DNA of 64,000 nucleotides, from positions 1-64,000 of the forward strand of contig NZ_LR656172.1 of NCBI RefSeq assembly GCF_902168435.1. Reading direction: 5' to 3'. The notes beneath the pieces are model-generated. The model was not told the DNA's origin, made no database searches, and saw only the letters and a list, made by a program, of their open reading frames with translations. This DNA is from Bacillus marasmi (GTDB taxonomy: Bacteria > Bacillota > Bacilli > Bacillales > Cytobacillaceae). Shown here piece after piece: positions 1-64,000 of the stretch; the first letter of the stretch is position 1; every line of letters starts with the position of its first letter. A program made the position numbers and the translations under genes.

Positions 1-33
1 GTCGCCATTTGTAAAGAAAAACGTAAGAAATAA
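1..33 (+). CDS. 3' end of an upstream gene (partial)
   Basis: Frame 1 reads ten codons ending in a lysine- and arginine-rich tail (ICKEKRKK) and a TAA at 31-33. A strong hairpin terminator follows 25 bases later, as expected at the end of a gene. The product cannot be recognised from ten residues. Confidence 0.4.
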   Translation, partial: VAICKEKRKK

Positions 34-56
34 GACATTTTAAATAAGTAAAAAAA

Positions 57-97
57 TGGGAACAAGGTCTTTTATAGAACCATGTTCCCGTTTTTTC
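57..97 (+). terminator. Rho-independent terminator
   Basis: GGGAACA pairs with TGTTCCC, with further pairing of AAGGTC with GAACC in the upper stem, followed by TTTTTT. An A run on the 5' side would allow it to act in both directions. It closes the gene ending at base 33. Confidence 0.8.
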
Positions 98-167
98 ATT
101 TAACAACTCTGAGTGAATGTAAAAAAAATACATAAATTCAATTTAAAGACACTCATGCAAGACTAAT

Positions 168-340
168 GGGTCTGTCCCCCGGTGCATCACCGCATCACCG
201 TGCCGGGTGCCAGTCCCCCGGTGCATCACCGCATTACAGTGCAGGGGGCCAGTCCCCCGGTGCATCACCGCATCACCGTGTTGGGGGCCAGTCCCCGGGT
301 GCATCACCGTAGCACCGTGCCGTAGTGGCAGTCCCTAGCA
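168..340. repeat. GC-rich tandem array, 38-39 bp units
   Basis: About four units share the core AGTCCCCCGGTGCATCACCG, with starts near 174, 213, 252 and 290. The GTCCCCC core and the CACCGCA/CACCGTG flanks relate it to the GGGGGAC palindromic elements found elsewhere in the first 36 kb. Here they are tandem instead of single. The rest of 98-465 shows no gene. Confidence 0.75.
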
Positions 341-465
341 ACACTGATGTGGCTATCTACTCTTGCTTCGAAAAGCCAGCCCAAATCAGTTACCACTCCC
401 CAAATCAGCTATAATAAATCTAAGCCCAGATAAATATTAATTCATAAGAAAGGCAGGCACCTCAT

Positions 466-984
466 ATGGACTACAATTCAAATAAATTCACCGAAAACCG
501 TCCAAAACTTGATATTCCTTTTACACCGCTCCAAAAACTAAGCACAATCGTTTCATTCCTGTTGCTCATTGGCTGTATTGTCTACATCATTATAGAGTGG
601 CCAACTTTACCAGATAAATTCCCCGGACATTTTAATGCGGCCGGCGAAGTGGATCGCTGGGGCAGCAAAACTGAAGTTTGGCTTCTTCCTACTATCGGAT
701 TTCTGCTGTGGCTTCCACTGACCATTCTTGAAAAGTATCCACATATTTACAATTATATAAATTTCATCGAACAGAATGCTGAAATCCAATATAAATACGC
801 ACGCTCGCTATTGAGCTTCATGAAATTTTTCATCGCGTTCTCTTTCTGTTATATCAGCGTTCAAAGCATTCAAATTGCCAAAGGAAGTGAGTTTGGTCTA
901 GGGGTGTGGGAATTACCGATCTTCTTCGGCGCTATCTTTGGTTCAATTGCCGTATACCTCTTCAAAGTCATCCGACTCAAATAG
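466..984 (+). CDS. DUF1648 domain membrane protein
   Basis: This is a 172-residue integral membrane protein. The segment LPDKFPGHFNAAGEVDRWGS matches the conserved loop of DUF1648 proteins (the N-terminal domain of SdpI-like immunity and signalling proteins), where a proline-rich loop follows the first membrane helix. Four hydrophobic segments are visible (about 28-46, 73-90, 116-134 and 145-165). The start ATG has AAGGCAGG upstream. It stands alone between a repeat array and spoIID, with no partner such as an SdpR-type repressor. Its role is unknown; a function in envelope stress or immunity is only a family-level guess. Confidence 0.7.
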   Translation: MDYNSNKFTENRPKLDIPFTPLQKLSTIVSFLLLIGCIVYIIIEWPTLPDKFPGHFNAAGEVDRWGSKTEVWLLPTIGFLLWLPLTILEKYPHIYNYINFIEQNAEIQYKYARSLLSFMKFFIAFSFCYISVQSIQIAKGSEFGLGVWELPIFFGAIFGSIAVYLFKVIRLK

Positions 985-1090
985 CTGATTTTTGTCATAA
1001 AAGCCTGTCCCACACCATAAGATTGAATGAAACGATGCGGTAATGGAGGAAGGGGAATAGAAACCTTAAAACCCCAATCCTCCACTGCTG

Positions 1091-1141
1091 TGATGCGCTA
1101 CTGCGCCGGGGGCCTGTCCCCCGTTACTGCAACGCGTTAAA
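1091..1141. repeat. GGGGGCC/GTCCCCC palindromic element (class 1)
   Basis: Single copy: CGCCGGGGGCCTGTCCCCCG core flanked by ACTGC and AACGCGTTAAAG. It is the same family as the elements near 11.8, 12.6, 14.1, 17.1, 17.5, 19.2, 20.0, 29.5, 29.9, 32.6, 33.4 and 36.2 kb. It lies just upstream of spoIID. Confidence 0.75.
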
Positions 1142-1191
1142 GATGAGCAGGAGCCACCGCTGGCGTTACCCTTTCTATGGAGGCTTCGTAC

Positions 1192-2253
1192 ATGACAAAA
1201 GTCAAAGTTTACATCGTAGTCACGGCATTGTTGATTGTAGTAACACTCCTAGTACCGACCATACTAGTGCTTCCTTTTAATGAGGATCAGGCAAGCGGAA
1301 AACTCGGCGAAAAGCTAGCTAACAATCAGAATCAACCTAAAACACAAACAAACAACAGTCAGACTGTGGCAAGCCAGCAGCAGCCAACCGACTACGGTGT
1401 TGAGGTAGCTGTCTATCGAACTGCCTCACAGGCGATGGAAAAGCTGCCCCTTGAGCAATATGTGATTGGAGTGGTAGCAGCCGAAATGCCTGCCGATTTT
1501 GAGCTAGAGGCTCTCAAAGCCCAAGCCCTAACGGCAAGGACATACATCGTCAAGCAAATGGTCACTCAAAATCGGGTCGGTCTTCCAGCAGGAGCAGACA
1601 CCGCTGACACCGAACTCCACCAAGTATACAAGAACGACACAGAGCTAAGGAGCCTTTGGAAATCCGATTATAGCTGGAAAATCCAAAAAATAAAGGAAGC
1701 TGTCGCTCAAACAGCTGGCCAAATTATCACCTTCAATGGCGAACCAATTACAGCCACCTTTTTTTCAACGAGCAACGGCTACACCGAAAACTCAGAGGAT
1801 TACTGGTCTAATTCTTTCCCATACTTAAGAAGTGTCGAAAGTCCGTGGGATAAACAATCTCCTAAATTCTCCGATCAAAAAATCTTTACCATTTCGGAAT
1901 TCGAAGCAAAGCTTGGCGTAAAATTAGCCAGCAAAGACTCCGTCGGCACAATTATCGAGCGGACAAAAGGTAAGCGCGTCGCCAAGGTTAAAATCAATGG
2001 TAAAACCTTAACCGGAAAAGAAATCCGAGAGAAGCTCGGCTTGAAGTCATCTGATTTCACCTGGACCGTAAAAGGCAACAACATCATCATTAACACAAAG
2101 GGCTACGGACACGGAGTCGGAATGAGCCAATACGGCGCCAACGGTATGGCCGCCGCCGGAAAAAACTATCAAGACATTGTCAAGCACTACTATCAGGGCG
2201 TGGAGATAGCAGCCTCCGACACCATGCTCGCCCAAATCACCGCGAAAAAATAA
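1192..2253 (+). CDS. spoIID: Stage II sporulation protein D (SpoIID)
   Basis: SpoIID is a membrane-anchored peptidoglycan lytic transglycosylase that works with SpoIIM and SpoIIP (DMP complex) to thin septal wall and drive engulfment in the mother cell. Residues 5-28 form the single membrane anchor, and a Q/N/T-rich linker follows. The catalytic motif VIGVVAAEMP places the active-site Glu near residue 98. The C-terminal signature GYGHGVGMSQYGANGMA is intact. I chose ATG 1192 instead of the in-frame ATG 1177 because ATGGAGG at 1177-1183 is the ribosome binding site. The length (353 aa) fits the family (about 340). It is followed by its own terminator. Sigma-E control is expected from the family but was not read from the promoter. 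Confidence 0.96.
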   Translation: MTKVKVYIVVTALLIVVTLLVPTILVLPFNEDQASGKLGEKLANNQNQPKTQTNNSQTVASQQQPTDYGVEVAVYRTASQAMEKLPLEQYVIGVVAAEMPADFELEALKAQALTARTYIVKQMVTQNRVGLPAGADTADTELHQVYKNDTELRSLWKSDYSWKIQKIKEAVAQTAGQIITFNGEPITATFFSTSNGYTENSEDYWSNSFPYLRSVESPWDKQSPKFSDQKIFTISEFEAKLGVKLASKDSVGTIIERTKGKRVAKVKINGKTLTGKEIREKLGLKSSDFTWTVKGNNIIINTKGYGHGVGMSQYGANGMAAAGKNYQDIVKHYYQGVEIAASDTMLAQITAKK

Positions 2254-2256
2254 CGA

Positions 2257-2292
2257 AAAGGCAGCCGCTCCTCGTAGCGACTGCCTTTTATT
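2257..2292 (+). terminator. Terminator after spoIID
   Basis: AAAAGGCAG-CC-GCT pairs with AGC-GA-CTGCCTTTT, directly after the spoIID stop and ending in a T-rich tract. Confidence 0.85.
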
Positions 2293-2321
2293 TGTTGATT
2301 TTTAAAATAAACACCATATCT

Positions 2322-2486
2322 CGGTCTGCCAGCAAGTTCATAGTGCCAAAACCCGCCTCGAAGTTCGCGAAACTGTCCGTATGAAAGGTCCATACGGCCA
2401 AAAACCCACTCGAAACTCTTGAAAGTGTCCGTATGAAGGGTCCATACGGCCAAAAACCCACCCGAAGTTCTCAAAACAGTCCTATA
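2322..2486. repeat. 52-bp hairpin array (CCGTATG family)
   Basis: Two full units and two partial ones. The repeated TGTCCGTATGAA...GTCCATACGG starts at 2374 and 2426, a period of 52. Each unit contains the inverted repeat CCGTATG/CATACGG with a 7-base loop, then a linker CCAAAAACCCAC. It lies between convergent spoIID and vanZ-like genes. Confidence 0.8.
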
Positions 2487-2560
2487 ACAACTCATACCCA
2501 CAATAAAGTAGATAGATTAATGGGCAATGTCCTAGATAGTAAAAGAAGAGGTTGTACTTC

Positions 2561-3076
2561 CTACCCTCGCACCTTCACAAACAACCTCTCAAACCCTCTC
2601 ATAACCCTCCGTAACCAACCCAACCGTGTGCCATCGCCAAAATATGCGACTCGCACTAAATACCAGCTTATAAGCACGCCAGTCCAGTCCTTGACAGCGT
2701 CTATTAACGTCGCCGAACGATACGGCATAAAGGACTGGTGAATCTCATCAATAATCCCATACGATCCCGCAACAAGCGCACAAATCAAGCTTACCCGCGC
2801 CGTTAACGAAAAGCGCCCGCGTGACTGTGAACCAGCTGTCGATCCGGCAGACGAATCCGACTCCACTCCAGCACCACCACCAAAAGTCAGCACAGCCGCC
2901 ACAAATAACCAATACAAAATCGCAAACTCTACTAAATGTAGTGATTCTTTAATAAAACGATCCACGCCTTGCGCGGGCAACTCTACCACCGCATCGCTTG
3001 GCAGGCTCGACATAATCCAAACCGCCACCATATAGGCGAAAGGTAAAACCCTGAAAAACCACCTAACAAAAACCAT
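2561..3076 (-). CDS. VanZ family membrane protein
   Basis: The 171-residue protein carries the VanZ-like signature IIDEIHQSFMPYRSATLIDA followed by DWTG, plus the N-terminal MSSLPSDA motif typical of small VanZ proteins. Four membrane helices are predicted. A hydrophilic Gly/Ser-rich stretch (about residues 67-88, GAGVESDSSAGSTAGSQSRG) sits in the loop between helices 2 and 3 and looks like a low-complexity expansion. VanZ in enterococci gives low teicoplanin resistance; most Bacillus members have no known function. The gene is convergent with spoIID and divergent from spoIIQ. Confidence 0.85.
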   Translation of the reverse strand: MVFVRWFFRVLPFAYMVAVWIMSSLPSDAVVELPAQGVDRFIKESLHLVEFAILYWLFVAAVLTFGGGAGVESDSSAGSTAGSQSRGRFSLTARVSLICALVAGSYGIIDEIHQSFMPYRSATLIDAVKDWTGVLISWYLVRVAYFGDGTRLGWLRRVMRGFERLFVKVRG

Positions 3077-3215
3077 TAAAAATACTCCTTAAAAAATATT
3101 TGCAATCCATGCATAAAACTTTCAAACATGTCGAAAGATAAGACCAAAAAATTTTTTTCAGCAAATGTATATTATTCTCGCATTGTGTTCACAATGGTTG
3201 ACAGAGGTGATGAAA

Positions 3216-4220
3216 ATGAGAGAGGACGAAAAGAAACTTTCTTCTCAGGATTCTAGTATAAAGCGCTTTTTCAAAAAACGTTGGGTGATTCCAGCAATCT
3301 ATCTCGCGAGCGCTGCTATTATCCTAACTGGAATTCTATGGTATCAAAACAGTAAAGATTTGGGTTCAGAAAATCTGGACTACAACGCAACAGACATTTC
3401 TGGCAAAAAAATCAACGAACAGCCAGCCGTCGAAGTAAACCGCACAATGGAGAACTTCGTGATGCCTGTTAGCACTCCTGAAGACGTCGTGATTCAAAAA
3501 CAATTCTATGAATTTGACGGCAAAAAGGAAGAACAAGTCGCTGCATTAGTAGAGTACAAGAACTCGTACCATCCAAACACTGGTATCGATATTACGATGA
3601 GAGACAAAAAGGCTTTTGATGTTGTCGCGTCATTAAGCGGTACAGTTACTGACGTCAGAGAAGATTCCCTGCTAGGTAATGTCATCGAAATCGAACACGA
3701 CAAAGGTATTGTAACACAATATTCATCTGTTACGGATATCGAAGTTGAAGCTGGTGACGAAGTCGAACAAGGTCAAAGCTTGGCAACTGCTGGAAAAAGC
3801 TTATATAACGAAGATGCTGGCGTACACGTTCACTTCGAAATCCGCAAGGACAACGTGCCTGTCAATCCTGTAGACTTTATCAACAAGCCACTTAACGCTC
3901 TTCAAGATGCTGAAGTGGAGCCAAATAAAGCTGCAGAAGATGACAGCAAAACAGAAGACGACAAAGCCACTGACAATAAAGATGTAAAAGAAGAAAAAGA
4001 ATCAACAACAAACTCAAAGCCATCTGAAGACAAAGAGTCAACAGATGAAGGCAAACCTGCTGATGATAAAAAATCAACAGAAGAAAGCACGCCAACTGAT
4101 GACAGTGGTAAATCAGAAGACGACAAGTCAACTGATTCTGAAAAAGACGCTGAATCTGGAAAAGGTGACAAGCCTGCCGAAGACAGTAAAAAACCAGCTG
4201 CATCAAGCATGAATTCATAA
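3216..4220 (+). CDS. spoIIQ: Stage II sporulation protein Q (SpoIIQ), LytM-like
   Basis: SpoIIQ is made in the forespore. It binds SpoIIIAH across the intermembrane space to form the feeding channel and to hold membranes during engulfment. The N-terminus (MREDEKK...FFKKRWVIPA) is close to B. subtilis SpoIIQ; one membrane helix spans 23-43 and a degenerate M23/LytM domain covers about 110-220. The HVH pair (204, 206) and Asp125 remain, but the first zinc ligand position is Asn121 (NTGID instead of HxGID), so endopeptidase activity is unlikely, as in B. subtilis. About 100 residues of Lys/Glu/Ser/Asp-rich tail follow. ATG 3216 fits GAGGTGA at 3204-3210; upstream in-frame starts do not. Confidence 0.95.
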   Translation: MREDEKKLSSQDSSIKRFFKKRWVIPAIYLASAAIILTGILWYQNSKDLGSENLDYNATDISGKKINEQPAVEVNRTMENFVMPVSTPEDVVIQKQFYEFDGKKEEQVAALVEYKNSYHPNTGIDITMRDKKAFDVVASLSGTVTDVREDSLLGNVIEIEHDKGIVTQYSSVTDIEVEAGDEVEQGQSLATAGKSLYNEDAGVHVHFEIRKDNVPVNPVDFINKPLNALQDAEVEPNKAAEDDSKTEDDKATDNKDVKEEKESTTNSKPSEDKESTDEGKPADDKKSTEESTPTDDSGKSEDDKSTDSEKDAESGKGDKPAEDSKKPAASSMNS

Positions 4221-4230
4221 TCAAGCACAT

Positions 4231-4268
4231 AAGCTCGCAGAGGAAGCCTCCTTTGCGGGCTTTCTTTG
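4231..4268 (+). terminator. Terminator after spoIIQ
   Basis: GCTCGCAGAGGA pairs with TCCTTTGCGGGC (two G-U pairs) and is followed by TTTCTTTG. Confidence 0.85.
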
Positions 4269-4317
4269 TTGCTTAGGAGATTATAAATTTTAATGCTGTG
4301 GATAAGTTTCACCACGT

Positions 4318-4590
4318 TATACACGTCTAGCGAAAGCGGCCTAGGAGCTCGGGGTCACAAGCTTGTTGTTTAGTGAATGGGCTAGGAGCGATGGTCTAAG
4401 CCAAATCCCTCCAGAGATTATCATCTCTTGCGTGATTCGTCTTACGCCCGTAGCTCCTGAACGAGCCACTTAACTTTTCCTACTATCCCTTCCGGAAATT
4501 AGGATTTCCTGCAGGGCGGACCTTGCCCTGTCGCCCCTGATCAAGGCGCTTGTGCTATTGTTCCGTCCAGCGTTCTCGATAAAACTGCTC
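4318..4590. repeat. Long structured intergenic repeat of Bacillus type
   Basis: The sequence begins GTCTAGCGAAAGCGGCCTAG, GAGCTCGGGGTCACAAGC and ends CCTGTCGCCCCTGATCAAGG, CGCTTGTGC. From memory this resembles a degenerate copy of the large intergenic element common in Bacillus and Geobacillus (TCTAGCTCCAGCGCCTAG...GGTCATAAGC type). Many internal inverted repeats are present, and no ORF or known RNA family is evident. It sits between spoIIQ and spoIIID. Confidence 0.5.
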
Positions 4591-4758
4591 AACACTAAGT
4601 TCGTGGCGGCATTCGGTCTTTATTTTTCAAAAAATCAAGCAATTTCACTTCAATAATCAAAATTTTCCAAAAATTATCCGTCCTGTTTCACTATTTTGTG
4701 CATATTCCCGTCCGCGACTTAATAAACTGTTACAAACCTTACAAAGGAAGTGTTTGAG

Positions 4759-4827
4759 GTGAGGAGTCGTACGCAGGCAGCGAATTTAGTTGGAGATATG
4801 ATTAATTTACGCAAAACCAGAAAGTAA
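4759..4827 (+). CDS. usd: Usd-like leader peptide upstream of spoIIID
   Basis: A 22-codon ORF (MRSRTQAANLVGDMINLRKT then RK) starts at GTG 4759 with AAAGGAAG eight bases upstream. In B. subtilis, translation of spoIIID depends on translation of a small upstream ORF, usd, at this position; I infer the same role here. The stop codon lies in an inverted repeat (AGAAAG-TAAACG-CTTTCT, 4819-4836), which ribosomes finishing usd would disrupt. That would offer a coupling mechanism with the 150-base leader before spoIIID. The identification rests on position and on basic leader character, not on an alignment. Confidence 0.6.
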   Translation: MRSRTQAANLVGDMINLRKTRK

Positions 4828-4976
4828 ACGCTTTCTGCCGCATGGTAAATGATCCAAACAAAAACCAGTTCAGATAAATCCCAGAGACATCACGTGCGGA
4901 TTGACAGCATCAGGGCTTTCGAAAAGCGGATCTCATTTCACGCTTCTCATCTTCAATTTTAGGGAGGGCGAGTGGT

Positions 4977-5249
4977 GTGCACGATTACATCAAAGAGAGA
5001 ACTATCAAGATTGGAAAGTATATCGTGGAAACGAGAAAAACAGTTCGCGTAATCGCGAAGGAGTTTGGCGTGTCCAAAAGTACAGTCCATAAAGACCTGA
5101 CAGAAAGACTTCCAGAAATCAACCCCGATCTAGCTAATGAAGTGAAGGAAATCTTAGATTATCATAAATCAATCCGCCATCTAAGGGGTGGCGAAGCAAC
5201 GAAACTTAAATATCGTAAAGAGGAATTTGAAGAGGAACCGGTGCAGTAG
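4977..5249 (+). CDS. spoIIID: Sporulation transcription factor SpoIIID
   Basis: This is the mother-cell DNA-binding regulator that switches many sigma-E genes on or off and helps make sigma-K. The 90 residues (MHDYIKERTIKIGKYIVETR...) are almost identical to B. subtilis SpoIIID. The helix-turn-helix is about 23-42 (VIAKEFGVSKSTVHKDL), with the basic C-terminal helix HLRGGEATKLKYRKEE needed for DNA binding. The start is GTG 4977, as in B. subtilis, with AGGGAGGG at 4961-4968. It lies downstream of usd and is followed by a terminator before mbl. Confidence 0.97.
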   Translation: MHDYIKERTIKIGKYIVETRKTVRVIAKEFGVSKSTVHKDLTERLPEINPDLANEVKEILDYHKSIRHLRGGEATKLKYRKEEFEEEPVQ

Positions 5250-5351
5250 CACCACATTTGTGTGTAAAGGGCAACCGGCGCACAATGAAACAAACCAAAG
5301 AACCTCCTGAAAGCTATTGGAAATTTTTAAACGGAGATGACGGCTAATAAT

Positions 5352-5392
5352 GAAGAGAACCAGCTTGTAACAAGCATTGGTTCTTTTTTTTG
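5352..5392 (+). terminator. Terminator between spoIIID and mbl
   Basis: AGAACCA-GCTTGT pairs with ACAAGC-AT-TGGTTCT, followed by eight T. The 270 bases from here to mbl are AT-rich and hold the mbl promoter region; no further gene is supported. Confidence 0.88.
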
Positions 5393-5658
5393 CGCAAAAT
5401 TCACTTCAAAGGCACTTCAACTGCACTATTTTTCAAAAAATCACCCTAAAAAACTTGTCAACAAATATTTTTCTACTAATTTTGACAAAACTCCTCAAAA
5501 ATAATACTTATTTTGACAATTTCATTATCCCTTTTGGACAAAATATGTTAAAATATAAAATTAGGACAGAACTGTGCTCGTAAAGATAAGCAGTGAAGGC
5601 AACTGTTGTACAGAAGTAGCTGGAACTGGCCAAATGTTTCAAGGAGGAACGAAATAAA

Positions 5659-6660
5659 ATGTTCGCTAGGGATATTGGAATCGACTTAGGTACGGCAAAC
5701 GTGTTAATTCATGTTAAAGGCCGTGGAATTGTACTAAATGAACCGTCTGTGGTGGCGATCGATAAAAATACAAATAAAGTATTAGCCGTTGGTGAAGAAG
5801 CAAGACGTATGGTCGGCCGGACACCAGGTAATATCGTAGCTATTCGTCCATTGAAAGATGGAGTCATCGCTGATTTTGACGTAACAGAAGCCATGTTAAA
5901 GCATTTCATAAACAAACTCAATGTGAAAGGCTTTTTATCAAAGCCACGTATCTTAATTTGTTGCCCAACCAACATTACAAGCGTTGAGCAAAAAGCTATC
6001 AAAGAAGCTGCTGAAAAAAGTGGCGGTAAAAAAGTTTACTTAGAAGAAGAACCAAAAGTAGCTGCGATTGGCGCGGGCATGGATATTTTCCAACCTAGCG
6101 GTAACATGGTTGTTGACATCGGTGGTGGAACAACTGACATCGCAGTGCTATCAATGGGAGATATCGTAACATCATCATCGATCAAAATGGCCGGTGATAA
6201 ATTTGATATGGAAATCCTTCATTATATCAAACGTGAATACAAGCTATTAATCGGTGAACGTACTGCTGAAGATATTAAAGTCAACATCGCAACAGTATTC
6301 CAAGGCTCACGTGACGAGGAAATGGAAATCCGCGGCCGTGACATGGTTTCAGGACTTCCACGCACGATCACAGTTCGCTCGGCTGAAATCGAAGCAGCCC
6401 TTCGCGAATCAATTGCAGTCATCGTTCAGGCGGCAAAAAGCGTTCTTGAACGCACACCACCAGAACTATCTGCTGACATCATCGACCGCGGCGTTATCCT
6501 AACAGGCGGTGGCGCACTACTTCACGGCATCGATATGCTACTAGCTGAAGAGCTTAAGGTACCAGTCCTTGTCGCTGAAAACCCAATGGATTGCGTAGCA
6601 ATCGGAACAGGTATCATGTTAGACAACATCGACAAAATACCTTCAAGAAGATTCGGATAA
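5659..6660 (+). CDS. mbl: Mbl, MreB-like rod-shape cytoskeletal protein
   Basis: This bacterial actin polymerises under the membrane and guides lateral wall synthesis. Its length of 333 aa equals B. subtilis Mbl. Actin-family nucleotide motifs are present: phosphate 1 (GIDLGTANVLI), the connecting motif, phosphate 2 (VVDIGGGTTDIAVLS) and the adenosine motif (GVILTGGGALLHGID). The placement after spoIIID identifies it as Mbl and not MreB or MreBH. The RBS AAGGAGG precedes ATG 5659. It is monocistronic, with a terminator downstream. Confidence 0.97.
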   Translation: MFARDIGIDLGTANVLIHVKGRGIVLNEPSVVAIDKNTNKVLAVGEEARRMVGRTPGNIVAIRPLKDGVIADFDVTEAMLKHFINKLNVKGFLSKPRILICCPTNITSVEQKAIKEAAEKSGGKKVYLEEEPKVAAIGAGMDIFQPSGNMVVDIGGGTTDIAVLSMGDIVTSSSIKMAGDKFDMEILHYIKREYKLLIGERTAEDIKVNIATVFQGSRDEEMEIRGRDMVSGLPRTITVRSAEIEAALRESIAVIVQAAKSVLERTPPELSADIIDRGVILTGGGALLHGIDMLLAEELKVPVLVAENPMDCVAIGTGIMLDNIDKIPSRRFG

Positions 6661-6665
6661 AGAAA

Positions 6666-6722
6666 TTCAAGCTCGGTGTTTTTTGGAAAAATAACCAAGA
6701 AATGCTGAGCTTTTTTATTTTT
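6666..6722 (+). terminator. Terminator after mbl
   Basis: AAGCTC pairs with GAGCTT, with imperfect pairing of the GGTGTTTTTTGG and CCAAGAAATGCT inner arms, followed by a T-rich tract. Confidence 0.7.
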
Positions 6723-6883
6723 CAGGATAAAATAAAAACCCCACAGAACGGCCTAGAAACGACCCGGAGATTAAATTTCTGACCTTTTTCTACAAATTCT
6801 AATGTCTATTCCGCAAAATTTTCTTATAATAGAATAAAATAAGGATAGTGAAATCGGAATTTTCTCTAAAGGAGTACAAATAA

Positions 6884-7519
6884 ATGTCAGTAACTGATAC
6901 TAAACCTGAAACGGCAAAATCGCAGCCACCAGCTGGCAGGGACGCAGCCGTCGCGGTCCAAACTAAACCACCCACACCCACGACGACCGATAATAAAGGC
7001 GCTCTGCCAACAGGAGCTCCACAACCATCAGTACCTGTTAAAGTGAAAGCAGAGGCTCAACAGGCGGGTGCAGCGGCTCAAGAAGGAGCAACACCAAACC
7101 TGGACCAAAAGGCACAGCAAGCAGCAACACCAAACCTGAATCAAAACGCTCAGCAAGCTGCACCTTCAAACCTGGACCAAAACGATCAGCAAGCGGGAAC
7201 GATGGCGCCATTGGTGGGCATAAAGGAAAAAATTCAGCAAACAAGAGAGCAAATCAAAAAAGATCGAGTTCAACAAGGAAATGCCGAGGCTGAGGCTGAG
7301 GCCGATCAGCAAGGAGAACAGCAGCAGAAAAGCCTAAAGCGTACGCGGATCCGCTTAATCCCAATTTGGTTGCGCATCGTCATTATTTTTCTCCTGCTTG
7401 TATTCAGCCTTGTCGCTGGGACGATGGTGGGTTACGGCGTCATCGGCGGTGGCAATCCATGGGAAGTCCTCAAGCAATCCACCTGGACTCACATTGTCGA
7501 CCTCATCAACAAAGAATGA
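6884..7519 (+). CDS. EpuA-family small membrane protein ('RNA polymerase subunit beta' in many annotations)
   Basis: The C-terminal 63 residues (LKRTRIRLIPIWLRIVIIFL...GYGVIGGGNPWEVL) match the EpuA family of single-pass proteins. These are often labelled 'DNA-directed RNA polymerase subunit beta' in Firmicutes because of fusions or proximity, not proven function. One membrane helix lies near 158-185 after a basic patch, which predicts a cytoplasmic N-terminus. The first 150 residues are low complexity and include three near-copies of a 12-residue repeat (ATPNLDQKAQQA type) at about 68-104. AAAGGAG lies upstream of ATG 6884. It is co-oriented with fabZ 96 bases downstream. Confidence 0.75.
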   Translation: MSVTDTKPETAKSQPPAGRDAAVAVQTKPPTPTTTDNKGALPTGAPQPSVPVKVKAEAQQAGAAAQEGATPNLDQKAQQAATPNLNQNAQQAAPSNLDQNDQQAGTMAPLVGIKEKIQQTREQIKKDRVQQGNAEAEAEADQQGEQQQKSLKRTRIRLIPIWLRIVIIFLLLVFSLVAGTMVGYGVIGGGNPWEVLKQSTWTHIVDLINKE

Positions 7520-7615
7520 TCTAGCCAAGGAAGGGACATGCACCCTTCCTTTTCAATTACGGGTATTTTTAGTACAATGATGTATAGTACCAAATATTAT
7601 GAGGAGGTCATAAAA

Positions 7616-8050
7616 TTGTTAAACGTAGATGAAATTAAACAAATTATTCCACATCGATATCCATTTTTACTTGTTGATAAAATCCTAGAAGTTGAAGAAG
7701 GCGTCCGCGCGGTCGGCATCAAAAACGTAACCGCTAACGAAGAATTCTTCAACGGGCATTTTCCAGATTTCCCTGTAATGCCAGGCGTTCTAATCGTAGA
7801 AGCCTTAGCGCAGGTCGGCGCAGTGGCTATGCTTAAAAAGGAAGAAAACCGCGGCCGTCTCGCATTCTTCGGTGGCATCGATAACTGCCGCTTCAAGCGC
7901 CAAGTTCGCCCAGGCGATACTCTTCGCCTTGAAGTAGAAATGACCCGTGTGCGCGGTTCAATCGGCAAAGGTAAAGGAGTCGCAACAGTTGACGGCGAAG
8001 TCGCTTGCGAACTCGAAATGACCTTCGCACTCGGACCAAAACAAGAATAG
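7616..8050 (+). CDS. fabZ: 3-hydroxyacyl-ACP dehydratase FabZ
   Basis: FabZ dehydrates 3-hydroxyacyl-ACP to trans-2-enoyl-ACP in type II fatty acid synthesis. The 144-residue hot-dog protein has the catalytic His48 ([13 protein letters not shown]) and Glu62 ([12 protein letters not shown]), at the family's usual positions. The true start is TTG 7616, nine bases after GAGGAGG (7601-7607). The longer frame from 7538 lacks a ribosome binding site and family similarity. A terminator follows immediately. Confidence 0.96.
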
Positions 8051-8061
8051 CTCCAAAATGT

Positions 8062-8100
8062 AAACGGACATCACCTTGTTGATGTCCGTTTTGTTGTTTC
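8062..8100 (+). terminator. Terminator after fabZ
   Basis: AAACGGACATCA pairs perfectly with TGATGTCCGTTT over a six-base loop, followed by TGTTGTTT. Confidence 0.9.
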
Positions 8101-8131
8101 AGAAGTAACTTTGTGGAAAAAACCTACTCCG

Positions 8132-8721
8132 AGGTAGATTCAAACTTGAAATGAATTTACCTAGCAAGAGACAAAATGCTCCAGGTAAATTCAAAGGGCA
8201 AATGAATTTACCTAGCGTGCAAAAAAGTGCTCCAGGTAAATCAAATCGTCAATGAATTTACCTAGCGTGTAAAAAAGTGCTCCAGGTAAATTCAAATCAC
8301 AAATGAATTTACCTAGCGTGAGAAAAAGTGCTCCAGGTAAATTCAAATCGCAAATGAATTTACCTAGCGTGTAAAAAAGTGCTCCAGGTAAATTCAAACC
8401 GCAAATGAGTTTACCTAGTGTATGAAAAAGTGCTCCAGGTAAATTCAAAGAGTAAATGAATATACCTAGCGTGCAAAAAAGTCCCTCAGGTAAATTCAAA
8501 TCGTAAATGAATATACCTAGCGTGAGAAAAAGTCCCCCAGGTAAATTCAAATCGTAAATGAATATACCTAGCGTGAGAAAAAGTGCTCCAGGTAATTCAA
8601 ACCGCAAATGAATTTACCTAGCATGAGACAAAATGCTCCAGGTAAATTCAAATCGTAAATGAATATACCTAGCGTGAGAAAAAGTTCCCCAGGTAAATTC
8701 AAATCGTAAATGAATTTACAT
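8132..8721. repeat. 51-bp hairpin array, 12 copies (AGGTAAATTC family)
   Basis: Unit starts at 8132, 8183, 8234, 8284, 8335, 8386, 8437, 8488, 8539, 8590, 8640 and 8691 give a period of 51 (50 twice, where one base is deleted). Each unit opens with a 10-bp inverted repeat AGGTAAATTC/GAATTTACCT around an 11-base loop whose sequence varies, then a linker AGCGTGAGAAAAAGTGCTCC. Another copy pair at the same spacing lies at 44.49 kb. No gene is supported on either strand. Confidence 0.9.
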
Positions 8722-9230
8722 TTTGCCCAGATCAAGCTTCAAAACCGAAAAAAGGAAACATAGACAGTCTCTATGTGCCCAAATCAAGCTTCAAAATCGA
8801 AAAAAGGTAACATAGACGGGCTCTATGTGCCCAAATCAAGCCTCAAAACTAAAAAACGGAAACATAGACAGTCTCTATGTGTCCAAATCAAGCTTCAAAA
8901 TCGAAAAAAGGTTACATAGACATGCTCTATGTGCCCAAATCAAAGCTTCAAAATCGAAAAGAGGTAACATAGGCGGGCTCTATGTGCCCAAATCAAGCCT
9001 CAAAACTAAAAAACGGTCGCATAGACAGACTCTATGTGCCCAAATCAAAGCCCAAAACTAAAAAACGGTCGCATAGACAATCTCTATGTACCCAAATCAA
9101 AGCCCAAAACTAAAAAACGGTCGCATAGATAGTCTCTATGTGCCCAAACAGAGCATTAAAATCGAAATAAGGTAGCATAGACAGGCTCCACATGCCCAAA
9201 TCAAGCCTCAAAATCGAAAAACGGTCACGA
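8722..9230. repeat. 52-bp hairpin array, about 9 copies (CATAGA family)
   Basis: The CTATGTGCCC anchor recurs at 8771, 8823, 8875, 8927, 8980, 9032, 9084 and 9136, with a degenerate copy near 9187 and a partial one at 8724. The period is 52. Each unit has CATAGA/TCTATG closing a five-base loop that varies freely (CAGTC, CGGGC, CATGC, CAGAC), then CCCAAATCAAGCTTCAAAAT. It abuts the 51-bp array without a gap. Confidence 0.9.
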
Positions 9231-9239
9231 GCTAGAACG

Positions 9240-9300
9240 AGCAAAAAAGCGCTCCAGGTAAATCCAATCCACAAAGCCCTCCTCAACGCCTCTCAGATAA
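9240..9300. repeat. Decayed continuation of the AGGTAAATTC array
   Basis: GCGCTCCAGGTAAATCC and CTCAGATAAATCCC are degenerate units of the 8132-8721 family reappearing after the CATAGA array. The second family therefore looks inserted inside the first. Confidence 0.6.
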
Positions 9301-9467
9301 ATCCCAATTGCAAAAACGCACTAAATCCATAAAGCGGACTCGACAAATGACCCCTGTAAATGAATTGGAAAAAATACGTTGTAAAGTTTCTGATGTCAAT
9401 CGGGAAACATAACTGCAGACCAGTGAAACAAGGTCAATTTTTACAAAAAGAAAGGGGCTTTTACAAT

Positions 9468-9869
9468 ATGAAAAAGAAGTTATTTGCGATTATTGGGGGA
9501 ACTCTTCTGTCTGCAACAATGTTAGTTGGCTGTGCTGATACGGATGACCCGCCTCCAGAAGACGATAATAATGGTGCGGAAATAAAGAACTTCAACGACC
9601 GCGATAACGGAATTCTGAATCGCGATAGAGATAATAATGGCGTACTCGACGACAATGACAATGGTCGTGACATTAATAACGGAATGAACAACGGCAGATT
9701 CCGTGACAATGACATAAACAATGGTGTAAACAATGGAAATAGAACCCTTGATACGCGCGACAGAAACACCGATAATGACGGTGACATAATGAGAGACAAT
9801 AATGGTCGAGGCGAAGATTTAATTGAGGACAGAAATGATGCAAACGACCGTAACAATAAAGACAGATAG
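9468..9869 (+). CDS. Asn/Asp-rich lipoprotein
   Basis: The 133-residue protein has a lipoprotein signal peptide (MKKKLFAIIGGTLLSATMLV) with lipobox LVGC and lipidated Cys22. The mature part is almost entirely Asn, Asp, Arg and Gly with repeated DNNG/NNGR/DRD motifs, so it should be disordered, hydrophilic and outside the membrane. Such D-N-G runs resemble calcium-binding repeats, but no regular EF-hand or dockerin spacing is visible. The start ATG 9468 follows AAAGAAAGGGG; the longer frame has no signal peptide at its start. A terminator follows. Function is unknown. Confidence 0.75.
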   Translation: MKKKLFAIIGGTLLSATMLVGCADTDDPPPEDDNNGAEIKNFNDRDNGILNRDRDNNGVLDDNDNGRDINNGMNNGRFRDNDINNGVNNGNRTLDTRDRNTDNDGDIMRDNNGRGEDLIEDRNDANDRNNKDR

Positions 9870-9872
9870 AAA

Positions 9873-9919
9873 AAATGGGCGATTCCTTTTTGAAAGGGAC
9901 GCCCATTGTCTTGATTTTT
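9873..9919 (+). terminator. Terminator after the lipoprotein gene
   Basis: ATGGGCG pairs with CGCCCAT, and inner TTCCTTTTTGAAAGGGA extends the stem. A T-rich tract follows. Confidence 0.8.
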
Positions 9920-9950
9920 GTAAAAATAAATATTGAGGGTCGCTTCATCC

Positions 9951-10397
9951 TCAATGTGAAGTGGATTTATTTGTAGGGGTCAAGTACGGTTTACTCTTCA
10001 TTTTCTCCTTAAATTCCTCGAGGAGAGTGTCGCCGTTTAAACCTTGATCTAACAAGTCCTTTAACAGAATCTCCGAATAATTTTTCCGGGAGGTTCGCTT
10101 TAAGTTACCTTGGAGCATAATGCTGACATTTTTTTCTAATCTGGTGATGGAACGCGTTTTGATATGGAAGGAAACGGGGTCATTGTCTTTCTTAGTGATG
10201 ACGACGCGGATAATTCGGTCTTCTTGATTTTGCATTGCTTTTTCAAAAAAACTGATTTGCTCGGGCTTTGTATAAATTTCAATGAGCCAAGTGTTTTTCT
10301 CATCTTCTTTATTGATTATCAAACCATCAACCAGTTCAATTTCCCGGAATGTATCATTTTCAAACACCTCTAATGAAATCAGCTTAAATGTCTTCAT
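9951..10397 (-). CDS. ywpF: YwpF-like protein
   Basis: A 148-residue soluble protein beginning MKTFKLISLEVFENDTFREI, which matches the YwpF-like family next to ssb in Bacillus. The family has no assigned activity; the pattern of alternating hydrophobic strands (IEIYTKPEQISFF, RIIRVVITKKDNDPVSFHI) suggests a small beta-barrel with a C-terminal helical tail. The start ATG 10397 has GGGAGGAC at 10403-10410 on the minus strand; the frame could extend six codons but without a site. It is divergent from ssb, as in B. subtilis. Confidence 0.8.
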   Translation of the reverse strand: MKTFKLISLEVFENDTFREIELVDGLIINKEDEKNTWLIEIYTKPEQISFFEKAMQNQEDRIIRVVITKKDNDPVSFHIKTRSITRLEKNVSIMLQGNLKRTSRKNYSEILLKDLLDQGLNGDTLLEEFKEKMKSKPYLTPTNKSTSH

Positions 10398-10656
10398 TCT
10401 AAGTCCTCCCTTCATGAAATTTGCTCAAATTATAACATATGGACAATAAAAGCCAAAATTTCACTTTGTCGAAAAATAAATCCAAAATAGGCCATTTTAG
10501 CAGTATCAAGGATAAATTCTCAGCGAAATTTGATTTTTCTAGGGGGATTTTGGAGGTTTAAGGGGTATTTTTGCATGAAAAAATTTTTTTTGCTAATTTT
10601 ACCTTTAAAGAAAAAAATAGGAGAATGGATTTATCAAAATAGAGAGGAGATGAGAA

Positions 10657-11364
10657 ATGATAAATCAAGTAACGCTGGTTGGCAGATTAACGAAAGACCC
10701 CGATTTACGGGTGACTGGTGATGGCATCCCGGTCACGCATGTCACATTAGCGGTTAACCGCCATTTTAAAAATCATGATGGTCAAATCGAAGCTGATTTC
10801 GTCCAATGTACCCTATGGCGAAAAACTGCCGAAAACACTGCTCGATTTTGCCAAAAAGGCTCTGTCATTGGCATAACCGGGAGAATTCAATCCCGCCATT
10901 ATGATAACAACGATGGCAAAAGGATTTATTTAACCGAAGTAGTAGCTGACTCAGTCCAATTTCTTGGAAAAAAAGTATCAGCTAATGCGTCTATCCCTGT
11001 TCCTGCACCACCGCAAAGGCAAGCTGTGGACTCACACAACGGGGCAGCTGCCCCTCAGGCTGTGGCTAGCACACAAGTCATTGCTAGCGTTCAAACAGCC
11101 GCTGATACATCCATCCAACAAGAATCTCAAAATCAAATCACTGCACAACCTCAAACAGCATCGGTTAGTGCGGCAACTCAAGTGTTGCAAGGAAATCAAT
11201 CAACACAAGTGAATCCAGTAGATCAAGGCACTCATGGGATTCAAACGGCTCAAACGACACAAGCTTCGAGTGATCAGCCCAATTCTGCTCTCGTTGCAGG
11301 AGCAGTAGCTGCAAATCAATCTGGCCATGGCTCTGCACCGGATGCGGTAGAGTTGCCATTCTAG
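10657..11364 (+). CDS. ssb: Single-stranded DNA-binding protein
   Basis: Residues 1-105 form the OB-fold ([44 protein letters not shown]). By position beside ywpF this corresponds to B. subtilis ssbB, the competence-induced paralogue, which is short and lacks a tail. This protein has 235 residues with a long Gln/Ala/Thr/Ser-rich linker and a C-terminus PDAVELPF. That keeps the LPF tip through which SsbA-type proteins recruit recombination and repair partners, although it is less acidic than DDDLPF. It shares a transcript with the next small gene (13-base gap). AGAGAGGAGATG precedes the start. Confidence 0.92.
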
Positions 11365-11377
11365 GAGGCCGCATTGT

Positions 11378-11608
11378 ATGAATCGAGTGGAAATTGACAG
11401 GTCATTAGAGCAAAATCAAAAGTTAGAACTTTTAATTGAAAGCTTAATTGCCATGTTGGGACGTTCCAATCAAAGATTGGATGAATTGACTCTACGCATA
11501 AATCAAGTTGAGCAATTCATCATTGAGGCAGCGCCTACAGTGCCCCCAAGTCACGATGACTGCTTCTCAATCATTTGTCAAAAGGAAAAAACGGTACCGA
11601 GAGCTTAG
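11378..11608 (+). CDS. Small coiled-coil protein downstream of ssb
   Basis: A 76-residue ORF starts 13 bases after the ssb stop with TAGGAGGCCGC as ribosome binding site. Residues 7-48 (LEQNQKLELLIESLIAMLGR...LDELTLRINQVEQFI) form a continuous amphipathic helix with heptad leucines, likely a coiled coil. The Pro/Cys-containing tail is unstructured. Translational linkage to ssb suggests a partner or accessory of single-strand DNA handling, but this is inference only; I do not recognise the family. Confidence 0.65.
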   Translation: MNRVEIDRSLEQNQKLELLIESLIAMLGRSNQRLDELTLRINQVEQFIIEAAPTVPPSHDDCFSIICQKEKTVPRA

Positions 11609-11768
11609 AGAAACGTACATAATAACATTGTTTAATCCAACAAATCGCAAGGTACTATTGAACTAATTGATTCAAAGCATAAATCAAATTTCGTTTATGT
11701 TTTTTTGGTCCATTCAATATTTCCACCCATATATAGAATCAATGGTTGCCGCGATCATCCTCTACTTA

Positions 11769-11800
11769 GGGTGCCTGACGCTTGTCAGGCACCCCTTTTG
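11769..11800 (+). terminator. Terminator of the ssb operon
   Basis: Perfect 11-bp stem GGGTGCCTGAC/GTCAGGCACCC with a four-base loop, then CTTTTG. Confidence 0.92.
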
Positions 11801-11888
11801 CGCACTAAAGCATTGGGGGACTGTCCCCCAATGCAGTAACGCAGTGAAGTGGCGGGGGACAGTCCCCCACTGCTTCACTGCATGAAAG
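11801..11888. repeat. Two class 1 GGGGGAC palindromic elements
   Basis: GCATTGGGGGACTGTCCCCC and GGCGGGGGACAGTCCCCCAC are each flanked by complementary AATGC/GCATT and CAGTGAAG/CTTCACTG arms. The pair sits upstream of the methyltransferase gene, and a near-identical pair lies just downstream of it (12600-12684). Confidence 0.85.
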
Positions 11889-11965
11889 CAGAAAGAAAAA
11901 TGTGATATGCTATGGGGGAGTGAATAGTGAATCCCTTTGTAATAGCAAGGAGGAATAGGAACATT

Positions 11966-12604
11966 ATGATCAACAAAATGACTCTACAATACAAAAGCGT
12001 TTATACAGACCTAGAATTTGAAAGGGCAGACCTGTTTGCAGCAATTAATCAGAAATACCAAATAAAAACAGTGCTTTACCCAGGCTGCAATATTCATGTC
12101 ACTCCCGCTTTTTATTTCCAACATGTCGTATTCGTTGATATCGCAGACAATGCCATCCAATTCTTTTCGGACCAAACAGATGTACAACAATTCATCAATA
12201 GTCATAAGAAGTACAAACAATCTTCATATATTCGTTTTATCAATCAAGATTATACAACCCAGCTACCCCTTATCGATAATGAATATGATCTACTCATCTC
12301 CCTTTTTGCTGGTGGCATCTCAAAGGCCTGTGGTCGGTACATAATAAATGGCGGTTATCTGTTAACAAATAATCACCATAATGATGCCCATGATGCAATA
12401 ACGAGTGGACAATTTAAACTAATAGCCATCATCCACAAAAAACAAAAGAAATACGAAATAAGCGAAGCAAATCTAGAAAAACACATAACGCAAATCGAAA
12501 AGAACTTACAATCAAAGCAACAACTCTGCAAAAACAATCCAGCCGGTGGTATTCAATACAAACAAAACGAAACCTTCTACCTCTTCACCAAAACAAAGCG
12601 TTAA
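11966..12604 (+). CDS. Class I SAM-dependent methyltransferase-like protein
   Basis: The 212-residue protein has a Rossmann-type motif I (TVLYPGCNIHVTPAF), a motif II acid (VVFVDIADNAIQFF) and a motif IV-like strand (NEYDLLISLFAGG). That arrangement fits a class I methyltransferase with an atypical glycine loop (YPGCN, not DxGxG). The substrate is unknown. I prefer ATG 11966 (AAGGAGG at 11948-11954) over GTG 11927, although the latter also has GGGGGAG upstream, giving 225 aa. The gene is bracketed by paired class 1 palindromes, and its TAA stop lies inside the downstream element arm (AAGCGTTAAAG). Confidence 0.65.
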   Translation: MINKMTLQYKSVYTDLEFERADLFAAINQKYQIKTVLYPGCNIHVTPAFYFQHVVFVDIADNAIQFFSDQTDVQQFINSHKKYKQSSYIRFINQDYTTQLPLIDNEYDLLISLFAGGISKACGRYIINGGYLLTNNHHNDAHDAITSGQFKLIAIIHKKQKKYEISEANLEKHITQIEKNLQSKQQLCKNNPAGGIQYKQNETFYLFTKTKR

Positions 12605-12684
12605 AGCAGCGGGGGACAGTCCCCCAATGCAGTAACGCAGTGAAGTGATGGGGGACAGTCCCCCGCCACTTTACAGTGTGAAAG
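12600..12684. repeat. Two class 1 palindromic elements after the methyltransferase gene
   Basis: GCAGCGGGGGACAGTCCCCC and GTGATGGGGGACAGTCCCCC are separated by AATGCAGTAACGCAGTGAA. The first arm (GCGTTAAAGC) overlaps the stop codon at 12602-12604. Confidence 0.85.
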
Positions 12685-12689
12685 TAATT

Positions 12690-13157
12690 CTATGGCCTAG
12701 TCTTAATCTTTGCCACTCCTAACGCAAAATGGTCCCAAAGAATATTTTCAACTTGATCTGTTCTACTATCATCGCAATCAACAATCATGATGACCTCACC
12801 TTGTTTTCCCTTTAGCAATCTTTGTCGTTTCCGAATTACCTTTAATATGACCAATTTAATAAGAAAACCAAGCAAAAAACCACCACTAGCCCCAATTAGT
12901 CCCCAGAAAATGGGTCCCCAAGTTAAAATAAACCCAATACTTGCCCCAATCACGGAAAATGCAGTAGCAAGCGCCATCCCGATATCAATCATCGAGATTC
13001 CATCTGCGCGGTCAAGCGTATCGAATAATCGGCGTTCTTCCACCCGATTTTCCAACAACACAACGAAAATATCCTCTTTTTGAATCCCTTTTTGTTCCAA
13101 CTCCGAGATGGCTAATTCTAAGTAAATTGTATGCTCGAAGGTTGAGAAAATTTGCAT
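12690..13157 (-). CDS. Membrane protein with glycine-rich helix pair
   Basis: A 155-residue protein. The N-terminal 45 residues (TFEHTIYLELAISELEQKGI, EDIFVVLLE) form an alpha/beta domain like those of general-stress DUF1269/YflT-type proteins that sense a ligand before a membrane segment. Two hydrophobic helices follow at about 58-78 and 80-104 (FILTWGPIFWGLIGASGGFL), then a basic, beta-rich C-terminus. The next gene upstream on the same strand ends 3 bases away (13161), so both are probably one transcript. Function unknown. Confidence 0.6.
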   Translation of the reverse strand: MQIFSTFEHTIYLELAISELEQKGIQKEDIFVVLLENRVEERRLFDTLDRADGISMIDIGMALATAFSVIGASIGFILTWGPIFWGLIGASGGFLLGFLIKLVILKVIRKRQRLLKGKQGEVIMIVDCDDSRTDQVENILWDHFALGVAKIKTRP

Positions 13158-13160
13158 AAC

Positions 13161-13949
13161 TCAAGTCACCTTTGTCCCTTTTTTAATTGTAAAATGAGGA
13201 TGCTGATAGTTCGATCTAAAATAAGTCCGTTGTTCGCTTTCAAATAATTTATTATTTTCAACAGTATTTATGTAGGAATCAAAAACAGAAAATCCATAAA
13301 CAGAGGGCAAAAATAATAGCCATTCAGCTACTAATACAGAGGTTGACTCCTGCAACTTTCCTATGAATAGTAAATTAAGCGCCTCAAGCACATGAGACTG
13401 ATAGAAAAATACAACCGACCAAATGATAACGAAAAAAGCAGTAATAATACGATGAATATAAAGTTCCCCTAAACCTGGAACACACATTGACCAAAAGACA
13501 GCTAGTGAAGGTTTTCGTTTATCAAGATAGTTAATCTCCATCGTTCCAATACTAAAGGAATTAAATCGATGATTTTCTCTTTCTGCTAAAATAAACACCT
13601 TGTTTAAATCGACAGTTGTTCGGTAGCTATCCCAAATCGCAAAAATATAAACAGGGATATATATAAGGAGCCAGCGCGTATCTAAAACATCTTTGGCTTT
13701 ATCAATTTTGCCTTGAAATGAATATATCATTGCTAAATTCACATGAGATTGTAGATTGATAATAACCTCCCACATAAATAAAACAAATCCGCGAAGATAT
13801 TTTGAAAGAAGAAGATGACCGAAACCCGGAAAAGCCGCTGACCACCAAGCGATAATATATGGATTTCTTAGGTGAATTTGTGTACTCCCAAAAGTACTTA
13901 AATACGCCTTATAACGCCTAGCGGTATTTTCATTCGAAAAATTATTCAT
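13161..13949 (-). CDS. Duplicated membrane protein, TM2-like repeats
   Basis: The 262-residue protein contains two homologous halves. WWSAAFPGFGHLLLSKYLRG...WDSYRTTVDLNK (about 30-125) and VFWSMCVPGLGELYIHRIIT...FDSYINTVENNK (about 147-240) align over their length. Each begins with the PG[FL]G turn and ends in a D-S-Y motif, so the gene arose by internal duplication. About six membrane segments are predicted. I chose ATG 13949, which has AGGGG seven bases upstream, instead of GTG 14012, which has none. It forms an operon with the 155-aa protein. Function unknown. Confidence 0.65.
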   Translation of the reverse strand: MNNFSNENTARRYKAYLSTFGSTQIHLRNPYIIAWWSAAFPGFGHLLLSKYLRGFVLFMWEVIINLQSHVNLAMIYSFQGKIDKAKDVLDTRWLLIYIPVYIFAIWDSYRTTVDLNKVFILAERENHRFNSFSIGTMEINYLDKRKPSLAVFWSMCVPGLGELYIHRIITAFFVIIWSVVFFYQSHVLEALNLLFIGKLQESTSVLVAEWLLFLPSVYGFSVFDSYINTVENNKLFESEQRTYFRSNYQHPHFTIKKGTKVT

Positions 13950-14059
13950 CGCAAAACCCCTACCCAATTCAGTTAGCATAAAGGCAAACAAAAAAAGTCC
14001 ATTATATTCCACCTATAATATTTACCAACAAATAAAAAAATATCCAACACCCCATCACA

Positions 14060-14146
14060 TTAAAGCAGTGGGGGACAGTCCCCCAACACGTTAACGCAAC
14101 ACCGCAGTGGGGGACAGTCCCCCACCATAGTAAAGCGTTAAAGAAA
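14060..14146. repeat. Two class 1 palindromic elements
   Basis: GCAGTGGGGGACAGTCCCCC occurs twice, separated by AACACGTTAACGCAACACC and closed by TAGTAAAGCGTTAAAG. They lie in the 200-base space between two minus-strand genes. Confidence 0.85.
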
Positions 14147-14206
14147 AGAGTGGGAATCTTGGACACCCGCTCCAATTCAAAAAAAACTTAAATTTCAAAC
14201 CCCATA

Positions 14207-14716
14207 CTACTTTCCAAACTTCGACCTAGCATGCTCCTCACTAAACACTGTCCGTCGAAGATACGGAATCACCCAACGATCTAATCCAAATCTACCGGCA
14301 TTAAACCCAGCAAACAGCACAATCATCCCCAAGAATATATCCGTCGGATTATGTGAAACCGTCCCCGCCATAAAAAATGAAAAATTCATGACCATCGCAA
14401 AAAACATCGCCGCGGTGGTCAAACAACCAAGTATGAGCCCCAATCCGACCAAAAACTCACCTAGAGGAATCACCCAATTAATCACATCGACATTTGGCAG
14501 CGCAAAACCATCCAGAAGACTCACGTACCAGCCATAAACAAGGTTCCCGTCAGGCCCCTTAACCGGATTTTTAATTGCATTTATCAAATAACCAGAAGCA
14601 TCAAAATCTCCGACTAGTTTTTTGTACCCCGCCATCAGCCACGAATAGCCCAGAAAAAGCCGTATGACTGTCAAAATTCCCGCTGCAAAACCATTCTCTC
14701 GCCAAAAGCTAACCAT
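14207..14716 (-). CDS. DoxX family membrane protein, copy 1
   Basis: A 169-residue, four-helix DoxX-family protein (GYSWLMAGYKKL, PLGEFLVGLGLILGCLTTAA, GTVSHNPTDIFLG, FNAGRFGLDRWVIP). Family members are linked to quinol or thiol redox processes at the membrane (DoxD/DoxX of Acidianus, MRC complex of mycobacteria). The role in Bacillus is unclear. A close paralogue sits at 17738-18262; together they flank the alpha-glucosidase. AAGGAGAG precedes ATG 14716. Confidence 0.85.
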   Translation of the reverse strand: MVSFWRENGFAAGILTVIRLFLGYSWLMAGYKKLVGDFDASGYLINAIKNPVKGPDGNLVYGWYVSLLDGFALPNVDVINWVIPLGEFLVGLGLILGCLTTAAMFFAMVMNFSFFMAGTVSHNPTDIFLGMIVLFAGFNAGRFGLDRWVIPYLRRTVFSEEHARSKFGK

Positions 14717-14968
14717 TAGAAATCTCTCCTTAGAAAATTGTTATTAATCTGACCCCAATCGATTACAATTCCTCAGCAGCCAAGCAAGCCGATTGCCCTA
14801 GCTTGCTCAACCGCTAACACTCCTTCCAACTAAATTTGCCTTATCCTATGTAAAAGAGAGACCCCCAGTTTGCACTATTTCATTACTTTATATATAAAAA
14901 CAAATAGACACCATTCGCCTGCAAGAAAAGTCGAAAAGCCTTACGTTTCAACTGAAATAAATAAGGCA

Positions 14969-15123
14969 ACGCTAGTGACATGAAAATCATCAGCAAACGC
15001 TAACAACTAACTAGGCACTAGCGTAATATAGACATGACGAGATATTCGCTTCACTTGAAACACATACTTACAAAGGATCCAGTCTAGTCTAGCCTAGTTT
15101 AGTTTAGTCCAGTTAAGTCTAGT
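14969..15123. other. Inverted repeat and short TAGTC/TAGTT repeats upstream of the alpha-glucosidase
   Basis: ACGCTAGTG (14969-14977) pairs with CACTAGCGT (15016-15024) over a 38-base loop. At 15078-15123 a run of about eight 5-bp steps (TCTAGTCTAGCCTAGTTTAG...) follows. Otherwise the 520 bases between the divergent DoxX and glucosidase genes show no ORF. An operator for a sugar regulator is possible but unproven. Confidence 0.4.
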
Positions 15124-15240
15124 GAACCAACCGGTTACAGCCAAATGCATCCAGAAACATCACTCCAGAGACCCGCACGTACAGTACCTATTACAAAATG
15201 CCATTCATAACAAAACAAATTCTAACAGTGAGGTAAGCAC

Positions 15241-17088
15241 ATGAAAAAAACATGGTGGAAAGAGGCAGTTGCCTACCAAATCTATCCAAGAAGCTTTATG
15301 GATACAAATGGAGACGGAATTGGCGACATCCAAGGCATTATCTCAAAACTTGATTACTTAAAAGAACTCGGCGTTGACCTCCTTTGGATATGTCCAATGT
15401 TCGACTCGCCGAATGACGATAATGGCTACGATATAAGAAATTACAATGAAATCTTGGCAGAATTCGGGACGATGGCTGATTTCGACCAACTTCTGCAAGA
15501 AGCTCATCGCCGCGATATGAGGCTTATCCTTGACCTTGTCATCAACCATACGAGCGATGAGCACCCGTGGTTCATTGAATCGCGCGCTTCAAAGGCCTCA
15601 TCCAAGCGGGATTGGTACATTTGGCGTGATGGGCGAGGGGGGGATAGCGCCAATATTACAAACCAACACGAAGCCCATTTAACCGCAGAATCTGACTACA
15701 GAGTTGATATCGAAGCCGCTACGGAGCTTGCAGTACGGCCGGATGACTCCCAAACAATCGAAAGCCAAGTAACAGAAGTGACCCAAGTAACACCAACAGC
15801 TCCCCCAAATAATTGGGAGAGCATATTCGGCGGCTCAGCCTGGGAATACGACAAAGTCACCGATCAGTACTATCTTCATCTGTTCTCGCGCAAACAGCCA
15901 GACCTTAATTGGGAAAATCAAGAAGTTCGCAAAGCACTTTATGAAATGATTAATTGGTGGCTTGATAAAGGAATTGACGGCTTCCGTGTTGATGCTATCA
16001 GCCATATAAAAAAGGAACCTGGCTTACATGACATGCCAAATCCAAACGGGGAACAGTACGTCGAGGCGTTCCCAAAAATGATGAATGTCGACGGCATCCA
16101 CACACATCTCGAGGAACTAAAGCAGCAAACCTTCGCCAAATACGATATTGTCACTGTCGGCGAGGCAAACGGAGTCTCAATCGACAATCCGAATGATATC
16201 GAACAATGGGTGGGCGAGACTCAAGGCAAATTCAATATGGTCTTCCAATTCGAGCATATGGCTCTTTGGGATGCTGAAACAAAAAAAGATCTCGATATTA
16301 TCCGACTAAAAGAAGTCCTAACTCGCTGGCAAAAAGGGCTAGAAGGCAAAGGATGGAACGCCTTATTTCTTGAAAATCACGACAAGCCCCGGATGGTTTC
16401 TACCTGGGGCAATGACAAACAATATTGGCGTGAAAGTGCAACAGTCTTTGCGGCGATGTACTTTTTGATGCAGGGCACGCCGTTCATTTATCAAGGTCAG
16501 GAAATCGGTATGACCAACGTTCATTATTCAACAATTGAAGATTACAATGATGTGGCTACACGCAATCTGTATCACAATAAGCGCCAAGCGGGTGCCCCTC
16601 ATGAGGAAATCATGGCGATTGTATGGGACTCTAGCCGCGACAACTCTCGCACGCCGATGCAATGGTCTCAAGCAGAGAATGCTGGTTTTACCGCTGGCAA
16701 GCCTTGGTTAAAAATAAATCCGAATTACGTTGACATCAATGTTGAGCGCCAACTAGCCGAAGAATCGTCGATCCTAAATTTCTATAAAAAAATGATTGCG
16801 CTGAAAAAATCAATGCCGGTATTCACCTACGGCAGCTATGAACTGATTCAAAGAGACCACCCGCAAATCTATGCCTATACGCGGACACTTACGGGTAGTG
16901 AAAATGACAAAGACGAAAAAATCATCATCATTGCAAACCTCTCTGCGGAAATAGCCTACTTTCAAGCGGAGCAGGGCATGCTGCTGCAACACGAAAAAAT
17001 GCTACTCCACAACTATGAAGTAGCACAACACGAGCCACTGGCTCAGCTCGAACTAAAACCATACGAAACACGCACATACACGCTTTAA
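15241..17088 (+). CDS. Alpha-glucosidase, GH13 (oligo-1,6-glucosidase type)
   Basis: A cytoplasmic GH13 enzyme that hydrolyses terminal alpha-1,6 or alpha-1,4 glucosidic bonds in short oligosaccharides. Region I is DLVINHTSDEH; the nucleophile is Asp251 (GFRVDAIS), the acid/base Glu308 (VTVGEANG) and the transition-state Asp381 (FLENHDKPR). The N-terminus WWKEAVAYQIYPRSFMDTNG is classic for the family. At 615 residues it is about 55 longer than usual. The excess is an acidic, Thr/Val/Glu-rich insertion at about 133-187, between WRDGRGG and PPNNWESIFGG, next to domain B. No sugar transporter or regulator adjoins it. The stop codon lies in a class 1 palindrome. Confidence 0.93.
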   Translation: MKKTWWKEAVAYQIYPRSFMDTNGDGIGDIQGIISKLDYLKELGVDLLWICPMFDSPNDDNGYDIRNYNEILAEFGTMADFDQLLQEAHRRDMRLILDLVINHTSDEHPWFIESRASKASSKRDWYIWRDGRGGDSANITNQHEAHLTAESDYRVDIEAATELAVRPDDSQTIESQVTEVTQVTPTAPPNNWESIFGGSAWEYDKVTDQYYLHLFSRKQPDLNWENQEVRKALYEMINWWLDKGIDGFRVDAISHIKKEPGLHDMPNPNGEQYVEAFPKMMNVDGIHTHLEELKQQTFAKYDIVTVGEANGVSIDNPNDIEQWVGETQGKFNMVFQFEHMALWDAETKKDLDIIRLKEVLTRWQKGLEGKGWNALFLENHDKPRMVSTWGNDKQYWRESATVFAAMYFLMQGTPFIYQGQEIGMTNVHYSTIEDYNDVATRNLYHNKRQAGAPHEEIMAIVWDSSRDNSRTPMQWSQAENAGFTAGKPWLKINPNYVDINVERQLAEESSILNFYKKMIALKKSMPVFTYGSYELIQRDHPQIYAYTRTLTGSENDKDEKIIIIANLSAEIAYFQAEQGMLLQHEKMLLHNYEVAQHEPLAQLELKPYETRTYTL

Positions 17089-17123
17089 CGCGATGGGGGA
17101 CTGTCCCCCATCGCGTTAAAGCG
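17081..17123. repeat. Perfect 43-bp class 1 palindrome over a stop codon
   Basis: CGCTTTAACGCGATGGGGGA-C and its exact complement form 21-bp arms around one central T (17102). The glucosidase stop TAA (17086-17088) is inside the left arm. Confidence 0.92.
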
Positions 17124-17190
17124 TTAAATATTATTACTGCAAAGTGGAGTTTGAGTCCAATCTATAAATGAACAATATAATGTCCAAACT

Positions 17191-17424
17191 CTAGAGCTTT
17201 CCCCGCATCATTGGCGAAAACAAAGCTGGAATAAAATACGCTTTGTTATTGGCCAACTTATTCAAGCATTGATTACAAACTGCACCTACTCCAAAAAACG
17301 GTACCCCATACCGCTCGAAAATCTCCTGGATAAACGGATCCTTGCTATCAGCATACACCAACTCAAAACCTCGCCGAATCACCCTTCTAGTATCAGCTGA
17401 ACAAACAAGACACGCCTTCACCAC
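17191..17424 (-). CDS. Small zinc-ribbon-like protein
   Basis: A 77-residue protein with two CxxC pairs (CLVC at 5-8 and CNQC near 51-54), the spacing expected for a structural zinc site. An intervening strand-helix region (ELVYADSKDPFIQEIFERYG) completes a compact domain. The start is GTG 17424, eight bases after AAAAGGGG. It is isolated and palindromic elements lie on both sides. No function is known to me. Confidence 0.55.
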   Translation of the reverse strand: MVKACLVCSADTRRVIRRGFELVYADSKDPFIQEIFERYGVPFFGVGAVCNQCLNKLANNKAYFIPALFSPMMRGKL

Positions 17425-17473
17425 ACCGCATTGCCCCTTTTCTACTAATCATATGAACCACCAAACCCACATA

Positions 17474-17605
17474 TTCCTTTAACGCAGTGGGGGACAGTCC
17501 CCCACTGCGGTGAAGCTGCACAGAAGCGGGGGACTGTCCCCCACTGCGGTGAAGCTGCACAGAAGCGGGGGACTGTCCCCCACCACATCACCGCGCTAAA
17601 GCGCA
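17474..17605. repeat. Triple class 1 palindromic array
   Basis: Three GGGGGACNGTCCCCC cores lie in a row. The last two are part of an exact tandem repeat (CACTGCGGTGAAGCTGCACA, GAAGCGGGGGACTGTCCCCC) with a 49-bp period. The 17606-17737 stretch after it has no gene. Confidence 0.88.
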
Positions 17606-17737
17606 CATACAAACAAACAAAAACCCCACTAGTGCATTGTATGGGAGGGAAAGGGGAGGAACCATCCATACATTAGCAACCAGAGGGGTTGTACCTATTC
17701 TAAACGCGATTCACTCGCGAATTCACACTATGACTTA

Positions 17738-18262
17738 TTAAGCTGCTTTTGTCTTGCTGCCCGCTTTACCTACATCCCCGCCGTTCTTGAAAACAGTTTT
17801 GCGAATGAACGGAATTACCCAGCGGTCTAAACCAAACTTACCAGCGTTGAAACCAGCGAATAAGATTAGTACTCCAAAGAAAATATCAGTTGGGTTATGA
17901 GACACAGTTCCAGCCAAGAAGAATGACCAGTTCATCACAAGACCAAAGAACATTGCTGCAGTTGTTAAGCAACCAAGCATTAATCCAAGACCAACTAGGA
18001 ACTCACCAAGCGGAACAATGAAATTAAACAATTCAATATTTGGTAATGCGAAGCTTTCTAGGAAGTTCACATACCAACCATAAACCATATTACCGTCTGG
18101 ACCTTTAACAGGATTTGCCACAGCGTTTTTCAAGAAACCTGAAGCATCAAAACCATCAGCTAATTTATGATAACCAGCAGTCATCCAATTATATCCTAAC
18201 CACAAACGAATGATTGTTAGAATCCCTGCGGCAATAGTGTTTTCTCGTAAAAATTTAACCAT
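17738..18262 (-). CDS. DoxX family membrane protein, copy 2
   Basis: The 174-residue paralogue of the gene at 14207-14716 shares long blocks (FDASG, PVKGPDGN, YGWYV, PLGEFLVGLGL, GCLTTAAMFF, GTVSHNPTDIF, FGLDRWVIP) and differs mainly at the C-terminus, which has a Lys/Gly/Ala tail. Four membrane helices are predicted. ATG 18262 lies nine bases after AAGGAG; an upstream ATG three codons earlier overlaps that site. Codon use differs from copy 1 (fewer C-ending codons), so the duplication is not recent. Redox or terminal-oxidase-related roles are inferred from the family only. Confidence 0.85.
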   Translation of the reverse strand: MVKFLRENTIAAGILTIIRLWLGYNWMTAGYHKLADGFDASGFLKNAVANPVKGPDGNMVYGWYVNFLESFALPNIELFNFIVPLGEFLVGLGLMLGCLTTAAMFFGLVMNWSFFLAGTVSHNPTDIFFGVLILFAGFNAGKFGLDRWVIPFIRKTVFKNGGDVGKAGSKTKAA

Positions 18263-18490
18263 TTTCAACATCTCCTTAGTGCGTATGTTTTATTTGCTTT
18301 TCACACTGTAAATATACCAAAACCAAAAGCAAAATAGTGGCATGTGTGATTGAATTCACAATTCCGTAAAAACAATTTGAACATTTTATTACATAGGGAC
18401 AGTAAAAACCTTATAAATGCCTCATAAAACCCGAATAAACCGAGTTTTTTCCTAATATCTTAAGTTATTGGAAAAAAGGAGGGCTTCATT

Positions 18491-19216
18491 TTGAAAATAA
18501 CCAAAAACAATTGCTTGTACCAAATCACATTTGTTCCACATTTTTTTCCGGTGAATTGTTATCTGGTGGAGGAAGATGAGGATTTGACCTTGATTGATGC
18601 AGCACTCCCATACAGTGCGAAATCAATCCTACAAACAGCAGAATTAATCGGAAAGCCAATAAAAAGAATTCTACTTACGCATGCACATGAAGACCATGTC
18701 GGGTCTCTTGATGCAATAAAAAAAGCAATTCCTGACTTGAAAGTTTATATATCCGCCCGTGACAACCGGATTTTGACCGGAGATCTCACCCTTGATAATC
18801 ACGAAGACCAAACCCCAATCAAGGGTGGTATTCCGAAAAAAATAAAAACAAAAGCAGATGAGACGCTAAAAGATGGAGATCAAATAGGTTCACTCCAAGC
18901 CATTGAAACCCCAGGCCACACACCGGGCTCAATGTCCTATCTAGATAAAAGGACTAGGGCGTTAATTGCAGGTGACTCGTTTCAAACTAGGGGCGGAACA
19001 GCCGTAACCGGTGACGTAAAAAAACTGTTCCCGTTTCCGGGATGGGCCACCTGGAGCAAACCAACTGCACTCGAAAGCGCAAAAAAGATTGTAACCTATA
19101 ACCCAGAGCTCCTCGCCCCAGGGCATGGAGACATACTCGAAAATCCGCTCCAAACCATGGAACGTGCCATCCACCGCTTCGAAATCAAAATGAAAGGCGC
19201 CATCATAACCCGTTAA
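18491..19216 (+). CDS. MBL-fold metallo-hydrolase
   Basis: A 241-residue metallo-beta-lactamase-fold protein with the metal motif LLTHAHEDHVGSLDA (HxHxDH), a second-shell His in ETPGHTPGSMSYLD, the Asp in LIAGDSFQ and a final His in LAPGHGDIL. All ligands for a dinuclear site are therefore present. Substrate is not predictable; glyoxalase II-like or quorum-quenching-like activities are possible. It starts at TTG 18491 with AAAAGGAGGG upstream. The stop CGTTAA merges into a class 1 palindromic element. Confidence 0.88.
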   Translation: MKITKNNCLYQITFVPHFFPVNCYLVEEDEDLTLIDAALPYSAKSILQTAELIGKPIKRILLTHAHEDHVGSLDAIKKAIPDLKVYISARDNRILTGDLTLDNHEDQTPIKGGIPKKIKTKADETLKDGDQIGSLQAIETPGHTPGSMSYLDKRTRALIAGDSFQTRGGTAVTGDVKKLFPFPGWATWSKPTALESAKKIVTYNPELLAPGHGDILENPLQTMERAIHRFEIKMKGAIITR

Positions 19217-19284
19217 AGCACAGAAAGCTTTACCGCGACACCGCAGCGGGGGACAGTCCCCCGCTGCTTTAAAGCAGTAAAAAA
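19208..19284. repeat. Class 1 palindromic element
   Basis: GCAGCGGGGGACAGTCCCCC with arms CACCGCAGCG and GCTGCTTTAAAGCAG; CCGTTAAAGC at its left edge overlaps the preceding stop codon. Confidence 0.8.
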
Positions 19285-19351
19285 GCGACGTCTCTATTTA
19301 CAAATCATAGAAACAAAACGAATGACATTCCTTTTATAAGGAGAGAACAGA

Positions 19352-20020
19352 ATGGCCTCACCTACAAAAACATCTACAAATTCAAAAACTAAAACGAAGC
19401 TAAATCGCACGATAATATACTTGTATACGCCAGCAATACTCCTAACGATCTATATCCTTGTTATGTTTTTCTGGATTGGCCCGGAACAAACTGAATTGGT
19501 AAAACAAAAAATCTTACATATGTCAGGCTTTTCATTAAACATTTGGACTTGGTTCTTCTACCCGCACATCATTTTAGGTATCGTCGCCCTGTTAATCGGA
19601 CCTTACCAACTAACTAAAGCGAGTCGGAAAAATCCAGCCGTTCATCGCAAAATAGGCACCGTTTACGCTATCGCAATCTTCTTAAATGTACTAGCATCAC
19701 CCTACCTAGCTGTATACGCAACGGGAGGGATGAGTTCAACTATTGCCTTTATAATTCTTGATGCATTTTGGCTCTGGACAACAGCAATTGCAGTTATTCA
19801 TGCCAAACAACGCAACATACATGCCCATCAAACCTGGATAAAACGCAGCTACGCCATAACCTGGGTATTCGTTACCTTTAGAATATTAATCGGACCACTA
19901 AGCATAGTGATGGACCCATCGCTAAGCTTTCCTATCGCTGTCTACATCAGCATCGTTATCAATCTCTTGGTAGTAGAATGGCGACATAAAACAAAAAACG
20001 CGCACACTTTACCACAGTAA
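19352..20020 (+). CDS. DUF2306 membrane protein
   Basis: A 222-residue protein with six or seven membrane helices. The segments FYPHIILGIVALLIGPYQ, NPAVHRKIGTVYAIAIFLN and HAHQTWIKRSYAITWVF match DUF2306, a family with conserved His in helices that resembles haem- or quinone-binding cytochrome b561-type folds. The N-terminus is Thr/Lys/Ser-rich. AAGGAGAG precedes the ATG. The last codons (HTLPQ) and the stop are read from the edge of a class 1 palindromic element, so the native C-terminus may have been replaced. Function unknown. Confidence 0.82.
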   Translation: MASPTKTSTNSKTKTKLNRTIIYLYTPAILLTIYILVMFFWIGPEQTELVKQKILHMSGFSLNIWTWFFYPHIILGIVALLIGPYQLTKASRKNPAVHRKIGTVYAIAIFLNVLASPYLAVYATGGMSSTIAFIILDAFWLWTTAIAVIHAKQRNIHAHQTWIKRSYAITWVFVTFRILIGPLSIVMDPSLSFPIAVYISIVINLLVVEWRHKTKNAHTLPQ

Positions 20021-20064
20021 CGCACTGGGGGACTGTCCCCCAGTCCCCCACCGCGTTAAAGCGA
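20004..20064. repeat. Class 1 palindromic element
   Basis: ACGCACTGGGGGACTGTCCC, then CCCAGTCCCCCACCGCGTTA, is a partial duplication of the right arm. It encodes the C-terminal end of the DUF2306 protein. Confidence 0.8.
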
Positions 20065-20080
20065 GAAATATAAAATCCTC

Positions 20081-20112
20081 ACAAAAAAACCGAACATATT
20101 GTATATGTTCGA
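20081..20112 (-). terminator. Terminator of the DUF192 gene
   Basis: On the minus strand CGAACATAT pairs with ATATGTTCG around a three-base loop, and TTTTTTT follows. Confidence 0.85.
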
Positions 20113-20125
20113 TCTCCAAAATATA

Positions 20126-20464
20126 TCAATATAGTATTCTGTCTCCAACCCCAATGGTATGCTTCCCGACCGCACCAACCGGGAGCTCCAGGGTTTTCAC
20201 CGCACGCGCGACTGGTAATATCAACCGATTCGGTTTAACCTTCTCTCGGACAGCAACTACCACATCATTCTCATCCAGAAACACTACATCAATCGAAAAA
20301 AACATAAAGAACATATGGATCGAATTGCATGGAACTAGTAAGATCCCCTCATCAACAATCGGCACCATACGAAACATCAACCCTTTAAACCGTGGCCAAA
20401 AACGATCGCAAACAATAATTCTCAACGGAAGCTCGATTTCAAAATTATTTCTTAAAATTTTCAC
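20126..20464 (-). CDS. DUF192 family protein
   Basis: The 112 residues cover the whole DUF192 domain: the RFKGLMFR motif, ILLVPCNSIHMFFMFFSIDV, FLDENDVVV and the closing ELPVGAVGKHTIGVGD. Exported members occur in many bacteria; this one lacks a signal peptide. The start is GTG 20464 with AAGGAAGGG upstream. It is divergent from the Tad pilus operon. DUF192 genes are, from memory, often near Flp/Tad loci, which makes an accessory role in pilus biogenesis a reasonable but untested guess. Confidence 0.85.
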   Translation of the reverse strand: MKILRNNFEIELPLRIIVCDRFWPRFKGLMFRMVPIVDEGILLVPCNSIHMFFMFFSIDVVFLDENDVVVAVREKVKPNRLILPVARAVKTLELPVGAVGKHTIGVGDRILY

Positions 20465-20539
20465 AATTTTGCCCTTCCTTCAATAATTCTCCATAGTGAA
20501 TTTTACCAATAACAATGATATATTAAAATAGCAAACAAA

Positions 20540-20632
20540 CGAAAAAGGCAAACCTTGAGAAATCTTGGGACGCAAAGCTATAGGGGCTTACGGGGACGCC
20601 GAAGTCAGCCAGTTACCGAATCTGTTGAAGTG
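20540..20632 (+). ncRNA. Cyclic-di-GMP-I (GEMM) riboswitch
   Basis: The aptamer reads GGCAAACC, a TTGAGAAATCTTGG hairpin with GAAA-like loop, GACGCAAAGCTA, a GC-rich second hairpin, then GTCAGCC and GTTACCG. The invariant GCAAACC, GGGACGCAAAGC and GUUACCG blocks and their order fit class I c-di-GMP riboswitches. It lies 390 bases upstream of the Flp pilin gene on the same strand, so it should let c-di-GMP control Tad pilus expression. Whether binding turns the operon on or off cannot be read with certainty. Confidence 0.9.
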
Positions 20633-20892
20633 CTAACAGTGATTACCAAAAAATAGCCAAAAATCAGATCAGATGAAAGGCAAAAAGGACACTTAGAATC
20701 GCGAACCACACCGCACCAAATCACCCAAAACATAATAAGCAGACGGCCGATGCTTATGAGAAACCTGCGAACCACATCGTACATAAGTCATCACAACTAG
20801 CCAAAATTCGTAGTTTATTAAGGGTGCATTCAAAAGTGACCTCACAAAGTGCAATAAACTCAGCCAATCAACTAATCTATTTCAAGGTGAAA

Positions 20893-20985
20893 AATAGGAC
20901 AACCATGTCAGCAAATCGCCGAGTCAGTAAAAGAGCTAACGAAAGCTACCGAAGTCAGCCAGTTACCGAAACTGTAGTGTTACTT
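20893..20985 (+). ncRNA. Degenerate second GEMM-like aptamer
   Basis: The 3' half repeats 22 bases of the first riboswitch exactly (CCGAAGTCAGCCAGTTACCG then AA), and AAGAGCTAACGAAAGCTA resembles the second helix. The 5' half has diverged: GGACAACC...GCAAATC replaces GCAAACC...GGGACGCAAAGC. It may be a decaying duplicate, a changed-specificity aptamer or part of the expression platform. It ends 38 bases before the Flp pilin start. Confidence 0.55.
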
Positions 20986-21022
20986 ATCGTTGTTTGCCAA
21001 AAATAAAATGAGGTGAACAATT

Positions 21023-21205
21023 ATGATGAAGAAAATCAAAGGTCTTTTCATCGAAGAACAAGGTCAAGGTATGACAGAATACGGATTAATCCTAGGGCTA
21101 ATCGCGCTTGCGGTAGTAGCGCTTCTAGGGGCATTTGGTGATGAACTCAACACGAAATTCCAAGAAATTCTAGACGAACTTAGAGGAACCCCTGAAGCAG
21201 GATAA
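21023..21205 (+). CDS. flp: Flp/Fap type IVb pilin
   Basis: This is the major subunit of the Tad pilus. The 60-residue prepilin has a short leader and the type IVb cleavage motif GQGMTEYGLILGLIALAVVALL: cleavage after Gly, with Glu at +5 and Tyr at +6. Leader removal would be by the prepilin peptidase encoded next. The mature chain is about 44 residues. AGGTGA lies upstream of tandem ATGs at 21023 and 21026; the first is used here. It is first in the operon after the c-di-GMP riboswitch. Confidence 0.93.
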   Translation: MMKKIKGLFIEEQGQGMTEYGLILGLIALAVVALLGAFGDELNTKFQEILDELRGTPEAG

Positions 21206-21225
21206 TAATATTTCACATAGCAGCT

Positions 21226-21268
21226 CAAATCCCTACCCTCAATCCCGCATTGAAGGTGGGGGTTTTTA
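21226..21268 (+). terminator. Hairpin after flp, probable partial terminator
   Basis: CCCTACCCTCAAT pairs, with two bulges, with ATTGAAGGTGGGGG and is followed by TTTTTA. Located between the pilin gene and the assembly genes, it would let most transcripts end after flp, giving pilin excess over machinery. Confidence 0.65.
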
Positions 21269-21371
21269 CAATCCATAGCGCTGAACCGAAGCCAGCGCTC
21301 CATATCGAACACTAGACGCCTCCTCATCAACACCGAAGCAGGCGTCTTAAGCATGTCTATCGAGGTGAAAT

Positions 21372-21866
21372 ATGCTACTAAACATACTATTACTCATCAT
21401 TCTCGTAGTCTCTTTTGTTACTGATCTAAAAAATAGACGCATTTTAAATATCATCACTTTTCCAACGATGGCAATTGGTCTAACCTATCACACGATAACC
21501 GCTGGCTGGGCCGGATTCTCATTCAGCGGGCTAGGATTACTGCTCGGCCTTGGCCTCCTTTTCATCCCATATCTACTTGATGGAATGGGCGCCGGCGACG
21601 TTAAACTCCTAGCTGCCATCGGCGCACTAAAGGGCACCGCCTTTGTTTTCGGTGCATTCCTATTCACCGCAATCATCGGCGGCATCATCGCGCTCATGAT
21701 TTTAATAGGAAAAAAAGAACTACTTAGCACCCTAAAACGAATCATTTTTTTTACAAAAATAAAGACATTATCTGGGCTCGACCGATCTGAGTATCATCAC
21801 GCCTTTCCATATGGTGTGGCGATTGTTCTCGGAACCGTCACCCAGCTGGGAGTCAATATCGCATGA
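21372..21866 (+). CDS. tadV: Tad prepilin peptidase (TadV/CpaA)
   Basis: The A24 aspartic peptidase cleaves Flp prepilin leaders at the cytoplasmic face. The 164-residue polytopic protein carries both catalytic aspartates: one after helix 1 (SFVTDLKNRRI, Asp18) and one in the GxGD motif (DGMGAGDVKLL, about Asp76). It lacks the N-terminal methylase domain of PilD, as TadV proteins do. GAGGTGAA precedes the ATG, and the stop overlaps the tadE start (ATGA). Confidence 0.9.
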   Translation: MLLNILLLIILVVSFVTDLKNRRILNIITFPTMAIGLTYHTITAGWAGFSFSGLGLLLGLGLLFIPYLLDGMGAGDVKLLAAIGALKGTAFVFGAFLFTAIIGGIIALMILIGKKELLSTLKRIIFFTKIKTLSGLDRSEYHHAFPYGVAIVLGTVTQLGVNIA

Positions 21867-22303
21867 ACCACTTGAGTTCAAAAATGATGCGAACCCAAGA
21901 ACACCAACCAGCGACAAGTCATATGCGTTCCCAAAAAGGCCAAGCTACGGTTGAACTGGCGCTAAGCCTAGTAATGCTGCTGCTCATCGTCTTTGCTATC
22001 ATCGACTTTGGTCGGATTTTTCAGACGTACCTGACGACGAACCATGCGGCACAGGAGGGCGCGCGCATCGCCAGCCTTGGTGCGACCGACGCAGAAATCA
22101 CGACAGCAACCAAAGCGGCTGCTCAGGTCGACGACGTCACCAAACTCACCGTCGCCATCACGCCGCCCAAGGAGCTGCGCAAGCGCGGAACGTTTGTGAC
22201 CGTCGCGACAACCTACCCGGTGACCATCTCCGTCCCGCTGATGGAAATGGTACTACCCAACCCCTTTACTGTTAAAAGTAAAACTGTGATGAGGGTGGAA
22301 TAA
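21863..22303 (+). CDS. tadE: TadE-like pseudopilin
   Basis: This 146-residue protein has the TadE-like helix motif QKGQATVELALSLVMLLLIV with the GQATVE processing-type site and a single hydrophobic segment. It is expected to be a minor pilin of the Tad system processed by TadV. It overlaps the tadV stop by four bases, suggesting translational coupling. Internal ATGs at codons 8, 9 and 21 are alternative starts. The gene has higher GC than the repeats around it. Confidence 0.85.
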   Translation: MNHLSSKMMRTQEHQPATSHMRSQKGQATVELALSLVMLLLIVFAIIDFGRIFQTYLTTNHAAQEGARIASLGATDAEITTATKAAAQVDDVTKLTVAITPPKELRKRGTFVTVATTYPVTISVPLMEMVLPNPFTVKSKTVMRVE

Positions 22304-23209
22304 ATGAACCGACTAATAAAAGAAGAAAAAGGTGCCGTCATGATTATCATGGCGTTGTTAATGATTGTTTTTCTCGGCATCACTGCTCTCGTCATCGATG
22401 GCGGCATGCTGTACATGGAAAAACAAAAACTACAGGACATTACTGACGCTGCTGCGCTGGCAGGCGCCCAAGAGCTGCCAACCTCGACTGATCAAGCGAC
22501 GGCACAAGCCAATCAAGCCATTGTATTAAATGAAACCAACCCTATTCTCTTTAACATAAATTTTAATGAAAATAATCATCGGATTACCGTTACTGCAGAA
22601 AAATCAATCGATCTATTTTTCGCAAAAGCACTTGGTTTTAACGAAGCAAAGGTCGACGCGGCATCGAACGTCGAAATCGGCACGCTCATTTCCGGCAGAG
22701 GAGCTGTCCCGGTCGGCATCGAGTACACGAGCCAAATCGCATTTGGCGATATAAAATATCTCAAGGTTGAGGACGCCACCGTTGGAAACTTCGGGGCGCT
22801 CGCCCTGGCCGGACCGGGAGCAAAGCTATACGAAGAGGATTTCAAAAATGGTTATGAAAATGAGCTGCGCGTCAACCAAATCATCGACACGCAAACTGGG
22901 AATCTCGCTGGACCGACATCACGAGCGGTAAACTTCCGCATCGCTGCCTGCCCGACATCGACGTATCTCAACCATCCCGTCGATTGCCCACGCATCGTGT
23001 TGGTGCCCGTGTTCGAGCCAGTCGTCACCCAGCAAAACCAAGTTAAACAAGTCAAAATCGTCGGCTTTGCTAATTTCTTTATCGAAAACGTCTCATCAGG
23101 CAGCCAATCCGCTGTAATCGTCGGCCGTTTCATTGAGGCCGCTGATTCAGGTGAAATCGACTCAGGGTCTCTAAACTTCGGAGCTTATGGCTACAAGCTG
23201 ACAAGATAA
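22304..23209 (+). CDS. TadG-like pilus assembly protein
   Basis: The 301-residue protein begins with the Tad-domain pattern EEKGAVMIIMALLMIVFLGI, ITALVIDGGMLYMEKQKLQD and TDAAALAGAQEL, as in TadG/RcpX-type minor components. One N-terminal membrane helix is followed by an extracytoplasmic domain. It lacks the large von Willebrand factor domain of many TadG proteins. It starts right after the tadE stop with GAGGGTGG. A conserved Cys pair (ACPTSTYLNHPVDC) could form a disulphide outside. Confidence 0.82.
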   Translation: MNRLIKEEKGAVMIIMALLMIVFLGITALVIDGGMLYMEKQKLQDITDAAALAGAQELPTSTDQATAQANQAIVLNETNPILFNINFNENNHRITVTAEKSIDLFFAKALGFNEAKVDAASNVEIGTLISGRGAVPVGIEYTSQIAFGDIKYLKVEDATVGNFGALALAGPGAKLYEEDFKNGYENELRVNQIIDTQTGNLAGPTSRAVNFRIAACPTSTYLNHPVDCPRIVLVPVFEPVVTQQNQVKQVKIVGFANFFIENVSSGSQSAVIVGRFIEAADSGEIDSGSLNFGAYGYKLTR

Positions 23210-23278
23210 TTTGCTATTTTCGGAGGGTTACATGCTCGGAACTCAGTTGCTAGCTCCGAGCCCTCCAAAATCAGCTAT

Positions 23279-23430
23279 TAGTACCCTAATTCAGATTCAC
23301 CGAGAAAAGCGGGACACTTAAAGCTTCTATTAGCGTCCTCTTTTAAGAAACTAGAGATGAATAAGGGCACTTAAAGCCTCAATTAGTGCCCTATTTATAT
23401 GAAACAAGGTTCAAATAGGTCACTAAAGAG
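23279..23430. repeat. 52-bp array, about 3 copies (GTGCCCT family)
   Basis: AGTACCCT at 23280, AGCGTCCT at 23332 and AGTGCCCT at 23385 give periods of 52 and 53. GGGCACTT...AGTGCCCT inverted pairs recur. It is the same family as the 14-copy array at 62.0-62.7 kb. It lies between tadG-like and cpaB-like genes, inside the pilus operon. Confidence 0.75.
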
Positions 23431-23492
23431 CCGAACTTACAAATCAAAAGCGAATTCTAAGTATATAACCAACCCAGACAGCAGGTGAACAG

Positions 23493-24089
23493 ATGAAACC
23501 GAAAAAAATCTGGATGCTGTCCATGCTCATAGCATCCATTTTCACCATACTATTTTACTTTTACTTAAGCACAGAGGAGCAGGGATCAAAAGTATCAACA
23601 GCTAAACCAGAAAATACTGCTTCTGCGAATCAATCAAGTAAAACAAACCAAACAAACCAATCAAAAGCCGAAACAGCATCTGCCAAGCCAAAAGAAAAGC
23701 TGAAAATAGAACCAAATAAGCGGGCAATCTCTATTGCGGTCGACCACGTCAAAGGGCTCTCAGGCTTAATCCGCCCTGGCAACTTCGTCGACATCATCGC
23801 TTTTATTCCGGAAAGCGCCCAAAATCCATCGACGACTGAGATTCTCCTCGAGGAAATCAAGGTACTCGCTGTGGGCAGCCAAACTGATAAAACAATCAAA
23901 AACATCGATCCGGCGCTGGAAACGACATTCACATACCCGACCGTCACCGTCGAAGTCACACCCGACCAAGCCTTGGCGCTCACAAATGTTTCTGTGAAGG
24001 GTTCATTAACCTTTATGCTGCGCAAAAATCCGGATGCGGCCAAGCAAGACCCGACAACAACAAAAGGGGAGACCACCAATGACGACTAA
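23493..24089 (+). CDS. cpaB: CpaB/RcpC-type Flp pilus assembly protein
   Basis: The 198-residue protein has one N-terminal membrane helix (8-25), a Ser/Lys/Thr/Asn-rich linker and the RcpC/CpaB domain: RAISIAVDHVKGLSGLIRPG followed by NFVDIIAF, EEIKVLAVGSQ and TVTVEVTPDQALALT. The upstream SAF segment of longer CpaB proteins is missing, so the Bacillus form is short. In Gram-negative Tad systems it supports the secretin; here, without an outer membrane, it may organise the wall-crossing channel. The stop overlaps the tadZ start. Confidence 0.82.
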   Translation: MKPKKIWMLSMLIASIFTILFYFYLSTEEQGSKVSTAKPENTASANQSSKTNQTNQSKAETASAKPKEKLKIEPNKRAISIAVDHVKGLSGLIRPGNFVDIIAFIPESAQNPSTTEILLEEIKVLAVGSQTDKTIKNIDPALETTFTYPTVTVEVTPDQALALTNVSVKGSLTFMLRKNPDAAKQDPTTTKGETTNDD

Positions 24090-25443
24090 CATCCTTGTCC
24101 TAAGCACAAAACTCTCCTTTGCAACAGAAATCAGCGAACTGCTCCAAGCCAAGCCAGGCGTAAGCACAGGCACAAACACTACTGCTGCAATTAAGAGCAC
24201 AAATATTGGCACAACCGCAGCAGTCACAAACACAAACACAAACACAACTGCAACCAAAAGCGCAACATCAACAAGCTCAAGCCTAGCACCAGCAACGAGA
24301 ACCAAACCGAAATCTTTCGCGACCGAAGCCGACCTAAAGCAAGAACTTGAAGCAAGCTGCACGCCGGTTATCATCATCATCGGCCCGTTTCAACCGCGAA
24401 GCCCATACGAAATCGCACGCGAACTCACGCACATACACCAAAATCGAAATGCTACCGTCGTTCTGCTCATGCTCCCATCACAGCAAATCGACCTAAAGCA
24501 GGCACTCTTCGCAGGTGTCGTCGACATCTTACCGACGACACCAACCGTGAGTGAATTCCATAGCGCTATTGAAAAAGCAGAGCAGACCATCGCGCTCAAA
24601 TTAGAAAACAGCGAGCAAAACGGCCAATACCCAACCAGCGCAACGAAACAAAAGGATGGCAAAATCATCGTTTTTCTAAGCACAAAAGGTGGGGTCGGTA
24701 AAACCACACTAGCCGTGAACGCTGCCACCGCACTAGCCAAAAAGAACCTTGCTGTGGCGGTCATCGACCTTGACCTGCAGTTCGGCGACGTGCCACTTTT
24801 GTTTGACAAAGAGCCGAAGGCGACCATCTACGACTGGGTTAAGGAATCGCTCGACGAGAAGGACGGCGAGGTTGAGCCGTACATGATGAAGCACAGCTCA
24901 GGCGTCGAATTCATCGCCGCTCCACCACTGCCCGAATTTGCCGAGCTCATCAGCGGCGATCACGTTTCGCGCTTAATCGAAGAACTAAAGAAGCGTTATG
25001 ACGTCATCATCATCGATACGCCGCCGAGCCTCGTCGAAACAAATCTCGTCGCGCTCGACTACGCCGACGACATCATGCTCATCACCTCGTTCGACCTGCC
25101 GGCACTCAAGAACGGCAAGCTCGCACTCGATACGATGGCGCTGTTAGGCTTTACGGAAAAAATCAAAATCGTCCTAAATCGCGACGCCGAAATGAAGGGC
25201 ATGAACCTTGCTTCAATCGAAAACGTCCTCGGCAAAACGATTTTTGCGCGCATCCCGAGCGACTATATGACGGTGATCTCATCCATCAACAAAGGCATCC
25301 CGTTCGTCATCTCAGCCGCGCGCACCCAAGTCGCCAAAACGACCCTAAAGTTCGCCGAAAGCCTTGTCTCACCTGGAAAAATCAAAACCGAAAAGCCAAA
25401 GCAAAAACGCTTCACTCCGTTTCTTTTTAAAAAAAATAAGTAA
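24079..25443 (+). CDS. tadZ: Tad pilus localisation ATPase TadZ/CpaE
   Basis: The 454-residue protein has an atypical receiver domain (about 1-170) and a ParA/MinD-like ATPase domain (about 190-435). The deviant Walker A is FLSTKGGVGKTTLAVNAA; the switch region is VIDLDLQFGDVP and Walker B is VIIIDTPPSLVETN. TadZ places the secretion machinery in the cell. The receiver is interrupted at about 29-75 by a Thr/Asn/Ala/Ser-rich low-complexity stretch, unlike normal family members. ATG 24079 overlaps the cpaB stop and has AAGGGGAG upstream; the longer frame from 24034 is unlikely. Confidence 0.88.
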   Translation: MTTNILVLSTKLSFATEISELLQAKPGVSTGTNTTAAIKSTNIGTTAAVTNTNTNTTATKSATSTSSSLAPATRTKPKSFATEADLKQELEASCTPVIIIIGPFQPRSPYEIARELTHIHQNRNATVVLLMLPSQQIDLKQALFAGVVDILPTTPTVSEFHSAIEKAEQTIALKLENSEQNGQYPTSATKQKDGKIIVFLSTKGGVGKTTLAVNAATALAKKNLAVAVIDLDLQFGDVPLLFDKEPKATIYDWVKESLDEKDGEVEPYMMKHSSGVEFIAAPPLPEFAELISGDHVSRLIEELKKRYDVIIIDTPPSLVETNLVALDYADDIMLITSFDLPALKNGKLALDTMALLGFTEKIKIVLNRDAEMKGMNLASIENVLGKTIFARIPSDYMTVISSINKGIPFVISAARTQVAKTTLKFAESLVSPGKIKTEKPKQKRFTPFLFKKNK

Positions 25444-25574
25444 CATCCTTTTCCAGGAAATAATTAAAGCGACGAAAAAATAGGTGAATTTTCAGCGCGT
25501 ATCCAATACTATTTGAATCACAATTACAAGTTTTTCGTATCGAATACGTTAATCAATTAGTTAATTAGCAAACT

Positions 25575-25784
25575 GTGCATATAAGGCTATAGTTGTGCAT
25601 ATCACTCAAAAGCTGTGCATATCAGGAAAAACATGTGCATATTCACAAATACTTGTGCATTAGCTCTCAAAAGCTGTGCATATATTTTAAAACTTGTATC
25701 ATATATTGAAAAAGTCGTGCATAAATTTTTTGAAATGTAGCATATCCGCAACTATGCGTGCATATATGCAGAAACCTGTGCATT
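25575..25784. repeat. GTGCAT direct repeats at 20-21 bp
   Basis: GTGCAT occurs at 25575, 25595, 25615, 25635, 25655, 25676, 25717, 25758 and 25778, with decayed copies at 25695 (GTATCAT) and 25738 (GTAGCAT). The step is 20 or 21 throughout, two turns of B-DNA. It sits in a 660-base AT-rich gap between tadZ and tadA. No ORF is supported in the gap. Confidence 0.85.
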
Positions 25785-26102
25785 TATTTCAACTCAAAAC
25801 TATTAAAATTAGAAAAATCTGGCTATTTTCGCAAAATTAACTGAAAAATTCAGATTAAAAAATGAAAAATTGAACAAAACTCGCAAAATCTAAGCAAAAA
25901 TCAGACCGGCAAAGCAAAAAATCACAATAAATCTCAAAAAATCAAAAAAATCGTAACCGAGTAGCACCACAACATTAAAAAATACAAAATTACCTATTTT
26001 CGGAAGGCTTTGCAGCACCACCAAAACAGTGAACAAAAAAACCGAAAAGTAGTTCGTCAAAAACTCAAACCAAACTAACACACCATCAGGAGGTCGCCAG
26101 CG

Positions 26103-27458
26103 ATGTCCTTACTCAAGCGCTTAAACCAAAAAAATGCGGTCTCGCCAAAAGTTCAATCAGACGTCGAGCAAATTATCGAAAAAAAGGAAGTCAAAAAAAC
26201 GAAGGACTACGGCCTCAGAAACCTGCTGCACAAGCACCTGATTACCGAAATCAAAAAGCAGCTAATCGAAGCCAACGACGAGGAAATGGAAAAATTCATC
26301 GAACAAGAGGCGATGAAATTTCTCAGCGAAGAGGGCGAGCGCCTAACCTTTGAAGCGAAGAAAGAACTCGTCACCTCGGTCATGAACGAGCTCATCGGCT
26401 TTGGGCCAATCACGCCGCTCTTGAACGACAAATCTGTCTCGGAAATCATGGTCAACGGGCCGAATCAAATTTACGTCGAGCAGCACGGCAAGCTCCAGCT
26501 CACCGACTACAGCTTCCGCGATGACGAGCATGTTCTGCAAGTAATTGAAAAAATCGTCGCGCCGCTCGGGCGAAGAATTGACGAAAGCAGCCCAATGGTT
26601 GACGCCCGCCTCCCGGACGGCTCACGCGTCAACGCCATCATTGCGCCGCTCTCACTCGACGGCCCGACGATTACAATTAGAAAATTCCCAGAAAAGCGCC
26701 TGCAAATCGAAGACCTCATCGGCTTCGGCACGCTGACACCAGAAATGGCGCAATTCCTTGACGCCTGTGTAAAAGCAAGACTAAATATCTTCATCAGCGG
26801 TGGAACCGGCTCGGGAAAAACGACGCTACTCAACGTCCTATCGGGGTTCATTCCCCACGACGAACGAATCGTCACGATTGAAGACGCCGCCGAGCTCCAG
26901 CTTTCACAGGAACACGTCATCAGACTCGAAACGAAGCCGCCGAACATCGAAGGCAAAGGCGCCATCTCCATCAGAGAGCTCGTCAAAAACTCACTCAGGA
27001 TGCGCCCGGACCGAATCGTCATCGGCGAAATCAGAAGCGGAGAGGCGCTGGACATGCTCCAAGCGATGAACACCGGGCACGATGGCTCGCTCGCAACTGG
27101 GCACTCGAACTCACCGCGCGACATGCTGGCACGACTCGAAACAATGGTGCTCATGGCCGGGCTTGATTTTCCAATCAGGGCAATCCGCTCCCAGGTCGCA
27201 AGCGCCATCGATCTCATCGTCCAGCAATCGCGACTAAAGGACGGCTCGCGCAAAATCACGCACATCACCGAGGTCGTCGGCATGGAAGGCGAAACCATCA
27301 CCCTGCAGGACCTGTTCATCTACCAGCAGGACAATATCACGCATGACGGCAAAGTCGTCGGCCGTTTTACTCCGACCGGCATCCGTCCAATGTGCGCAAG
27401 CAAACTCGAAAATTCCGGCATCGTTCTACCGAGCGAATGGTTCGGCGAAAGATGGTAA
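26103..27458 (+). CDS. tadA: Tad pilus secretion ATPase TadA/CpaF
   Basis: This type II/IV secretion ATPase powers pilus extension and perhaps retraction. The 451 residues include an N-terminal alpha domain, the CpaF signature [20 protein letters not shown], Walker A at about 237-246 ([10 protein letters not shown]), the Asp box [11 protein letters not shown], Walker [15 protein letters not shown] and the His box [27 protein letters not shown] lies upstream of the ATG. It starts 660 bases after tadZ across the GTGCAT array, so it may need its own promoter or depend on read-through. Confidence 0.94.
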
Positions 27459-27591
27459 CCATGGCAAGCTCGAGAAAAAGTCTAGCAGTCTAAGAAAACC
27501 GGCTACATTGCGTGAGGTTGTATCAAGCATGCTTTCGCAAAAAACTCGCAATCAAAAAACCGACTGCTTTTAAGAAAGGGGGTAACCAAGC

Positions 27592-28578
27592 ATGTTCTGG
27601 CTTTTATTTATAGCACTAACCATCCTGTTCGGCTCACTTGGCATGCTCCTCTTCCAACCGAAACGGAGCCTCGTCGACCGACTCGAAAAATTTTACCCAA
27701 AAGACGCACCGCATGAGCAAGAGGACCAAAACCAAAATCCGAACAACCAAGCACAAAAACGAAGCAGAAGCCTAAACGCAACCGAGCTCAAAGCCCTACT
27801 AACCAAGTTCTCGAAAAACTTCACATCAAACAGACACTCAACCAAATGGGAGCAAAAGCTCGAAGCCGCCAACATTCCGCTCAAAACGGAGGAATTCCAG
27901 GCGCTCCGCATCCTGACCGCCATAGCTGCAGCCAGCATTACCGCAATCCTAAAGCTGCCGCTCCCGGTCGTCATTGCATCAGCTCTCATCGGCCCAATCT
28001 TGCCGCCCATTTACGTAAAAAGAAAAATCAAAAAGCGCCTGGCCCGCTGCACAACCCAGCTACCCCAAGCGCTTGGCACCATGGCAACATCGATGAAATC
28101 TGGCTACAGCTTCCTCCAGGCCATGCAAGTCATCGCCCAGGAAGTGCCCGACCCAATCGGCACCGAATTCAAAAAAACACTGCGCGAAATCAACCTCGGC
28201 ATCCCGCTCGAGGAAGCATTCGCCAACCTAATCAACCGCCTGCCGACCGACGACATCAAAATCGTCGCAAACGCCATCATCATCCAGCGCACAACCGGCG
28301 GCAACTTAACGCAAATCCTAGACACGATTCAGGAAACCATCACTGATCGCGTCCGCATCAAGGAAGAACTCCGAGCCCTAACCGCGCAAGGCAAAATGTC
28401 CGCATGGATCATCTCGCTCTTGCCCGCCATCCTCGGCGTCCTCCTAAACATGATGAACCCCGAATACTTCAACCCGATGATCGCCCACCCGCTCGGATGG
28501 ACCCTCCTCGGCGTTGGCCTCGTCTCAGGTGTCATCGGTTGGTTCGTCATCCAAAAAATCGTCAACATCGAGGTGTAG
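27592..28578 (+). CDS. tadB: Tad platform protein TadB
   Basis: A polytopic GspF-family protein (328 aa) that couples the ATPase to pilin polymerisation. Membrane helices lie at the N-terminus (4-20), at about 105-140 and at the C-terminus (270-325). The T2SSF domain is recognisable by LARCTTQLPQALGTMATSMK and the EIN-LGIPLEEAFANLINRLP pattern. AAAGGGGGT precedes the ATG. The 130 bases upstream contain no supported gene. tadC follows after four bases. Confidence 0.88.
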   Translation: MFWLLFIALTILFGSLGMLLFQPKRSLVDRLEKFYPKDAPHEQEDQNQNPNNQAQKRSRSLNATELKALLTKFSKNFTSNRHSTKWEQKLEAANIPLKTEEFQALRILTAIAAASITAILKLPLPVVIASALIGPILPPIYVKRKIKKRLARCTTQLPQALGTMATSMKSGYSFLQAMQVIAQEVPDPIGTEFKKTLREINLGIPLEEAFANLINRLPTDDIKIVANAIIIQRTTGGNLTQILDTIQETITDRVRIKEELRALTAQGKMSAWIISLLPAILGVLLNMMNPEYFNPMIAHPLGWTLLGVGLVSGVIGWFVIQKIVNIEV

Positions 28579-28582
28579 CCAC

Positions 28583-29536
28583 ATGCTTGAACTATTAAGT
28601 CTATTACTATTCATACTGTGCACACTCGTTTTCTCACAAGCCTTTGGAAAAATAGGGCAGGATAAGCGCACCATCCAAAAACGCCTCCAATTCATTGGCC
28701 GCGACCGCAACTATCTCGCGGCTCTCGAACAGGATGCACCAGCAGAGGATGGAGGAGGGGACGCAAGCCACACCATGCCGTTACGAGAGCGGTTACTCGA
28801 ACCTTTAATAGAAAAACTACGGCAAGTCGTCGACAAAAACATGGGCAAGCAAAAGCAAGAGCAAATGACAAGAAGACTCTACGAGGCAGGGTCGCCCTTT
28901 GGGCTTAAGGCCGTTGACTTCCTGCTGCTTCAGCTGGCAATTGCCGCCATTACCTTTACTGTGTTCCTGCTCCTGTTTGCCATCGGCAGCGAGGACCATC
29001 TCAAAGGCACCATGTTCGCCATTATCGCTGGAATGTTCGCGCTAGTCTACCCAAACATGTACTTAAATGCCAAAAAGAAAAAGCGTGTCAAAAATATCGA
29101 AAAAGACATGCCCGACTTCTTCGACATGGTCAACGTCTCCATCGAAGCCGGCATGGGACTAGACGGTGCTTTGAAACGAGTTTGCACACAAATGCGCAGC
29201 CCGCTATCCGCAGAATTCAAGCTAGCAATTGAAGATATGAAACTTGGAAAATCAAGAAAACACGCATTTGAAGAACTCCGGAACCGGATTCCCTCAGAAT
29301 TCTTCAAAAGCGTCATCAACTCGATCATCCAAGCCGACCAAATGGGCATCGGCATGACCAAAGTCCTGCGCGCCCAAACCGAAAGAATGAGAGAACAAAA
29401 AAAACAAGCCGTCAAAGAACAAGCCATGAAAGCACCAGTCAAAATGCTCATCCCAATGGTCCTATTCATCTTCCCAACCCTATTCATCATCCTACTAGGC
29501 CCAGTCATCATAAACCTAGTAACCAAATGGCTTTAG
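28583..29536 (+). CDS. tadC: Tad platform protein TadC
   Basis: The second GspF-type platform protein (317 aa), paired with TadB. The T2SSF core includes KDMPDFFDMVNVSIEAGMGL, DGALKRVC, ELRNRIPSEFFKSVINSIIQ and the terminal hydrophobic hairpin MLIPMVLFIFPTLFIILLGP. The start is ATG 28583, seven bases after GAGGTG and four after the tadB stop. It is the last recognisable tad gene; no TadD-type gene is present. The stop borders a class 1 palindromic cluster. Confidence 0.88.
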   Translation: MLELLSLLLFILCTLVFSQAFGKIGQDKRTIQKRLQFIGRDRNYLAALEQDAPAEDGGGDASHTMPLRERLLEPLIEKLRQVVDKNMGKQKQEQMTRRLYEAGSPFGLKAVDFLLLQLAIAAITFTVFLLLFAIGSEDHLKGTMFAIIAGMFALVYPNMYLNAKKKKRVKNIEKDMPDFFDMVNVSIEAGMGLDGALKRVCTQMRSPLSAEFKLAIEDMKLGKSRKHAFEELRNRIPSEFFKSVINSIIQADQMGIGMTKVLRAQTERMREQKKQAVKEQAMKAPVKMLIPMVLFIFPTLFIILLGPVIINLVTKWL

Positions 29537-29657
29537 TGAAACGGGGGCCTGTCCCCCGCTGCTTTAACGCGATGGGGGACCACCGCAATGGGGGACAGTC
29601 CCCCGCTGCGCTACCACGTTAAAGCGATGGGGGCCTGTCCCCCAATACGTTAAAGTG
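29533..29657. repeat. Class 1 palindromic cluster after tadC
   Basis: Three GGGGGNC...GTCCCCC units, one missing its right arm (GATGGGGGACCACCGCAATG), lie directly after the tadC stop. Confidence 0.82.
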
Positions 29658-29915
29658 CTAAACAAAAAAAGAGGCTTTCCCGACACGTGCATTTTTCGAG
29701 TATTTATCACCAGCTGCAATTTTAAGTGGTTGACCAGCTGATTCAGCTGAACCTAGAAGTGTAGTCACATTCTGCTGTTAGATGATTTAGTAGAGCCAGG
29801 CTCTTCAGTTTTTGTTTTTGAATTATCCTTCGTTGAACTAGAAGCCTCTTCTAAACCGACACATGCTGAAAGTAACAATAAAAAGGCACTAGAAAGAGGG
29901 AATAAAATATCCCAT
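29658..29915 (-). pseudogene. Broken lipoprotein gene
   Basis: The minus strand encodes FPLSSAFLLLLSACVGLEEA, a lipoprotein signal peptide with lipobox LSAC, then a Ser/Lys/Thr/Glu-rich linker ending in a TGA. The rest continues in another frame (TLLGSAESAGQPLKIAAGDK, YSKNARVGKASFFV, TAG). The start codon is missing: a stop codon in frame and a class 1 palindrome lie where it should be. It is therefore both 5'-truncated and frameshifted. The original family is not identifiable. Confidence 0.65.
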
Positions 29916-29965
29916 TAACGCTTTAGTGCAGTGGGGGACAGTCCCCCACTGCACTAAAGCGTTAA
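29915..29965. repeat. Perfect 51-bp class 1 palindrome
   Basis: Arms of 25 bp (TTAACGCTTTAGTGCAGTGG then GGGAC) are exact complements around one central A at 29940. This looks like the full-length, undecayed form of the class 1 element. Confidence 0.95.
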
Positions 29966-29978
29966 AATATCTCAACCA

Positions 29979-30770
29979 CTACTCGACTACAATAAACGCT
30001 GAAAATCCTGCATTTTTCGCCCGCGCCAGAAGTGCATCGGCATTAGTTTTCGATCGAAACGCTCCGAGCTGCACTTTATACAGTCCATCCCGAATCAAGA
30101 TGGTGGAATTAAAGCCCTTGGCGCGCGCCTCGTCCGCTAGTTTTATCGCATTCTCCTTCACCCGAAACGCCCCGATTTGCACCTTATAAAGCACATTCGG
30201 CGACGGATTCGGAGTCGGAGCAGGTTGCGGCTTCCGCTGCAAATTAAATGCCCGCGCCAAACCGTTCGCATGCCCCCGCGCCAGCGCATCTATAAAGCTA
30301 GCAGAACGCAATTTCGCAGCATCATTGATATGATCAATAAACCCGCTTTCTGTCAGAACGGCATCCATTCGAGTCTCCCGCAAAACGTGGAAATTTGCCG
30401 TCTTCTTCCCGCGGTCATTAAAAGAAACTAGCTTCAAAACCTCATCGTGTACCGCATTTCGATACGTCGTCGTTGGCGCGCCAACGCCCGGGTATATGAA
30501 GCTCTCAAAGCCTGTCCCGCCGCCACTATTAATGTGAATCGATAGATAATAATTTGCGCCCCAATTGTTTGCCGCATTCGTCCGCTGTGACAAGCTCAAA
30601 GTCTGATCGCCGCTCCGACTCATCAACACCTCTACACCTACGTATTCATTCAGTAAAATATTGCGAATAGCCGAAGCGATTTGTAACGTAAGATTCTTTT
30701 CCTGCAGACCATTTCCCACAGCACCAGGGTCTGAACCACCATGTCCCGGATCGATAAAAATCTTAACCAT
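29979..30770 (-). CDS. N-acetylmuramoyl-L-alanine amidase with SPOR repeats
   Basis: A zinc amidase (Amidase_3) that cuts the bond between MurNAc and the stem peptide. The zinc and catalytic motifs are present: DPGHGGSDPGAVG (His9), Glu in QEKNL, LSIHINSG (His near 78) and VLTESGFIDH (catalytic Glu). A Pro-rich linker (180-192) precedes two SPOR-like repeats (YKVQIGAFRVKENAIKLADE and YKVQLGAFRSKTNADALLAR) that bind denuded glycan. There is no signal peptide, as in the CwlC/CwlH mother-cell lysis amidases of Bacillus, which I take as the likely role. A GGTGATGAAT site precedes ATG 30770. Confidence 0.92.
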   Translation of the reverse strand: MVKIFIDPGHGGSDPGAVGNGLQEKNLTLQIASAIRNILLNEYVGVEVLMSRSGDQTLSLSQRTNAANNWGANYYLSIHINSGGGTGFESFIYPGVGAPTTTYRNAVHDEVLKLVSFNDRGKKTANFHVLRETRMDAVLTESGFIDHINDAAKLRSASFIDALARGHANGLARAFNLQRKPQPAPTPNPSPNVLYKVQIGAFRVKENAIKLADEARAKGFNSTILIRDGLYKVQLGAFRSKTNADALLARAKNAGFSAFIVVE

Positions 30771-30944
30771 TTATTCATCACCTCCACTATTAATATATGA
30801 AAAAACTAAATAAACGCTTGGACTCCAAGACAAATGTACTCACACGTTCAACCCCATAGCCAACCCTAGCTACTAACTTCACAAGCTAATTAATTTTAAT
30901 AACCTAATATTCTTGATAAAATAACCATCATATTTATTTTTAGG

Positions 30945-31095
30945 CTGTGTTAAGGCTCGATGTTGATTTTTTACACTTGTTGTTTGGAGCGGAAGGCACG
31001 AAGACTCCTACGGGAGCAGCGAGACAGGTGAGACTACAGGCTCACCGCACGGCCCGTGGAAAGCGAAGTGCCTGGAGCGGAAATAAACAATTACA
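30945..31095. repeat. Bacillus-type intergenic repeat (GAGCGGAAGGC...)
   Basis: TTGGAGCGGAAGGCACGAAG, ACTCCTACGGGAGCAGCGAG, then GCTCACCGCACGGCCCGTGG and AAAGCGAAGTGCCTGGAGCG. From memory this is a shortened copy of a repeat found many times in Bacillus genomes. Its ends are complementary (GGAGCGGAAGGC with GCCTGGAGCG partly). It lies between the amidase and folE; no gene is supported here. Confidence 0.6.
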
Positions 31096-31175
31096 TTTAA
31101 CAGCGCCTATTATTAAAAATAAAGACGACAGAAGCCTTACCAATAGGAGAATGAAATAAAGGAGAGACAGGACGC

Positions 31176-31817
31176 ATGTCTATCGATCACACAATGTTTG
31201 AAGAGAATCTTGAACTACTAGAAAAATTAAACAAAGACGGGAAAAGCATAGAACAAGCCCAGAATTTCATGAAAGCCTTAAAAGATTTAATGGCACTTTG
31301 CGGCGACGACCCAAACCGCGATGGGCTCCAAGAAACGCCACTAAGAGTCTTAAAAGCGTTTCTCGAATACACGGAGGGTTACAAAGAAGACCCGAAAGAG
31401 CATCTCAAAAAGACCTTCGATGTTAACCATCAAGAAATCGTCATGGTCAAGGACATCGAATTTTACTCAATGTGCGAGCACCATTTTGCACCATTTTTCG
31501 GAGTGGCCCATGTTGGCTACATTCCTGGCAGCAAAATCACAGGTTTATCAAAGCTAGGACGACTTGTCGAGGGCTATGCAAAAAGATTTCAGGTTCAGGA
31601 ACGCTTAACGAATCAAATCGCGGATGCCATCGAAGAAATTCTCGAACCACAAGGGGTTATGGTTGTCATCGAGGCCAAGCATATGTGCATGTGCGGCCGC
31701 GGCATCAAAAAAACGACAGCTCAAACATCCACTACGGCAGTAAGGGGTTTATACGCGAACGATGCCAGCGCACGTCTGGAATTTCTAACCCTTCTAGAAA
31801 GACAATCTCGATATTAA
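31176..31817 (+). CDS. folE: GTP cyclohydrolase I
   Basis: FolE converts GTP to 7,8-dihydroneopterin triphosphate, the first step of folate and other pterin synthesis. The 213 residues contain the zinc motif MCEHHFAPFFG, the second zinc Cys in KHMCMCGRGIKK, the pterin-binding segment ITGLSKLGRLVEGYAKRFQV-QERLT and the terminal TSTTAVRG. It is about 20 residues longer than B. subtilis MtrA at the N-terminus. AAAGGAGAG precedes the ATG. The next gene, an SDR oxidoreductase, starts 15 bases downstream, so the two probably act on the same pterin route. Confidence 0.95.
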   Translation: MSIDHTMFEENLELLEKLNKDGKSIEQAQNFMKALKDLMALCGDDPNRDGLQETPLRVLKAFLEYTEGYKEDPKEHLKKTFDVNHQEIVMVKDIEFYSMCEHHFAPFFGVAHVGYIPGSKITGLSKLGRLVEGYAKRFQVQERLTNQIADAIEEILEPQGVMVVIEAKHMCMCGRGIKKTTAQTSTTAVRGLYANDASARLEFLTLLERQSRY

Positions 31818-31832
31818 AAGGGGGGTAATAGG

Positions 31833-32654
31833 TTGAAGCATGCAATTATCACCGCAGGTTCCAAAGGTCTTGGAAAAAAGGTAACAGAGGAGCTTCTGAA
31901 AAGCGGCTGCTCTGTCACCGTCAACTATCGCAGTGACAAAGCCAGAGTTGAGGAACTAATCGAAGAGTGGTCTCAATACAAAGATCGCCTCCAATTTATC
32001 CAAGGGGACATTACAAAAAAAGCTGACATTGAGAACATTGTCCACCAAGCTATGACACGTTTCGGCCGCGTCGATTACCTCATCAATAATGCTGGTCCTT
32101 ATGTATACGAACAGAAGAAGCTCGTCGATTACTTGGATGATGAATGGTACGACATCATAAATGGAAACTTAAATTCAGTTTATCACTTTGCTAAACTGGT
32201 AATCCCAATCATGAGAAAACAACATTTCGGTAGAATTATCACCTACGGTTTTCAAGATGCCGAGCATACACCGGGCTGGCTTTATCGCTCCGCCTACGGC
32301 GCAGCCAAAGTCGGACTTGTTTCATTAACGAGGACCATTGCGATTGAAGAAGCGGCTCACGGCATTACCGCAAACATGATTTGCCCAGGCGACATCCAAG
32401 GTGACATGAAGGAGAGCGACATCTTAACTGCAAGAACAACAGAAGCGCACGACCCGGCTAACACACCAATCGGACGCTCAGGCACAGGCGAAGACATCGC
32501 ACGACTGATCAAATTCCTCTGCGAAGACGACTCCGACCTCATCACCGGCAGCGTCATCTCAGCCTCCGGAGCCATCAACGTCGTCAACCGCCGTCGCCAC
32601 ACATCACCGCAGCACCGCAGCGGGGGCCTGTCCCCCAACAATTTAAAGCATTAA
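31833..32654 (+). CDS. SDR-family oxidoreductase next to folE
   Basis: A classical short-chain dehydrogenase (273 aa). The cofactor loop TAGSKGLGKKV and NYRSD suggest NADP(H); the NNAGPY motif and SAYGAAKVGLVSL give the YxxxK active site. Its place after folE suggests a pterin reductase (dihydromonapterin or dihydrofolate reductase-like, FolM type), an inference from context. It starts at TTG 31833 with AAAAGGGGGGT. The last 20 residues or so (RHTSPQHRSGGLSPNNLKH) are translated from a class 1 palindrome, so the native C-terminus ended near AINVVNRR. Confidence 0.85.
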   Translation: MKHAIITAGSKGLGKKVTEELLKSGCSVTVNYRSDKARVEELIEEWSQYKDRLQFIQGDITKKADIENIVHQAMTRFGRVDYLINNAGPYVYEQKKLVDYLDDEWYDIINGNLNSVYHFAKLVIPIMRKQHFGRIITYGFQDAEHTPGWLYRSAYGAAKVGLVSLTRTIAIEEAAHGITANMICPGDIQGDMKESDILTARTTEAHDPANTPIGRSGTGEDIARLIKFLCEDDSDLITGSVISASGAINVVNRRRHTSPQHRSGGLSPNNLKH

Positions 32655-32698
32655 AGCAGTGGGGGACAGTCCCCCACGGTTTTAAAGCGCTAAAGCGA
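32595..32698. repeat. Class 1 palindromes, the first inside an ORF end
   Basis: ACCGCAGCGGGGGCCTGTCC, then CCCAACAATTTAAAGCATTA, is translated as the SDR C-terminus. A second unit GCAGTGGGGGACAGTCCCCC follows, with GGTTTTAAAGCGCTAAAGCG. Confidence 0.88.
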
Positions 32699-32735
32699 AA
32701 CGGTGGCAAATCAAGCTAATAAACCCAATAAACGA

Positions 32736-32766
32736 TGCCCACCATACTTTTTTGGTGGGCTTTCAA
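32736..32766 (+). terminator. Terminator after folE-SDR
   Basis: GCCCACCATA pairs with TGGTGGGC around CTTTTT, then TTTCAATTT. Confidence 0.82.
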
Positions 32767-32825
32767 TTTCGTGATAAGATATTAATCATATTACATAATG
32801 GAAATCACCAGCGGAGGGAAAACAA

Positions 32826-32945
32826 TTGAACTGGATAAAAAACAACAAAAAGCCCGTCACCATCACAATCGTCATCCTATTCATCATCGCAGCACTACTC
32901 GACCTTAAATATGAAGGGGTACTCTATCGATTGCTAAACCAATAG
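32826..32945 (+). CDS. Small single-pass membrane protein (39 aa)
   Basis: A TTG start at 32826 lies seven bases after CGGAGGG (32812-32818). The peptide is MNWIKNNKKP followed by VTITIVILFIIAALL as a single membrane helix and DLKYEGVLYRLLNQ. Positive residues before and acidic ones after the helix predict N-in topology. It lies behind its own promoter-like space after a terminator. I do not recognise it, but the RBS and composition support a real gene. Confidence 0.6.
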   Translation: MNWIKNNKKPVTITIVILFIIAALLDLKYEGVLYRLLNQ

Positions 32946-33039
32946 GCCTGGCTCATAAATGAGAGTATTGTTCGTAACAGGTTTAGTTTCCAAACTCAAC
33001 ACGTGAAACGGTAGACTTTGAAGAAGGGACTTAGCTTTG

Positions 33040-33269
33040 GGGTATTAAGAGGACATGAAGGACCTTATTTCTATAAAATAACCCTTATTTTTGACTTTAG
33101 AGGACACCGAATACCTTATTTATTAAAAAACCACTGTAATAAGTAAATTAATGATTAAATAAAGAACCTGTTGTCCGTTAGCATACCAAAACATCATTTT
33201 TTTGTGAAAATAGCGGAAGTGATGTCCGCTACAAAATCAGTGCAAGGGTACACCATATTATACCCTTGC
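33040..33269. repeat. Weak 51-bp repeat and a terminator-like hairpin
   Basis: AGAGGACATGAAGGACCTTATTT at 33048 recurs as AGAGGACACCGAATACCTTATTT at 33099, 51 bases later. At 33242-33269 GCAAGGGTA pairs with TACCCTTGC and is followed by TATTT. The 32946-33540 region has no supported gene. Confidence 0.5.
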
Positions 33270-33397
33270 TATTTGATGTGGAAGTTAAACCTAATATAAA
33301 AAGCCTTGATCTATCATTCTATATTCCCACAAAAATGGCATCCTCGCAGCCAATCTCCTACTCAGAAAGCCTCACTAAAATCCCGACCACTTCACCA

Positions 33398-33446
33398 CAC
33401 CACCGCACTGGGGGCCTGTCCCCCAGTGCGGTAACACGTTAAAGCG
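33398..33446. repeat. Class 1 palindromic element
   Basis: CACCGCACTGGGGGCCTGTC, then CCCCAGTGCGGTAACACGTT, with 12-bp near-perfect arms. Confidence 0.85.
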
Positions 33447-33560
33447 CTATATTATTTTTTAAAAAAGTCATTATTGTTACCCAATTTTTAGCATTATGAT
33501 AAATTAGTAATAGGAGTATTTACCTATTAATATATCAATTTAGGTTAGGGGGGATGGGAT

Positions 33561-35057
33561 ATGTACTGCCACCAATGTGGGTCAAAGGTGCCAGAGGGAG
33601 CACGTTTTTGTTCTACCTGTGGAGCAAGTCTAAGCATAAGCCAAGATACATATTCAACGGAGTCAGTCGAACACGAAACGGAAACATCACAAATACCAGA
33701 AAATCAAAATCCACAATTGCAAGACGAGCGAATGGAAGATGCACCATACTTAAACAAACAAACGGTACAAGCTCAACAAAACGAAGAAGAGCCACAATCC
33801 AAACAGCTAAAGGAATTACAAACAGAACAACAAACAGAACAACAATCAGAAATACTTACAGAACCGCCGACAGAACCAGCTAAAGAACCACAAAATCCAA
33901 ATTCTGAAACCTTAGTAGAGGTCGCAGCAGCTGTACAAACACAAACACAATCAAAGGTACGTTCCCAGCAAAGAAATACACAACCAGAGGACAAGCCAGG
34001 TTTTTCTCAAAAACTAAAAAAATATCTATTTGTTATTATCCCGATTGTAAGCCTACTTGGCGTATCAGGCGGTGTATTTGCGTACTACAACCATGAAACC
34101 ACCATCAACCAACAGGTAAAGGAGTTTAAAACGGAGGCAGAAAAGGCAGCAACTAAAGGCCAATACCAAAAGGCTATAAAAGCGCTAGACAAAGGGATTC
34201 AACTACGGCCAGATTATAAGCTGCTCCAAACAGAGAAAGAAACGGTCAAGACAGCTCAAAGCTATTCCAAATCAATCAACCAAATTGCTGAGTACATAAG
34301 AACGAAAAAGTTCGACGACGCCACCAAGGAATTAAACACATTATCTCAAATGCTAACCAAAGCAAAGGGCCCGCTATTCAAGCCATTTAAACAACAGCTT
34401 AAAGAAAAAGAGGTTAGTATTACGGTTGGAAAAATCAAACAGGAAATCGATGGGCTCCAAACAATCGAGGAACTTGGAGGCAAGCTAACCGTTGTTGCCT
34501 CACTTTCGTCAGACGAGGCCAATGCTGTTAAAACGCAAATTACGAATAAAATCATTCAGTTGGCAAGCGACCAAGCTGAAGGATACCTACAAAATAAAGA
34601 CTTTGATAATGCCCTTTCCGTGATAGATAGCGGGCTCTCCTATTCGAAAGACGAAGCGAAATTGCTCGCTTTTAAAGAGAGAGTACAATCGGAAAAAGCT
34701 GCATTTGAAAAAGCGGAACAGGACCGAATTGAACAGGCAATGGAAGCTGCTGCGAAAGAGGATTTGAAAAATCATACAGCTGCTGTCGATGTTCTCAGTT
34801 TTAATGTTGAACTCGATGAATACGGTGACGCCTATCTAACTGGGGAGGTTAAGAATAGCGCGACAACCTCCATCTATTCCATCCAAATTGAATACACCGT
34901 GTTCGATGCAGTTGGTGAATACTCAGATACAGGTTACACAACTGTTTATCCATATTATCTAGAGCCAGGAGAAACAGGTAGCTTCGAAGATATCATCTAT
35001 TACGTAGACGAAAATGTAAAAGTTGAAATCAATAATATCAAATGGTACTTGGACTAA
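33561..35057 (+). CDS. Zinc-ribbon membrane protein with TPR-like and FxLYD-type domains
   Basis: The 498-residue protein opens with a zinc ribbon (CHQCGS...CSTCGAS, residues 3-22), then a Gln/Glu/Thr/Pro-rich cytoplasmic linker and one membrane helix at about 154-174 (YLFVIIPIVSLLGVSGGVFA). The outer part has helical repeats of TPR type (EFKTEAEKAATKGQYQKAIK, and a second copy EGYLQNKDFDNALSVIDSGL) and a C-terminal beta domain (VLSFNVELDEYGDAYLTGEV, IYSIQIEYTVFD) like FxLYD. The next gene, an HtrA-like protease, starts 16 bases later, so the two likely form an envelope-sensing pair. GGTTAGGGGGGATGG precedes the ATG. Confidence 0.78.
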   Translation: MYCHQCGSKVPEGARFCSTCGASLSISQDTYSTESVEHETETSQIPENQNPQLQDERMEDAPYLNKQTVQAQQNEEEPQSKQLKELQTEQQTEQQSEILTEPPTEPAKEPQNPNSETLVEVAAAVQTQTQSKVRSQQRNTQPEDKPGFSQKLKKYLFVIIPIVSLLGVSGGVFAYYNHETTINQQVKEFKTEAEKAATKGQYQKAIKALDKGIQLRPDYKLLQTEKETVKTAQSYSKSINQIAEYIRTKKFDDATKELNTLSQMLTKAKGPLFKPFKQQLKEKEVSITVGKIKQEIDGLQTIEELGGKLTVVASLSSDEANAVKTQITNKIIQLASDQAEGYLQNKDFDNALSVIDSGLSYSKDEAKLLAFKERVQSEKAAFEKAEQDRIEQAMEAAAKEDLKNHTAAVDVLSFNVELDEYGDAYLTGEVKNSATTSIYSIQIEYTVFDAVGEYSDTGYTTVYPYYLEPGETGSFEDIIYYVDENVKVEINNIKWYLD

Positions 35058-35073
35058 AAGGTAGGTGAGAACG

Positions 35074-36222
35074 ATGAAATTGAATTGGAAATGGATAATT
35101 AGCATCACGGCAACTCTAGCCATATGGGGCGCAGGAATCTACTCCTATTTTTATATAAAAGAAAACATTCCAGAACGTTTGCCGACGAAATCTAGTATTA
35201 TTTTAGCTGATAAAAATAAAGAAGTAGAGGAAACGTCTCCAGTGTTAAAGGAAATCATCCATGACGTCCAAAAGCTCGTAGTTAAAATTGAACTACCAGA
35301 TGGTTCGCTAGGTTCAGGTTTTCTCTTTAACGATAAAGGTGATGTAATCACAAATGCTCATGTTGTCGCAAATGCCAAAGATGTCACGGTAAAAACCGCA
35401 GATTCCCGCGAATTACAGGGCACAGTCATTGGGATTAGCGATGAAACAGATGTGGCACTCGTTCGAGTGGCAGGTTTGGCAGGAACAGAGCCTTTAAAGC
35501 TGGCTAAAAATAGAAAAGCAGAAGTGGGTGATGAAGTTCTTGCTCTCGGAACACCATTGGGACTTGAAAATACCGTAACTACGGGGATTATTAGTGGAAA
35601 TGACCGCGATTTAGATATTGCGCCATTCCATTATGAAGATGTTTATCAAATCTCGGCTCCAATTGCCCCGGGAAATAGCGGTGGTCCTTTAATTGATAGT
35701 AAAACAGGTGAGGTGTTGGGCGTCAATTCCGCAGGAACAGAGGTGGGCTCAATTGGCTTCAGCATTCCAGTCTCAAACTTTCTTAATCTAGTGGAAGGTT
35801 GGGCAGCAAATCCGCTCACTACACTTCCATCCATAGCAATGGGTGATGATGGTGGTTATGCAACAGCATCTGAGGAAGAGCAATTTTCGATAGAAGATCA
35901 GGCGCGATACCTAGTTAATTATTTCTATGAAAGCTTAGATTATGGTGATTATGTTACCGCCTATGCATTGTTAGGCAGCAACTGGCAAACAAAAACTTCC
36001 TACGAAACCTTTCGAAAGGGCTATATTAACACCGAAGCCGTCACAGTTGACGACATAATGACTTCAGCTTCTGGGGAGCAAGTAACAGCAACAGCATTTA
36101 TTACCGCAGAAGAAACAAAAGACGGCGATACCACCTACAGCAAATACAAAGTAACCTACCAAATAGGCTATGAAAACAACCAAATGAAAATACTAACAGG
36201 AGAAGGCAAAACAATAAAGTAA
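35074..36222 (+). CDS. Membrane-anchored HtrA-like serine protease
   Basis: The 382-residue protein has an N-terminal anchor (9-27), a trypsin-like domain with the HtrA triad His (VITNAHVVANAKD), Asp (DETDVALVRVAG) and Ser (APGNSGGPLID), and a C-terminal NTF2-like or lumazine-type domain (LVNYFYESLDYGDYVTAYAL) where HtrA proteins normally have PDZ. It probably cleaves damaged or signal proteins outside the membrane. ATG 35074 has GGTGAG at six bases; GTG 35065 would overlap that site. It is in an operon with the zinc-ribbon protein. The stop (AAGTAACGC) meets a class 1 palindrome. Confidence 0.87.
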   Translation: MKLNWKWIISITATLAIWGAGIYSYFYIKENIPERLPTKSSIILADKNKEVEETSPVLKEIIHDVQKLVVKIELPDGSLGSGFLFNDKGDVITNAHVVANAKDVTVKTADSRELQGTVIGISDETDVALVRVAGLAGTEPLKLAKNRKAEVGDEVLALGTPLGLENTVTTGIISGNDRDLDIAPFHYEDVYQISAPIAPGNSGGPLIDSKTGEVLGVNSAGTEVGSIGFSIPVSNFLNLVEGWAANPLTTLPSIAMGDDGGYATASEEEQFSIEDQARYLVNYFYESLDYGDYVTAYALLGSNWQTKTSYETFRKGYINTEAVTVDDIMTSASGEQVTATAFITAEETKDGDTTYSKYKVTYQIGYENNQMKILTGEGKTIK

Positions 36223-36315
36223 CGCACTAAAGCGGCGGGGGACAGTCCCCCGCCACATCACCGCAGCACCGCACCGGGGGACTGTCCCCCAACACACTAC
36301 CGCATTAAAGCGCCA
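36218..36315. repeat. Two class 1 palindromic elements
   Basis: AGCGGCGGGGGACAGTCCCC and CACCGGGGGACTGTCCCCCA, ending in TACCGCATTAAAGCG. They lie between the convergent protease and ywqA genes. This is the last class 1 site in the window. Confidence 0.85.
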
Positions 36316-36329
36316 CCACTACAGCACAG

Positions 36330-39300
36330 TTACCCCAAACTCAACAATTCTTCCAGCTCACGATCTCCAAGCTCCGTAATCCAACTCTCACTCTGGATAA
36401 TCTGCTCATTCAGCGATTGCTTCTTCTCCAGCATCGCATCAATCTTCTCCTCGAGCGTCCCCGTCGAAATCAACTTATGCACATGCACAAACCGATCCTG
36501 CCCGATCCGGTACGCCCGGTCCGTCGCCTGATTCTCCACCGCCGGATTCCACCAACGATCGTAATGAATCACATGATTCGCCGCCGTCAAATTCAAGCCC
36601 GTCCCGCCAGCCTTCAAACTCAGCAAGAACACCGGAAACTCCCGCGCCTGGAACCGCTCAATCATCACATCCCGCTGCTGCTTCGGCACCGACCCATTCA
36701 AAAACGGCACCTCCACACCAAACCGCGACCGCACAACCTTGCGAATCATCTCGCCCATCTCAATATACTGTGTAAAAATCAAACAGCTCTCGCCGCCAGC
36801 CAAAACCGCATCAACCAACTCAACCAGCTTCTCCAGCTTCGCAGACCGCTCCAACACCCCTGAAGGCCGCGCCTCCTTCAAATACAGCGCCGGATGATTA
36901 CACAACTGCTTCAAACGCCCCAACATCTGCAGAATCAAGCCCCGCCGCTCAAAACCGCTCAGCGACTCAATCTCCGCAAACGTATCCTTCACCAGCTGCT
37001 CATACAACGACGCCTGCTCCGCCGTCAACGGACAATACTCCTTCTGCTCCAACTTATCCGGCAAATCCAACGCCACATCCTGATCCCGCTTCGTCCGCCG
37101 CAACAAGAACGGCCGAATCAACGCCTGCAACCGCTCCACGACTTCCTTATCGCCATCCTTCTCAATCGGCGCCACAAACCGCTTCTGGAACTGCGCCAAA
37201 CCACCTAAATACCCATGATTTGTAAAATCAAAAATGGACCAAAGCTCGCTCAAACGATTCTCCATCGGCGTCCCCGTCAACGCAATATGATGCCCGCCTC
37301 GCAACTTCCGCACCGCCCGCGACTGCTTCGTCGCCGCGTTCTTAATATTCTGCGCCTCATCAATCGCAATCGTACTCCACGAAACCGAATCAAACTCCGC
37401 AAAATCCAAATGCGTCAAGCCGTACGACGTCAACACCAAATCACAACCCGCAGCCCGAGCCTTAAAATCCTCATCCTTCAAACGCGTTGGCCCATAATGC
37501 AAGTACACCCGCATCTCAGGTGCAAACCGCTCAATCTCCTTCTGCCAGTTCCCAAGCACCGACGTCGGACAAACAATCAACGCTGGTCCACCACCAGCCA
37601 AACCTTCTGATTTTACCAATAGCAAATACGAAAGCAGCTGCACCGTCTTGCCCAAGCCCATATCATCAGCCAAACAAGCACCAAAGCCAACCCGCCGCAA
37701 AAACCACAGCCAGCTCATACCCAGCTGCTGATACGGTCGCAACTCGCCAACAAACCCGCTCGGCACATCAGCAAGCGGAATCTCCTTCGTATCATTCAGC
37801 TGCTGCACAAGCTGCTTCCACTGCCGGTTCAAATCAATCTGAATCTTCGCAAACGCCTTCGAATTCTCCAAATCATCATCATGCTCGCCATTCTCATCAG
37901 CCAGCAGTTCCTGCTCCAACAAATCGCGAACATGTAGCCCTTGCTTGTCCGCTTTCTTCATCAAATCCTGAATCTGCCGGATAAACTGCGGATCAAGCTT
38001 AATCCAACGCCCGCGCACAAACACCAAGCGCCGCTTCTCATTCACCATCTGCTGAAACTCCGATTCCGACAGCTCCACGCCATTCATTGAGAAACGCCAA
38101 TCATAATCCAAAAGCGCCGACAGCCCCACAAATGACTGGCCGCGACTCGACGAACCCTTCACCCGAGCCTTCACCTTCAAATTCGCATTCTTCATCGCCT
38201 GCCACCAAGCAGGGAGGAGGATCTCAACTCCAAGCGCCACCAACGTCTCACTCGCCTCAGTCAAAAACTCCCAAGCCTCATTCTCCGTCAACACCGTCGT
38301 CAAACGCCCACGCTTACCCTCAAGCCACGGAAACAGCCCAATCCAGCGCTTCTCCTCAGCCTCAATTCGACCAACAAACGGAAGCCATTCCCGCGGCACC
38401 GAGCCGCCCTCGATATCACCGATAGAAAACAACCCAAACTCCTCGTCGCCCGACTTCCCGCGCAAAAACACACTCAAGCTCCAAGACTCATGCGCCTCAG
38501 CCGGCTCCTCAAGCTGCAATCCAACCGTGAACGGCGTCGCATCCTCGCTCAATCCAATCCACTGCCGCCAGCTATCCTCATCGAAATAATGCGAAAGCGC
38601 CCGTGCCGAAATCCCCTGCTCCCGCAAGTGCTGCAGCTTCTCACCGAACAGCTGCTTCATCGCAGCATCCTGCTCTAAATACGCATCCAGCGCTGCATTA
38701 TACCAATCTTTGATAAAATCAAGCAGTGGCCGCTCGACTTCCAGCCTTTCGTCTTTCACAACATCCGTATCCGACCCCGAAGCCCCAACGCCCACAGACT
38801 CCGCGCCAGACCCACCAGGCATCGTCACGCCCGCACTCACCACGCCAGCAGCCTCCGCATCAGAATCCCCAGCATCCGCCACGCTCGCACCGCCCCGAGC
38901 CTCAGCACCAGAACCCCCAGCATCCGTCACGCCCGCAACGCCCCGAGCCTCCACACCAGAACCCCCAGCATCCGTCACGCCCGCAGCCCCAACACCGCTC
39001 AAGTCCTCCGTATCCACCGAATCCCCGGCAACGCCCAAATCTCCAGCACCATCCGCACCGACCTCATCATCCTCAACCACAAAAACCTCGCCGCCACGCA
39101 CCACCAGCTTCTGCTCCCAAAACCCCGGACCAAACTCGTCCAGCACACGCTCCGGCACCGCCCAGCGAAACACGGCCCCAGACTCCCACGCCGCAAAATC
39201 CGGCAGCCAATCATGCTCAACCACCGCATCATACAACGCCGGACCCGCCGCCAAGCCAACCTGCGACAAATCATCCCAATCCCAATCAATAAACCGATTG

Positions 39301-39539
39301 AACGGCTCATCGCTAAACAGCGTCACCAGCTCCCAGCCATTGACCAGAACACCTTCCACGCCATCAATCCTCGACACCTCAACCATCGTGCCGTAAAACG
39401 TTTCCTTATGATGAAAAAATAACAATTTTTTCCACAAATCAACCGGAAACACTTCGCCATTTCGAGCCAAGCCCTTCAAAAAATACCGCCCATCATCCAA
39501 AGGGAAAAGTTCAACTTTTATATACCTCGACCTAAGCAT
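36330..39539 (-). CDS. ywqA: SNF2-family helicase YwqA
   Basis: A 1069-residue Snf2/Rad54-type ATP-dependent translocase. Motif I is ADDMGLGKTVQLL, motif II IDEAQNIKN, motif III LTGTPMENRLSELWS; the helicase C half has LLSLKAGGTGLNLTAANHVI and ATDRAYRIGQ. The N-terminal half has the SNF2-associated bacterial domain. Between about 157 and 260 is a Gly/Ala/Asp/Val-rich insertion with three near-copies of VTDAGGSGVEARGVAG, GC-rich and lacking in B. subtilis YwqA (about 920 aa). Its start overlaps the upstream ywqB stop by eight bases. The pair YwqA plus SWIM protein YwqB is conserved in Bacillus; its role is unknown. Confidence 0.92.
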   Translation of the reverse strand: MLRSRYIKVELFPLDDGRYFLKGLARNGEVFPVDLWKKLLFFHHKETFYGTMVEVSRIDGVEGVLVNGWELVTLFSDEPFNRFIDWDWDDLSQVGLAAGPALYDAVVEHDWLPDFAAWESGAVFRWAVPERVLDEFGPGFWEQKLVVRGGEVFVVEDDEVGADGAGDLGVAGDSVDTEDLSGVGAAGVTDAGGSGVEARGVAGVTDAGGSGAEARGGASVADAGDSDAEAAGVVSAGVTMPGGSGAESVGVGASGSDTDVVKDERLEVERPLLDFIKDWYNAALDAYLEQDAAMKQLFGEKLQHLREQGISARALSHYFDEDSWRQWIGLSEDATPFTVGLQLEEPAEAHESWSLSVFLRGKSGDEEFGLFSIGDIEGGSVPREWLPFVGRIEAEEKRWIGLFPWLEGKRGRLTTVLTENEAWEFLTEASETLVALGVEILLPAWWQAMKNANLKVKARVKGSSSRGQSFVGLSALLDYDWRFSMNGVELSESEFQQMVNEKRRLVFVRGRWIKLDPQFIRQIQDLMKKADKQGLHVRDLLEQELLADENGEHDDDLENSKAFAKIQIDLNRQWKQLVQQLNDTKEIPLADVPSGFVGELRPYQQLGMSWLWFLRRVGFGACLADDMGLGKTVQLLSYLLLVKSEGLAGGGPALIVCPTSVLGNWQKEIERFAPEMRVYLHYGPTRLKDEDFKARAAGCDLVLTSYGLTHLDFAEFDSVSWSTIAIDEAQNIKNAATKQSRAVRKLRGGHHIALTGTPMENRLSELWSIFDFTNHGYLGGLAQFQKRFVAPIEKDGDKEVVERLQALIRPFLLRRTKRDQDVALDLPDKLEQKEYCPLTAEQASLYEQLVKDTFAEIESLSGFERRGLILQMLGRLKQLCNHPALYLKEARPSGVLERSAKLEKLVELVDAVLAGGESCLIFTQYIEMGEMIRKVVRSRFGVEVPFLNGSVPKQQRDVMIERFQAREFPVFLLSLKAGGTGLNLTAANHVIHYDRWWNPAVENQATDRAYRIGQDRFVHVHKLISTGTLEEKIDAMLEKKQSLNEQIIQSESWITELGDRELEELLSLG

Positions 39540-41157
39540 TGAGCAATTTCCCCCTTATACATTCCTCTTGAAACGCCCGCAACCGCCGGGTCTGCACCTG
39601 AAGCAACGCAAAAAACCGCTCCCACTCATCCAAACGATCAAGCTTCTTATAAAACGTCCGCACCTTTTTCAACAACCGCACCGCCGCACGATAGCCAACC
39701 CGATTCTTCAAATCAATACTGCTCTGAATCGCCTGATGATAAAGCGGGAGGAGGGCTGCTGGATCACGCTTGCCGATCTCCTTCAGCCGCTCCGAATCCA
39801 AATACTCAAGCTCCAACCCAATCAGCACCTGCAACTCAACCCACTTCGCAAACGCACCTTCTCTATATAAAAACGAATCATAAACACGATAACTATAGGG
39901 CAAACAAACCAACAACGTCCGCTCCAGCATATCGCTTCGGCCAGACGCCTCACAAAAGGGGCGAATCAAATCAAGCGCCATCCCCGTAAAATCCGTACCC
40001 GCCTCATAGTCATCCAACAGCTTCAAATACTCATGCAGACGCCCCACAAATAACTCCACAAACGGCGCAATCCGCTTCCAATCCTTCTCTGCGTTTATCG
40101 ACTCAAGCCAAAATATCATATACGGCATAATCCGCACCGACAACTCATCGAGCTGCGCCAGCGCCTGCTCATCATTCCGCGCCAAAACCTGCTGATGCAA
40201 AAGCGCAATATTCAACGCAAAATCATCTTCATTTTGCTCAAACGCCTGATACAACCACTGCCGCTCCTCGTTTCGCCACTCCGACTTCTTCAGCAAGCCA
40301 CTCCACAACTGGCGGTACAAGTGAACACCCTCATACTCAACCACCTTATTCACACTAAGCAGCTGCCGCGCCTCATTCTTTATTTTTTCAATAAAATCAT
40401 CAAAGGCAAACGGCATCGTCGAAACGGCCAAACTCTTCATCGCCTTCTCCGCATCCTCAAGCAAATTCTGAAACAAATGGCGATAATAGCGGTCCACCAT
40501 ATAAGACGTATGCCCAAACTCCCGACTCAACTCACCCAAAAGCAAGAACGACTTCACCCCCGCGATGAGCTCATACAAATACCGCCACTCCTGCTCAACC
40601 GGCGCATCCGCCTGAGTCCTACGCCAATACACCGCAAACAAATCGCTCACCACATAAGGATTCGGCTTACCCTGCCCGTACATAATCGACTCAAAACTCT
40701 GCGAAAACGTCTCCAGCCAACCCTCGAAATTCGCCTCCGGCCGCTTACTCGACTTCAACAAATCCCGCGCCGTCTTCAAACCAGACAACACCGCAACATT
40801 CTTCGCCGCAATCGGACGTCGCCACTCCTCAACCCAATGCGCGACACTCCTCGCTTGCGCAAGACTTTGGAAAAATACTGCCAATCGGTGCCGACAAAAA
40901 GTCGTAGAAGGGCACGAACAAGCACTTCCAGCTAAATCGTCCAAATCCAACCGTACGTAAACAGGCGTCACATCCTGCACAGAGCCGTACGCATGATCAC
41001 CGTCAAACCGCAGCTGATGCACCAAGCCCTGCCGATAAATCATCAAACCCTTCTGCACCAACTTCACATGCTCCTCAACCTCAGGCCGAAGCAGACCCTT
41101 CAAATCCCGCGCCGCCTGGTCCAACATCTCCGCTGTATATTCATCAATGGTCGCCAC
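39532..41157 (-). CDS. ywqB: SWIM zinc-finger protein YwqB
   Basis: The 541-residue protein has a SWIM zinc finger near residues 88-110 (GSACSCPSTTFCRHRLAVFF, pattern CxCx6CxH), then a long helical domain. SWIM proteins of this type accompany Snf2 helicases and are thought to bind DNA or the helicase. The first GTG after AAAGGAG (41169-41175 on the minus strand) is 41157; earlier TTG codons overlap or precede the site. The gene overlaps ywqA by eight bases, which implies translational coupling. The upstream side holds a class 2 element and the 53-bp array. Confidence 0.85.
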   Translation of the reverse strand: MATIDEYTAEMLDQAARDLKGLLRPEVEEHVKLVQKGLMIYRQGLVHQLRFDGDHAYGSVQDVTPVYVRLDLDDLAGSACSCPSTTFCRHRLAVFFQSLAQARSVAHWVEEWRRPIAAKNVAVLSGLKTARDLLKSSKRPEANFEGWLETFSQSFESIMYGQGKPNPYVVSDLFAVYWRRTQADAPVEQEWRYLYELIAGVKSFLLLGELSREFGHTSYMVDRYYRHLFQNLLEDAEKAMKSLAVSTMPFAFDDFIEKIKNEARQLLSVNKVVEYEGVHLYRQLWSGLLKKSEWRNEERQWLYQAFEQNEDDFALNIALLHQQVLARNDEQALAQLDELSVRIMPYMIFWLESINAEKDWKRIAPFVELFVGRLHEYLKLLDDYEAGTDFTGMALDLIRPFCEASGRSDMLERTLLVCLPYSYRVYDSFLYREGAFAKWVELQVLIGLELEYLDSERLKEIGKRDPAALLPLYHQAIQSSIDLKNRVGYRAAVRLLKKVRTFYKKLDRLDEWERFFALLQVQTRRLRAFQEECIRGKLLNA

Positions 41158-41173
41158 AACAACCAACTCCTTT

Positions 41174-41340
41174 GGAAACAAGGGGACGGTTCTGCTGTTT
41201 CCCTAAATTCTTCCACACAAACATCCAACCCCTTAAAAAACCATAATATCTAATTATACCAAATTCTCCCCACAAAACCGAGCCAGCCTTGCTCAACAAA
41301 AATAGGGATGAACAGAGGGACCTGTCCCTGTGAACCTCCA
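41174..41340. repeat. Class 2 element (GGAAACAAGGGGACGGTTCT)
   Basis: GGAAACAAGGGGACGGTTCT, then GCTGTTTCCCTAAATTCTTC at 41174-41215, with AAACAG/CTGTTT pairing. At 41310-41340 AGAGGGACCTGTCCCTGTGA is a second palindromic half. This family recurs near 43.4, 44.3, 45.2 and 59.8 kb, always in the same orientation. It resembles the palindromes associated with RAYT transposases in Firmicutes; no transposase gene is in the window. Confidence 0.75.
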
Positions 41341-42771
41341 TTTTCAGTGCTCGCACAAAACCAAGCCATCAATAAAGCTCATTGGCTACTTAATTTTCAG
41401 TGCTCGATCAAAACCAAGCCATCAATAAAGCTCATTGGCTACTTAATTTTCAGTGCTCGATCAAAACCAAGCCATTAATAAGGGTTATTGGCTACTTAAT
41501 TTTCAGTACGACACCAAAACCAAGCCATCAATAAAGCTCATTGGCTACTTAATTTTCAGTGCGACACCAAAACCAAGCCATCAATAAAGCTCATTGGCTA
41601 CTTAATTTTCAGTGCTCGATCAAAACCAAGCCATCAATAAGGGTTATTGGCTACTTAATTTTCAGTGCGACTCCAAAACCAAGCCATCAATAAGGCTCAT
41701 TGACTACTTAATTTCCAGTGCGACATCAAAAGCAAGCAAACAATAAGGGTTATTGGCTACTTAATTTCCAGTACGACTCCAAAACCAAGCCATCAATAAG
41801 GCTCATTGACTACTTAATTTTCAGTGCGACTCCAAAACCAAGCAATCAATAAGGCTCATTGACTACTTAATTTTCAGTGCGATACCAAAACCAAGCCATC
41901 AATAAGGCTCATTGATTACTTAATTTCCAGTACGACATCAAAACCAAGCCATCAATAAGGTTCATTGGCTACTTAATTTCCAGTGCGACATCAAAACCAA
42001 GCCATCAATAAGGTTCATTGACTACTTAATTTTCAGTGCGACATCAAAAGCAAGCCATCAATAAGGTTCATTGACTACTTAATTTTTAGTGCGACATCAA
42101 AAGCAAGCAATCAATAAGTCTCATTGGCTACTTAATTTCCAGTGCGACACCAAAACCAAGCCATCAATAAGGCTTATTGCCTACTTAATTTCCAGTGCGA
42201 CTCCAAAACCAAGCAATCAATAAGTCTCATTGACTACTTAATTTCCAGTGCGACATCAAAACCAAGCAATCAATAACGCTCATTGACTACTTAATTTTCA
42301 GTACGTCACCAAAACCAAGCCATCAATAAAGCTCATTGACTACTTAATTTTCAGTGCGACACCAAAACCAAGCCATCAATAAGGGTTATTGGCTACTTAA
42401 TTTCCAGTACGACACCAAAACCAAGCCATCAATAAAGCTCATTGGCTACTTAATTTCCAGTGCGACATCAAAACCAAGCCATCAATAAGGGTTATTGGCT
42501 ACTTAATTTCCAGTGTGACTCCAAAACCAAGCCATCAATAAGTCTCATTGACTACTTAATTTTCAGTACGTCACCAAAACCAAGCCATCAATAAGGGTTA
42601 TTGGCTACTTAATTTTCAGTGCGACACCAAAACCAAGCCATCAATAAGTCTCATTGACTACTTAATTTCCAGTGCGACATCAAAACCAAGCAATCAATAA
42701 AGCTCATTGGCTACTTAATTTCCAGAACGACATCGAAACCAAGCAATCAATAACTCTCGTTGGCTACTTAA
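41341..42771. repeat. 53-bp tandem array, exactly 27 units
   Basis: The consensus TTTTCAGTGCGACACCAAAA, CCAAGCCATCAATAAGGCTC, ATTGGCTACTTAA repeats from 41341 to 42771; 27 x 53 equals the length of 1431. Each unit contains AGCCA-TC-AAT pairing with ATTGGCT. Variation is concentrated at a few positions (GCTCGATC/GCGACATC, AAAGCTC/AAGGGTT/AAGGCTC/AAGTCTC, TGGCT/TGACT). It lies between divergent ywqB and an HTH regulator. No ORF of any credibility crosses it. Confidence 0.95.
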
Positions 42772-42962
42772 TTAAACAGAACCCCAAAAAGTCGAACATT
42801 CCTCTGTCTTCCAAACACCCCACACGAACACGCTAACCCTCCAAAATCGCTGATATATCAATGTCAACTAGCGGTTGCGGCGCGATGCAACTAACGCTAT
42901 CTTTACTTTTTGCAAATTGTGAAGCCATAATAGGACTAGATTGATGAAAGGTGATTGCAGAA

Positions 42963-43415
42963 ATGATATTTGCTGAAAAATTGAAAAGTGAACGAAAGAA
43001 TAAAGGCTGGTCGCAAGAAGAATTGGCAGAGAAGTTGTTTGTCAGCCGGCAATCCGTTTCAAAATGGGAAAATGGTCAAAATTATCCCAGCATTGAAATC
43101 CTGATAAAGCTAAGTGATCTTTTCGGTGTCACAATCGATGAAATGTTAAGGAGCGATGAAGAGTTGAAGGAGAAGGTAATCCAAGATAGTAAGCAATTAG
43201 CGCATCCGAAATTAAAGTCCCTATTTGATATCATATTTTTAATCGGTTCCATTCTATTAATAATAAAAATAGGAATCATACTTCTAAATAAATTTACTGC
43301 TTTCGATTTCGAGTTGATGGGCGGCTCGTTCATCTGGAACTTCGGCCCACTCATCTTAATGGTCGGAGCAGGAATTGGTTCAGGTGCTGTGAAGGACAAA
43401 TACAAAGAGGATTAG
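42963..43415 (+). CDS. XRE-family regulator with C-terminal membrane helices
   Basis: A 150-residue protein. Residues 3-58 form an XRE helix-turn-helix (LKSERKNKGWSQEELAEKLF, VSRQSVSKWENGQNYPSIEI), then a linker and two membrane helices at about 80-102 and 115-137. Such membrane-tethered XRE proteins respond to envelope or metabolic cues; the target is not evident. ATG 42963 with AAAGGTGA eight bases upstream is preferred to GTG 42951, which overlaps that site. The stop is followed within 20 bases by a class 2 element. Confidence 0.85.
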   Translation: MIFAEKLKSERKNKGWSQEELAEKLFVSRQSVSKWENGQNYPSIEILIKLSDLFGVTIDEMLRSDEELKEKVIQDSKQLAHPKLKSLFDIIFLIGSILLIIKIGIILLNKFTAFDFELMGGSFIWNFGPLILMVGAGIGSGAVKDKYKED

Positions 43416-43427
43416 GCAAGGATCGAA

Positions 43428-43690
43428 CGAAACAAGGGGACGGTTGTTCTGTTTTTCCAACAAGCTATCGTGCCCACTACCACCTCAAAAAGAAAGAAGC
43501 GGTAACGATAACCGAGCTATCGTGCCCATCACCCCCCAAAAAAGAGCGAAGCGGTAACGATAAACGAGTTATCGTGCCCATCCCCCCTCAAAAAAGAGCG
43601 AAGCGGTAACTGTAAACGAGCTATCGTGCCCATCCCTGCTCAAAAAAGAGGGAACGGTAACGATAAACGAGCTACCGTGCCCGCTGATTA
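43428..43690. repeat. Class 2 element, then 52-bp array of 5 units (CTATCGTGCCC family)
   Basis: CGAAACAAGGGGACGGTTGT begins the class 2 part. GCTATCGTGCCC or its variants then recur at 43464, 43516, 43568, 43620 and 43671, period 52 (last step 51). Units contain ACGAT/ATCGT around AAACGAGCT, with GG/CC outside. The last unit runs into the stop codon of the minus-strand gene at 43672. Confidence 0.85.
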
Positions 43691-44301
43691 AACAAATAAG
43701 CAACCACAGCGAATGCACCAACAGCTAATAATACGAACAAACTATTCAAATAAGCTTTGCTTATCAATATTATTAACAGGTACCCGCCAGCACTAAACGA
43801 GAAAATAACAGTGAAAAAACGCTTAAACAAAACCGCCCCTTGATAAAACCCGATCAATGCCCCAATCCCACTTGTTAAAAAAGTAAGCCAAAACAACAAT
43901 TCATTTGGCACTCTAAAATTCATCAGTACATTAAATATGACAACCCACCACGACATTAAAACCGCATAACGATTGTCCCTGAAAAATGGAAACAAAACAA
44001 TCCCAAATAACAAACTAAATGAAATGGTAAAAACGGGAGGCATCAATAAATAAAAAATAGAATTAACCATAAATAATCCAAGCGTCGTTAAGAATACAAG
44101 CCCAAATCCACTCGTGGTAAATCGCCGCCAGACCCGAACAAACAACGCAAATAACCCCAAAGTCAATGAAGCAAATATCCACTCAAAACCGAACTTCTCT
44201 GACAATTTATATAGAAGGCTATTGCTGAAAACCGCCATAACATACATCAGCAATTTCCAAACATGAACAGGAATCTTCTGTTTCTCTAAATTCCTCCACA
44301 C
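43672..44301 (-). CDS. Polytopic membrane protein of unknown function
   Basis: The 209-residue frame contains about seven membrane helices and basic loops (RVWRRFTTSG, FLFFRDNRY-type), without recognisable motifs. The start is uncertain. The annotated GTG 44301 begins MWRNLEKQKIP, which is the translation of half a class 2 element (GTGGAGGAATTTAGAGAAAC), and GGAGG inside it could equally be the ribosome binding site of a start a few codons later. The final codons come from the 52-bp array. Both ends of the gene thus touch repeats. Confidence 0.55.
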   Translation of the reverse strand: MWRNLEKQKIPVHVWKLLMYVMAVFSNSLLYKLSEKFGFEWIFASLTLGLFALFVRVWRRFTTSGFGLVFLTTLGLFMVNSIFYLLMPPVFTISFSLLFGIVLFPFFRDNRYAVLMSWWVVIFNVLMNFRVPNELLFWLTFLTSGIGALIGFYQGAVLFKRFFTVIFSFSAGGYLLIILISKAYLNSLFVLLAVGAFAVVAYLFNQRAR

Positions 44302-44344
44302 AAAAATCTCCCCTTAATTAAACCCCTTTTCCTAATCATACCAA

Positions 44345-44575
44345 ATATTCCCGAAACAAGGGGACGGCTCTGTCGTCTACCTAAATTCCTCCAATGCACA
44401 ACCCCCGCCAACCGTGCCACACACAAGCTTTGCATTCCCAACATAAAAGAAAAATAGAGAGTTAGATTTACCTAGCGCCTCAAAACAGCCCCTAGGTAAA
44501 TTCAAACTCCAAATGAATTTACCTAGCCCCTGAAAACAGTCTCCAGGTAAATTCAAACCCCAATTGCCCGAATCC
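44345..44575. repeat. Class 2 element and two AGGTAAATTC units
   Basis: CGAAACAAGGGGACGGCTCT, then GTCGTCTACCTAAATTCCTC at 44352-44392. AGGTAAATTC follows at 44494 and 44545 (51 apart), each facing a GAATTTACCT or ATTTACCTAG arm. It is the same family and spacing as the 8.1-kb array, 36 kb away. Confidence 0.85.
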
Positions 44576-44700
44576 ATATCGAACCGTCAATAAAAAGACA
44601 ATGTCTTTATCAAAAATAAAACAAATCTAAAATAAAATTAAATAATGATAGATAATTTTAATTCATCAATGGGAAACGACTTTTATGAGGAGCTGTTAAT

Positions 44701-45168
44701 TTGACCCCAACTAGAATGTACAAAATATCAATGGTACCAATATTGTTTTTTATGGTAGTTGGAATCTTATTATTAATCTTGTGTTTTCTTGCCTTCAGAT
44801 TAGCATTTTGGTCAATATTGATGTTTGCTTTTTCAACGTCGATAATAGGGGCGTCTTTCCACCTTTGGAGAAAAAGAAGGGAAGGGAAAGGATTTTATTG
44901 GGATGAGGAAGGAATTGTCATTGATTTAAATGGAAACAAGGTCTATTGGCATGAAGTAGAAGACATTCAGTTTTTTAAAGGTAGCACAGAAAGTTTCTCA
45001 AAGGCTACTGTTATTTATCCCCACTATACGCACCACGAAAAGATTAGAATCCGTCGTAAGAAATGGTTGCCAACGACAGCCCATTCTGTTGATTGGTTTT
45101 TAATTGAAAATCCAAAGGAATATCACAAAAATCTAATGTGCGAATGGGAGCAAAGAAAAGCAGAGTAA
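44701..45168 (+). CDS. Membrane protein with PH-like C-terminal domain
   Basis: The 155-residue protein has two membrane helices (12-35 and 37-53), a basic turn (WRKRREGKG) and a beta-rich domain beginning FYWDEEGIVIDLNGNKVYWH, EVEDIQFFKG, which resembles bacterial PH-like (YdbT/YfjE-type) folds. The start is TTG 44701, about ten bases after ATGAGGAG. Function unknown. A class 2 element starts just after the stop. Confidence 0.6.
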   Translation: MTPTRMYKISMVPILFFMVVGILLLILCFLAFRLAFWSILMFAFSTSIIGASFHLWRKRREGKGFYWDEEGIVIDLNGNKVYWHEVEDIQFFKGSTESFSKATVIYPHYTHHEKIRIRRKKWLPTTAHSVDWFLIENPKEYHKNLMCEWEQRKAE

Positions 45169-45170
45169 TA

Positions 45171-45345
45171 CAGAAACAAGGGGATGGTTCTGTCGTTTCT
45201 CTAAATTTTTCCAATATGCACCCCCCATCCTAGGGACCTGTCCCTGTGGCCCACCTCTGTCCTTGTGTACCCAGGTTCACTTTCCCCAATGATATCCTTT
45301 GTTTTACTGGGACAAGGGACCTGTCCCCATGGCCCATGGCCCACT
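45171..45345. repeat. Class 2 palindromic element, left border of the BMC locus
   Basis: AGAAACAAGGGGATGGTTCT, GTCGTTTCTCTAAATTTTTC, then AGGGACCTGTCCCTGTGGCC and a decayed second copy GGGACCTGTCCCCATGGCCC. A very similar sequence lies after the last BMC gene at 59811-59905, in the same orientation. Confidence 0.8.
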
Positions 45346-45480
45346 TGTCCCCAGGGCCCACTTGGCCAGTGCCATGCCACTGTGGCCAAAAAAAACCTTT
45401 CCGTATACAAACAAAAAAGGAACATGGAGATGCACAGTACGACATAGCACAGCACACTCTAGTTCCTTCGTTTCTCTATA

Positions 45481-46227
45481 TTAAACAAGTTGTTTCATTT
45501 CCATTTTATATTGGTAAGGGGTTTGATTTTCAAATTTATTAAATACTTTAGTGAAATAAGCTGCATCAGAAAAGCCCAAATCAACCGCTATGCGATAGAT
45601 TGGTTTATCCGTCTGCCTGAGGAAAGTTTTTGCTTTCTCGATTCGTAATTTTGAAACATAGGTTGTAAAGTTCATACCTGTTTCTTTTTTAAAATATCTA
45701 CTAAAATATTGTGGGTTTAAGTGAACATGCTCTGCAACAGCATTTAATGAAATTTCTTGAAAATAATGGTTTTCAATATACTCTATAGCGCTATTTAATA
45801 TATTTGCATCAAGGTCATCTGATTTGTCTGGATTGTTGTTAGTGTTTTTTGGTGAAGGTAATGCAGCGATAGCTTTCTTAATGGCTTTATTTAAATCAAC
45901 AGGCTTAACTGGTTTTAACAAATAGTCAAAAACACCATTTTTAATGGCATCTTGAGCATAGTTAAAATCACTATGTGCCGTCAAAATGATCGTTTTTGAA
46001 TTGGGTAAAAGCTTGATAATTTCCTGTTGTGCTTCTAACCCGCTCAATTCAGGCATGCTAATATCCATAAGGATAATGTGCGGGCGGTACTTCCTGACAT
46101 TCTCGATGGCCTCAAGACCATTTCTTGAATCCTCAACAAGATCAATATTATGGAAATCACGTTGGATAATTTTGCGTAAACCTAATCTTTCTAGTGGTTC
46201 ATCGTCAACAATCATTAGTTTGAGCAT
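45481..46227 (-). CDS. AraC-type response regulator of the BMC locus
   Basis: The 248-residue protein has a receiver domain (1-120; DDE at 8-10, phospho-Asp in IILMDISMPEL, Lys in LLKPVKP) and a two-helix-turn-helix AraC domain (about 150-245; LNAVAEHVHLNPQYFSRYFK and IYRIAVDLGFSDAAYFTKVF). It is cotranscribed with the PocR kinase 24 bases upstream and divergent from the shell genes, which it most likely activates. AAAGGAG precedes the ATG. Confidence 0.92.
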   Translation of the reverse strand: MLKLMIVDDEPLERLGLRKIIQRDFHNIDLVEDSRNGLEAIENVRKYRPHIILMDISMPELSGLEAQQEIIKLLPNSKTIILTAHSDFNYAQDAIKNGVFDYLLKPVKPVDLNKAIKKAIAALPSPKNTNNNPDKSDDLDANILNSAIEYIENHYFQEISLNAVAEHVHLNPQYFSRYFKKETGMNFTTYVSKLRIEKAKTFLRQTDKPIYRIAVDLGFSDAAYFTKVFNKFENQTPYQYKMEMKQLV

Positions 46228-46251
46228 AGGTGATACCTACTCCTTTCGTGA

Positions 46252-47481
46252 TTATATTGCTTTTTGGGAATCTTTAATACAAGGGAGTGTAATAGAGACA
46301 ATTGTTTCTACATTAGGGATGCTTTTGATATGTAACCCATAATCCATACCGTAGTAATGCTTAATACGTTCATTCGTATTAAGTAACCCAATACCAATTT
46401 TACCAATATCATTTTCGTTCATTTCGTTTAAAGTCTTTAATAAATCGGACTGAATACCAACGCCGTTATCTTTGACTTCAATTACAATTTTATTATCAGA
46501 AACCTTACTGCCATGAACCATCACGGTTCCGCCGTCTTTTTTGGCTTCTAATCCATGAACGATGGCATTTTCAACAATAGGCTGGAGCACCATCGAAGGA
46601 ATTCTATATCCAAGCACACTCTCTTCAATATCTATTTCATATGTAATACGGTCACTGTATCTGAGAGTCTGTATAAACAGGTAGCGTTTTACGTTATTAA
46701 TCTCTTCCCTAATGACAGGAAATTCTTCGATATTCTTTAGGCTGTATCTTAGCAAGTCTGATAGATTATAAATTAGTTCCTCAGTTTCTGGAGCATCCTC
46801 TATTAACGCCATTCTCGCGATTGAATTTAAAGTATTAAAGAGGAAGTGCGGATTAATTTGGGCTGTAATGGTTTTGAGCTCCATGCTTTTTGCTTTTTGT
46901 TCGAGGACGTGTTTTGCCTGAATTTCCTGGAGCAAACGTTCTTGAGTCAATCGATTCATTCCCATTTGGGCAAAATGATTGGCCAGAAAGTTATAAAAAT
47001 CAATGCAATTTTCTAAGTATTCTTGCGAGACCATCGGGACTTTTTCAATTACTTTTTCAAGTTCCTCTATCTGCAAATCAAATTCTTCTGAGATTTTTTT
47101 CGTATCTATTATATCCTTCGATTGATTTCCTTTGATTAAAACCTGACCACCAAGAACGGAGCCGAAGTACTGATCGTTAATAATAATTGGTGCAACACAA
47201 TCTTTTAACCCCATATGACAGTCATATATCCTTGGCTTTCTTTCCAAAATGGCAATTTGTCCAGCTTGTGCATCACAAGAGATACACTGCTCAGAGCCTT
47301 TAGGAGTTGAACGGATTAACTTACAAAAAGGGGTAAAATTGCTTTGATTACCAACAGGGGCACCTTTAGCATCAACGGTTATTACAGGTATATCAACAAC
47401 TTTAGCTAATTTATCTTGGACATTTCTTAATGTTTCCTGATCAATGAGGTCGGTTAAATGGAGATTTTTTGTACTATTCAT
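46252..47481 (-). CDS. PocR-domain sensor histidine kinase
   Basis: A 409-residue cytoplasmic LytS/YesM-type kinase. Residues 8-175 form a PocR domain with its cysteine pattern (FCKLIRS, CISCDAQ, YDCHMGLKDCVAP); in the Salmonella pdu regulator this domain senses 1,2-propanediol. A coiled-coil leads to the H-box QINPHFLFNTLNSIAR and the N and G boxes (PIVENAIVHGLE, DNGVGI, IGIGLLNTNERIK). There are no membrane helices, so it senses an internal ligand, probably the diol imported by GlpF. AGGAGGT precedes the ATG. Confidence 0.92.
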   Translation of the reverse strand: MNSTKNLHLTDLIDQETLRNVQDKLAKVVDIPVITVDAKGAPVGNQSNFTPFCKLIRSTPKGSEQCISCDAQAGQIAILERKPRIYDCHMGLKDCVAPIIINDQYFGSVLGGQVLIKGNQSKDIIDTKKISEEFDLQIEELEKVIEKVPMVSQEYLENCIDFYNFLANHFAQMGMNRLTQERLLQEIQAKHVLEQKAKSMELKTITAQINPHFLFNTLNSIARMALIEDAPETEELIYNLSDLLRYSLKNIEEFPVIREEINNVKRYLFIQTLRYSDRITYEIDIEESVLGYRIPSMVLQPIVENAIVHGLEAKKDGGTVMVHGSKVSDNKIVIEVKDNGVGIQSDLLKTLNEMNENDIGKIGIGLLNTNERIKHYYGMDYGLHIKSIPNVETIVSITLPCIKDSQKAI

Positions 47482-47597
47482 AGTTGGACCTCCTAGCTAA
47501 TTGCAGTATGTGAAAATTTTAACATACATTGTATTTAATAATCTGAACTGACAATGAACATTTTTTGATAATTTCAATTTCAGAGTATTGATTGAAG

Positions 47598-47611
47598 TGG
47601 AAACGCTTTCT
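47598..47611. promoter_or_regulatory. cre site (CcpA box) in the BMC control region
   Basis: TGGAAACGCTTTCT matches the Bacillus catabolite-response consensus TGNAANCGNWNNCW at every fixed position. It lies 157 bases upstream of the first shell gene and 117 upstream of the regulatory operon start. A possible -10 element, TATGAT (47711-47716), has a poor -35, as expected for an activated promoter. Confidence 0.75.
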
Positions 47612-47767
47612 TTAAAAATTGTACTAATATGACTTAAATCAAAAAAGTACAACTTACAGATGAGTGATTTTTGCAATTTAAGGTCGAAATATTAAAAAGA
47701 AACAAAGTGGTATGATAGTAAAATTTCAAATGTAAGCACAATTAAAATTATTCGGAGGTGCACGATA

Positions 47768-48052
47768 ATGGGACAAGAAGCATTAGGAATGATCGAAACA
47801 AAAGGTTTAGTGGCTGCAGTTGAGGCAGCGGATTCAATGGTAAAGGCAGCAAATGTTACGTTAATCGGTTATGAAAAAATCGGTTCAGGTCTTGTAACAG
47901 TTATGGTAAGAGGAGACGTGGGAGCAGTTAAAGCGTCTACAGATGCAGGTGTGGCTTCTGCAAAACGCGTAGGAGAAATTGTTTCCGTACATGTTATTCC
48001 AAGACCACATGTTGATGTTGAAAACATTCTACCAAAATTCACTAAAGAATAA
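47768..48052 (+). CDS. BMC-H shell protein (PduA/PduJ-like)
   Basis: The 94-residue single-domain hexamer protein forms the flat facets of the microcompartment. Family motifs: [40 protein letters not shown] and the [11 protein letters not shown]...VHVIPRPH end. The pore loop (KIGSG) is like that of PduA, which favours diol passage. It is the first gene of the operon with GGAGGTG upstream; the PduB-like gene starts 17 bases after the stop. Confidence 0.95.
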
Positions 48053-48069
48053 AGTGAGGTGCAATCAAC

Positions 48070-48894
48070 ATGGATGAGTATTTATTTCAGAAAGTCTTGG
48101 AGAGAGCGCAACAGGAATTAAGAGACGAAGGAATTATCGCAAATACCGAATCTAATAAACAAACGGTAGAAATAACAGAAAAGAGGGATGATCAAGTGTC
48201 TGTTGAGGTACCAGTTACAGAATACGTAGGAACAGCAATCGGGGATACGATTGGCTTAGTTATTGCCAATGTTGACCGTCATCTTCATGAATATATGGGC
48301 TTAGATCCAAAATATCGTTCGATTGGTTTTGTTAGTGCACGGACAGGAGCGGGTCCACATATTATGGCTGCTGACGAAGCTGTTAAAGCCACTAATACGG
48401 AAATTGTTTCAATTGAACTTGCTAGGGATACAAAAGGCGGGGCAGGCCATGGGGCAACCATTATCTTTGCGGCAGAAGATGTATCTGATGCAAGAAGAGC
48501 GGTTGAAGTGACTCTTCAAGAAATAGAAAAAACGTTTGGCGATGTGTATGGATGTGACGCTGGCCATTTAGAATTGCATTACACTGCAAGAGCTAGTCTT
48601 GCTTTAGAGAAGGCGTTTAATGCTCCGCTAGGCAAAGCGTTTGGAATCATCGTAGGTGCTCCGGCTGCCATTGGGTTATTAATGGCAGATACCGCCATGA
48701 AAACGGCTAATGTCGATATCGTAACCTATGCGAGCCCCGATAAAGGAACTGCTCGTTCTAATGAAATTATTGTAACGATTACAGGAGATTCAGGAGCGGT
48801 TCGTCAATCACTTCTTTCTGCCCGTGAGGTTGGTTTAAACGTTTTACGTTCAATGGGGCAAAATCCAGTATCGGTAACAAAGCCAAACCTTTAA
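48070..48894 (+). CDS. pduB: BMC-T shell protein (PduB-like)
   Basis: A 274-residue tandem BMC protein that forms pseudohexameric trimers. Two BMC domains follow a 40-residue N-terminal extension with an amphipathic helix (EYLFQKVLERAQQELRDEGI); in Salmonella the PduB N-terminus ties the enzymatic core to the shell. The motifs TAIGDTIGLVIANVD, SVSARTGAGPHIMAADEA-type and GAPAAIGLLMADTAMKTANV fit PduB. GTGAGGTG precedes the ATG. Confidence 0.93.
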   Translation: MDEYLFQKVLERAQQELRDEGIIANTESNKQTVEITEKRDDQVSVEVPVTEYVGTAIGDTIGLVIANVDRHLHEYMGLDPKYRSIGFVSARTGAGPHIMAADEAVKATNTEIVSIELARDTKGGAGHGATIIFAAEDVSDARRAVEVTLQEIEKTFGDVYGCDAGHLELHYTARASLALEKAFNAPLGKAFGIIVGAPAAIGLLMADTAMKTANVDIVTYASPDKGTARSNEIIVTITGDSGAVRQSLLSAREVGLNVLRSMGQNPVSVTKPNL

Positions 48895-48901
48895 ATGCTA
48901 A

Positions 48902-48971
48902 GAGCTAAAGGTAGAACGTGCTTTAGTAATTCTTTTTATATGAAAAATAAGGAGAGATTTACCTTTAGCTC
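48902..48971 (+). other. Long intercistronic stem-loop
   Basis: GAGCTAAAGGTA (48902-48913) is the exact complement of TACCTTTAGCTC (48960-48971); a G-T and an A-T pair extend the stem to 14. The 44-base loop contains AAGGAGAG. It sits in the 149-base gap between the BMC-T and PduK-like genes. No T tract follows, so an mRNA processing or stability role is more likely than termination. Confidence 0.7.
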
Positions 48972-49043
48972 AACTTTGTTACAAGTAACAGGTTCGTAGG
49001 CATATATATTGGCAGAGCGTTGCCGAAATAGGAGTGTTTTCTA

Positions 49044-49712
49044 ATGATTCAAAATGCCCTTGGTTTAATAGAAGTTCTTGGAATGCCTGCGGCTCTCGAG
49101 GCAGCGGATACCTGTGTGAAGTCAGCAAATGTCCAGTTAATAGGTTATGAAAAAGTTACAAGTGGCATCGTTACCGTGAAAATACAAGGTGATGTAGGCG
49201 CGGTAAAGTCTGCAATTGATGCAGCCAAAATCAGTGCAGGAAGAATTAACACAGTTCTTAATACCCTTGTAATTCCGCGTCCGAATGAAGGAATCGGCTC
49301 AATGATTTTTTCGGAAAAAATAGAACGAGCTACAGAAATAGAGGAATCTATTTCAGGGCAAACAAGTACAAGTAATCAAGAATCCGAAGAAGTAGATTCT
49401 GAGGTAGAAATAGAACTTGAAGAAAGTACTAACAAAATACAGCTGGAAGACAGTACTAAGAACGAAATAGAGTTTGAAGACAGTACGATGGACGAAGAAA
49501 ATAAGGGATTAATAGAAATTGATCCTTCACCAATAAATGCATTTATCGAAGATCCTCAGGAAAGCGATGAACAAGAAGAACAAGAAGAACAAGAGGACAA
49601 AGTTAGCAAACAGAAAAAAGCATCATGCAATATTTGTAAAGATGCAAAGTGTCCGCGTGAAAAGGGTCAGCCTAGAAACTGGTGTATCCATAACGGGAAT
49701 GACAACGAATAG
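49044..49712 (+). CDS. PduK-like BMC-H protein with cysteine-rich tail
   Basis: The 222-residue protein has an N-terminal BMC-H domain (1-92, close to the shell protein at 47768), a 95-residue Glu/Asp/Ser/Thr-rich linker with short repeats (LEESTNKI, LEDSTKNE, FEDSTMDE), and a C-terminal cysteine motif (CNICKDAKCPREKGQPRNWC: C-x2-C-x4-C-x10-C). Salmonella PduK has the same domain order and a tail proposed to bind an Fe-S or metal centre. It may bring an electron-transfer or metal site to the shell. AATAGGAGTG precedes the ATG. Confidence 0.88.
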   Translation: MIQNALGLIEVLGMPAALEAADTCVKSANVQLIGYEKVTSGIVTVKIQGDVGAVKSAIDAAKISAGRINTVLNTLVIPRPNEGIGSMIFSEKIERATEIEESISGQTSTSNQESEEVDSEVEIELEESTNKIQLEDSTKNEIEFEDSTMDEENKGLIEIDPSPINAFIEDPQESDEQEEQEEQEDKVSKQKKASCNICKDAKCPREKGQPRNWCIHNGNDNE

Positions 49713-49728
49713 TTAGGATGAAATATAA

Positions 49729-50379
49729 ATGCAAGTTAATGAACTGTTATTAAAAGATATCGTAACGGAAATCGTGAAAAAATCAAAAGTCAAAGACAGA
49801 AGTCAACGTATACCAGTGGGAATATCTAACCGTCACGTTCATTTGTCACAAGAGGACCTTGAAGTGTTATTCGGGAAAGGCTACGAATTGACTGTTAAGA
49901 AGCCTTTAAAACAGCCTGGACAATTTGCTGCTAACGAAACAGTTTGTATTGCCGGAAAGAAAGGTTGTTTTCCAAATGTTCGAATCCTTGGACCGGTTCG
50001 AAGTAAAAGTCAGATAGAAATATCAAGAACAGATGGATTCACGCTAGGAATTAAACCTCCTGTTCGCTGTTCTGGTGAAATAGAAGGTTCTGAGAATCTA
50101 TGTGTGATCGGACCTAAAGGGATGCTGGTTTTTAACGAAAAGGTCATTTGTGCAAAAAGGCATATTCATATGTCACAGGCAGATGCTGTTAGTTTTGGAT
50201 TAGAAGACGGAAATTTGGTAGACGTAGAAACAATCGGTGATAAGAAAGTCATCTTTAACGATGTTCTTATTAGAGTAACAAGCAATTCAGCATTAGAACT
50301 GCATTTAGATATGGACGAGGCTAATGCTTGTGATATCAAAAACAATGAACTTGTTCGAATCATTGGAAAAAATGGGTGA
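49729..50379 (+). CDS. pduL: Phosphotransacylase PduL
   Basis: PduL converts acyl-CoA plus phosphate to acyl phosphate, recycling CoA inside the compartment. The 216-residue protein has both zinc-binding HxH motifs ([13 protein letters not shown] and [12 protein letters not shown]), [10 protein letters not shown] near the end and the usual tandem beta-barrels. Residues 3-19 ([17 protein letters not shown]) form an amphipathic helix typical of a PduL encapsulation peptide. No acetate or propionate kinase gene is in the locus, so a chromosomal kinase elsewhere must finish the pathway. Confidence 0.95.
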
Positions 50380-50385
50380 GACCTG

Positions 50386-51201
50386 ATGGATAAAGTGAAT
50401 GCTCTCATTAAAGATATGGAAATGAAAATGGCACAAGAGAAAATCGATTGTCCTTGTAATCTCGACGAACTTAAAGTCGGTGTTGACTTAGGAACCTCAA
50501 ATATTGTGATTATCGTACTCGATAAAGATAACAATCCAGTTACTGGAGCAATAGAATCTGCCAACGTTGTAAAAGATGGCATTGTGGTAGATTTTATTGG
50601 GGCTATTAATATTTTGAAAAGACTGAAGCAACAAGTAGAAGCGAAGCTTGGTATAGAGCTATATGAAGCGGCAACTGCAATTCCTCCGGGGATTATGTCA
50701 GGTAATATTAAAGTCATTTCCAATGTTGTGGAAGGTGCTGGTTTTAAGGTAACAAAAGTAGTTGATGAGCCTGAGGCAGCTGCGAGCGTGCTGAATATTC
50801 AAGAAGGGGCAGTCGTAGATATTGGCGGTGGAACAACTGGAATTTCAGTGATGAATAATGGCAAAGTCGCCTATTCAGTTGATGAAGCAACAGGAGGCAC
50901 TCATTTAACACTTGTCGTAGCTGGAAATATGAATCTTCCATTTACTGAAGCTGAAGGATTTAAAAAGAGTAAGGAAAATGAAAAATTAATATTACCAATC
51001 GTTCGTCCTGTTATTGAAAAAATGGCCCATATTACGATGAGCAATATTCCAAAGGAAATTAAAGAGCTTTACTTAGTAGGTGGGACAAGTTGTTTAACTG
51101 GGATTGAACAAGTGTTTGAAAAATACACGTCACTTAGAACCATTAAACCGGAAAACCCGCTTTTGGTAACTCCAATTGGAATTGCGATGTATGCTGGTTA
51201 G
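50386..51201 (+). CDS. eutJ: EutJ-like actin/Hsp70-fold chaperone
   Basis: The 271-residue protein has an Hsp70-type nucleotide fold: phosphate 1 GVDLGTSNIVIIVLD, phosphate 2 VVDIGGGTTGISVM, adenosine ELYLVGGTSCLTGIE. It has no substrate-binding domain, as in EutJ of ethanolamine loci. The exact role is unresolved; it may help enzyme folding, activation or cargo loading. It starts six bases after pduL. The ATG has GGTGAGACCTG upstream. Confidence 0.9.
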   Translation: MDKVNALIKDMEMKMAQEKIDCPCNLDELKVGVDLGTSNIVIIVLDKDNNPVTGAIESANVVKDGIVVDFIGAINILKRLKQQVEAKLGIELYEAATAIPPGIMSGNIKVISNVVEGAGFKVTKVVDEPEAAASVLNIQEGAVVDIGGGTTGISVMNNGKVAYSVDEATGGTHLTLVVAGNMNLPFTEAEGFKKSKENEKLILPIVRPVIEKMAHITMSNIPKEIKELYLVGGTSCLTGIEQVFEKYTSLRTIKPENPLLVTPIGIAMYAG

Positions 51202-51217
51202 ATTGGGGGTCGAATAA

Positions 51218-51985
51218 GTGAATATTGAAGATTTAATTAGAAACTTGCTTAAAGAAATGATGCCTGTATTCAATCGGCGCGTAGTCATTTTTTTAAGCGG
51301 TGGATCCGTCAATGCTGAAATATTGTTAAAGCTAATGACTGATTTTCAATTCAATCATTGTGACATTGTCATGTCTGAAAGTGCGAGAGCCATTATTAAT
51401 GAAGCAGCCATTTCAAGTTTAAAGGGCCGTTTGGTCCACAACCATCAGGAATTAGAAGAAGCCATTACTACTGCGGATCTAATTCTCATTCCGATTTTAA
51501 CAAGAAACACGCTAGCAAAAGTTTCATTAGGGATAGCTGATAATCTTGTTACAACTGGAATTGCGCGGGCGATTATGATGAAAAAGGAAATCATAGCAGT
51601 CCGTGATAGCTATGATCCAAATAATGCAGTGAATATCGTAAATGAACTTGCTAAAAATCAATCCTATAATGACATGCTGTCAACGTATGAGCGAAAATTA
51701 CAATCATTTGGTTTGAAAATCGTTGATTTGTCCGAGTTTAAAGTTGTCGTCCAGAACAAGCTGAATCCAACAATTGTTGAACCCAACAAGATTGCTAGTT
51801 CAGTTCAAAAAGAAATAAAGCGAGAACATATCAATGAAGAAGTTATCAATTCTTCGATAATCTCAGTAGCAGATCTTAAGAGATATGGAAATCAAAAGAG
51901 AATTGCGGTTAAAACTGGAGCAATTATTACCCCTCTGGCAAATGACTATATTCGAACAAATGGGATTTCCCTCGTATTTAAATAA
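51218..51985 (+). CDS. BMC-associated flavoprotein-like protein
   Basis: The 255-residue protein begins with an amphipathic helix (NIEDLIRNLLKEMM) like an encapsulation peptide, then a flavoprotein (PPC-decarboxylase/dipicolinate synthase B-like) Rossmann domain: VVIFLSGGSVNAEILLKLMT, SADLILIPILTRNTLAKVS-type and LGIADNLVTTGIARAIMM. The C-terminus (VADLKRYGNQKRIAVKTGAI, ITPLANDYIRTNGISLVF) is a module I associate with other BMC enzymes. Such proteins occur in several glycyl-radical BMC loci, without proven activity. FMN binding and electron delivery are guesses. It starts at GTG 51218. Confidence 0.75.
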   Translation: MNIEDLIRNLLKEMMPVFNRRVVIFLSGGSVNAEILLKLMTDFQFNHCDIVMSESARAIINEAAISSLKGRLVHNHQELEEAITTADLILIPILTRNTLAKVSLGIADNLVTTGIARAIMMKKEIIAVRDSYDPNNAVNIVNELAKNQSYNDMLSTYERKLQSFGLKIVDLSEFKVVVQNKLNPTIVEPNKIASSVQKEIKREHINEEVINSSIISVADLKRYGNQKRIAVKTGAIITPLANDYIRTNGISLVFK

Positions 51986-52023
51986 GTAACCGACATAGAA
52001 CTTTGCAAAAGGAGGTAAAGATT

Positions 52024-53484
52024 ATGGATGTTATCGATAAGGATTTACAATCCATTCAAGAAACTAGATGCTTGATTTCAAAGGCGAAATTAGCTCAGAA
52101 ACAATATCAGTCCTTCTCACAAGAACAAATTGATACCATCATTGAAAAAATGGCAAAGGCTGCCGATGATGCCGCCGAGCGATTAGCAAAATTGGCATTT
52201 GAGGAAACCGGTTTTGGTAAGTGGCAGGACAAAGTCCTGAAAAATCAGTTTGCAAGCACAATCGTTTACAACAGAATTAAGGACATGAAAACGGTGGGAG
52301 TGCTTCAAGATGATAAGGAAAATAAAGTGTTGGAAGTTGCAGTTCCAGTTGGGATTATCGCAGGTTTGATTCCTTCTACAAATCCAACCTCAACAACAAT
52401 CTATAAGGCATTAATCGCATTAAAATCAGGAAATGCAATTATATTCTCACCTCATCCATCTGCGAAAAACTGTATTACTGAAACAGTAAAGGTTTTAAAT
52501 CAAGCAGCAATTGAGGCTGGCGCACCTGAAGGCTTAATTGGTTGTATGAATATCCTCACTCTACAAGGAACAAACGAGCTAATGAGCCATCGTGATACAT
52601 CGTTAATACTTGCAACAGGTGGAGAAGCAATGGTAAAAGCTGCGTACAGCTCTGGAACACCTGCCATTGGTGTAGGGCCCGGAAATGGACCGGCATTCAT
52701 TGAAAAAACCGCCAATTTTCAATTAGCCGTAAAGCGAATTATCGAAAGTAAAACGTTTGATAACGGTGTAATATGCGCTTCTGAACAATCGATTATTGTC
52801 GAGCGAGAGAGCAAAGATTCAGTTAAAGCTGAATTGAAAAAGCAAGGAGCATACTTCCTGTCACCGGAACAATCAGAAAAACTAGGTTCATTTTTACTAA
52901 GAGGAAACGGAACGATGAATCCGCAAATTGTTGGTAAAAGTGTTGAGACGATTGCAGCTATTGCCGGATTATCGATTCCTGAAGGAACTAAGGTGTTGAT
53001 TTCTGAACAAAAGACTGTCAGCATGAAAAACCCATATTCTCGTGAAAAGCTTGCACCAATTCTAGCGTTTTATGTTGAGGAAAATAAGGAAGCCGCGCTT
53101 CAGCGGTCAATTGAATTATTAATGAATGAAGGAAAAGGTCATTCGTTCATCATCCATACTGAAACTGAAGAAGTGGTGAAGGAATTTGCCTTGCAAGTGC
53201 CTGTTTCAAGAATGATGGTCAATACACCTGGTGCATTAGGTGGTATAGGTGGGACAACTAATCTATTCCCTGCCCTCACATTAGGCTGTGGTGCAATTGG
53301 AGGAAGCTCAACCTCTGATAATGTTGGACCGGAAAATCTATTAAACATTCGAAAAGTTTCCTACGGTGTGAAAGAATTAGCGGATTTAAAGGGTGGCAAT
53401 TCAGAAGCTAGTAATACTTTAAATCTATCAACTCAAAACGTAGAAGATCTAGTAAAAATGATACTACAACAACTTGCAGTTTAA
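52024..53484 (+). CDS. pduP: CoA-acylating aldehyde dehydrogenase (PduP/EutE-like)
   Basis: Oxidises the dehydratase product aldehyde to acyl-CoA with NAD. The 486-residue protein has the cofactor region PVGIIAGLIPSTNPTSTTIY, GSGPGNGPAF-like VGPGNGPAFIE and the catalytic Cys251 (NGVICASEQSI). The C-terminal NVEDLVKMILQQLAV after a Ser/Asn linker is a clear amphipathic helix of encapsulation-peptide type; many PduP have it at the N-terminus, while glycyl-radical BMC dehydrogenases often have it at the end. ATG 52024 follows AAAGGAGGT; the frame opens earlier at 52003 without a site. Confidence 0.94.
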   Translation: MDVIDKDLQSIQETRCLISKAKLAQKQYQSFSQEQIDTIIEKMAKAADDAAERLAKLAFEETGFGKWQDKVLKNQFASTIVYNRIKDMKTVGVLQDDKENKVLEVAVPVGIIAGLIPSTNPTSTTIYKALIALKSGNAIIFSPHPSAKNCITETVKVLNQAAIEAGAPEGLIGCMNILTLQGTNELMSHRDTSLILATGGEAMVKAAYSSGTPAIGVGPGNGPAFIEKTANFQLAVKRIIESKTFDNGVICASEQSIIVERESKDSVKAELKKQGAYFLSPEQSEKLGSFLLRGNGTMNPQIVGKSVETIAAIAGLSIPEGTKVLISEQKTVSMKNPYSREKLAPILAFYVEENKEAALQRSIELLMNEGKGHSFIIHTETEEVVKEFALQVPVSRMMVNTPGALGGIGGTTNLFPALTLGCGAIGGSSTSDNVGPENLLNIRKVSYGVKELADLKGGNSEASNTLNLSTQNVEDLVKMILQQLAV

Positions 53485-53521
53485 TTTAAGGGATAAATAA
53501 CTGAAAAGGGGTCCAAAGGAC

Positions 53522-53782
53522 ATGTTTCTAGCAAAAGTGATCGGCAGCGTTGTTTCCACCCAAAAAGTTGAAAAGCTTGTCGGTGGAAAACTGATGGTTA
53601 TTAAGACATTGGATGAAAAAAAGAGCTTAGTTGATGAGCCCGCAATGGTAGCCATTGACGCGGTTGGAGCTGGAGTTGGAGATGTTGTTCTTGTTGATTG
53701 GGGAGATTCCATATACGAGGATTCCAAACTTTCAGCGGACATGGCGATTGTTGGTATCGTTGATGAAATTCAAGTCGATTAA
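53522..53782 (+). CDS. BMC-P pentameric vertex protein (EutN/CcmL)
   Basis: The 86-residue protein caps the vertices of the shell. It has the EutN/CcmL pattern MFLAKVIGSVVSTQKVEKLV, GGKLMVIKTLDE, VAIDAVGAGVGDVVLVDWGD and the terminal AIVGIVDEIQVD. A single copy in the locus suggests one type of vertex. GGGGTCCAAAGGAC precedes the ATG. Confidence 0.95.
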   Translation: MFLAKVIGSVVSTQKVEKLVGGKLMVIKTLDEKKSLVDEPAMVAIDAVGAGVGDVVLVDWGDSIYEDSKLSADMAIVGIVDEIQVD

Positions 53783-53824
53783 TGATTATGCAGTAGACTG
53801 AAGAATTCGGAAAGGAGGACAGAT

Positions 53825-54964
53825 ATGGAACGCTTTTATATTAAGCCAGAAATATATTTCACCTCGAGTGCTCTCGAATATTTAACAACAATAGAAAGTG
53901 AGAGAGCACTAGTAATCACCGATCCATTTATGGTTCAGTCGGGATTTATAGACAAACTAACACAAGTGTTGGCAAGCAGCGTTAGCGAGTATGAAGTCTT
54001 TTCTAATATTAAACCGGATCCGCCAGTCGAAGTCGTGGCTGAAGGTGTATTGAAAATGCTTCATCTTAATCCGGAAATTGTCATAGCATTCGGCGGCGGG
54101 TCAACAATTGATGCTGCGAAAAGTATTATTGCGCTGGCTCAACAGTTACGAGGAGAAGGGATTAAGCCGAAATTAATTGCCATTCCAACTACAAGTGGGA
54201 CTGGTTCAGAGGTGACATCATTCTCAGTTATTACAGTTGGGGATAAAAAAGTCCCGATGATTGATGATAACTTAATCCCAGATGTGGCAATTTTAGATCC
54301 TCGATTTGTCACAACAGCGCCACCAATAATAACTGCTGATACTGGTATAGATGCTTTGACTCATGCGATTGAGGCGTATGTTTCAACTGGGGCATCTGAT
54401 TACACAGACGCTTTGGCGGAAAAGGCAGTACGGCTCATATTTGACTACTTGTTAACGGCTTATAAAGATGGATCAAATATCGTGGCCAGAGAAAAGATGC
54501 ATAATGCTTCATGTATTGCCGGTATGGCATTTACGAATGCTTATCTTGGAATTAATCATAGTATGGCCCACGCCTTAGGTGGAGGATTCCATATTTCACA
54601 CGGAAGAGCAAATGCAATTCTTCTCCCTTATGTCATTCGTTACAATGCAAATCTGGAAAGCGATATTGAAACGGAAACAGCAAAGCGATATGCGGAGCTT
54701 GCTAGAATTTTACACCTCCCTGCTTCATCCGTTTCCGAAGGTGTACATAGTTTAATCTATGCAGTCGAAATTTTACTAAAAGAGACGAAAACACCTTTAA
54801 CGATTAGCGAGTTGAACATTAGTCCGGAAGAATACCATCAAAAGCTAGAAAGCATGTGTGACAATGCACTCATGGACAAATGTACAGGTACTAACCCTCG
54901 TATTCCAACAAAAGATGATATCAGAAATATTTATCTAAATGCTTATGGAACACATTCAAAATAA
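53825..54964 (+). CDS. Iron-containing alcohol dehydrogenase (PduQ / 1,3-propanediol dehydrogenase type)
   Basis: Reduces the aldehyde to 1-propanol or 1,3-propanediol, regenerating NAD inside the compartment. The 379 residues show the GGGS cofactor motif (IAFGGGSTIDAAKS), the TTSGTGSEVT loop and iron ligands Asp and His in DTGIDALTHAIEAY, GINHSMAHALGG and FHISHGRANAIL. AAAGGAGGACAG precedes the ATG. The position between the vertex protein and GlpF fits a core enzyme. Confidence 0.94.
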   Translation: MERFYIKPEIYFTSSALEYLTTIESERALVITDPFMVQSGFIDKLTQVLASSVSEYEVFSNIKPDPPVEVVAEGVLKMLHLNPEIVIAFGGGSTIDAAKSIIALAQQLRGEGIKPKLIAIPTTSGTGSEVTSFSVITVGDKKVPMIDDNLIPDVAILDPRFVTTAPPIITADTGIDALTHAIEAYVSTGASDYTDALAEKAVRLIFDYLLTAYKDGSNIVAREKMHNASCIAGMAFTNAYLGINHSMAHALGGGFHISHGRANAILLPYVIRYNANLESDIETETAKRYAELARILHLPASSVSEGVHSLIYAVEILLKETKTPLTISELNISPEEYHQKLESMCDNALMDKCTGTNPRIPTKDDIRNIYLNAYGTHSK

Positions 54965-54980
54965 GAAAGGGTAGGTTCTG

Positions 54981-55820
54981 ATGAAAGACAAAATTTGGGG
55001 AGAATGTATTGCGGAATTTATCGGTACTTTTGTACTAATCTTTATCGGAGTTGGGGCAGTTGCGTCTATGGTAACAACGGGTGTAACTGTAACATTTTGG
55101 GAACTTTCGATCGTTTGGGGGCTCGCTGTTACTATAGCAATCTATATTGCTGGCTTTGTCTCAGGTGCTCATATTAACCCGGCAGTTACAATTGGTGTAG
55201 CAGTTTGGGGCGGTTTTAGTTGGAAAAAGGTAGGCCCATATATTATTTCGCAGATTTTGGGAGCGTTCTTCGCTGCTTCTGCAGTCTATTATCTTTATCG
55301 AGATGCCATTAGCTTGTTTGAAAGTAACCAAGGAATTACTAGAGCCTCAGAAAGCGGTGTAGCCTCCGCTGGGATTTTCAGTACCTTTCCAGCACAATAT
55401 TTATCTCTTTTTGAAGCGTTTATGGTGGAAATGTCCATCACAGCCTTGTTGCTTTTGGTCATTTTTGCAGTAACTGACGCAGCAAATGGTGGTGCCCCGC
55501 AAGCTGGGTTACCTGCAGTTGCTATTGGTGTCACAATCGCAATTTGTGGACTTGCATTTGGTCCGCTAACAGGTTTCGCTATGAATCCAGCCCGTGATCT
55601 TGGTCCAAGAATCTTCGTACTTTTAGCTGGATGGAACACAGATGCAATTGGACCAAATATGTATGGCCTCATTGTTCCAATATTTGGACCTATCGTCGGC
55701 GGCATTTTGGGTGGAGCCATTTATAAAAAATTGATTGCCCCAAGTTTCAATGTGAAAACAGGTGGTACCGATAATACTGGTGATGGTACCGACAAAGGTC
55801 ATCATAAAAGCGTTGCATAA
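54981..55820 (+). CDS. glpF: Glycerol/diol uptake facilitator (MIP family)
   Basis: A 279-residue aquaglyceroporin with six membrane helices and both NPA boxes (GAHINPAVTIG and GFAMNPARDLGPR). The Asp after the second NPAR is typical of glycerol-conducting channels, not water-only aquaporins. A hydrophilic Gly/Thr/Asp tail of 25 residues follows. Its presence in the operon says the substrate is glycerol or a similar small polyol such as 1,2-propanediol. AGAAAGGG precedes the ATG; a stem-loop follows the stop. Confidence 0.93.
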   Translation: MKDKIWGECIAEFIGTFVLIFIGVGAVASMVTTGVTVTFWELSIVWGLAVTIAIYIAGFVSGAHINPAVTIGVAVWGGFSWKKVGPYIISQILGAFFAASAVYYLYRDAISLFESNQGITRASESGVASAGIFSTFPAQYLSLFEAFMVEMSITALLLLVIFAVTDAANGGAPQAGLPAVAIGVTIAICGLAFGPLTGFAMNPARDLGPRIFVLLAGWNTDAIGPNMYGLIVPIFGPIVGGILGGAIYKKLIAPSFNVKTGGTDNTGDGTDKGHHKSVA

Positions 55821-55826
55821 AAAAAC

Positions 55827-55851
55827 AAGAGATTCGGGAAAAATCTCTTGC
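55827..55851 (+). other. Hairpin between glpF and the glycyl radical enzyme gene
   Basis: CAAGAGATT and AATCTCTTG form a perfect nine-pair stem around a seven-base loop; the downstream stretch is A-rich, not T-rich. It may be a weak terminator or a processing point that lets the enzyme mRNA accumulate separately. The 147 bases after it are AT-rich and may hold a further promoter. Confidence 0.65.
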
Positions 55852-55998
55852 AAAAATTCGATATACATCAAAAAAATACAATAATTATCAATCTATATAA
55901 TACAAAATCACGTTTATTTTGTAAAGGTTACACATGTTTCTTTTAACTAAAATAATCTATGAAACTACTAATATATTGTTCTGAGAGGAGCTATTTAT

Positions 55999-58536
55999 AT
56001 GCAAAGCCAGTCTTCTACACGTATTCAGAAATTAATTGATGGTTTATATTCAGTTACACCGGAGATTGAAGCAGAAAGAGCAGTCCTTATTACAGAATCA
56101 TTTAAACAAACAGAAGCTCAGCCAATGGTGATCAGAAGAGCTAAAGCTTTAGAAAACATCCTTACAAAAATGAAAATTGTCATTCGTGATAATGAATTAA
56201 TCGTTGGTAACTTAACGACTAAACCGCGTGCGGCATCGATTTTCCCTGAGTTCTCCAATAAATGGCTAGAAGCGGAATTTGAAACACTAGCAAAACGTAC
56301 TGGTGATGTTTTCTTAATTTCAGAGGAAACAAAAACACAGCTCCGTGAAGTCTTTAAATATTGGAATGGAAAAACAACGAATGAACTCGCTACAGAATTA
56401 ATGCTTCCGGAAACAATTGAAGCGATGAACGCTAACGTATTTACAGTTGGAAACTATTACTTTAATGGTGTAGGCCATATTAGTGTTGATTATGTAAAGG
56501 TTTTAGAAAAAGGTTTTAATGGCATTATTCAGGATGCAGAAGAGGCAAAGGCTAAGCTTGGAAAAGGCGATCCAGAAGCCATTAAAAAAGGACACTTCCT
56601 TGATGCCGTAATGATTACTGCAAAAGCCGTCATTCGTTTCGCACAGCGTTTTGCTGAGGAGGCAAGAGCTTTAGCATCTCAGACCTCTGACCCAGTTCGC
56701 ATCAAGGAATTATACCAGATTGCTAGCATTTGCGAAAAAGTACCTGCAAATCCAGCTGGAAACTTCCAGGAAGCTTTACAATCATTCTGGTTTGTACAGT
56801 CCGTAATCCAAATTGAATCAAACGGACATTCTATCTCACCAATGCGTTTTGATCAGTACTTATATCCTTATTATAAAAATGATCTTACAAATGGCATTTT
56901 GGACGAGACTGGGGCACAAGAGCTTCTTGACTGCCTATGGGTAAAATTTAACGATGTCAACAAAGTTCGTGATGAGGGTTCTACAAAAGCGTTTGGTGGA
57001 TATCCAATGTTCCAAAACTTAATTGTTGGTGGTCAAACCCCTGATGGATTAGATGCGACGAATGAATTATCATATGCTTGTTTGGAAGCAACAGCACACA
57101 CAAAATTACCGCAGCCGTCCATTTCCATTCGATATTGGAACAAAACTCCTGAGGAATTAATGCTTAAGGCAGCTGAAGTCACTCGATTAGGATTAGGTAT
57201 GCCAGCTTATTATAATGATGAAGTTGTGATTCCTTCATTAGTAAGCCGCGGTATTTCACTAAGAGATGCAAGGGATTACGGTATTATCGGATGTGTTGAA
57301 CCGCAAAAGGGCGGAAAAACAGAAGGCTGGCATGATGCAGCATTTTTCAATATGGCTAAGGTGTTGGAACTTACCATTAATAACGGCTTCATTGATGGAA
57401 AACAACTTGGACCTGTAACGGGTGATGTAACTACATTCATAACCTTTGATCAATTCCTTGAAGCCTATCAGACACAAATGGAGTACTTCGTAAAACTCCT
57501 CATTAATGCCGATAACTGCGTTGACCTTGCCCACGGCGAAAGAGCACCACTGCCATTCCTTTCATCTATGGTAGATGATTGTATATCTGCAGGTAAATCT
57601 CTACAAGATGGTGGAGCTCATTATAACTTCACTGGACCTCAGGGCGTAGGTGTAGCAAATGTTGGTGACTCTCTGATGGCAGTGAAACAATTTGTATTTG
57701 ATGAGAAGAAACTTACTTTTGCACAATTAAAACAAGCACTGGATACAAACTTCGGGTCTTGCGAAAATGTTCCAGTCCAAAATAAGAATAATCTCGATCT
57801 AAATAATTTAACAAGTGATATGTTAGTTGAAGTCATTAAGCAGCTATTGTTAGAAGGCAAAAATATTAACATGGAACAATTAAAAAATTGTACTCCAAAC
57901 CTTAAAGCGGATGGAGGCACAAAAGCAAGCGATGGTGAATACCTTCGTCACATGCTAGAAAACGGGGCTCCTAAGTTTGGTAATGATATCGACGAGGTTG
58001 ATGAATTAGCTCGTGAAGCGGCGTTAATCTACTGTCGTGAAGTGGAGAAGTATACAAATCCACGTGGAGGTACATTCCAACCAGGTCTATATCCAGTTTC
58101 TGCTAACGTTCCAATGGGTGCTGCTACAGGTGCTACCCCAGATGGACGTAAAGCGGGTGTGGCTCTAGCTGACGGTGTATCCCCTGTTTCAGGAAGAGAC
58201 CAAAATGGCCCAACAGCAGCAATCAACTCGATTGCAAAATTGGATCACCACATCGCTTCCAATGGTACATTGTTTAACCAAAAGTTCCACCCATCAGCTC
58301 TAGAAGGAAGAAGTGGATTAGAAAACCTATCAGCACTTGTTAGAAGCTACTTCGACCAAAAAGGTATGCATGTTCAGTTTAATGTTATCAACCGTGAAGT
58401 ATTACTTGATGCACAGAAAAATCCTGATAAATACAAGAACCTAGTTGTACGTGTAGCAGGATATAGTGCACATTTCACATCACTGGATAAAACAATCCAA
58501 GATGACATCATCAGAAGAACTGAACAATCATTCTAA
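55999..58536 (+). CDS. Glycyl radical diol (glycerol / 1,2-propanediol) dehydratase
   Basis: A B12-independent dehydratase of 845 residues. The thiyl Cys432 and Glu434 (IIGCVEPQ), glycyl radical Gly821 (RVAGYSAHF) and substrate residues His160 (GVGHISVDY), His277-Ser278 (NGHSIS) and Asp446 (EGWHDAAFF) correspond to those of Clostridium butyricum glycerol dehydratase (787 aa, Cys433, Gly763). The choline-lyase pattern is absent. An insertion of about 58 residues (588-645) with an amphipathic helix LTSDMLVEVIKQLLLEG lies between the barrel and the C-terminal part and accounts for the extra length. GAGAGGAG precedes ATG 55999. Glycerol versus propanediol cannot be settled from sequence alone. 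Confidence 0.95.
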   Translation: MQSQSSTRIQKLIDGLYSVTPEIEAERAVLITESFKQTEAQPMVIRRAKALENILTKMKIVIRDNELIVGNLTTKPRAASIFPEFSNKWLEAEFETLAKRTGDVFLISEETKTQLREVFKYWNGKTTNELATELMLPETIEAMNANVFTVGNYYFNGVGHISVDYVKVLEKGFNGIIQDAEEAKAKLGKGDPEAIKKGHFLDAVMITAKAVIRFAQRFAEEARALASQTSDPVRIKELYQIASICEKVPANPAGNFQEALQSFWFVQSVIQIESNGHSISPMRFDQYLYPYYKNDLTNGILDETGAQELLDCLWVKFNDVNKVRDEGSTKAFGGYPMFQNLIVGGQTPDGLDATNELSYACLEATAHTKLPQPSISIRYWNKTPEELMLKAAEVTRLGLGMPAYYNDEVVIPSLVSRGISLRDARDYGIIGCVEPQKGGKTEGWHDAAFFNMAKVLELTINNGFIDGKQLGPVTGDVTTFITFDQFLEAYQTQMEYFVKLLINADNCVDLAHGERAPLPFLSSMVDDCISAGKSLQDGGAHYNFTGPQGVGVANVGDSLMAVKQFVFDEKKLTFAQLKQALDTNFGSCENVPVQNKNNLDLNNLTSDMLVEVIKQLLLEGKNINMEQLKNCTPNLKADGGTKASDGEYLRHMLENGAPKFGNDIDEVDELAREAALIYCREVEKYTNPRGGTFQPGLYPVSANVPMGAATGATPDGRKAGVALADGVSPVSGRDQNGPTAAINSIAKLDHHIASNGTLFNQKFHPSALEGRSGLENLSALVRSYFDQKGMHVQFNVINREVLLDAQKNPDKYKNLVVRVAGYSAHFTSLDKTIQDDIIRRTEQSF

Positions 58537-58546
58537 TAACACTTCA

Positions 58547-58584
58547 AAAATAGGAGAAGGAATTAGCTTCTCCTATTTTTCTTA
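58547..58584 (+). terminator. Terminator after the dehydratase gene
   Basis: AATAGGAGAAG pairs with CTTCTCCTATT around GAATTAG, followed by TTTCTT. It separates the dehydratase from its activase gene. Confidence 0.88.
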
Positions 58585-58619
58585 AAAGCTGTGTTATAAC
58601 TGAATGTTGGATGCCCTGC

Positions 58620-58830
58620 GTTTGTAATTAACGGGAGGATTTCCGGTTAATTTTAAAAATATCCAAATTTTCTTCTAAATAAGGGAAGCATTTCCGCTTA
58701 TTTGATAAAAATCATTGGATTTGGCCTTGTTTTGAGGATATAAGCGGAATTCCTCCGCTTATATCGGCTTCTTAAGGGACCACTTTATAGATTAACGGGA
58801 AATTCTCCGCTTATTACGTCGCAAACTTAC
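58620..58830. repeat. 52/60-bp hairpin repeats (AAGCGGAA family), 4 units
   Basis: TTAACGGGAGGATTTCCGGTTAA, ATAAGGGAAGCATTTCCGCTTAT, ATAAGCGGAATTCCTCCGCTTAT and TTAACGGGAAATTCTCCGCTTAT are near-palindromes starting near 58628, 58680, 58740 and 58792 (steps 52, 60, 52). They fill the gap between dehydratase and activase genes; no ORF is supported. Confidence 0.8.
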
Positions 58831-58893
58831 ACGAAAATCAACAATGAATGATAACTGAGCTTTCATTAAAGCCGATAAAGGAGACAGAATATA

Positions 58894-59811
58894 ATGGAAA
58901 CAAGCGTGCCAACAAAAGGGATTGTCTTTGATATCCAGAGATTTTCTGTACATGATGGGCCCGGAATTCGCTCACTTGTATTTCTGAAAGGCTGTCCGCT
59001 TCGTTGCAGATGGTGCAGCAATCCAGAAAGCCAAAAAAAAGACAAACAAATCATGTTCATAGATAAAAATTGTATTCACTGCGGAAAATGTGTAGAAGTA
59101 TGCCCGCAAAATGCAATTAGTTTCAACCCTACGTTTTCGATAGACACTAGCAAATGTGATCTATGTGGTAAATGCGTGGATATTTGTTATAGCAAAGCCT
59201 TAAATATGACAGGCGAATTACACAGTGTCGCTGAAGTAATTAAAGTCCTGAAAAAAGACAATATTCATTACCGCCGTTCCGGTGGCGGAATTACCTTATC
59301 CGGTGGAGAACCATTGTTTCAATCTGAATTTGCAAAAGAACTCTTGAAAGAATGCAAAGCCCAAGGCTGGCATACGGCAATTGAAACGACCGCTTACACT
59401 AGTAAACAAACGTTGGCAGAAGTTTTACCATGGTTAGATTTAGTATTATTAGATATAAAGCATACGAATAAAGAAAAACATGTGGAATACACAGGTAAGT
59501 CCAACGAACGAATATTAGAGAATGCTAGATTTATCGGAGAATTCGGTGTTCCCATTATTATACGAGTACCAGTTATTCCAGGCTTTAATAACGAGATTTC
59601 CGAAATTGAAGAGATTTCAAGATTTGCAAAAAGCATTAATGGAGTAAAAGAAGTCCATCTACTACCATACCATCGACTAGGTGAAAATAAATATAACTAT
59701 CTAGAATATGAATACAGACTAAAAGGAATCGAGCCACCCGAAAGAGAAGACATGAGAATCCTAAAAGAAACAGTAGAAAAAATAGGAATGCAATGCAAAA
59801 TAGGTGGTTAG
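58894..59811 (+). CDS. Glycyl radical enzyme activase
   Basis: A radical-SAM enzyme that installs the glycyl radical on the dehydratase. The 305 residues include the SAM cluster motif FLKGCPLRCRWCSNPES (CxxxCxxC) and two ferredoxin-like 4Fe-4S motifs (CIHCGKCVEVCP and CDLCGKCVDIC), as in the activases of diol dehydratase, benzylsuccinate synthase and choline lyase. The GGITLSGGEPLFQ motif binds SAM. It is separated from the dehydratase by a terminator and a repeat array, so it probably has its own promoter. AAAGGAGAC precedes the ATG. The stop is followed at once by a class 2 element. Confidence 0.95.
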   Translation: METSVPTKGIVFDIQRFSVHDGPGIRSLVFLKGCPLRCRWCSNPESQKKDKQIMFIDKNCIHCGKCVEVCPQNAISFNPTFSIDTSKCDLCGKCVDICYSKALNMTGELHSVAEVIKVLKKDNIHYRRSGGGITLSGGEPLFQSEFAKELLKECKAQGWHTAIETTAYTSKQTLAEVLPWLDLVLLDIKHTNKEKHVEYTGKSNERILENARFIGEFGVPIIIRVPVIPGFNNEISEIEEISRFAKSINGVKEVHLLPYHRLGENKYNYLEYEYRLKGIEPPEREDMRILKETVEKIGMQCKIGG

Positions 59812-59905
59812 AAACAGGGGGACGGTTCTAAACAGGGGGACGGTTCTACCGTTTCCCTAAATTCTTCCAATTTCAATAGGACGAGGGACCTGTCCCTGTG
59901 GACCA
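59811..59905. repeat. Class 2 palindromic element, right border of the BMC locus
   Basis: GAAACAGGGGGACGGTTCTA is partly duplicated, followed by CCGTTTCCCTAAATTCTTCC, then GAGGGACCTGTCCCTGTGGA. It has the same orientation and order as the element at 45171. Confidence 0.8.
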
Positions 59906-59992
59906 TGGACCAACCCCAACCAAAAAAGCCGCCAGGAATCCCAATCCCTAGCGGCTCAATACTAATCCAAAATCCAAGACCAACAATCCAAA

Positions 59993-60304
59993 TCACTTAT
60001 TATAAACATACAACTCTTCATCTTGATTCCGCTTATATCGGAACACGCACGCAAACACAAAAATCAGCGCCGTTAACACCCAAGTAAACAAAAACGCCAT
60101 GCCGAGCCCTTCGTTCGCGCTATGTGAAGGAGTTGAAAATTCACTATAAACAGCAGATAAAACTGGATATGCCATAAACCCAAAAGCTACCACAAATGCC
60201 GCGATCTTTCCGCGCGTCTTCCGCTCAACCTTTGAATAAACCAACAAAGTACTAAAGAAGAGCAAGAGCAACGACAATACTGCAACCACTAATATAATCT
60301 GCAA
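59993..60304 (-). CDS. Small membrane protein (103 aa)
   Basis: Three hydrophobic segments (3-22, 35-52 and 70-90) with a basic loop (SKVERKTRGK) and a charged tail predict a three-helix membrane protein. The start is TTG 60304 with AAGGGAGAGG seven bases upstream. No family is recognised. It is convergent with the BMC activase gene. The 60305-60580 stretch is AT-rich and shows no convincing gene. Confidence 0.55.
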   Translation of the reverse strand: MQIILVVAVLSLLLLFFSTLLVYSKVERKTRGKIAAFVVAFGFMAYPVLSAVYSEFSTPSHSANEGLGMAFLFTWVLTALIFVFACVFRYKRNQDEELYVYNK

Positions 60305-60588
60305 ACCAGCCTCTCCCTTCCTTTTTCAGCTATATTACTATTTCAAGAAAGAAATAAAAAATCCTCCTAAAAATTTAGAATTTTTTAAAATTAACCCAAA
60401 TAGACAAAATTCTACCAAAATCGGGGGAAAATGGCGAAAAATCACAACCGCCATAAAAATCAAACCAAAACAATGCGCGAATAATGTTATTTTTATAAAA
60501 TAAATACCGTTTGTAACTTCAAATAAATTAGGCTTCATAAATTGCACTAAAATCTATGAAAATCGCAAGTATCATTTTCACAACAATT

Positions 60589-60607
60589 GTATATACTATG
60601 TATATAC
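60589..60607. promoter_or_regulatory. Probable MazE operator
   Basis: Two copies of the self-complementary GTATATAC (60589-60596 and 60600-60607) are 11 bp apart, one helical turn, and 80 bases upstream of the antitoxin start. Autoregulation by MazE or MazEF at such palindromes is usual. Confidence 0.65.
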
Positions 60608-60686
60608 TTTTCGGTTTGGGGGTGATATAATGTGTTCCAAGGAACAGTCAGAAAATAAAAAAAATCAAAATAAAGGGGTTGACTAC

Positions 60687-60938
60687 ATGTCTACAGTTAT
60701 AGCTCAAAAGTGGGGTAACAGTTTGGGTATACGTATTCCCAAAGAGGCTGCTGATAGAATAGGTATCGACCAGGGTTCCGAAATGGAATTAAGTGTGATT
60801 GGGAGCGAAGGTGTCATCACTTTAAAACCAAAAAGAACACGGAAAAAATACACATTAGAAGAACTAATATCACAGATTACTCCTGAAAATCGACACGAAG
60901 AAATTGATTTTGGAACCGAGGGGCGTGAATTGATTTAA
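60687..60938 (+). CDS. mazE: MazE-like antitoxin (AbrB-type)
   Basis: The 83-residue protein has the AbrB/MazE swapped-hairpin domain (VIAQKWGNSLGIRIPKEAAD) followed by a C-terminal acidic tail (ELISQITPENRHEEIDFGTE) that should thread through the toxin. ATG 60687 lies eight bases after TAAAGGGG; the frame opens earlier at 60630 without family similarity. Its stop overlaps the mazF start by one base (TAATG), typical of type II toxin-antitoxin pairs. Confidence 0.92.
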   Translation: MSTVIAQKWGNSLGIRIPKEAADRIGIDQGSEMELSVIGSEGVITLKPKRTRKKYTLEELISQITPENRHEEIDFGTEGRELI

Positions 60939-61315
60939 TGCAAGCAATTGTACCAGAGCGAGGAGATTTAATCGTATTAAACTTCAATCCACAAGCTGGC
61001 CACGAGCAAGCTGGGAGAAGGAACGCTATTGTTTTATCACCGAAACAATTCAATCAAGCGACAGGATTTATTGCCGTTTGTCCTATTACCAATCAAAAGA
61101 AGGGATATCCCTTTGAAGTAGAATTACCAAAAGAGGGAATATCACTAGATGGTGGTGGCTACCCGATAACTGGTGTAATATTGACTGATCAAGTTAAATC
61201 ATTGGATTGGACAGCGCGAAACCTAAAAGTACTAAAAAAATATGATTCAGATGATGAAAATATAGATGATATTTTAGATGAATGCCTTGCCAAAATAGGA
61301 ACATACCTAACATAA
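60938..61315 (+). CDS. mazF: MazF-like mRNA interferase toxin
   Basis: The 125-residue protein belongs to the PemK/MazF fold: RGDLIVLNFNPQAGHEQAGR has the conserved Gln/Arg face, then RNAIVLSPKQFNQATGFIAV, CPITNQKKGYPFEVEL and VILTDQVKSLDW. It would cleave RNA at short single-stranded sites; the motif is not predictable. It overlaps mazE by one base. This is not the core Bacillus ndoA locus, because alr is not adjacent, so it is an accessory pair. Confidence 0.93.
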   Translation: MQAIVPERGDLIVLNFNPQAGHEQAGRRNAIVLSPKQFNQATGFIAVCPITNQKKGYPFEVELPKEGISLDGGGYPITGVILTDQVKSLDWTARNLKVLKKYDSDDENIDDILDECLAKIGTYLT

Positions 61316-61342
61316 TCCTTTCCCCCAGAAAGGGTTATTTTT
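61314..61342 (+). terminator. Terminator after mazEF
   Basis: AATCCTTT pairs with AAAGGGTT (one G-U) around CCCCCAG, then ATTTTTAT. Confidence 0.75.
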
Positions 61343-61409
61343 ATGAATTTATTTTATAGGAAAAGCTATATAAAGCATTTTGGAAAAATCGATATAAAGG
61401 AGGACCACC

Positions 61410-61964
61410 ATGGGCGATTTTGGAGCAAAGAAATTCACAGCGAAAAATGGAGAAGGCTTTACCGTCCGAACCGCTTTACCAAACGACGCCGCACAAGTAC
61501 TAACCTTAAACAAAGCAATCTTTGCAGAAGCGCCATATTTGCTAACGACACAAGCGGAATTCACGATAACACCCGAACAAGAACAGCAATTTTTACAACA
61601 GACACTTGATGCTCCTGGAAAAATAGCCCTCGTTGCCGCAACCGAAACCGAAATCATCGCATTTTTACACTTTGAAAACGGCCACAGACAACGAATCCAA
61701 CATCAAGGCACACTAAGCATGAGCGTAAAAAGAGAATTCCGAAACGAAGGAGTAGGAACAGCCCTGTTAAAATCACTCCTCGAATGGGCAGAAACCAACC
61801 CCTTAATCGAAAAAGTCTGCCTCGAAGTGTTCGCCGACAACATACCGGCCATCAACCTCTACAAAACCCTGGGCTTCACTGAAGAAGGCCTCAAAAAAAG
61901 AGCCATCAAAAAATCCAATCACGACTATCACGATCTAGTCCTAATGGCACGCTTCGTAGACTAA
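61410..61964 (+). CDS. GNAT family acetyltransferase
   Basis: The 184-residue protein has the acetyl-CoA motif A SMSVKREFRNEGVGTALLKS (R/Q-x-x-G-x-G/A form EGVGTAL) and motif B VCLEVFADNIPAINLYKTLG, FTEEGLKKRA, as in Rim/RibT-like N-acetyltransferases. The substrate is unknown. TAAAGGAGGACC precedes the ATG. The stop lies just before a short class 2-like remnant (CCGAAACAAGGGGGCAG). Confidence 0.9.
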   Translation: MGDFGAKKFTAKNGEGFTVRTALPNDAAQVLTLNKAIFAEAPYLLTTQAEFTITPEQEQQFLQQTLDAPGKIALVAATETEIIAFLHFENGHRQRIQHQGTLSMSVKREFRNEGVGTALLKSLLEWAETNPLIEKVCLEVFADNIPAINLYKTLGFTEEGLKKRAIKKSNHDYHDLVLMARFVD

Positions 61965-61989
61965 TTCCACCGAAACAAGGGGGCAGATT

Positions 61990-62700
61990 ATAGCCCCTTT
62001 AAGTGCCCTATTTCTTTGGTTTTCTAAAATTAAGACTACTTAGAGCACCCATAAGTGCCCTGTTTTTTTATCTAGTTTAAAATTGAGGGCACTTAGAGTA
62101 TCTATAAGTAACCTATTTTTAAGACAATCCAAAATCAAGGACAAAAGCCCATTTAAGTTACCTATTTTTAAGTTAATAAAAAAACGAGGGTACTAATAAC
62201 TCCTATAAGCGACCTATTTTTAAGCTAATTAAAAATAGAGGGCACTAAGCACACTTATAAGTGCCCTGTTTTTTTATCTAGTTTAAAATTGAGGGTACAT
62301 AGAGCATCTATAAGTACCCTATTTTTAAGACAATCCAAAATCAAGGACACTAAGCCCATTTAAGTTACCTATTTTTAAGTTAATAAAAAAACGAGGGTAC
62401 TAATAACACCCATAAGCGACCTATTTTTAAGCAAATTAAAAATTGAGGGCACTAAGGACACCGATAAGTGCCCTGTTTTATATCTAGTTTAAAATCGAGG
62501 GCACTTAGAGTATCTATAAGTAACCTATTTTTAAGCTAATTAAAAATCGAGGGTACTTAGAACATCTATAAGCACCCTGTTTTTTAGAAAATATTAAATT
62601 AAGGGCACATAGAGTACCTATAAGTGCCCTATTTTTTAGACAATCTAAAAACGAGGCCACTTATCACCCTCATAAGCACCCTATTTTTCAGCCAATCCCA
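61990..62700. repeat. 52-bp array, 14 units with 207-bp higher order (GTGCCCT family)
   Basis: AAGTGCCCT-type anchors fall at 62001, 62053, 62106, 62155, 62207, 62259, 62312, 62362, 62414, 62466, 62518, 62570, 62622 and 62674. Complete units pair GTGCCCT with AGGGCAC over a 24-base loop. Blocks of four units (62053-62258 and 62259-62465) are nearly identical, and a third block begins at 62466. Bases 62700-62799 are low-complexity and hold no gene. Confidence 0.92.
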
Positions 62701-62799
62701 AATTAAGATCACCAATCCATCCCCCACTAGTGATCCCAACCCAACAAAAAAAGCAGGACCCCCACCAGGCCCCGCAACCAAAAACCATCAATCCCCAAA

Positions 62800-64000
62800 T
62801 CACCTACCACTCACCGCCACAAACCATTCCTTCCCATTAAACACATTCGGCGCGGGCACTTGCTCCTTCACACCATTCCTCAGCAAATAATTCACATTCT
62901 CCGGAAACTCAAGCACCGCACCATCCGGCAGCGCTACCACCAACACCGGGTTCGCCGACCGCGCACCACGCACCGACAACTTCCCGTCCTTAAACATCTC
63001 AGCCGCCGCCACATACCGCAAACCCGAAACATCATCACCACTACCGCCACCAGCGCCATTCCAAGCCAACCCCAAATGCCCCGCCACAACACCCGCAAGC
63101 TCCGTATTATCCAACAATCCGCTCGGCTTCCCAGGCCCGAACGCATACAGCGACACATCCTCACCCGTGTGCCCATGCGACGTAAACCCGAGCCGCGCCC
63201 GCTGTGCCAGCATCTTCGTCATCTCAATCTCCATACTCTTCACATCATGCGCCCGCGCCAGCCGCCGCCACTCATCCTTACTCAAATCCTTCAACCCGTA
63301 GCGCACCGCCACATCCTGCAAATTCCCACGGTCCTTCTCCATCGTCGAAATCGCACCCTCAAGCGTCAGCCCAGCCCGCTGCAACGGACCAACAAACAAC
63401 TCCGGTTCAGACTTCATATACGTTATATCCGTCACACCGTTGCCAATCGACAGCCCGCCATTGCCATGGTCCGTCACCGCAATCACCAACGTATTCCCAT
63501 CCTTCGCAGCAAAATCAAGCGCGCCCCGCACTGCCTCATCAAAGCCCAGCACCTCGCTCACAATCCCAACCGGATCATTCTTATGCGCCGCCCAATCAAC
63601 CTTGCTACCCTCAACAAACAAGAAAAATCCTCGATCCTGCTTCGACAACAACCCAATCGCCGCCTTCGTCATCTCCGCCAAAGACGGCTGCTCCGGCGTC
63701 AACGACTCCCGGTCAAAATGATTGCTCATACCACCACCAGCAAAACTACCCCAAACCTTCACACCCCGGGACCCAACAGCCTCAGCCTCGGATCCAGTCC
63801 CATCCGCACCAGAACCAGCCCCGGCCCCGGCCAATCCACCATTCGCAGCTACCTCATCAACCACCTTACCCAACTCATCCCGATTCCGCACAACCCGATA
63901 ACCTTGACTCTTCAACACAGGCACCAAATTCTCCTTATCACGGCGATTCTTTGAAAGCAACGCATCCATCCCGCCACCAAGCACCACATCAATCCCCTGA
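62800..64000 (-). CDS. Alkaline phosphatase, C-terminal part (runs off the window)
   Basis: The frame stays open to base 64000 (QGIDVVLGGGMDALLSKNRR at its upstream end), so the N-terminus with signal peptide and catalytic Ser is outside. The visible 400 residues contain metal-site motifs of the PhoA family: FVEGSKVDWAAHKNDP, VIAVTDHGNGGLSIG and GFTSHGHTGEDVSLYAFGPG, followed by a C-terminal domain with copper-oxidase-like beta strands. A Gly/Ala/Ser-rich run (GGLAGAGAGSGADGTGSEAE) interrupts the early part. The enzyme would release phosphate outside the membrane. Stop is at 62800-62802. Confidence 0.9.
   Translation of the reverse strand, partial: QGIDVVLGGGMDALLSKNRRDKENLVPVLKSQGYRVVRNRDELGKVVDEVAANGGLAGAGAGSGADGTGSEAEAVGSRGVKVWGSFAGGGMSNHFDRESLTPEQPSLAEMTKAAIGLLSKQDRGFFLFVEGSKVDWAAHKNDPVGIVSEVLGFDEAVRGALDFAAKDGNTLVIAVTDHGNGGLSIGNGVTDITYMKSEPELFVGPLQRAGLTLEGAISTMEKDRGNLQDVAVRYGLKDLSKDEWRRLARAHDVKSMEIEMTKMLAQRARLGFTSHGHTGEDVSLYAFGPGKPSGLLDNTELAGVVAGHLGLAWNGAGGGSGDDVSGLRYVAAAEMFKDGKLSVRGARSANPVLVVALPDGAVLEFPENVNYLLRNGVKEQVPAPNVFNGKEWFVAVSGR

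Follow-up and report, generated by a model that had tools for sequence, protein, structure and literature searches.

Repeat arrays in the window

Repeats with a 52-base palindromic unit sit between genes in many Bacillus-like bacteria, and several arrays of this kind lie in the window, the whole stretch of 64,000 nucleotides from Bacillus marasmi analyzed here. A fabZ-like gene is followed by a predicted intrinsic terminator (8065–8095, + strand; an inverted repeat and a T run) and then by a 51-bp array of about 11.6 copies (8127–8719, + strand, found by Tandem Repeats Finder, TRF), with palindromes of the form AGGTAAATTCA-9-TGAATTTACCT at 51-bp steps. Similar DNA occurs at three sites of the same genome beyond the window. 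At the site of this array one congener has a version of two to three units and three others have none. A 52-bp array of about 9.6 copies adjoins it (8724–9225, + strand, TRF), with the core GGTAACATAGA...TCTATGTGCCC and nine matches to model R1 scoring 25.9 to 41.1 bits. Further downstream, in a convergent gene gap, is a 52-bp array of about 4.3 copies with the core GGTAACGATA...TATCGTGCCC (43459–43700, + strand, TRF; R1 up to 43.9 bits). It is followed by a short array of the 8.1-kb type with about two units and a period of 51 (44466–44570, + strand, TRF), which is 79% identical to the 8.1-kb array. The variant AGGTAAAT...ATTTACCT is found in both. The degenerate 52-bp array of about 12 copies at 62038–62696 (TRF, R1), with the core GG(T/G)NAC-TTA...TAAGTGCCC, is assigned to the - strand, a weak call given 11 R1 matches on that strand (13.4 to 39 bits) and four on the other (11.6 to 17.5 bits).

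Three further repeats resemble these in period or palindrome but could not be joined to the same superfamily by sequence. The longest is a 53-bp array of 27.1 copies with a weak palindrome and no assigned strand (41340–42773; TRF and sequence). Elsewhere in the genome, at locus L015, a 53-bp array resembles it by eye. At 2322–2490, without assigned strand, are two to three units that include two strong palindromes, CCGTATG-7-CATACGG, exactly 52 bp apart. The repeats at 58620–58830, likewise without strand, are weak: three to four loosely spaced palindromes, three of them with steps of 51 and 61 bp. The original prediction had also listed arrays at 23.3 and 33.0 kb. The first proved to be a single recognizable unit (23364–23415, + strand; R1 30.7 bits; palindrome at 23364–23365). 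At 33.0 kb there is neither a TRF array nor a 51–53 step, and one palindrome was found where shuffles average 0.09. Listed positions at 8.1, 8.7, 41.3, 43.5, 44.5 and 62.0 kb were recovered by TRF, and the one at 2.3 kb by its spaced palindromes. For the arrays at 43.5, 44.5 and 62.0 kb the TRF intervals are 43459–43682, 44466–44563 and 62038–62661.

A common unit with covarying arms

The period is not confined to the window. In a 0.53-Mb sample of the same genome outside it, omitting two stretches chosen for earlier matches, 11 of the 14 arrays with at least four copies and a period of at least 20 (TRF) have a period of 51–53; the others have periods of 102 (2 x 51), 21 and 36. A 51–53 bp period is therefore real and dominant among tandem arrays of the sampled genome. 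In a small control, 0.40 Mb from three genomes without a model match, no such array was found. If the 12 arrays of the sample are typical of the 4.64-Mb genome, it would hold about 100.

The original prediction attributed the shared period to unrelated families with no common sequence. However, the units at 8.7, 43.5 and 62 kb align with one another and with the majority of arrays in the rest of the sampled genome, and both the alignment and model R1 place them in one superfamily. For most arrays the shared period thus reflects shared descent rather than convergence. The consensus is nGG(T/G)NAC-15 bp-GT(G/T)NCC, with TA conserved in the left half-site and GC in the right.

The inner arms covary. 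Among 37 units, 92.6% of cells are paired, compared with 26–40% in slid controls, and 65 cells have changes on both sides of the pair. In 80 named loci the search pattern itself set GGTAAC, GTGCCC and the distance between them. The column pairs that it left free, 8–22, 9–21, 10–20 and 11–19, are paired in 63, 58, 68 and 59 cases, with shuffled means of 24–36. With one locus per genome (n = 42), 2.98 of the four pairs are formed, and 2,000 shuffles gave at most 2.02. Solitary copies comprise 18 of the palindrome type and 15 of the linker type, strands being counted separately, and do not indicate which was the founding unit.

The spacing of the half-sites is also fixed. Within a unit the distance between them is 21 bp in 164 of 168 pairs, and the step to the following unit is 30–32 bp in 175 of 182, both strands having been scanned so that many pairs are counted twice. 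Spacings of 21 and about 31 bp correspond to two and three helix turns and would place the half-sites on about one face of B-DNA, in agreement with the earlier suggestion, made from a period of about five turns, that the hairpins of an array face the same side.

Occurrence and conservation

The unit was found across Bacilli with a covariance model and a pattern (all 80 of the named loci among the matches listed belong to this class), and its range extends from Bacillaceae to Carnobacteriaceae. Tandem pairs with the same half-sites occur in at least 42 Bacilli genomes. Among 398 genomes drawn from the phylum, more than one match was seen only in the two belonging to the window's own family. Match counts are lower bounds (143–150 candidates were scored per genome in single-genome scans and only 14 in the 400-genome scans; in one scan about 150 of 227 matches were listed), and R1 E-values are rough. 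We found no description of such arrays in the open-access literature searched.

Arms are conserved where the remainder of the unit drifts. Within loci the mean difference is 0.036 for the inner arms, 0.185 for the centre and 0.177 for the linker. At one orthologous site in six species, where units were delimited solely by the right arm, left-arm columns (excluding unit columns 4–5) differ in 5 of 135 comparisons, against 193 of 375 for linker columns. The original prediction took equally fast decay of stems and linkers as evidence for chance. This is not what we observe, and the conservation of the arms against the linker, together with the fixed spacing, supports its proposal of selection on geometry. 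At one orthologous site the array persists with changed copy number, as few as 2 and as many as 13 right arms being present. Because whole arrays are absent from some congeners, no single array seems to be essential. In the congener G007, one orthologous site is occupied by another, distinct 52-bp array, which lies on the opposite strand.

The original prediction also described one hairpin per unit. Each unit does have one palindrome, but it is imperfect, and a hairpin is not favored over a double-stranded palindrome. Single-side changes within arrays give 64 G·T and 79 A·C mismatches, and 44 inner-arm types contain three G·T, seven A·C and 20 A·A. Since G·T wobbles are no more common than A·C, folding of a strand is not supported. 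In some genomes the same inner columns are unpaired at different loci.

Orientation and gene context

The arrays are oriented relative to replication, which is a new observation here. Among the matches listed for ten genomes, GGTAAC lies on the leading strand in 79 of 89 clusters, and in 46 of the 48 clusters with at least two listed matches. Two of the ten clusters that face the opposite way have several matches. Within the window, the 62-kb array, whose strand call is weak, faces opposite to those at 8.7 and 43.5 kb.

Genes, terminators and arrays were called with simple custom scripts, in which array orientation rests on unit columns 4, 5, 25 and 26. Arrays in convergent gaps all face the direction of replication (13 of 13), and the one array between two lagging-strand genes also follows replication. 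Two of the 40 loci used to test gene context gave no script-called array, both being clusters that run against the polarity. Where neighboring genes are co-directional, the array is read in sense in 33 of 39 cases. Array-bearing gaps are convergent in 28 cases and divergent in 10, against 99 and 123 among background gaps. A predicted terminator precedes 56 of the 93 arrays that have a sense upstream gene. Among 113 proteins flanking named loci, no Pfam family is found in more than two, and a linked mobile gene was rejected for this reason.

Comparison with known systems

MIRU and other intergenic minisatellites have tandem units of about 50–60 bp in variable copy number, as do these arrays, but we know of none whose half-sites are palindromic, whose arms covary or whose direction follows replication. 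The direction of KOPS/SRS (FtsK/SpoIIIE) and of Chi follows the replichore; the arrays share replichore polarity with the former, whereas these motifs are short, widely spread words that are neither palindromic nor arrayed. Ter sites with RTP are asymmetric palindromes recognized by a protein. They are polar with respect to the fork and confined to the vicinity of the terminus, and they resemble the arrays in an orientation set relative to the fork. However, the RTP family PF02334 has no match in the window's genome and four congeners (G000–G004) and is above cut-off in two of 15 model-positive genomes. We rejected an RTP/Ter fork trap, as the family does not co-occur with the arrays. The tyrosine-recombinase sites dif and attC have a similar geometry of about 11-7-11, and the edges of our arrays often lie in the corresponding centre. 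However, recombining sites need identical centres (and dif is single), and the centre here is as variable as the linker. CRISPR arrays have identical repeats and unique spacers, whereas these linkers are common within arrays. The primosome assembly site ssiA has a lagging-strand placement and is not known to us as chromosomal arrays.

In pAMbeta1, ssiA is described as serving primosome assembly on a Gram-positive replicon (PMC5703833, PMC10804225). REP/RAYT elements are described as small intergenic palindromes of 20–40 bp in many copies with a GTAG or CGTC tag (BMC Genomics 2013, PMC3733652). The arrays are likewise small, many-copy intergenic palindromes, but differ in their long head-to-tail rows, fixed 51–53 bp period, GGTAAC/GTGCCC half-sites and replication polarity. 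A Y1 (HUH) transposase was rejected as mobilizer: PF01797 is absent from three of 15 model-positive genomes (G006, G007 and G033) and, of 26 genomes without model matches, is present in 20 and absent from six.

Possible function

The arrays look like an unnamed class of protein-recognized DNA sites. The reading we prefer, at slightly less than an even chance, is that they are polar, helically phased double-stranded sites for a putative, chromosomally encoded Bacilli protein. Each unit would contain one bipartite, slightly asymmetric palindromic site (a GGTAAC-type half-site, 15 bp and a GTGCCC-type half-site) recognized as double-stranded DNA, and an array of n units would present one helix face to protein dimers lined up at intervals of five turns. 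The asymmetry, TA on the left and GC on the right, could give the site a direction, and cells may keep arrays mostly pointing the way the fork travels, in the gaps that follow leading-strand genes. We infer binding of a protein to the duplex, and the polarity may be functional, serving the passage of forks, segregation or the folding of the chromosome. Nucleoid-protein docking, put forward in the original prediction, is a candidate close to this reading. It is possible, if doubtful, that phased arrays behind leading-strand genes tell a conserved Bacilli protein, whose own palindromic sites they hold, which way replication runs. The arrays would then mark the chromosome in a polar manner, and their genome-specific arms would co-evolve with the protein. 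A fork-oriented repeat with conserved half-sites in tens of arrays per genome points to a replication-linked DNA-binding activity that has gone unrecognized in a bacterial class under long study, and the unit sequence is a ready bait for finding the protein.

The main rival to a duplex site, a possibility we consider rather improbable, is an element that acts as single-stranded DNA. The lagging-strand template would be the GGTAAC strand, on which units fold during replication, and insertion or multiplication by a strand-specific enzyme, or template switching from loop to loop, would produce a single facing. This would fit the replication polarity, the preference of array edges for the palindrome centre, the many sites behind predicted terminators and the presence or absence of arrays at the same site among congeners. 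However, G·T changes are not in excess, the distribution of PF01797 does not follow that of the arrays, and the flanking proteins include no recurrent family. In addition, viral contigs contain no match to the two-unit pattern, and three arrays used as BLAST queries found none in plasmids. Slippage might also make arrays at any palindromic seed, the arms being conserved as the sequence that folds or recombines best. Such a neutral satellite, consistent with the variable number of right arms and the drift of centres and linkers, is unlikely: the same half-sites recur in tandem pairs throughout Bacilli (the outer bases and spacing are forced by the pattern, but by our own arithmetic a 24-base pattern has almost no chance matches), the arm sequence is kept between species beyond what pairing requires while about half of linker comparisons differ, and a near-symmetric palindrome does not predict polarity.

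Transcribed hairpins at gene ends, which the original prediction raised as transcript-end structures, would suit the sense reading and the excess of convergent gaps. However, transcription alone predicts an even split in convergent gaps, where every array faces the fork, and more generally the arrays follow replication where it can be distinguished from gene direction. Most arrays with a sense upstream gene already lie behind a predicted terminator, wobble pairs are not in excess, and in the window the arrays have no Rfam match, a c-di-GMP-I riboswitch being the only hit at the gathering threshold. We rejected RNA as the main reading on the grounds of the wobble counts, the polarity and the Rfam result, and consider it very unlikely. 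Least probable of all, to the point of being hardly credible, is convergence of unrelated families on one period. The repeats at 41.3, 2.3 and 58.6 kb, which share period or palindrome without being joined by sequence, are in its favor, but one superfamily covers most arrays of the window and the sampled genome.

Array edges

Array edges often split a site. The first arm is a right arm in 60 of 97 arrays and the last a left arm in 62 of 97, compared with 35% expected under random phase by our own arithmetic. Such halving would be surprising if intact sites alone were important. The missing half-sites are slightly more arm-like than background (3.0 versus 2.4 and 3.25 versus 2.0 of nine positions), so decay explains some of the edge effect.

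A palindromic unit with a 51–53 bp period

The original prediction placed 51–53 bp arrays at ten positions in the window. Six were recovered with Tandem Repeats Finder (TRF); the array at 58.6 kb is weak, the one at 33.0 kb was not confirmed, and the 2.3- and 23.3-kb places hold few units or a single unit only. The period is indeed special in this genome. In 526,928 bases of other stretches, a sample that excludes the window and two stretches chosen for earlier matches, TRF reported 14 arrays of four or more copies whose period is 20 or longer, eleven of them at 51–53 bp and one each at 102, 21 and 36. No such array was reported by TRF in 400 kb of three genomes from the same order that lack a match to R1, a covariance model of the 52-bp palindromic unit trained on the window's genome. 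A detector requiring only GG, CC and arm pairing, applied to 33 stretches of the window's genome over a 30–120 bp range, placed unit pairs at 51–53 and 102–105 bp with two exceptional counts at 75 bp; loci from a named genome collection gave eight additional counts at 47, 99 and 108 bp.

The arrays had been assigned to at least seven unrelated families. However, most of them align as one superfamily, gap-free over 28 bp when rotated to the palindrome; it takes in the 8.7-, 43.5- and 62-kb units together with the majority of the arrays sampled in the rest of the genome. The unit reads n GG(T/G)N AC, then 3–5 bp of inner arm, a centre of 7–9 bp, the complementary inner arm, GT(G/T)N CC n and an A-rich linker of 23–24 bp. 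Columns 4–5 are usually TA and columns 25–26 usually GC, a conserved asymmetry that makes the unit directional. R1 excludes the 8.1- and 44.5-kb units and one array in stretch L029 because their centre lengths differ. Also outside the model, and not fitting the frame, are the arrays at 2.3, 41.3 and 58.6 kb, those in L015, L023, L026, L032 and L039, and another in L029. Stretch L030 carries three abutting arrays with one direction and three different inner arms.

Conservation and distribution

Across the 37 units used for R1, 92.6% of cells form their named pair, compared with 26–40% in a slid control, and 65 cells are altered on both sides. A search for an exact two-unit tandem pattern gave at least 115 matching stretches in the named collection and no match in viral contigs. 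All 80 loci among the matches listed belong to Bacilli, with a family range that spans Bacillaceae, Sporolactobacillaceae and Carnobacteriaceae, some of the names being assigned presumptively. GGTAAC, GTGCCC and the distance between them are set by this pattern; the arm columns that it leaves free pair in 58–68 of the 80 listed loci (shuffled means 24–36). Four inner pairs form in 33 of these loci, three in 32, two in nine and one in six. With one listed locus per genome (42 genomes), a mean of 2.98 of 4 pairs form, the maximum in 2,000 shuffles being 2.02.

Stems had been expected to decay more slowly than linkers, and they do: within the listed named loci, differences amount to 0.036 in the inner arms, 0.185 in the centre and 0.177 in the linker. 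One inner arm is often common to the arrays of a genome. Among the matches listed, Ornithinibacillus caprae has TCAT/ATGA in five of six loci and TCAA/ATGA in the sixth, and all six loci of Cytobacillus purgationiresistens have a TAG-type arm; the window's genome has several.

R1 matches occur in 15 of 41 genomes (its own counted), other genera among them, in at least 54 of 397 sampled from across the order, and in at least 13 of 398 sampled from the phylum. Two of the latter are from the window's family, and the remaining 11 have one weak match each. The superfamily is real, widespread, conserved and oriented with replication. We provisionally regard it as undescribed: in searches of open-access literature, among whose results were PMC5703833, PMC10804225 and PMC3733652, no title or abstract opening describes it.

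Orientation with replication

Among the matches listed, the strand of R1 matches switches at two points in complete or scaffold-level genomes. The position of dnaA, established afterwards, agrees with the switch, also in records starting away from the origin (G043, 100 kb; G142, 4.46 Mb; G198, 3.75 Mb; G042, 2.64 Mb). With the terminus taken as the antipode of the origin, the GGTAAC strand is the leading strand in 79 of 89 clusters from ten genomes and in 46 of the 48 clusters with at least two listed matches. The ten opposed clusters among the matches listed lie in G044, G045 and G270 (one each), G142 (three) and G198 (four). Open reading frames of the retrieved loci lie on the leading strand in 74% of cases (138/187); against this share, and assuming independent arrays, the two cluster counts give p = 5e-4 and 8e-5. 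Forty loci were retrieved around such clusters, and our own script identified 41 array pieces in them, 40 facing the fork; the sole opposed piece, of three units, is part of a longer fork-facing array (L209). Two of the 40 loci yielded no array by this script, and both oppose the polarity by position.

All 13 arrays in convergent gaps and the one array between two lagging-strand genes face the fork, so the polarity goes beyond gene direction alone. Few arrays (2/41) lie in divergent gaps. Where the upstream gene is in sense, its predicted terminator precedes the array in 56 of 93 cases, with a terminator behind the array in 14 of the 93. Synteny with the congeners G002 and G001 makes the + strand leading near 6–11 kb of the window. 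The array at 8.7 kb fits this; the one at 62 kb opposes the polarity, provided that the window is collinear.

History of single sites

At one orthologous gap behind a leading-strand gene in genus g4, a loose right-arm pattern counts 13 arms in G270, 7 in G312, 6 each in G221 and G411, 4 in G392 and 2 in G142, with no recognisable arms in G170 or G247. G007 instead carries a different 52-bp array of AAGGGCATCTTTCTGGTCTAAAGGTACCCTT type on the opposite strand (C62:107995-108647, L221). Comparing units of the six species, delimited solely by their right arm, gives 5 differences in 135 comparisons for left-arm columns (unit columns 4–5 omitted) and 193 in 375 for linker columns. The window's 8.1-kb site has 2–3 units in the congener G004 and none in G001, G002 or G003. 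Array edges fall in the palindrome centre more often than the 35% expected from random phase: the first arm is a right arm in 60/97 and the last a left arm in 62/97. Decay accounts for part of this excess.

A double-stranded site or a folded strand

Palindromic protein sites covary as well, since both half-sites fit one protein, and covariation alone is therefore not proof of a hairpin. A folded strand is expected to tolerate G.T above A.C. In 107 arrays with 733 distinct units, single-side changes comprise 64 G.T, 79 A.C and 109 transversions, alongside 20 compensatory doubles; mismatches in 44 inner-arm types are A.A (20), A.C (7), G.G (6), G.T (3) and other (14). Some genomes (Siminovitchia, Rossellomorea) retain identical unpaired columns at separate loci. 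The GGTAAC-type and GTGCCC-type half-sites are 21 bp apart inside the palindrome in 164 of 168 pairs, and of 182 pairs to the next unit 131 are spaced by 31 bp, 38 by 30 bp and 6 by 32 bp, many pairs being counted twice because strands were scanned separately. A reversed-sequence control gave no pairs. Spacings of 21 and approximately 31 bp correspond to about two and three turns of B-DNA.

We take the mismatch pattern and rigid spacing to favour a duplex site over a folded strand. The best-supported reading, which we hold tentatively, is a putative DNA-level site recognised by a protein. An element acting as single-stranded DNA on the lagging strand ranks second, as a less likely alternative. 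The presence of Y1 transposases does not follow that of the arrays, nor does that of RTP, and among 113 neighbouring proteins every family occurs in at most two.

Other repeats and features

Repeats on GGGGGACAGTCCCC / GGGGGACTGTCCCCC-like palindromes lie at 174-322, 17489-17583, 32617-32696 and 59812-59848, three of the four with 39-bp steps by TRF, and are a separate short palindrome family. Tandem repeats of 20–21 bp centred on AAAATATATGCACAACTTTT occur at 25594-25727 and recur at several places in the genome (L017:1440-1500, L032:11780-11842, L035:17951-18011). A 48-bp tandem repeat (38782-38985) lies inside a long open frame (36330-39539, - strand); the adjoining frame (39532-41181) matches a SWIM zinc finger weakly. 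The window also contains a c-di-GMP-I riboswitch at 20537-20620 (66.3 bits), and its genome has two Y1_Tnp matches. Tandem repeats of 118–124 bp at the distant places L024:2777-3019 and L025:14826-15338 share similar words (GTCACAAG, GGCGACAGGCACAAG and complement) and are perhaps a further repeat family of this genome.
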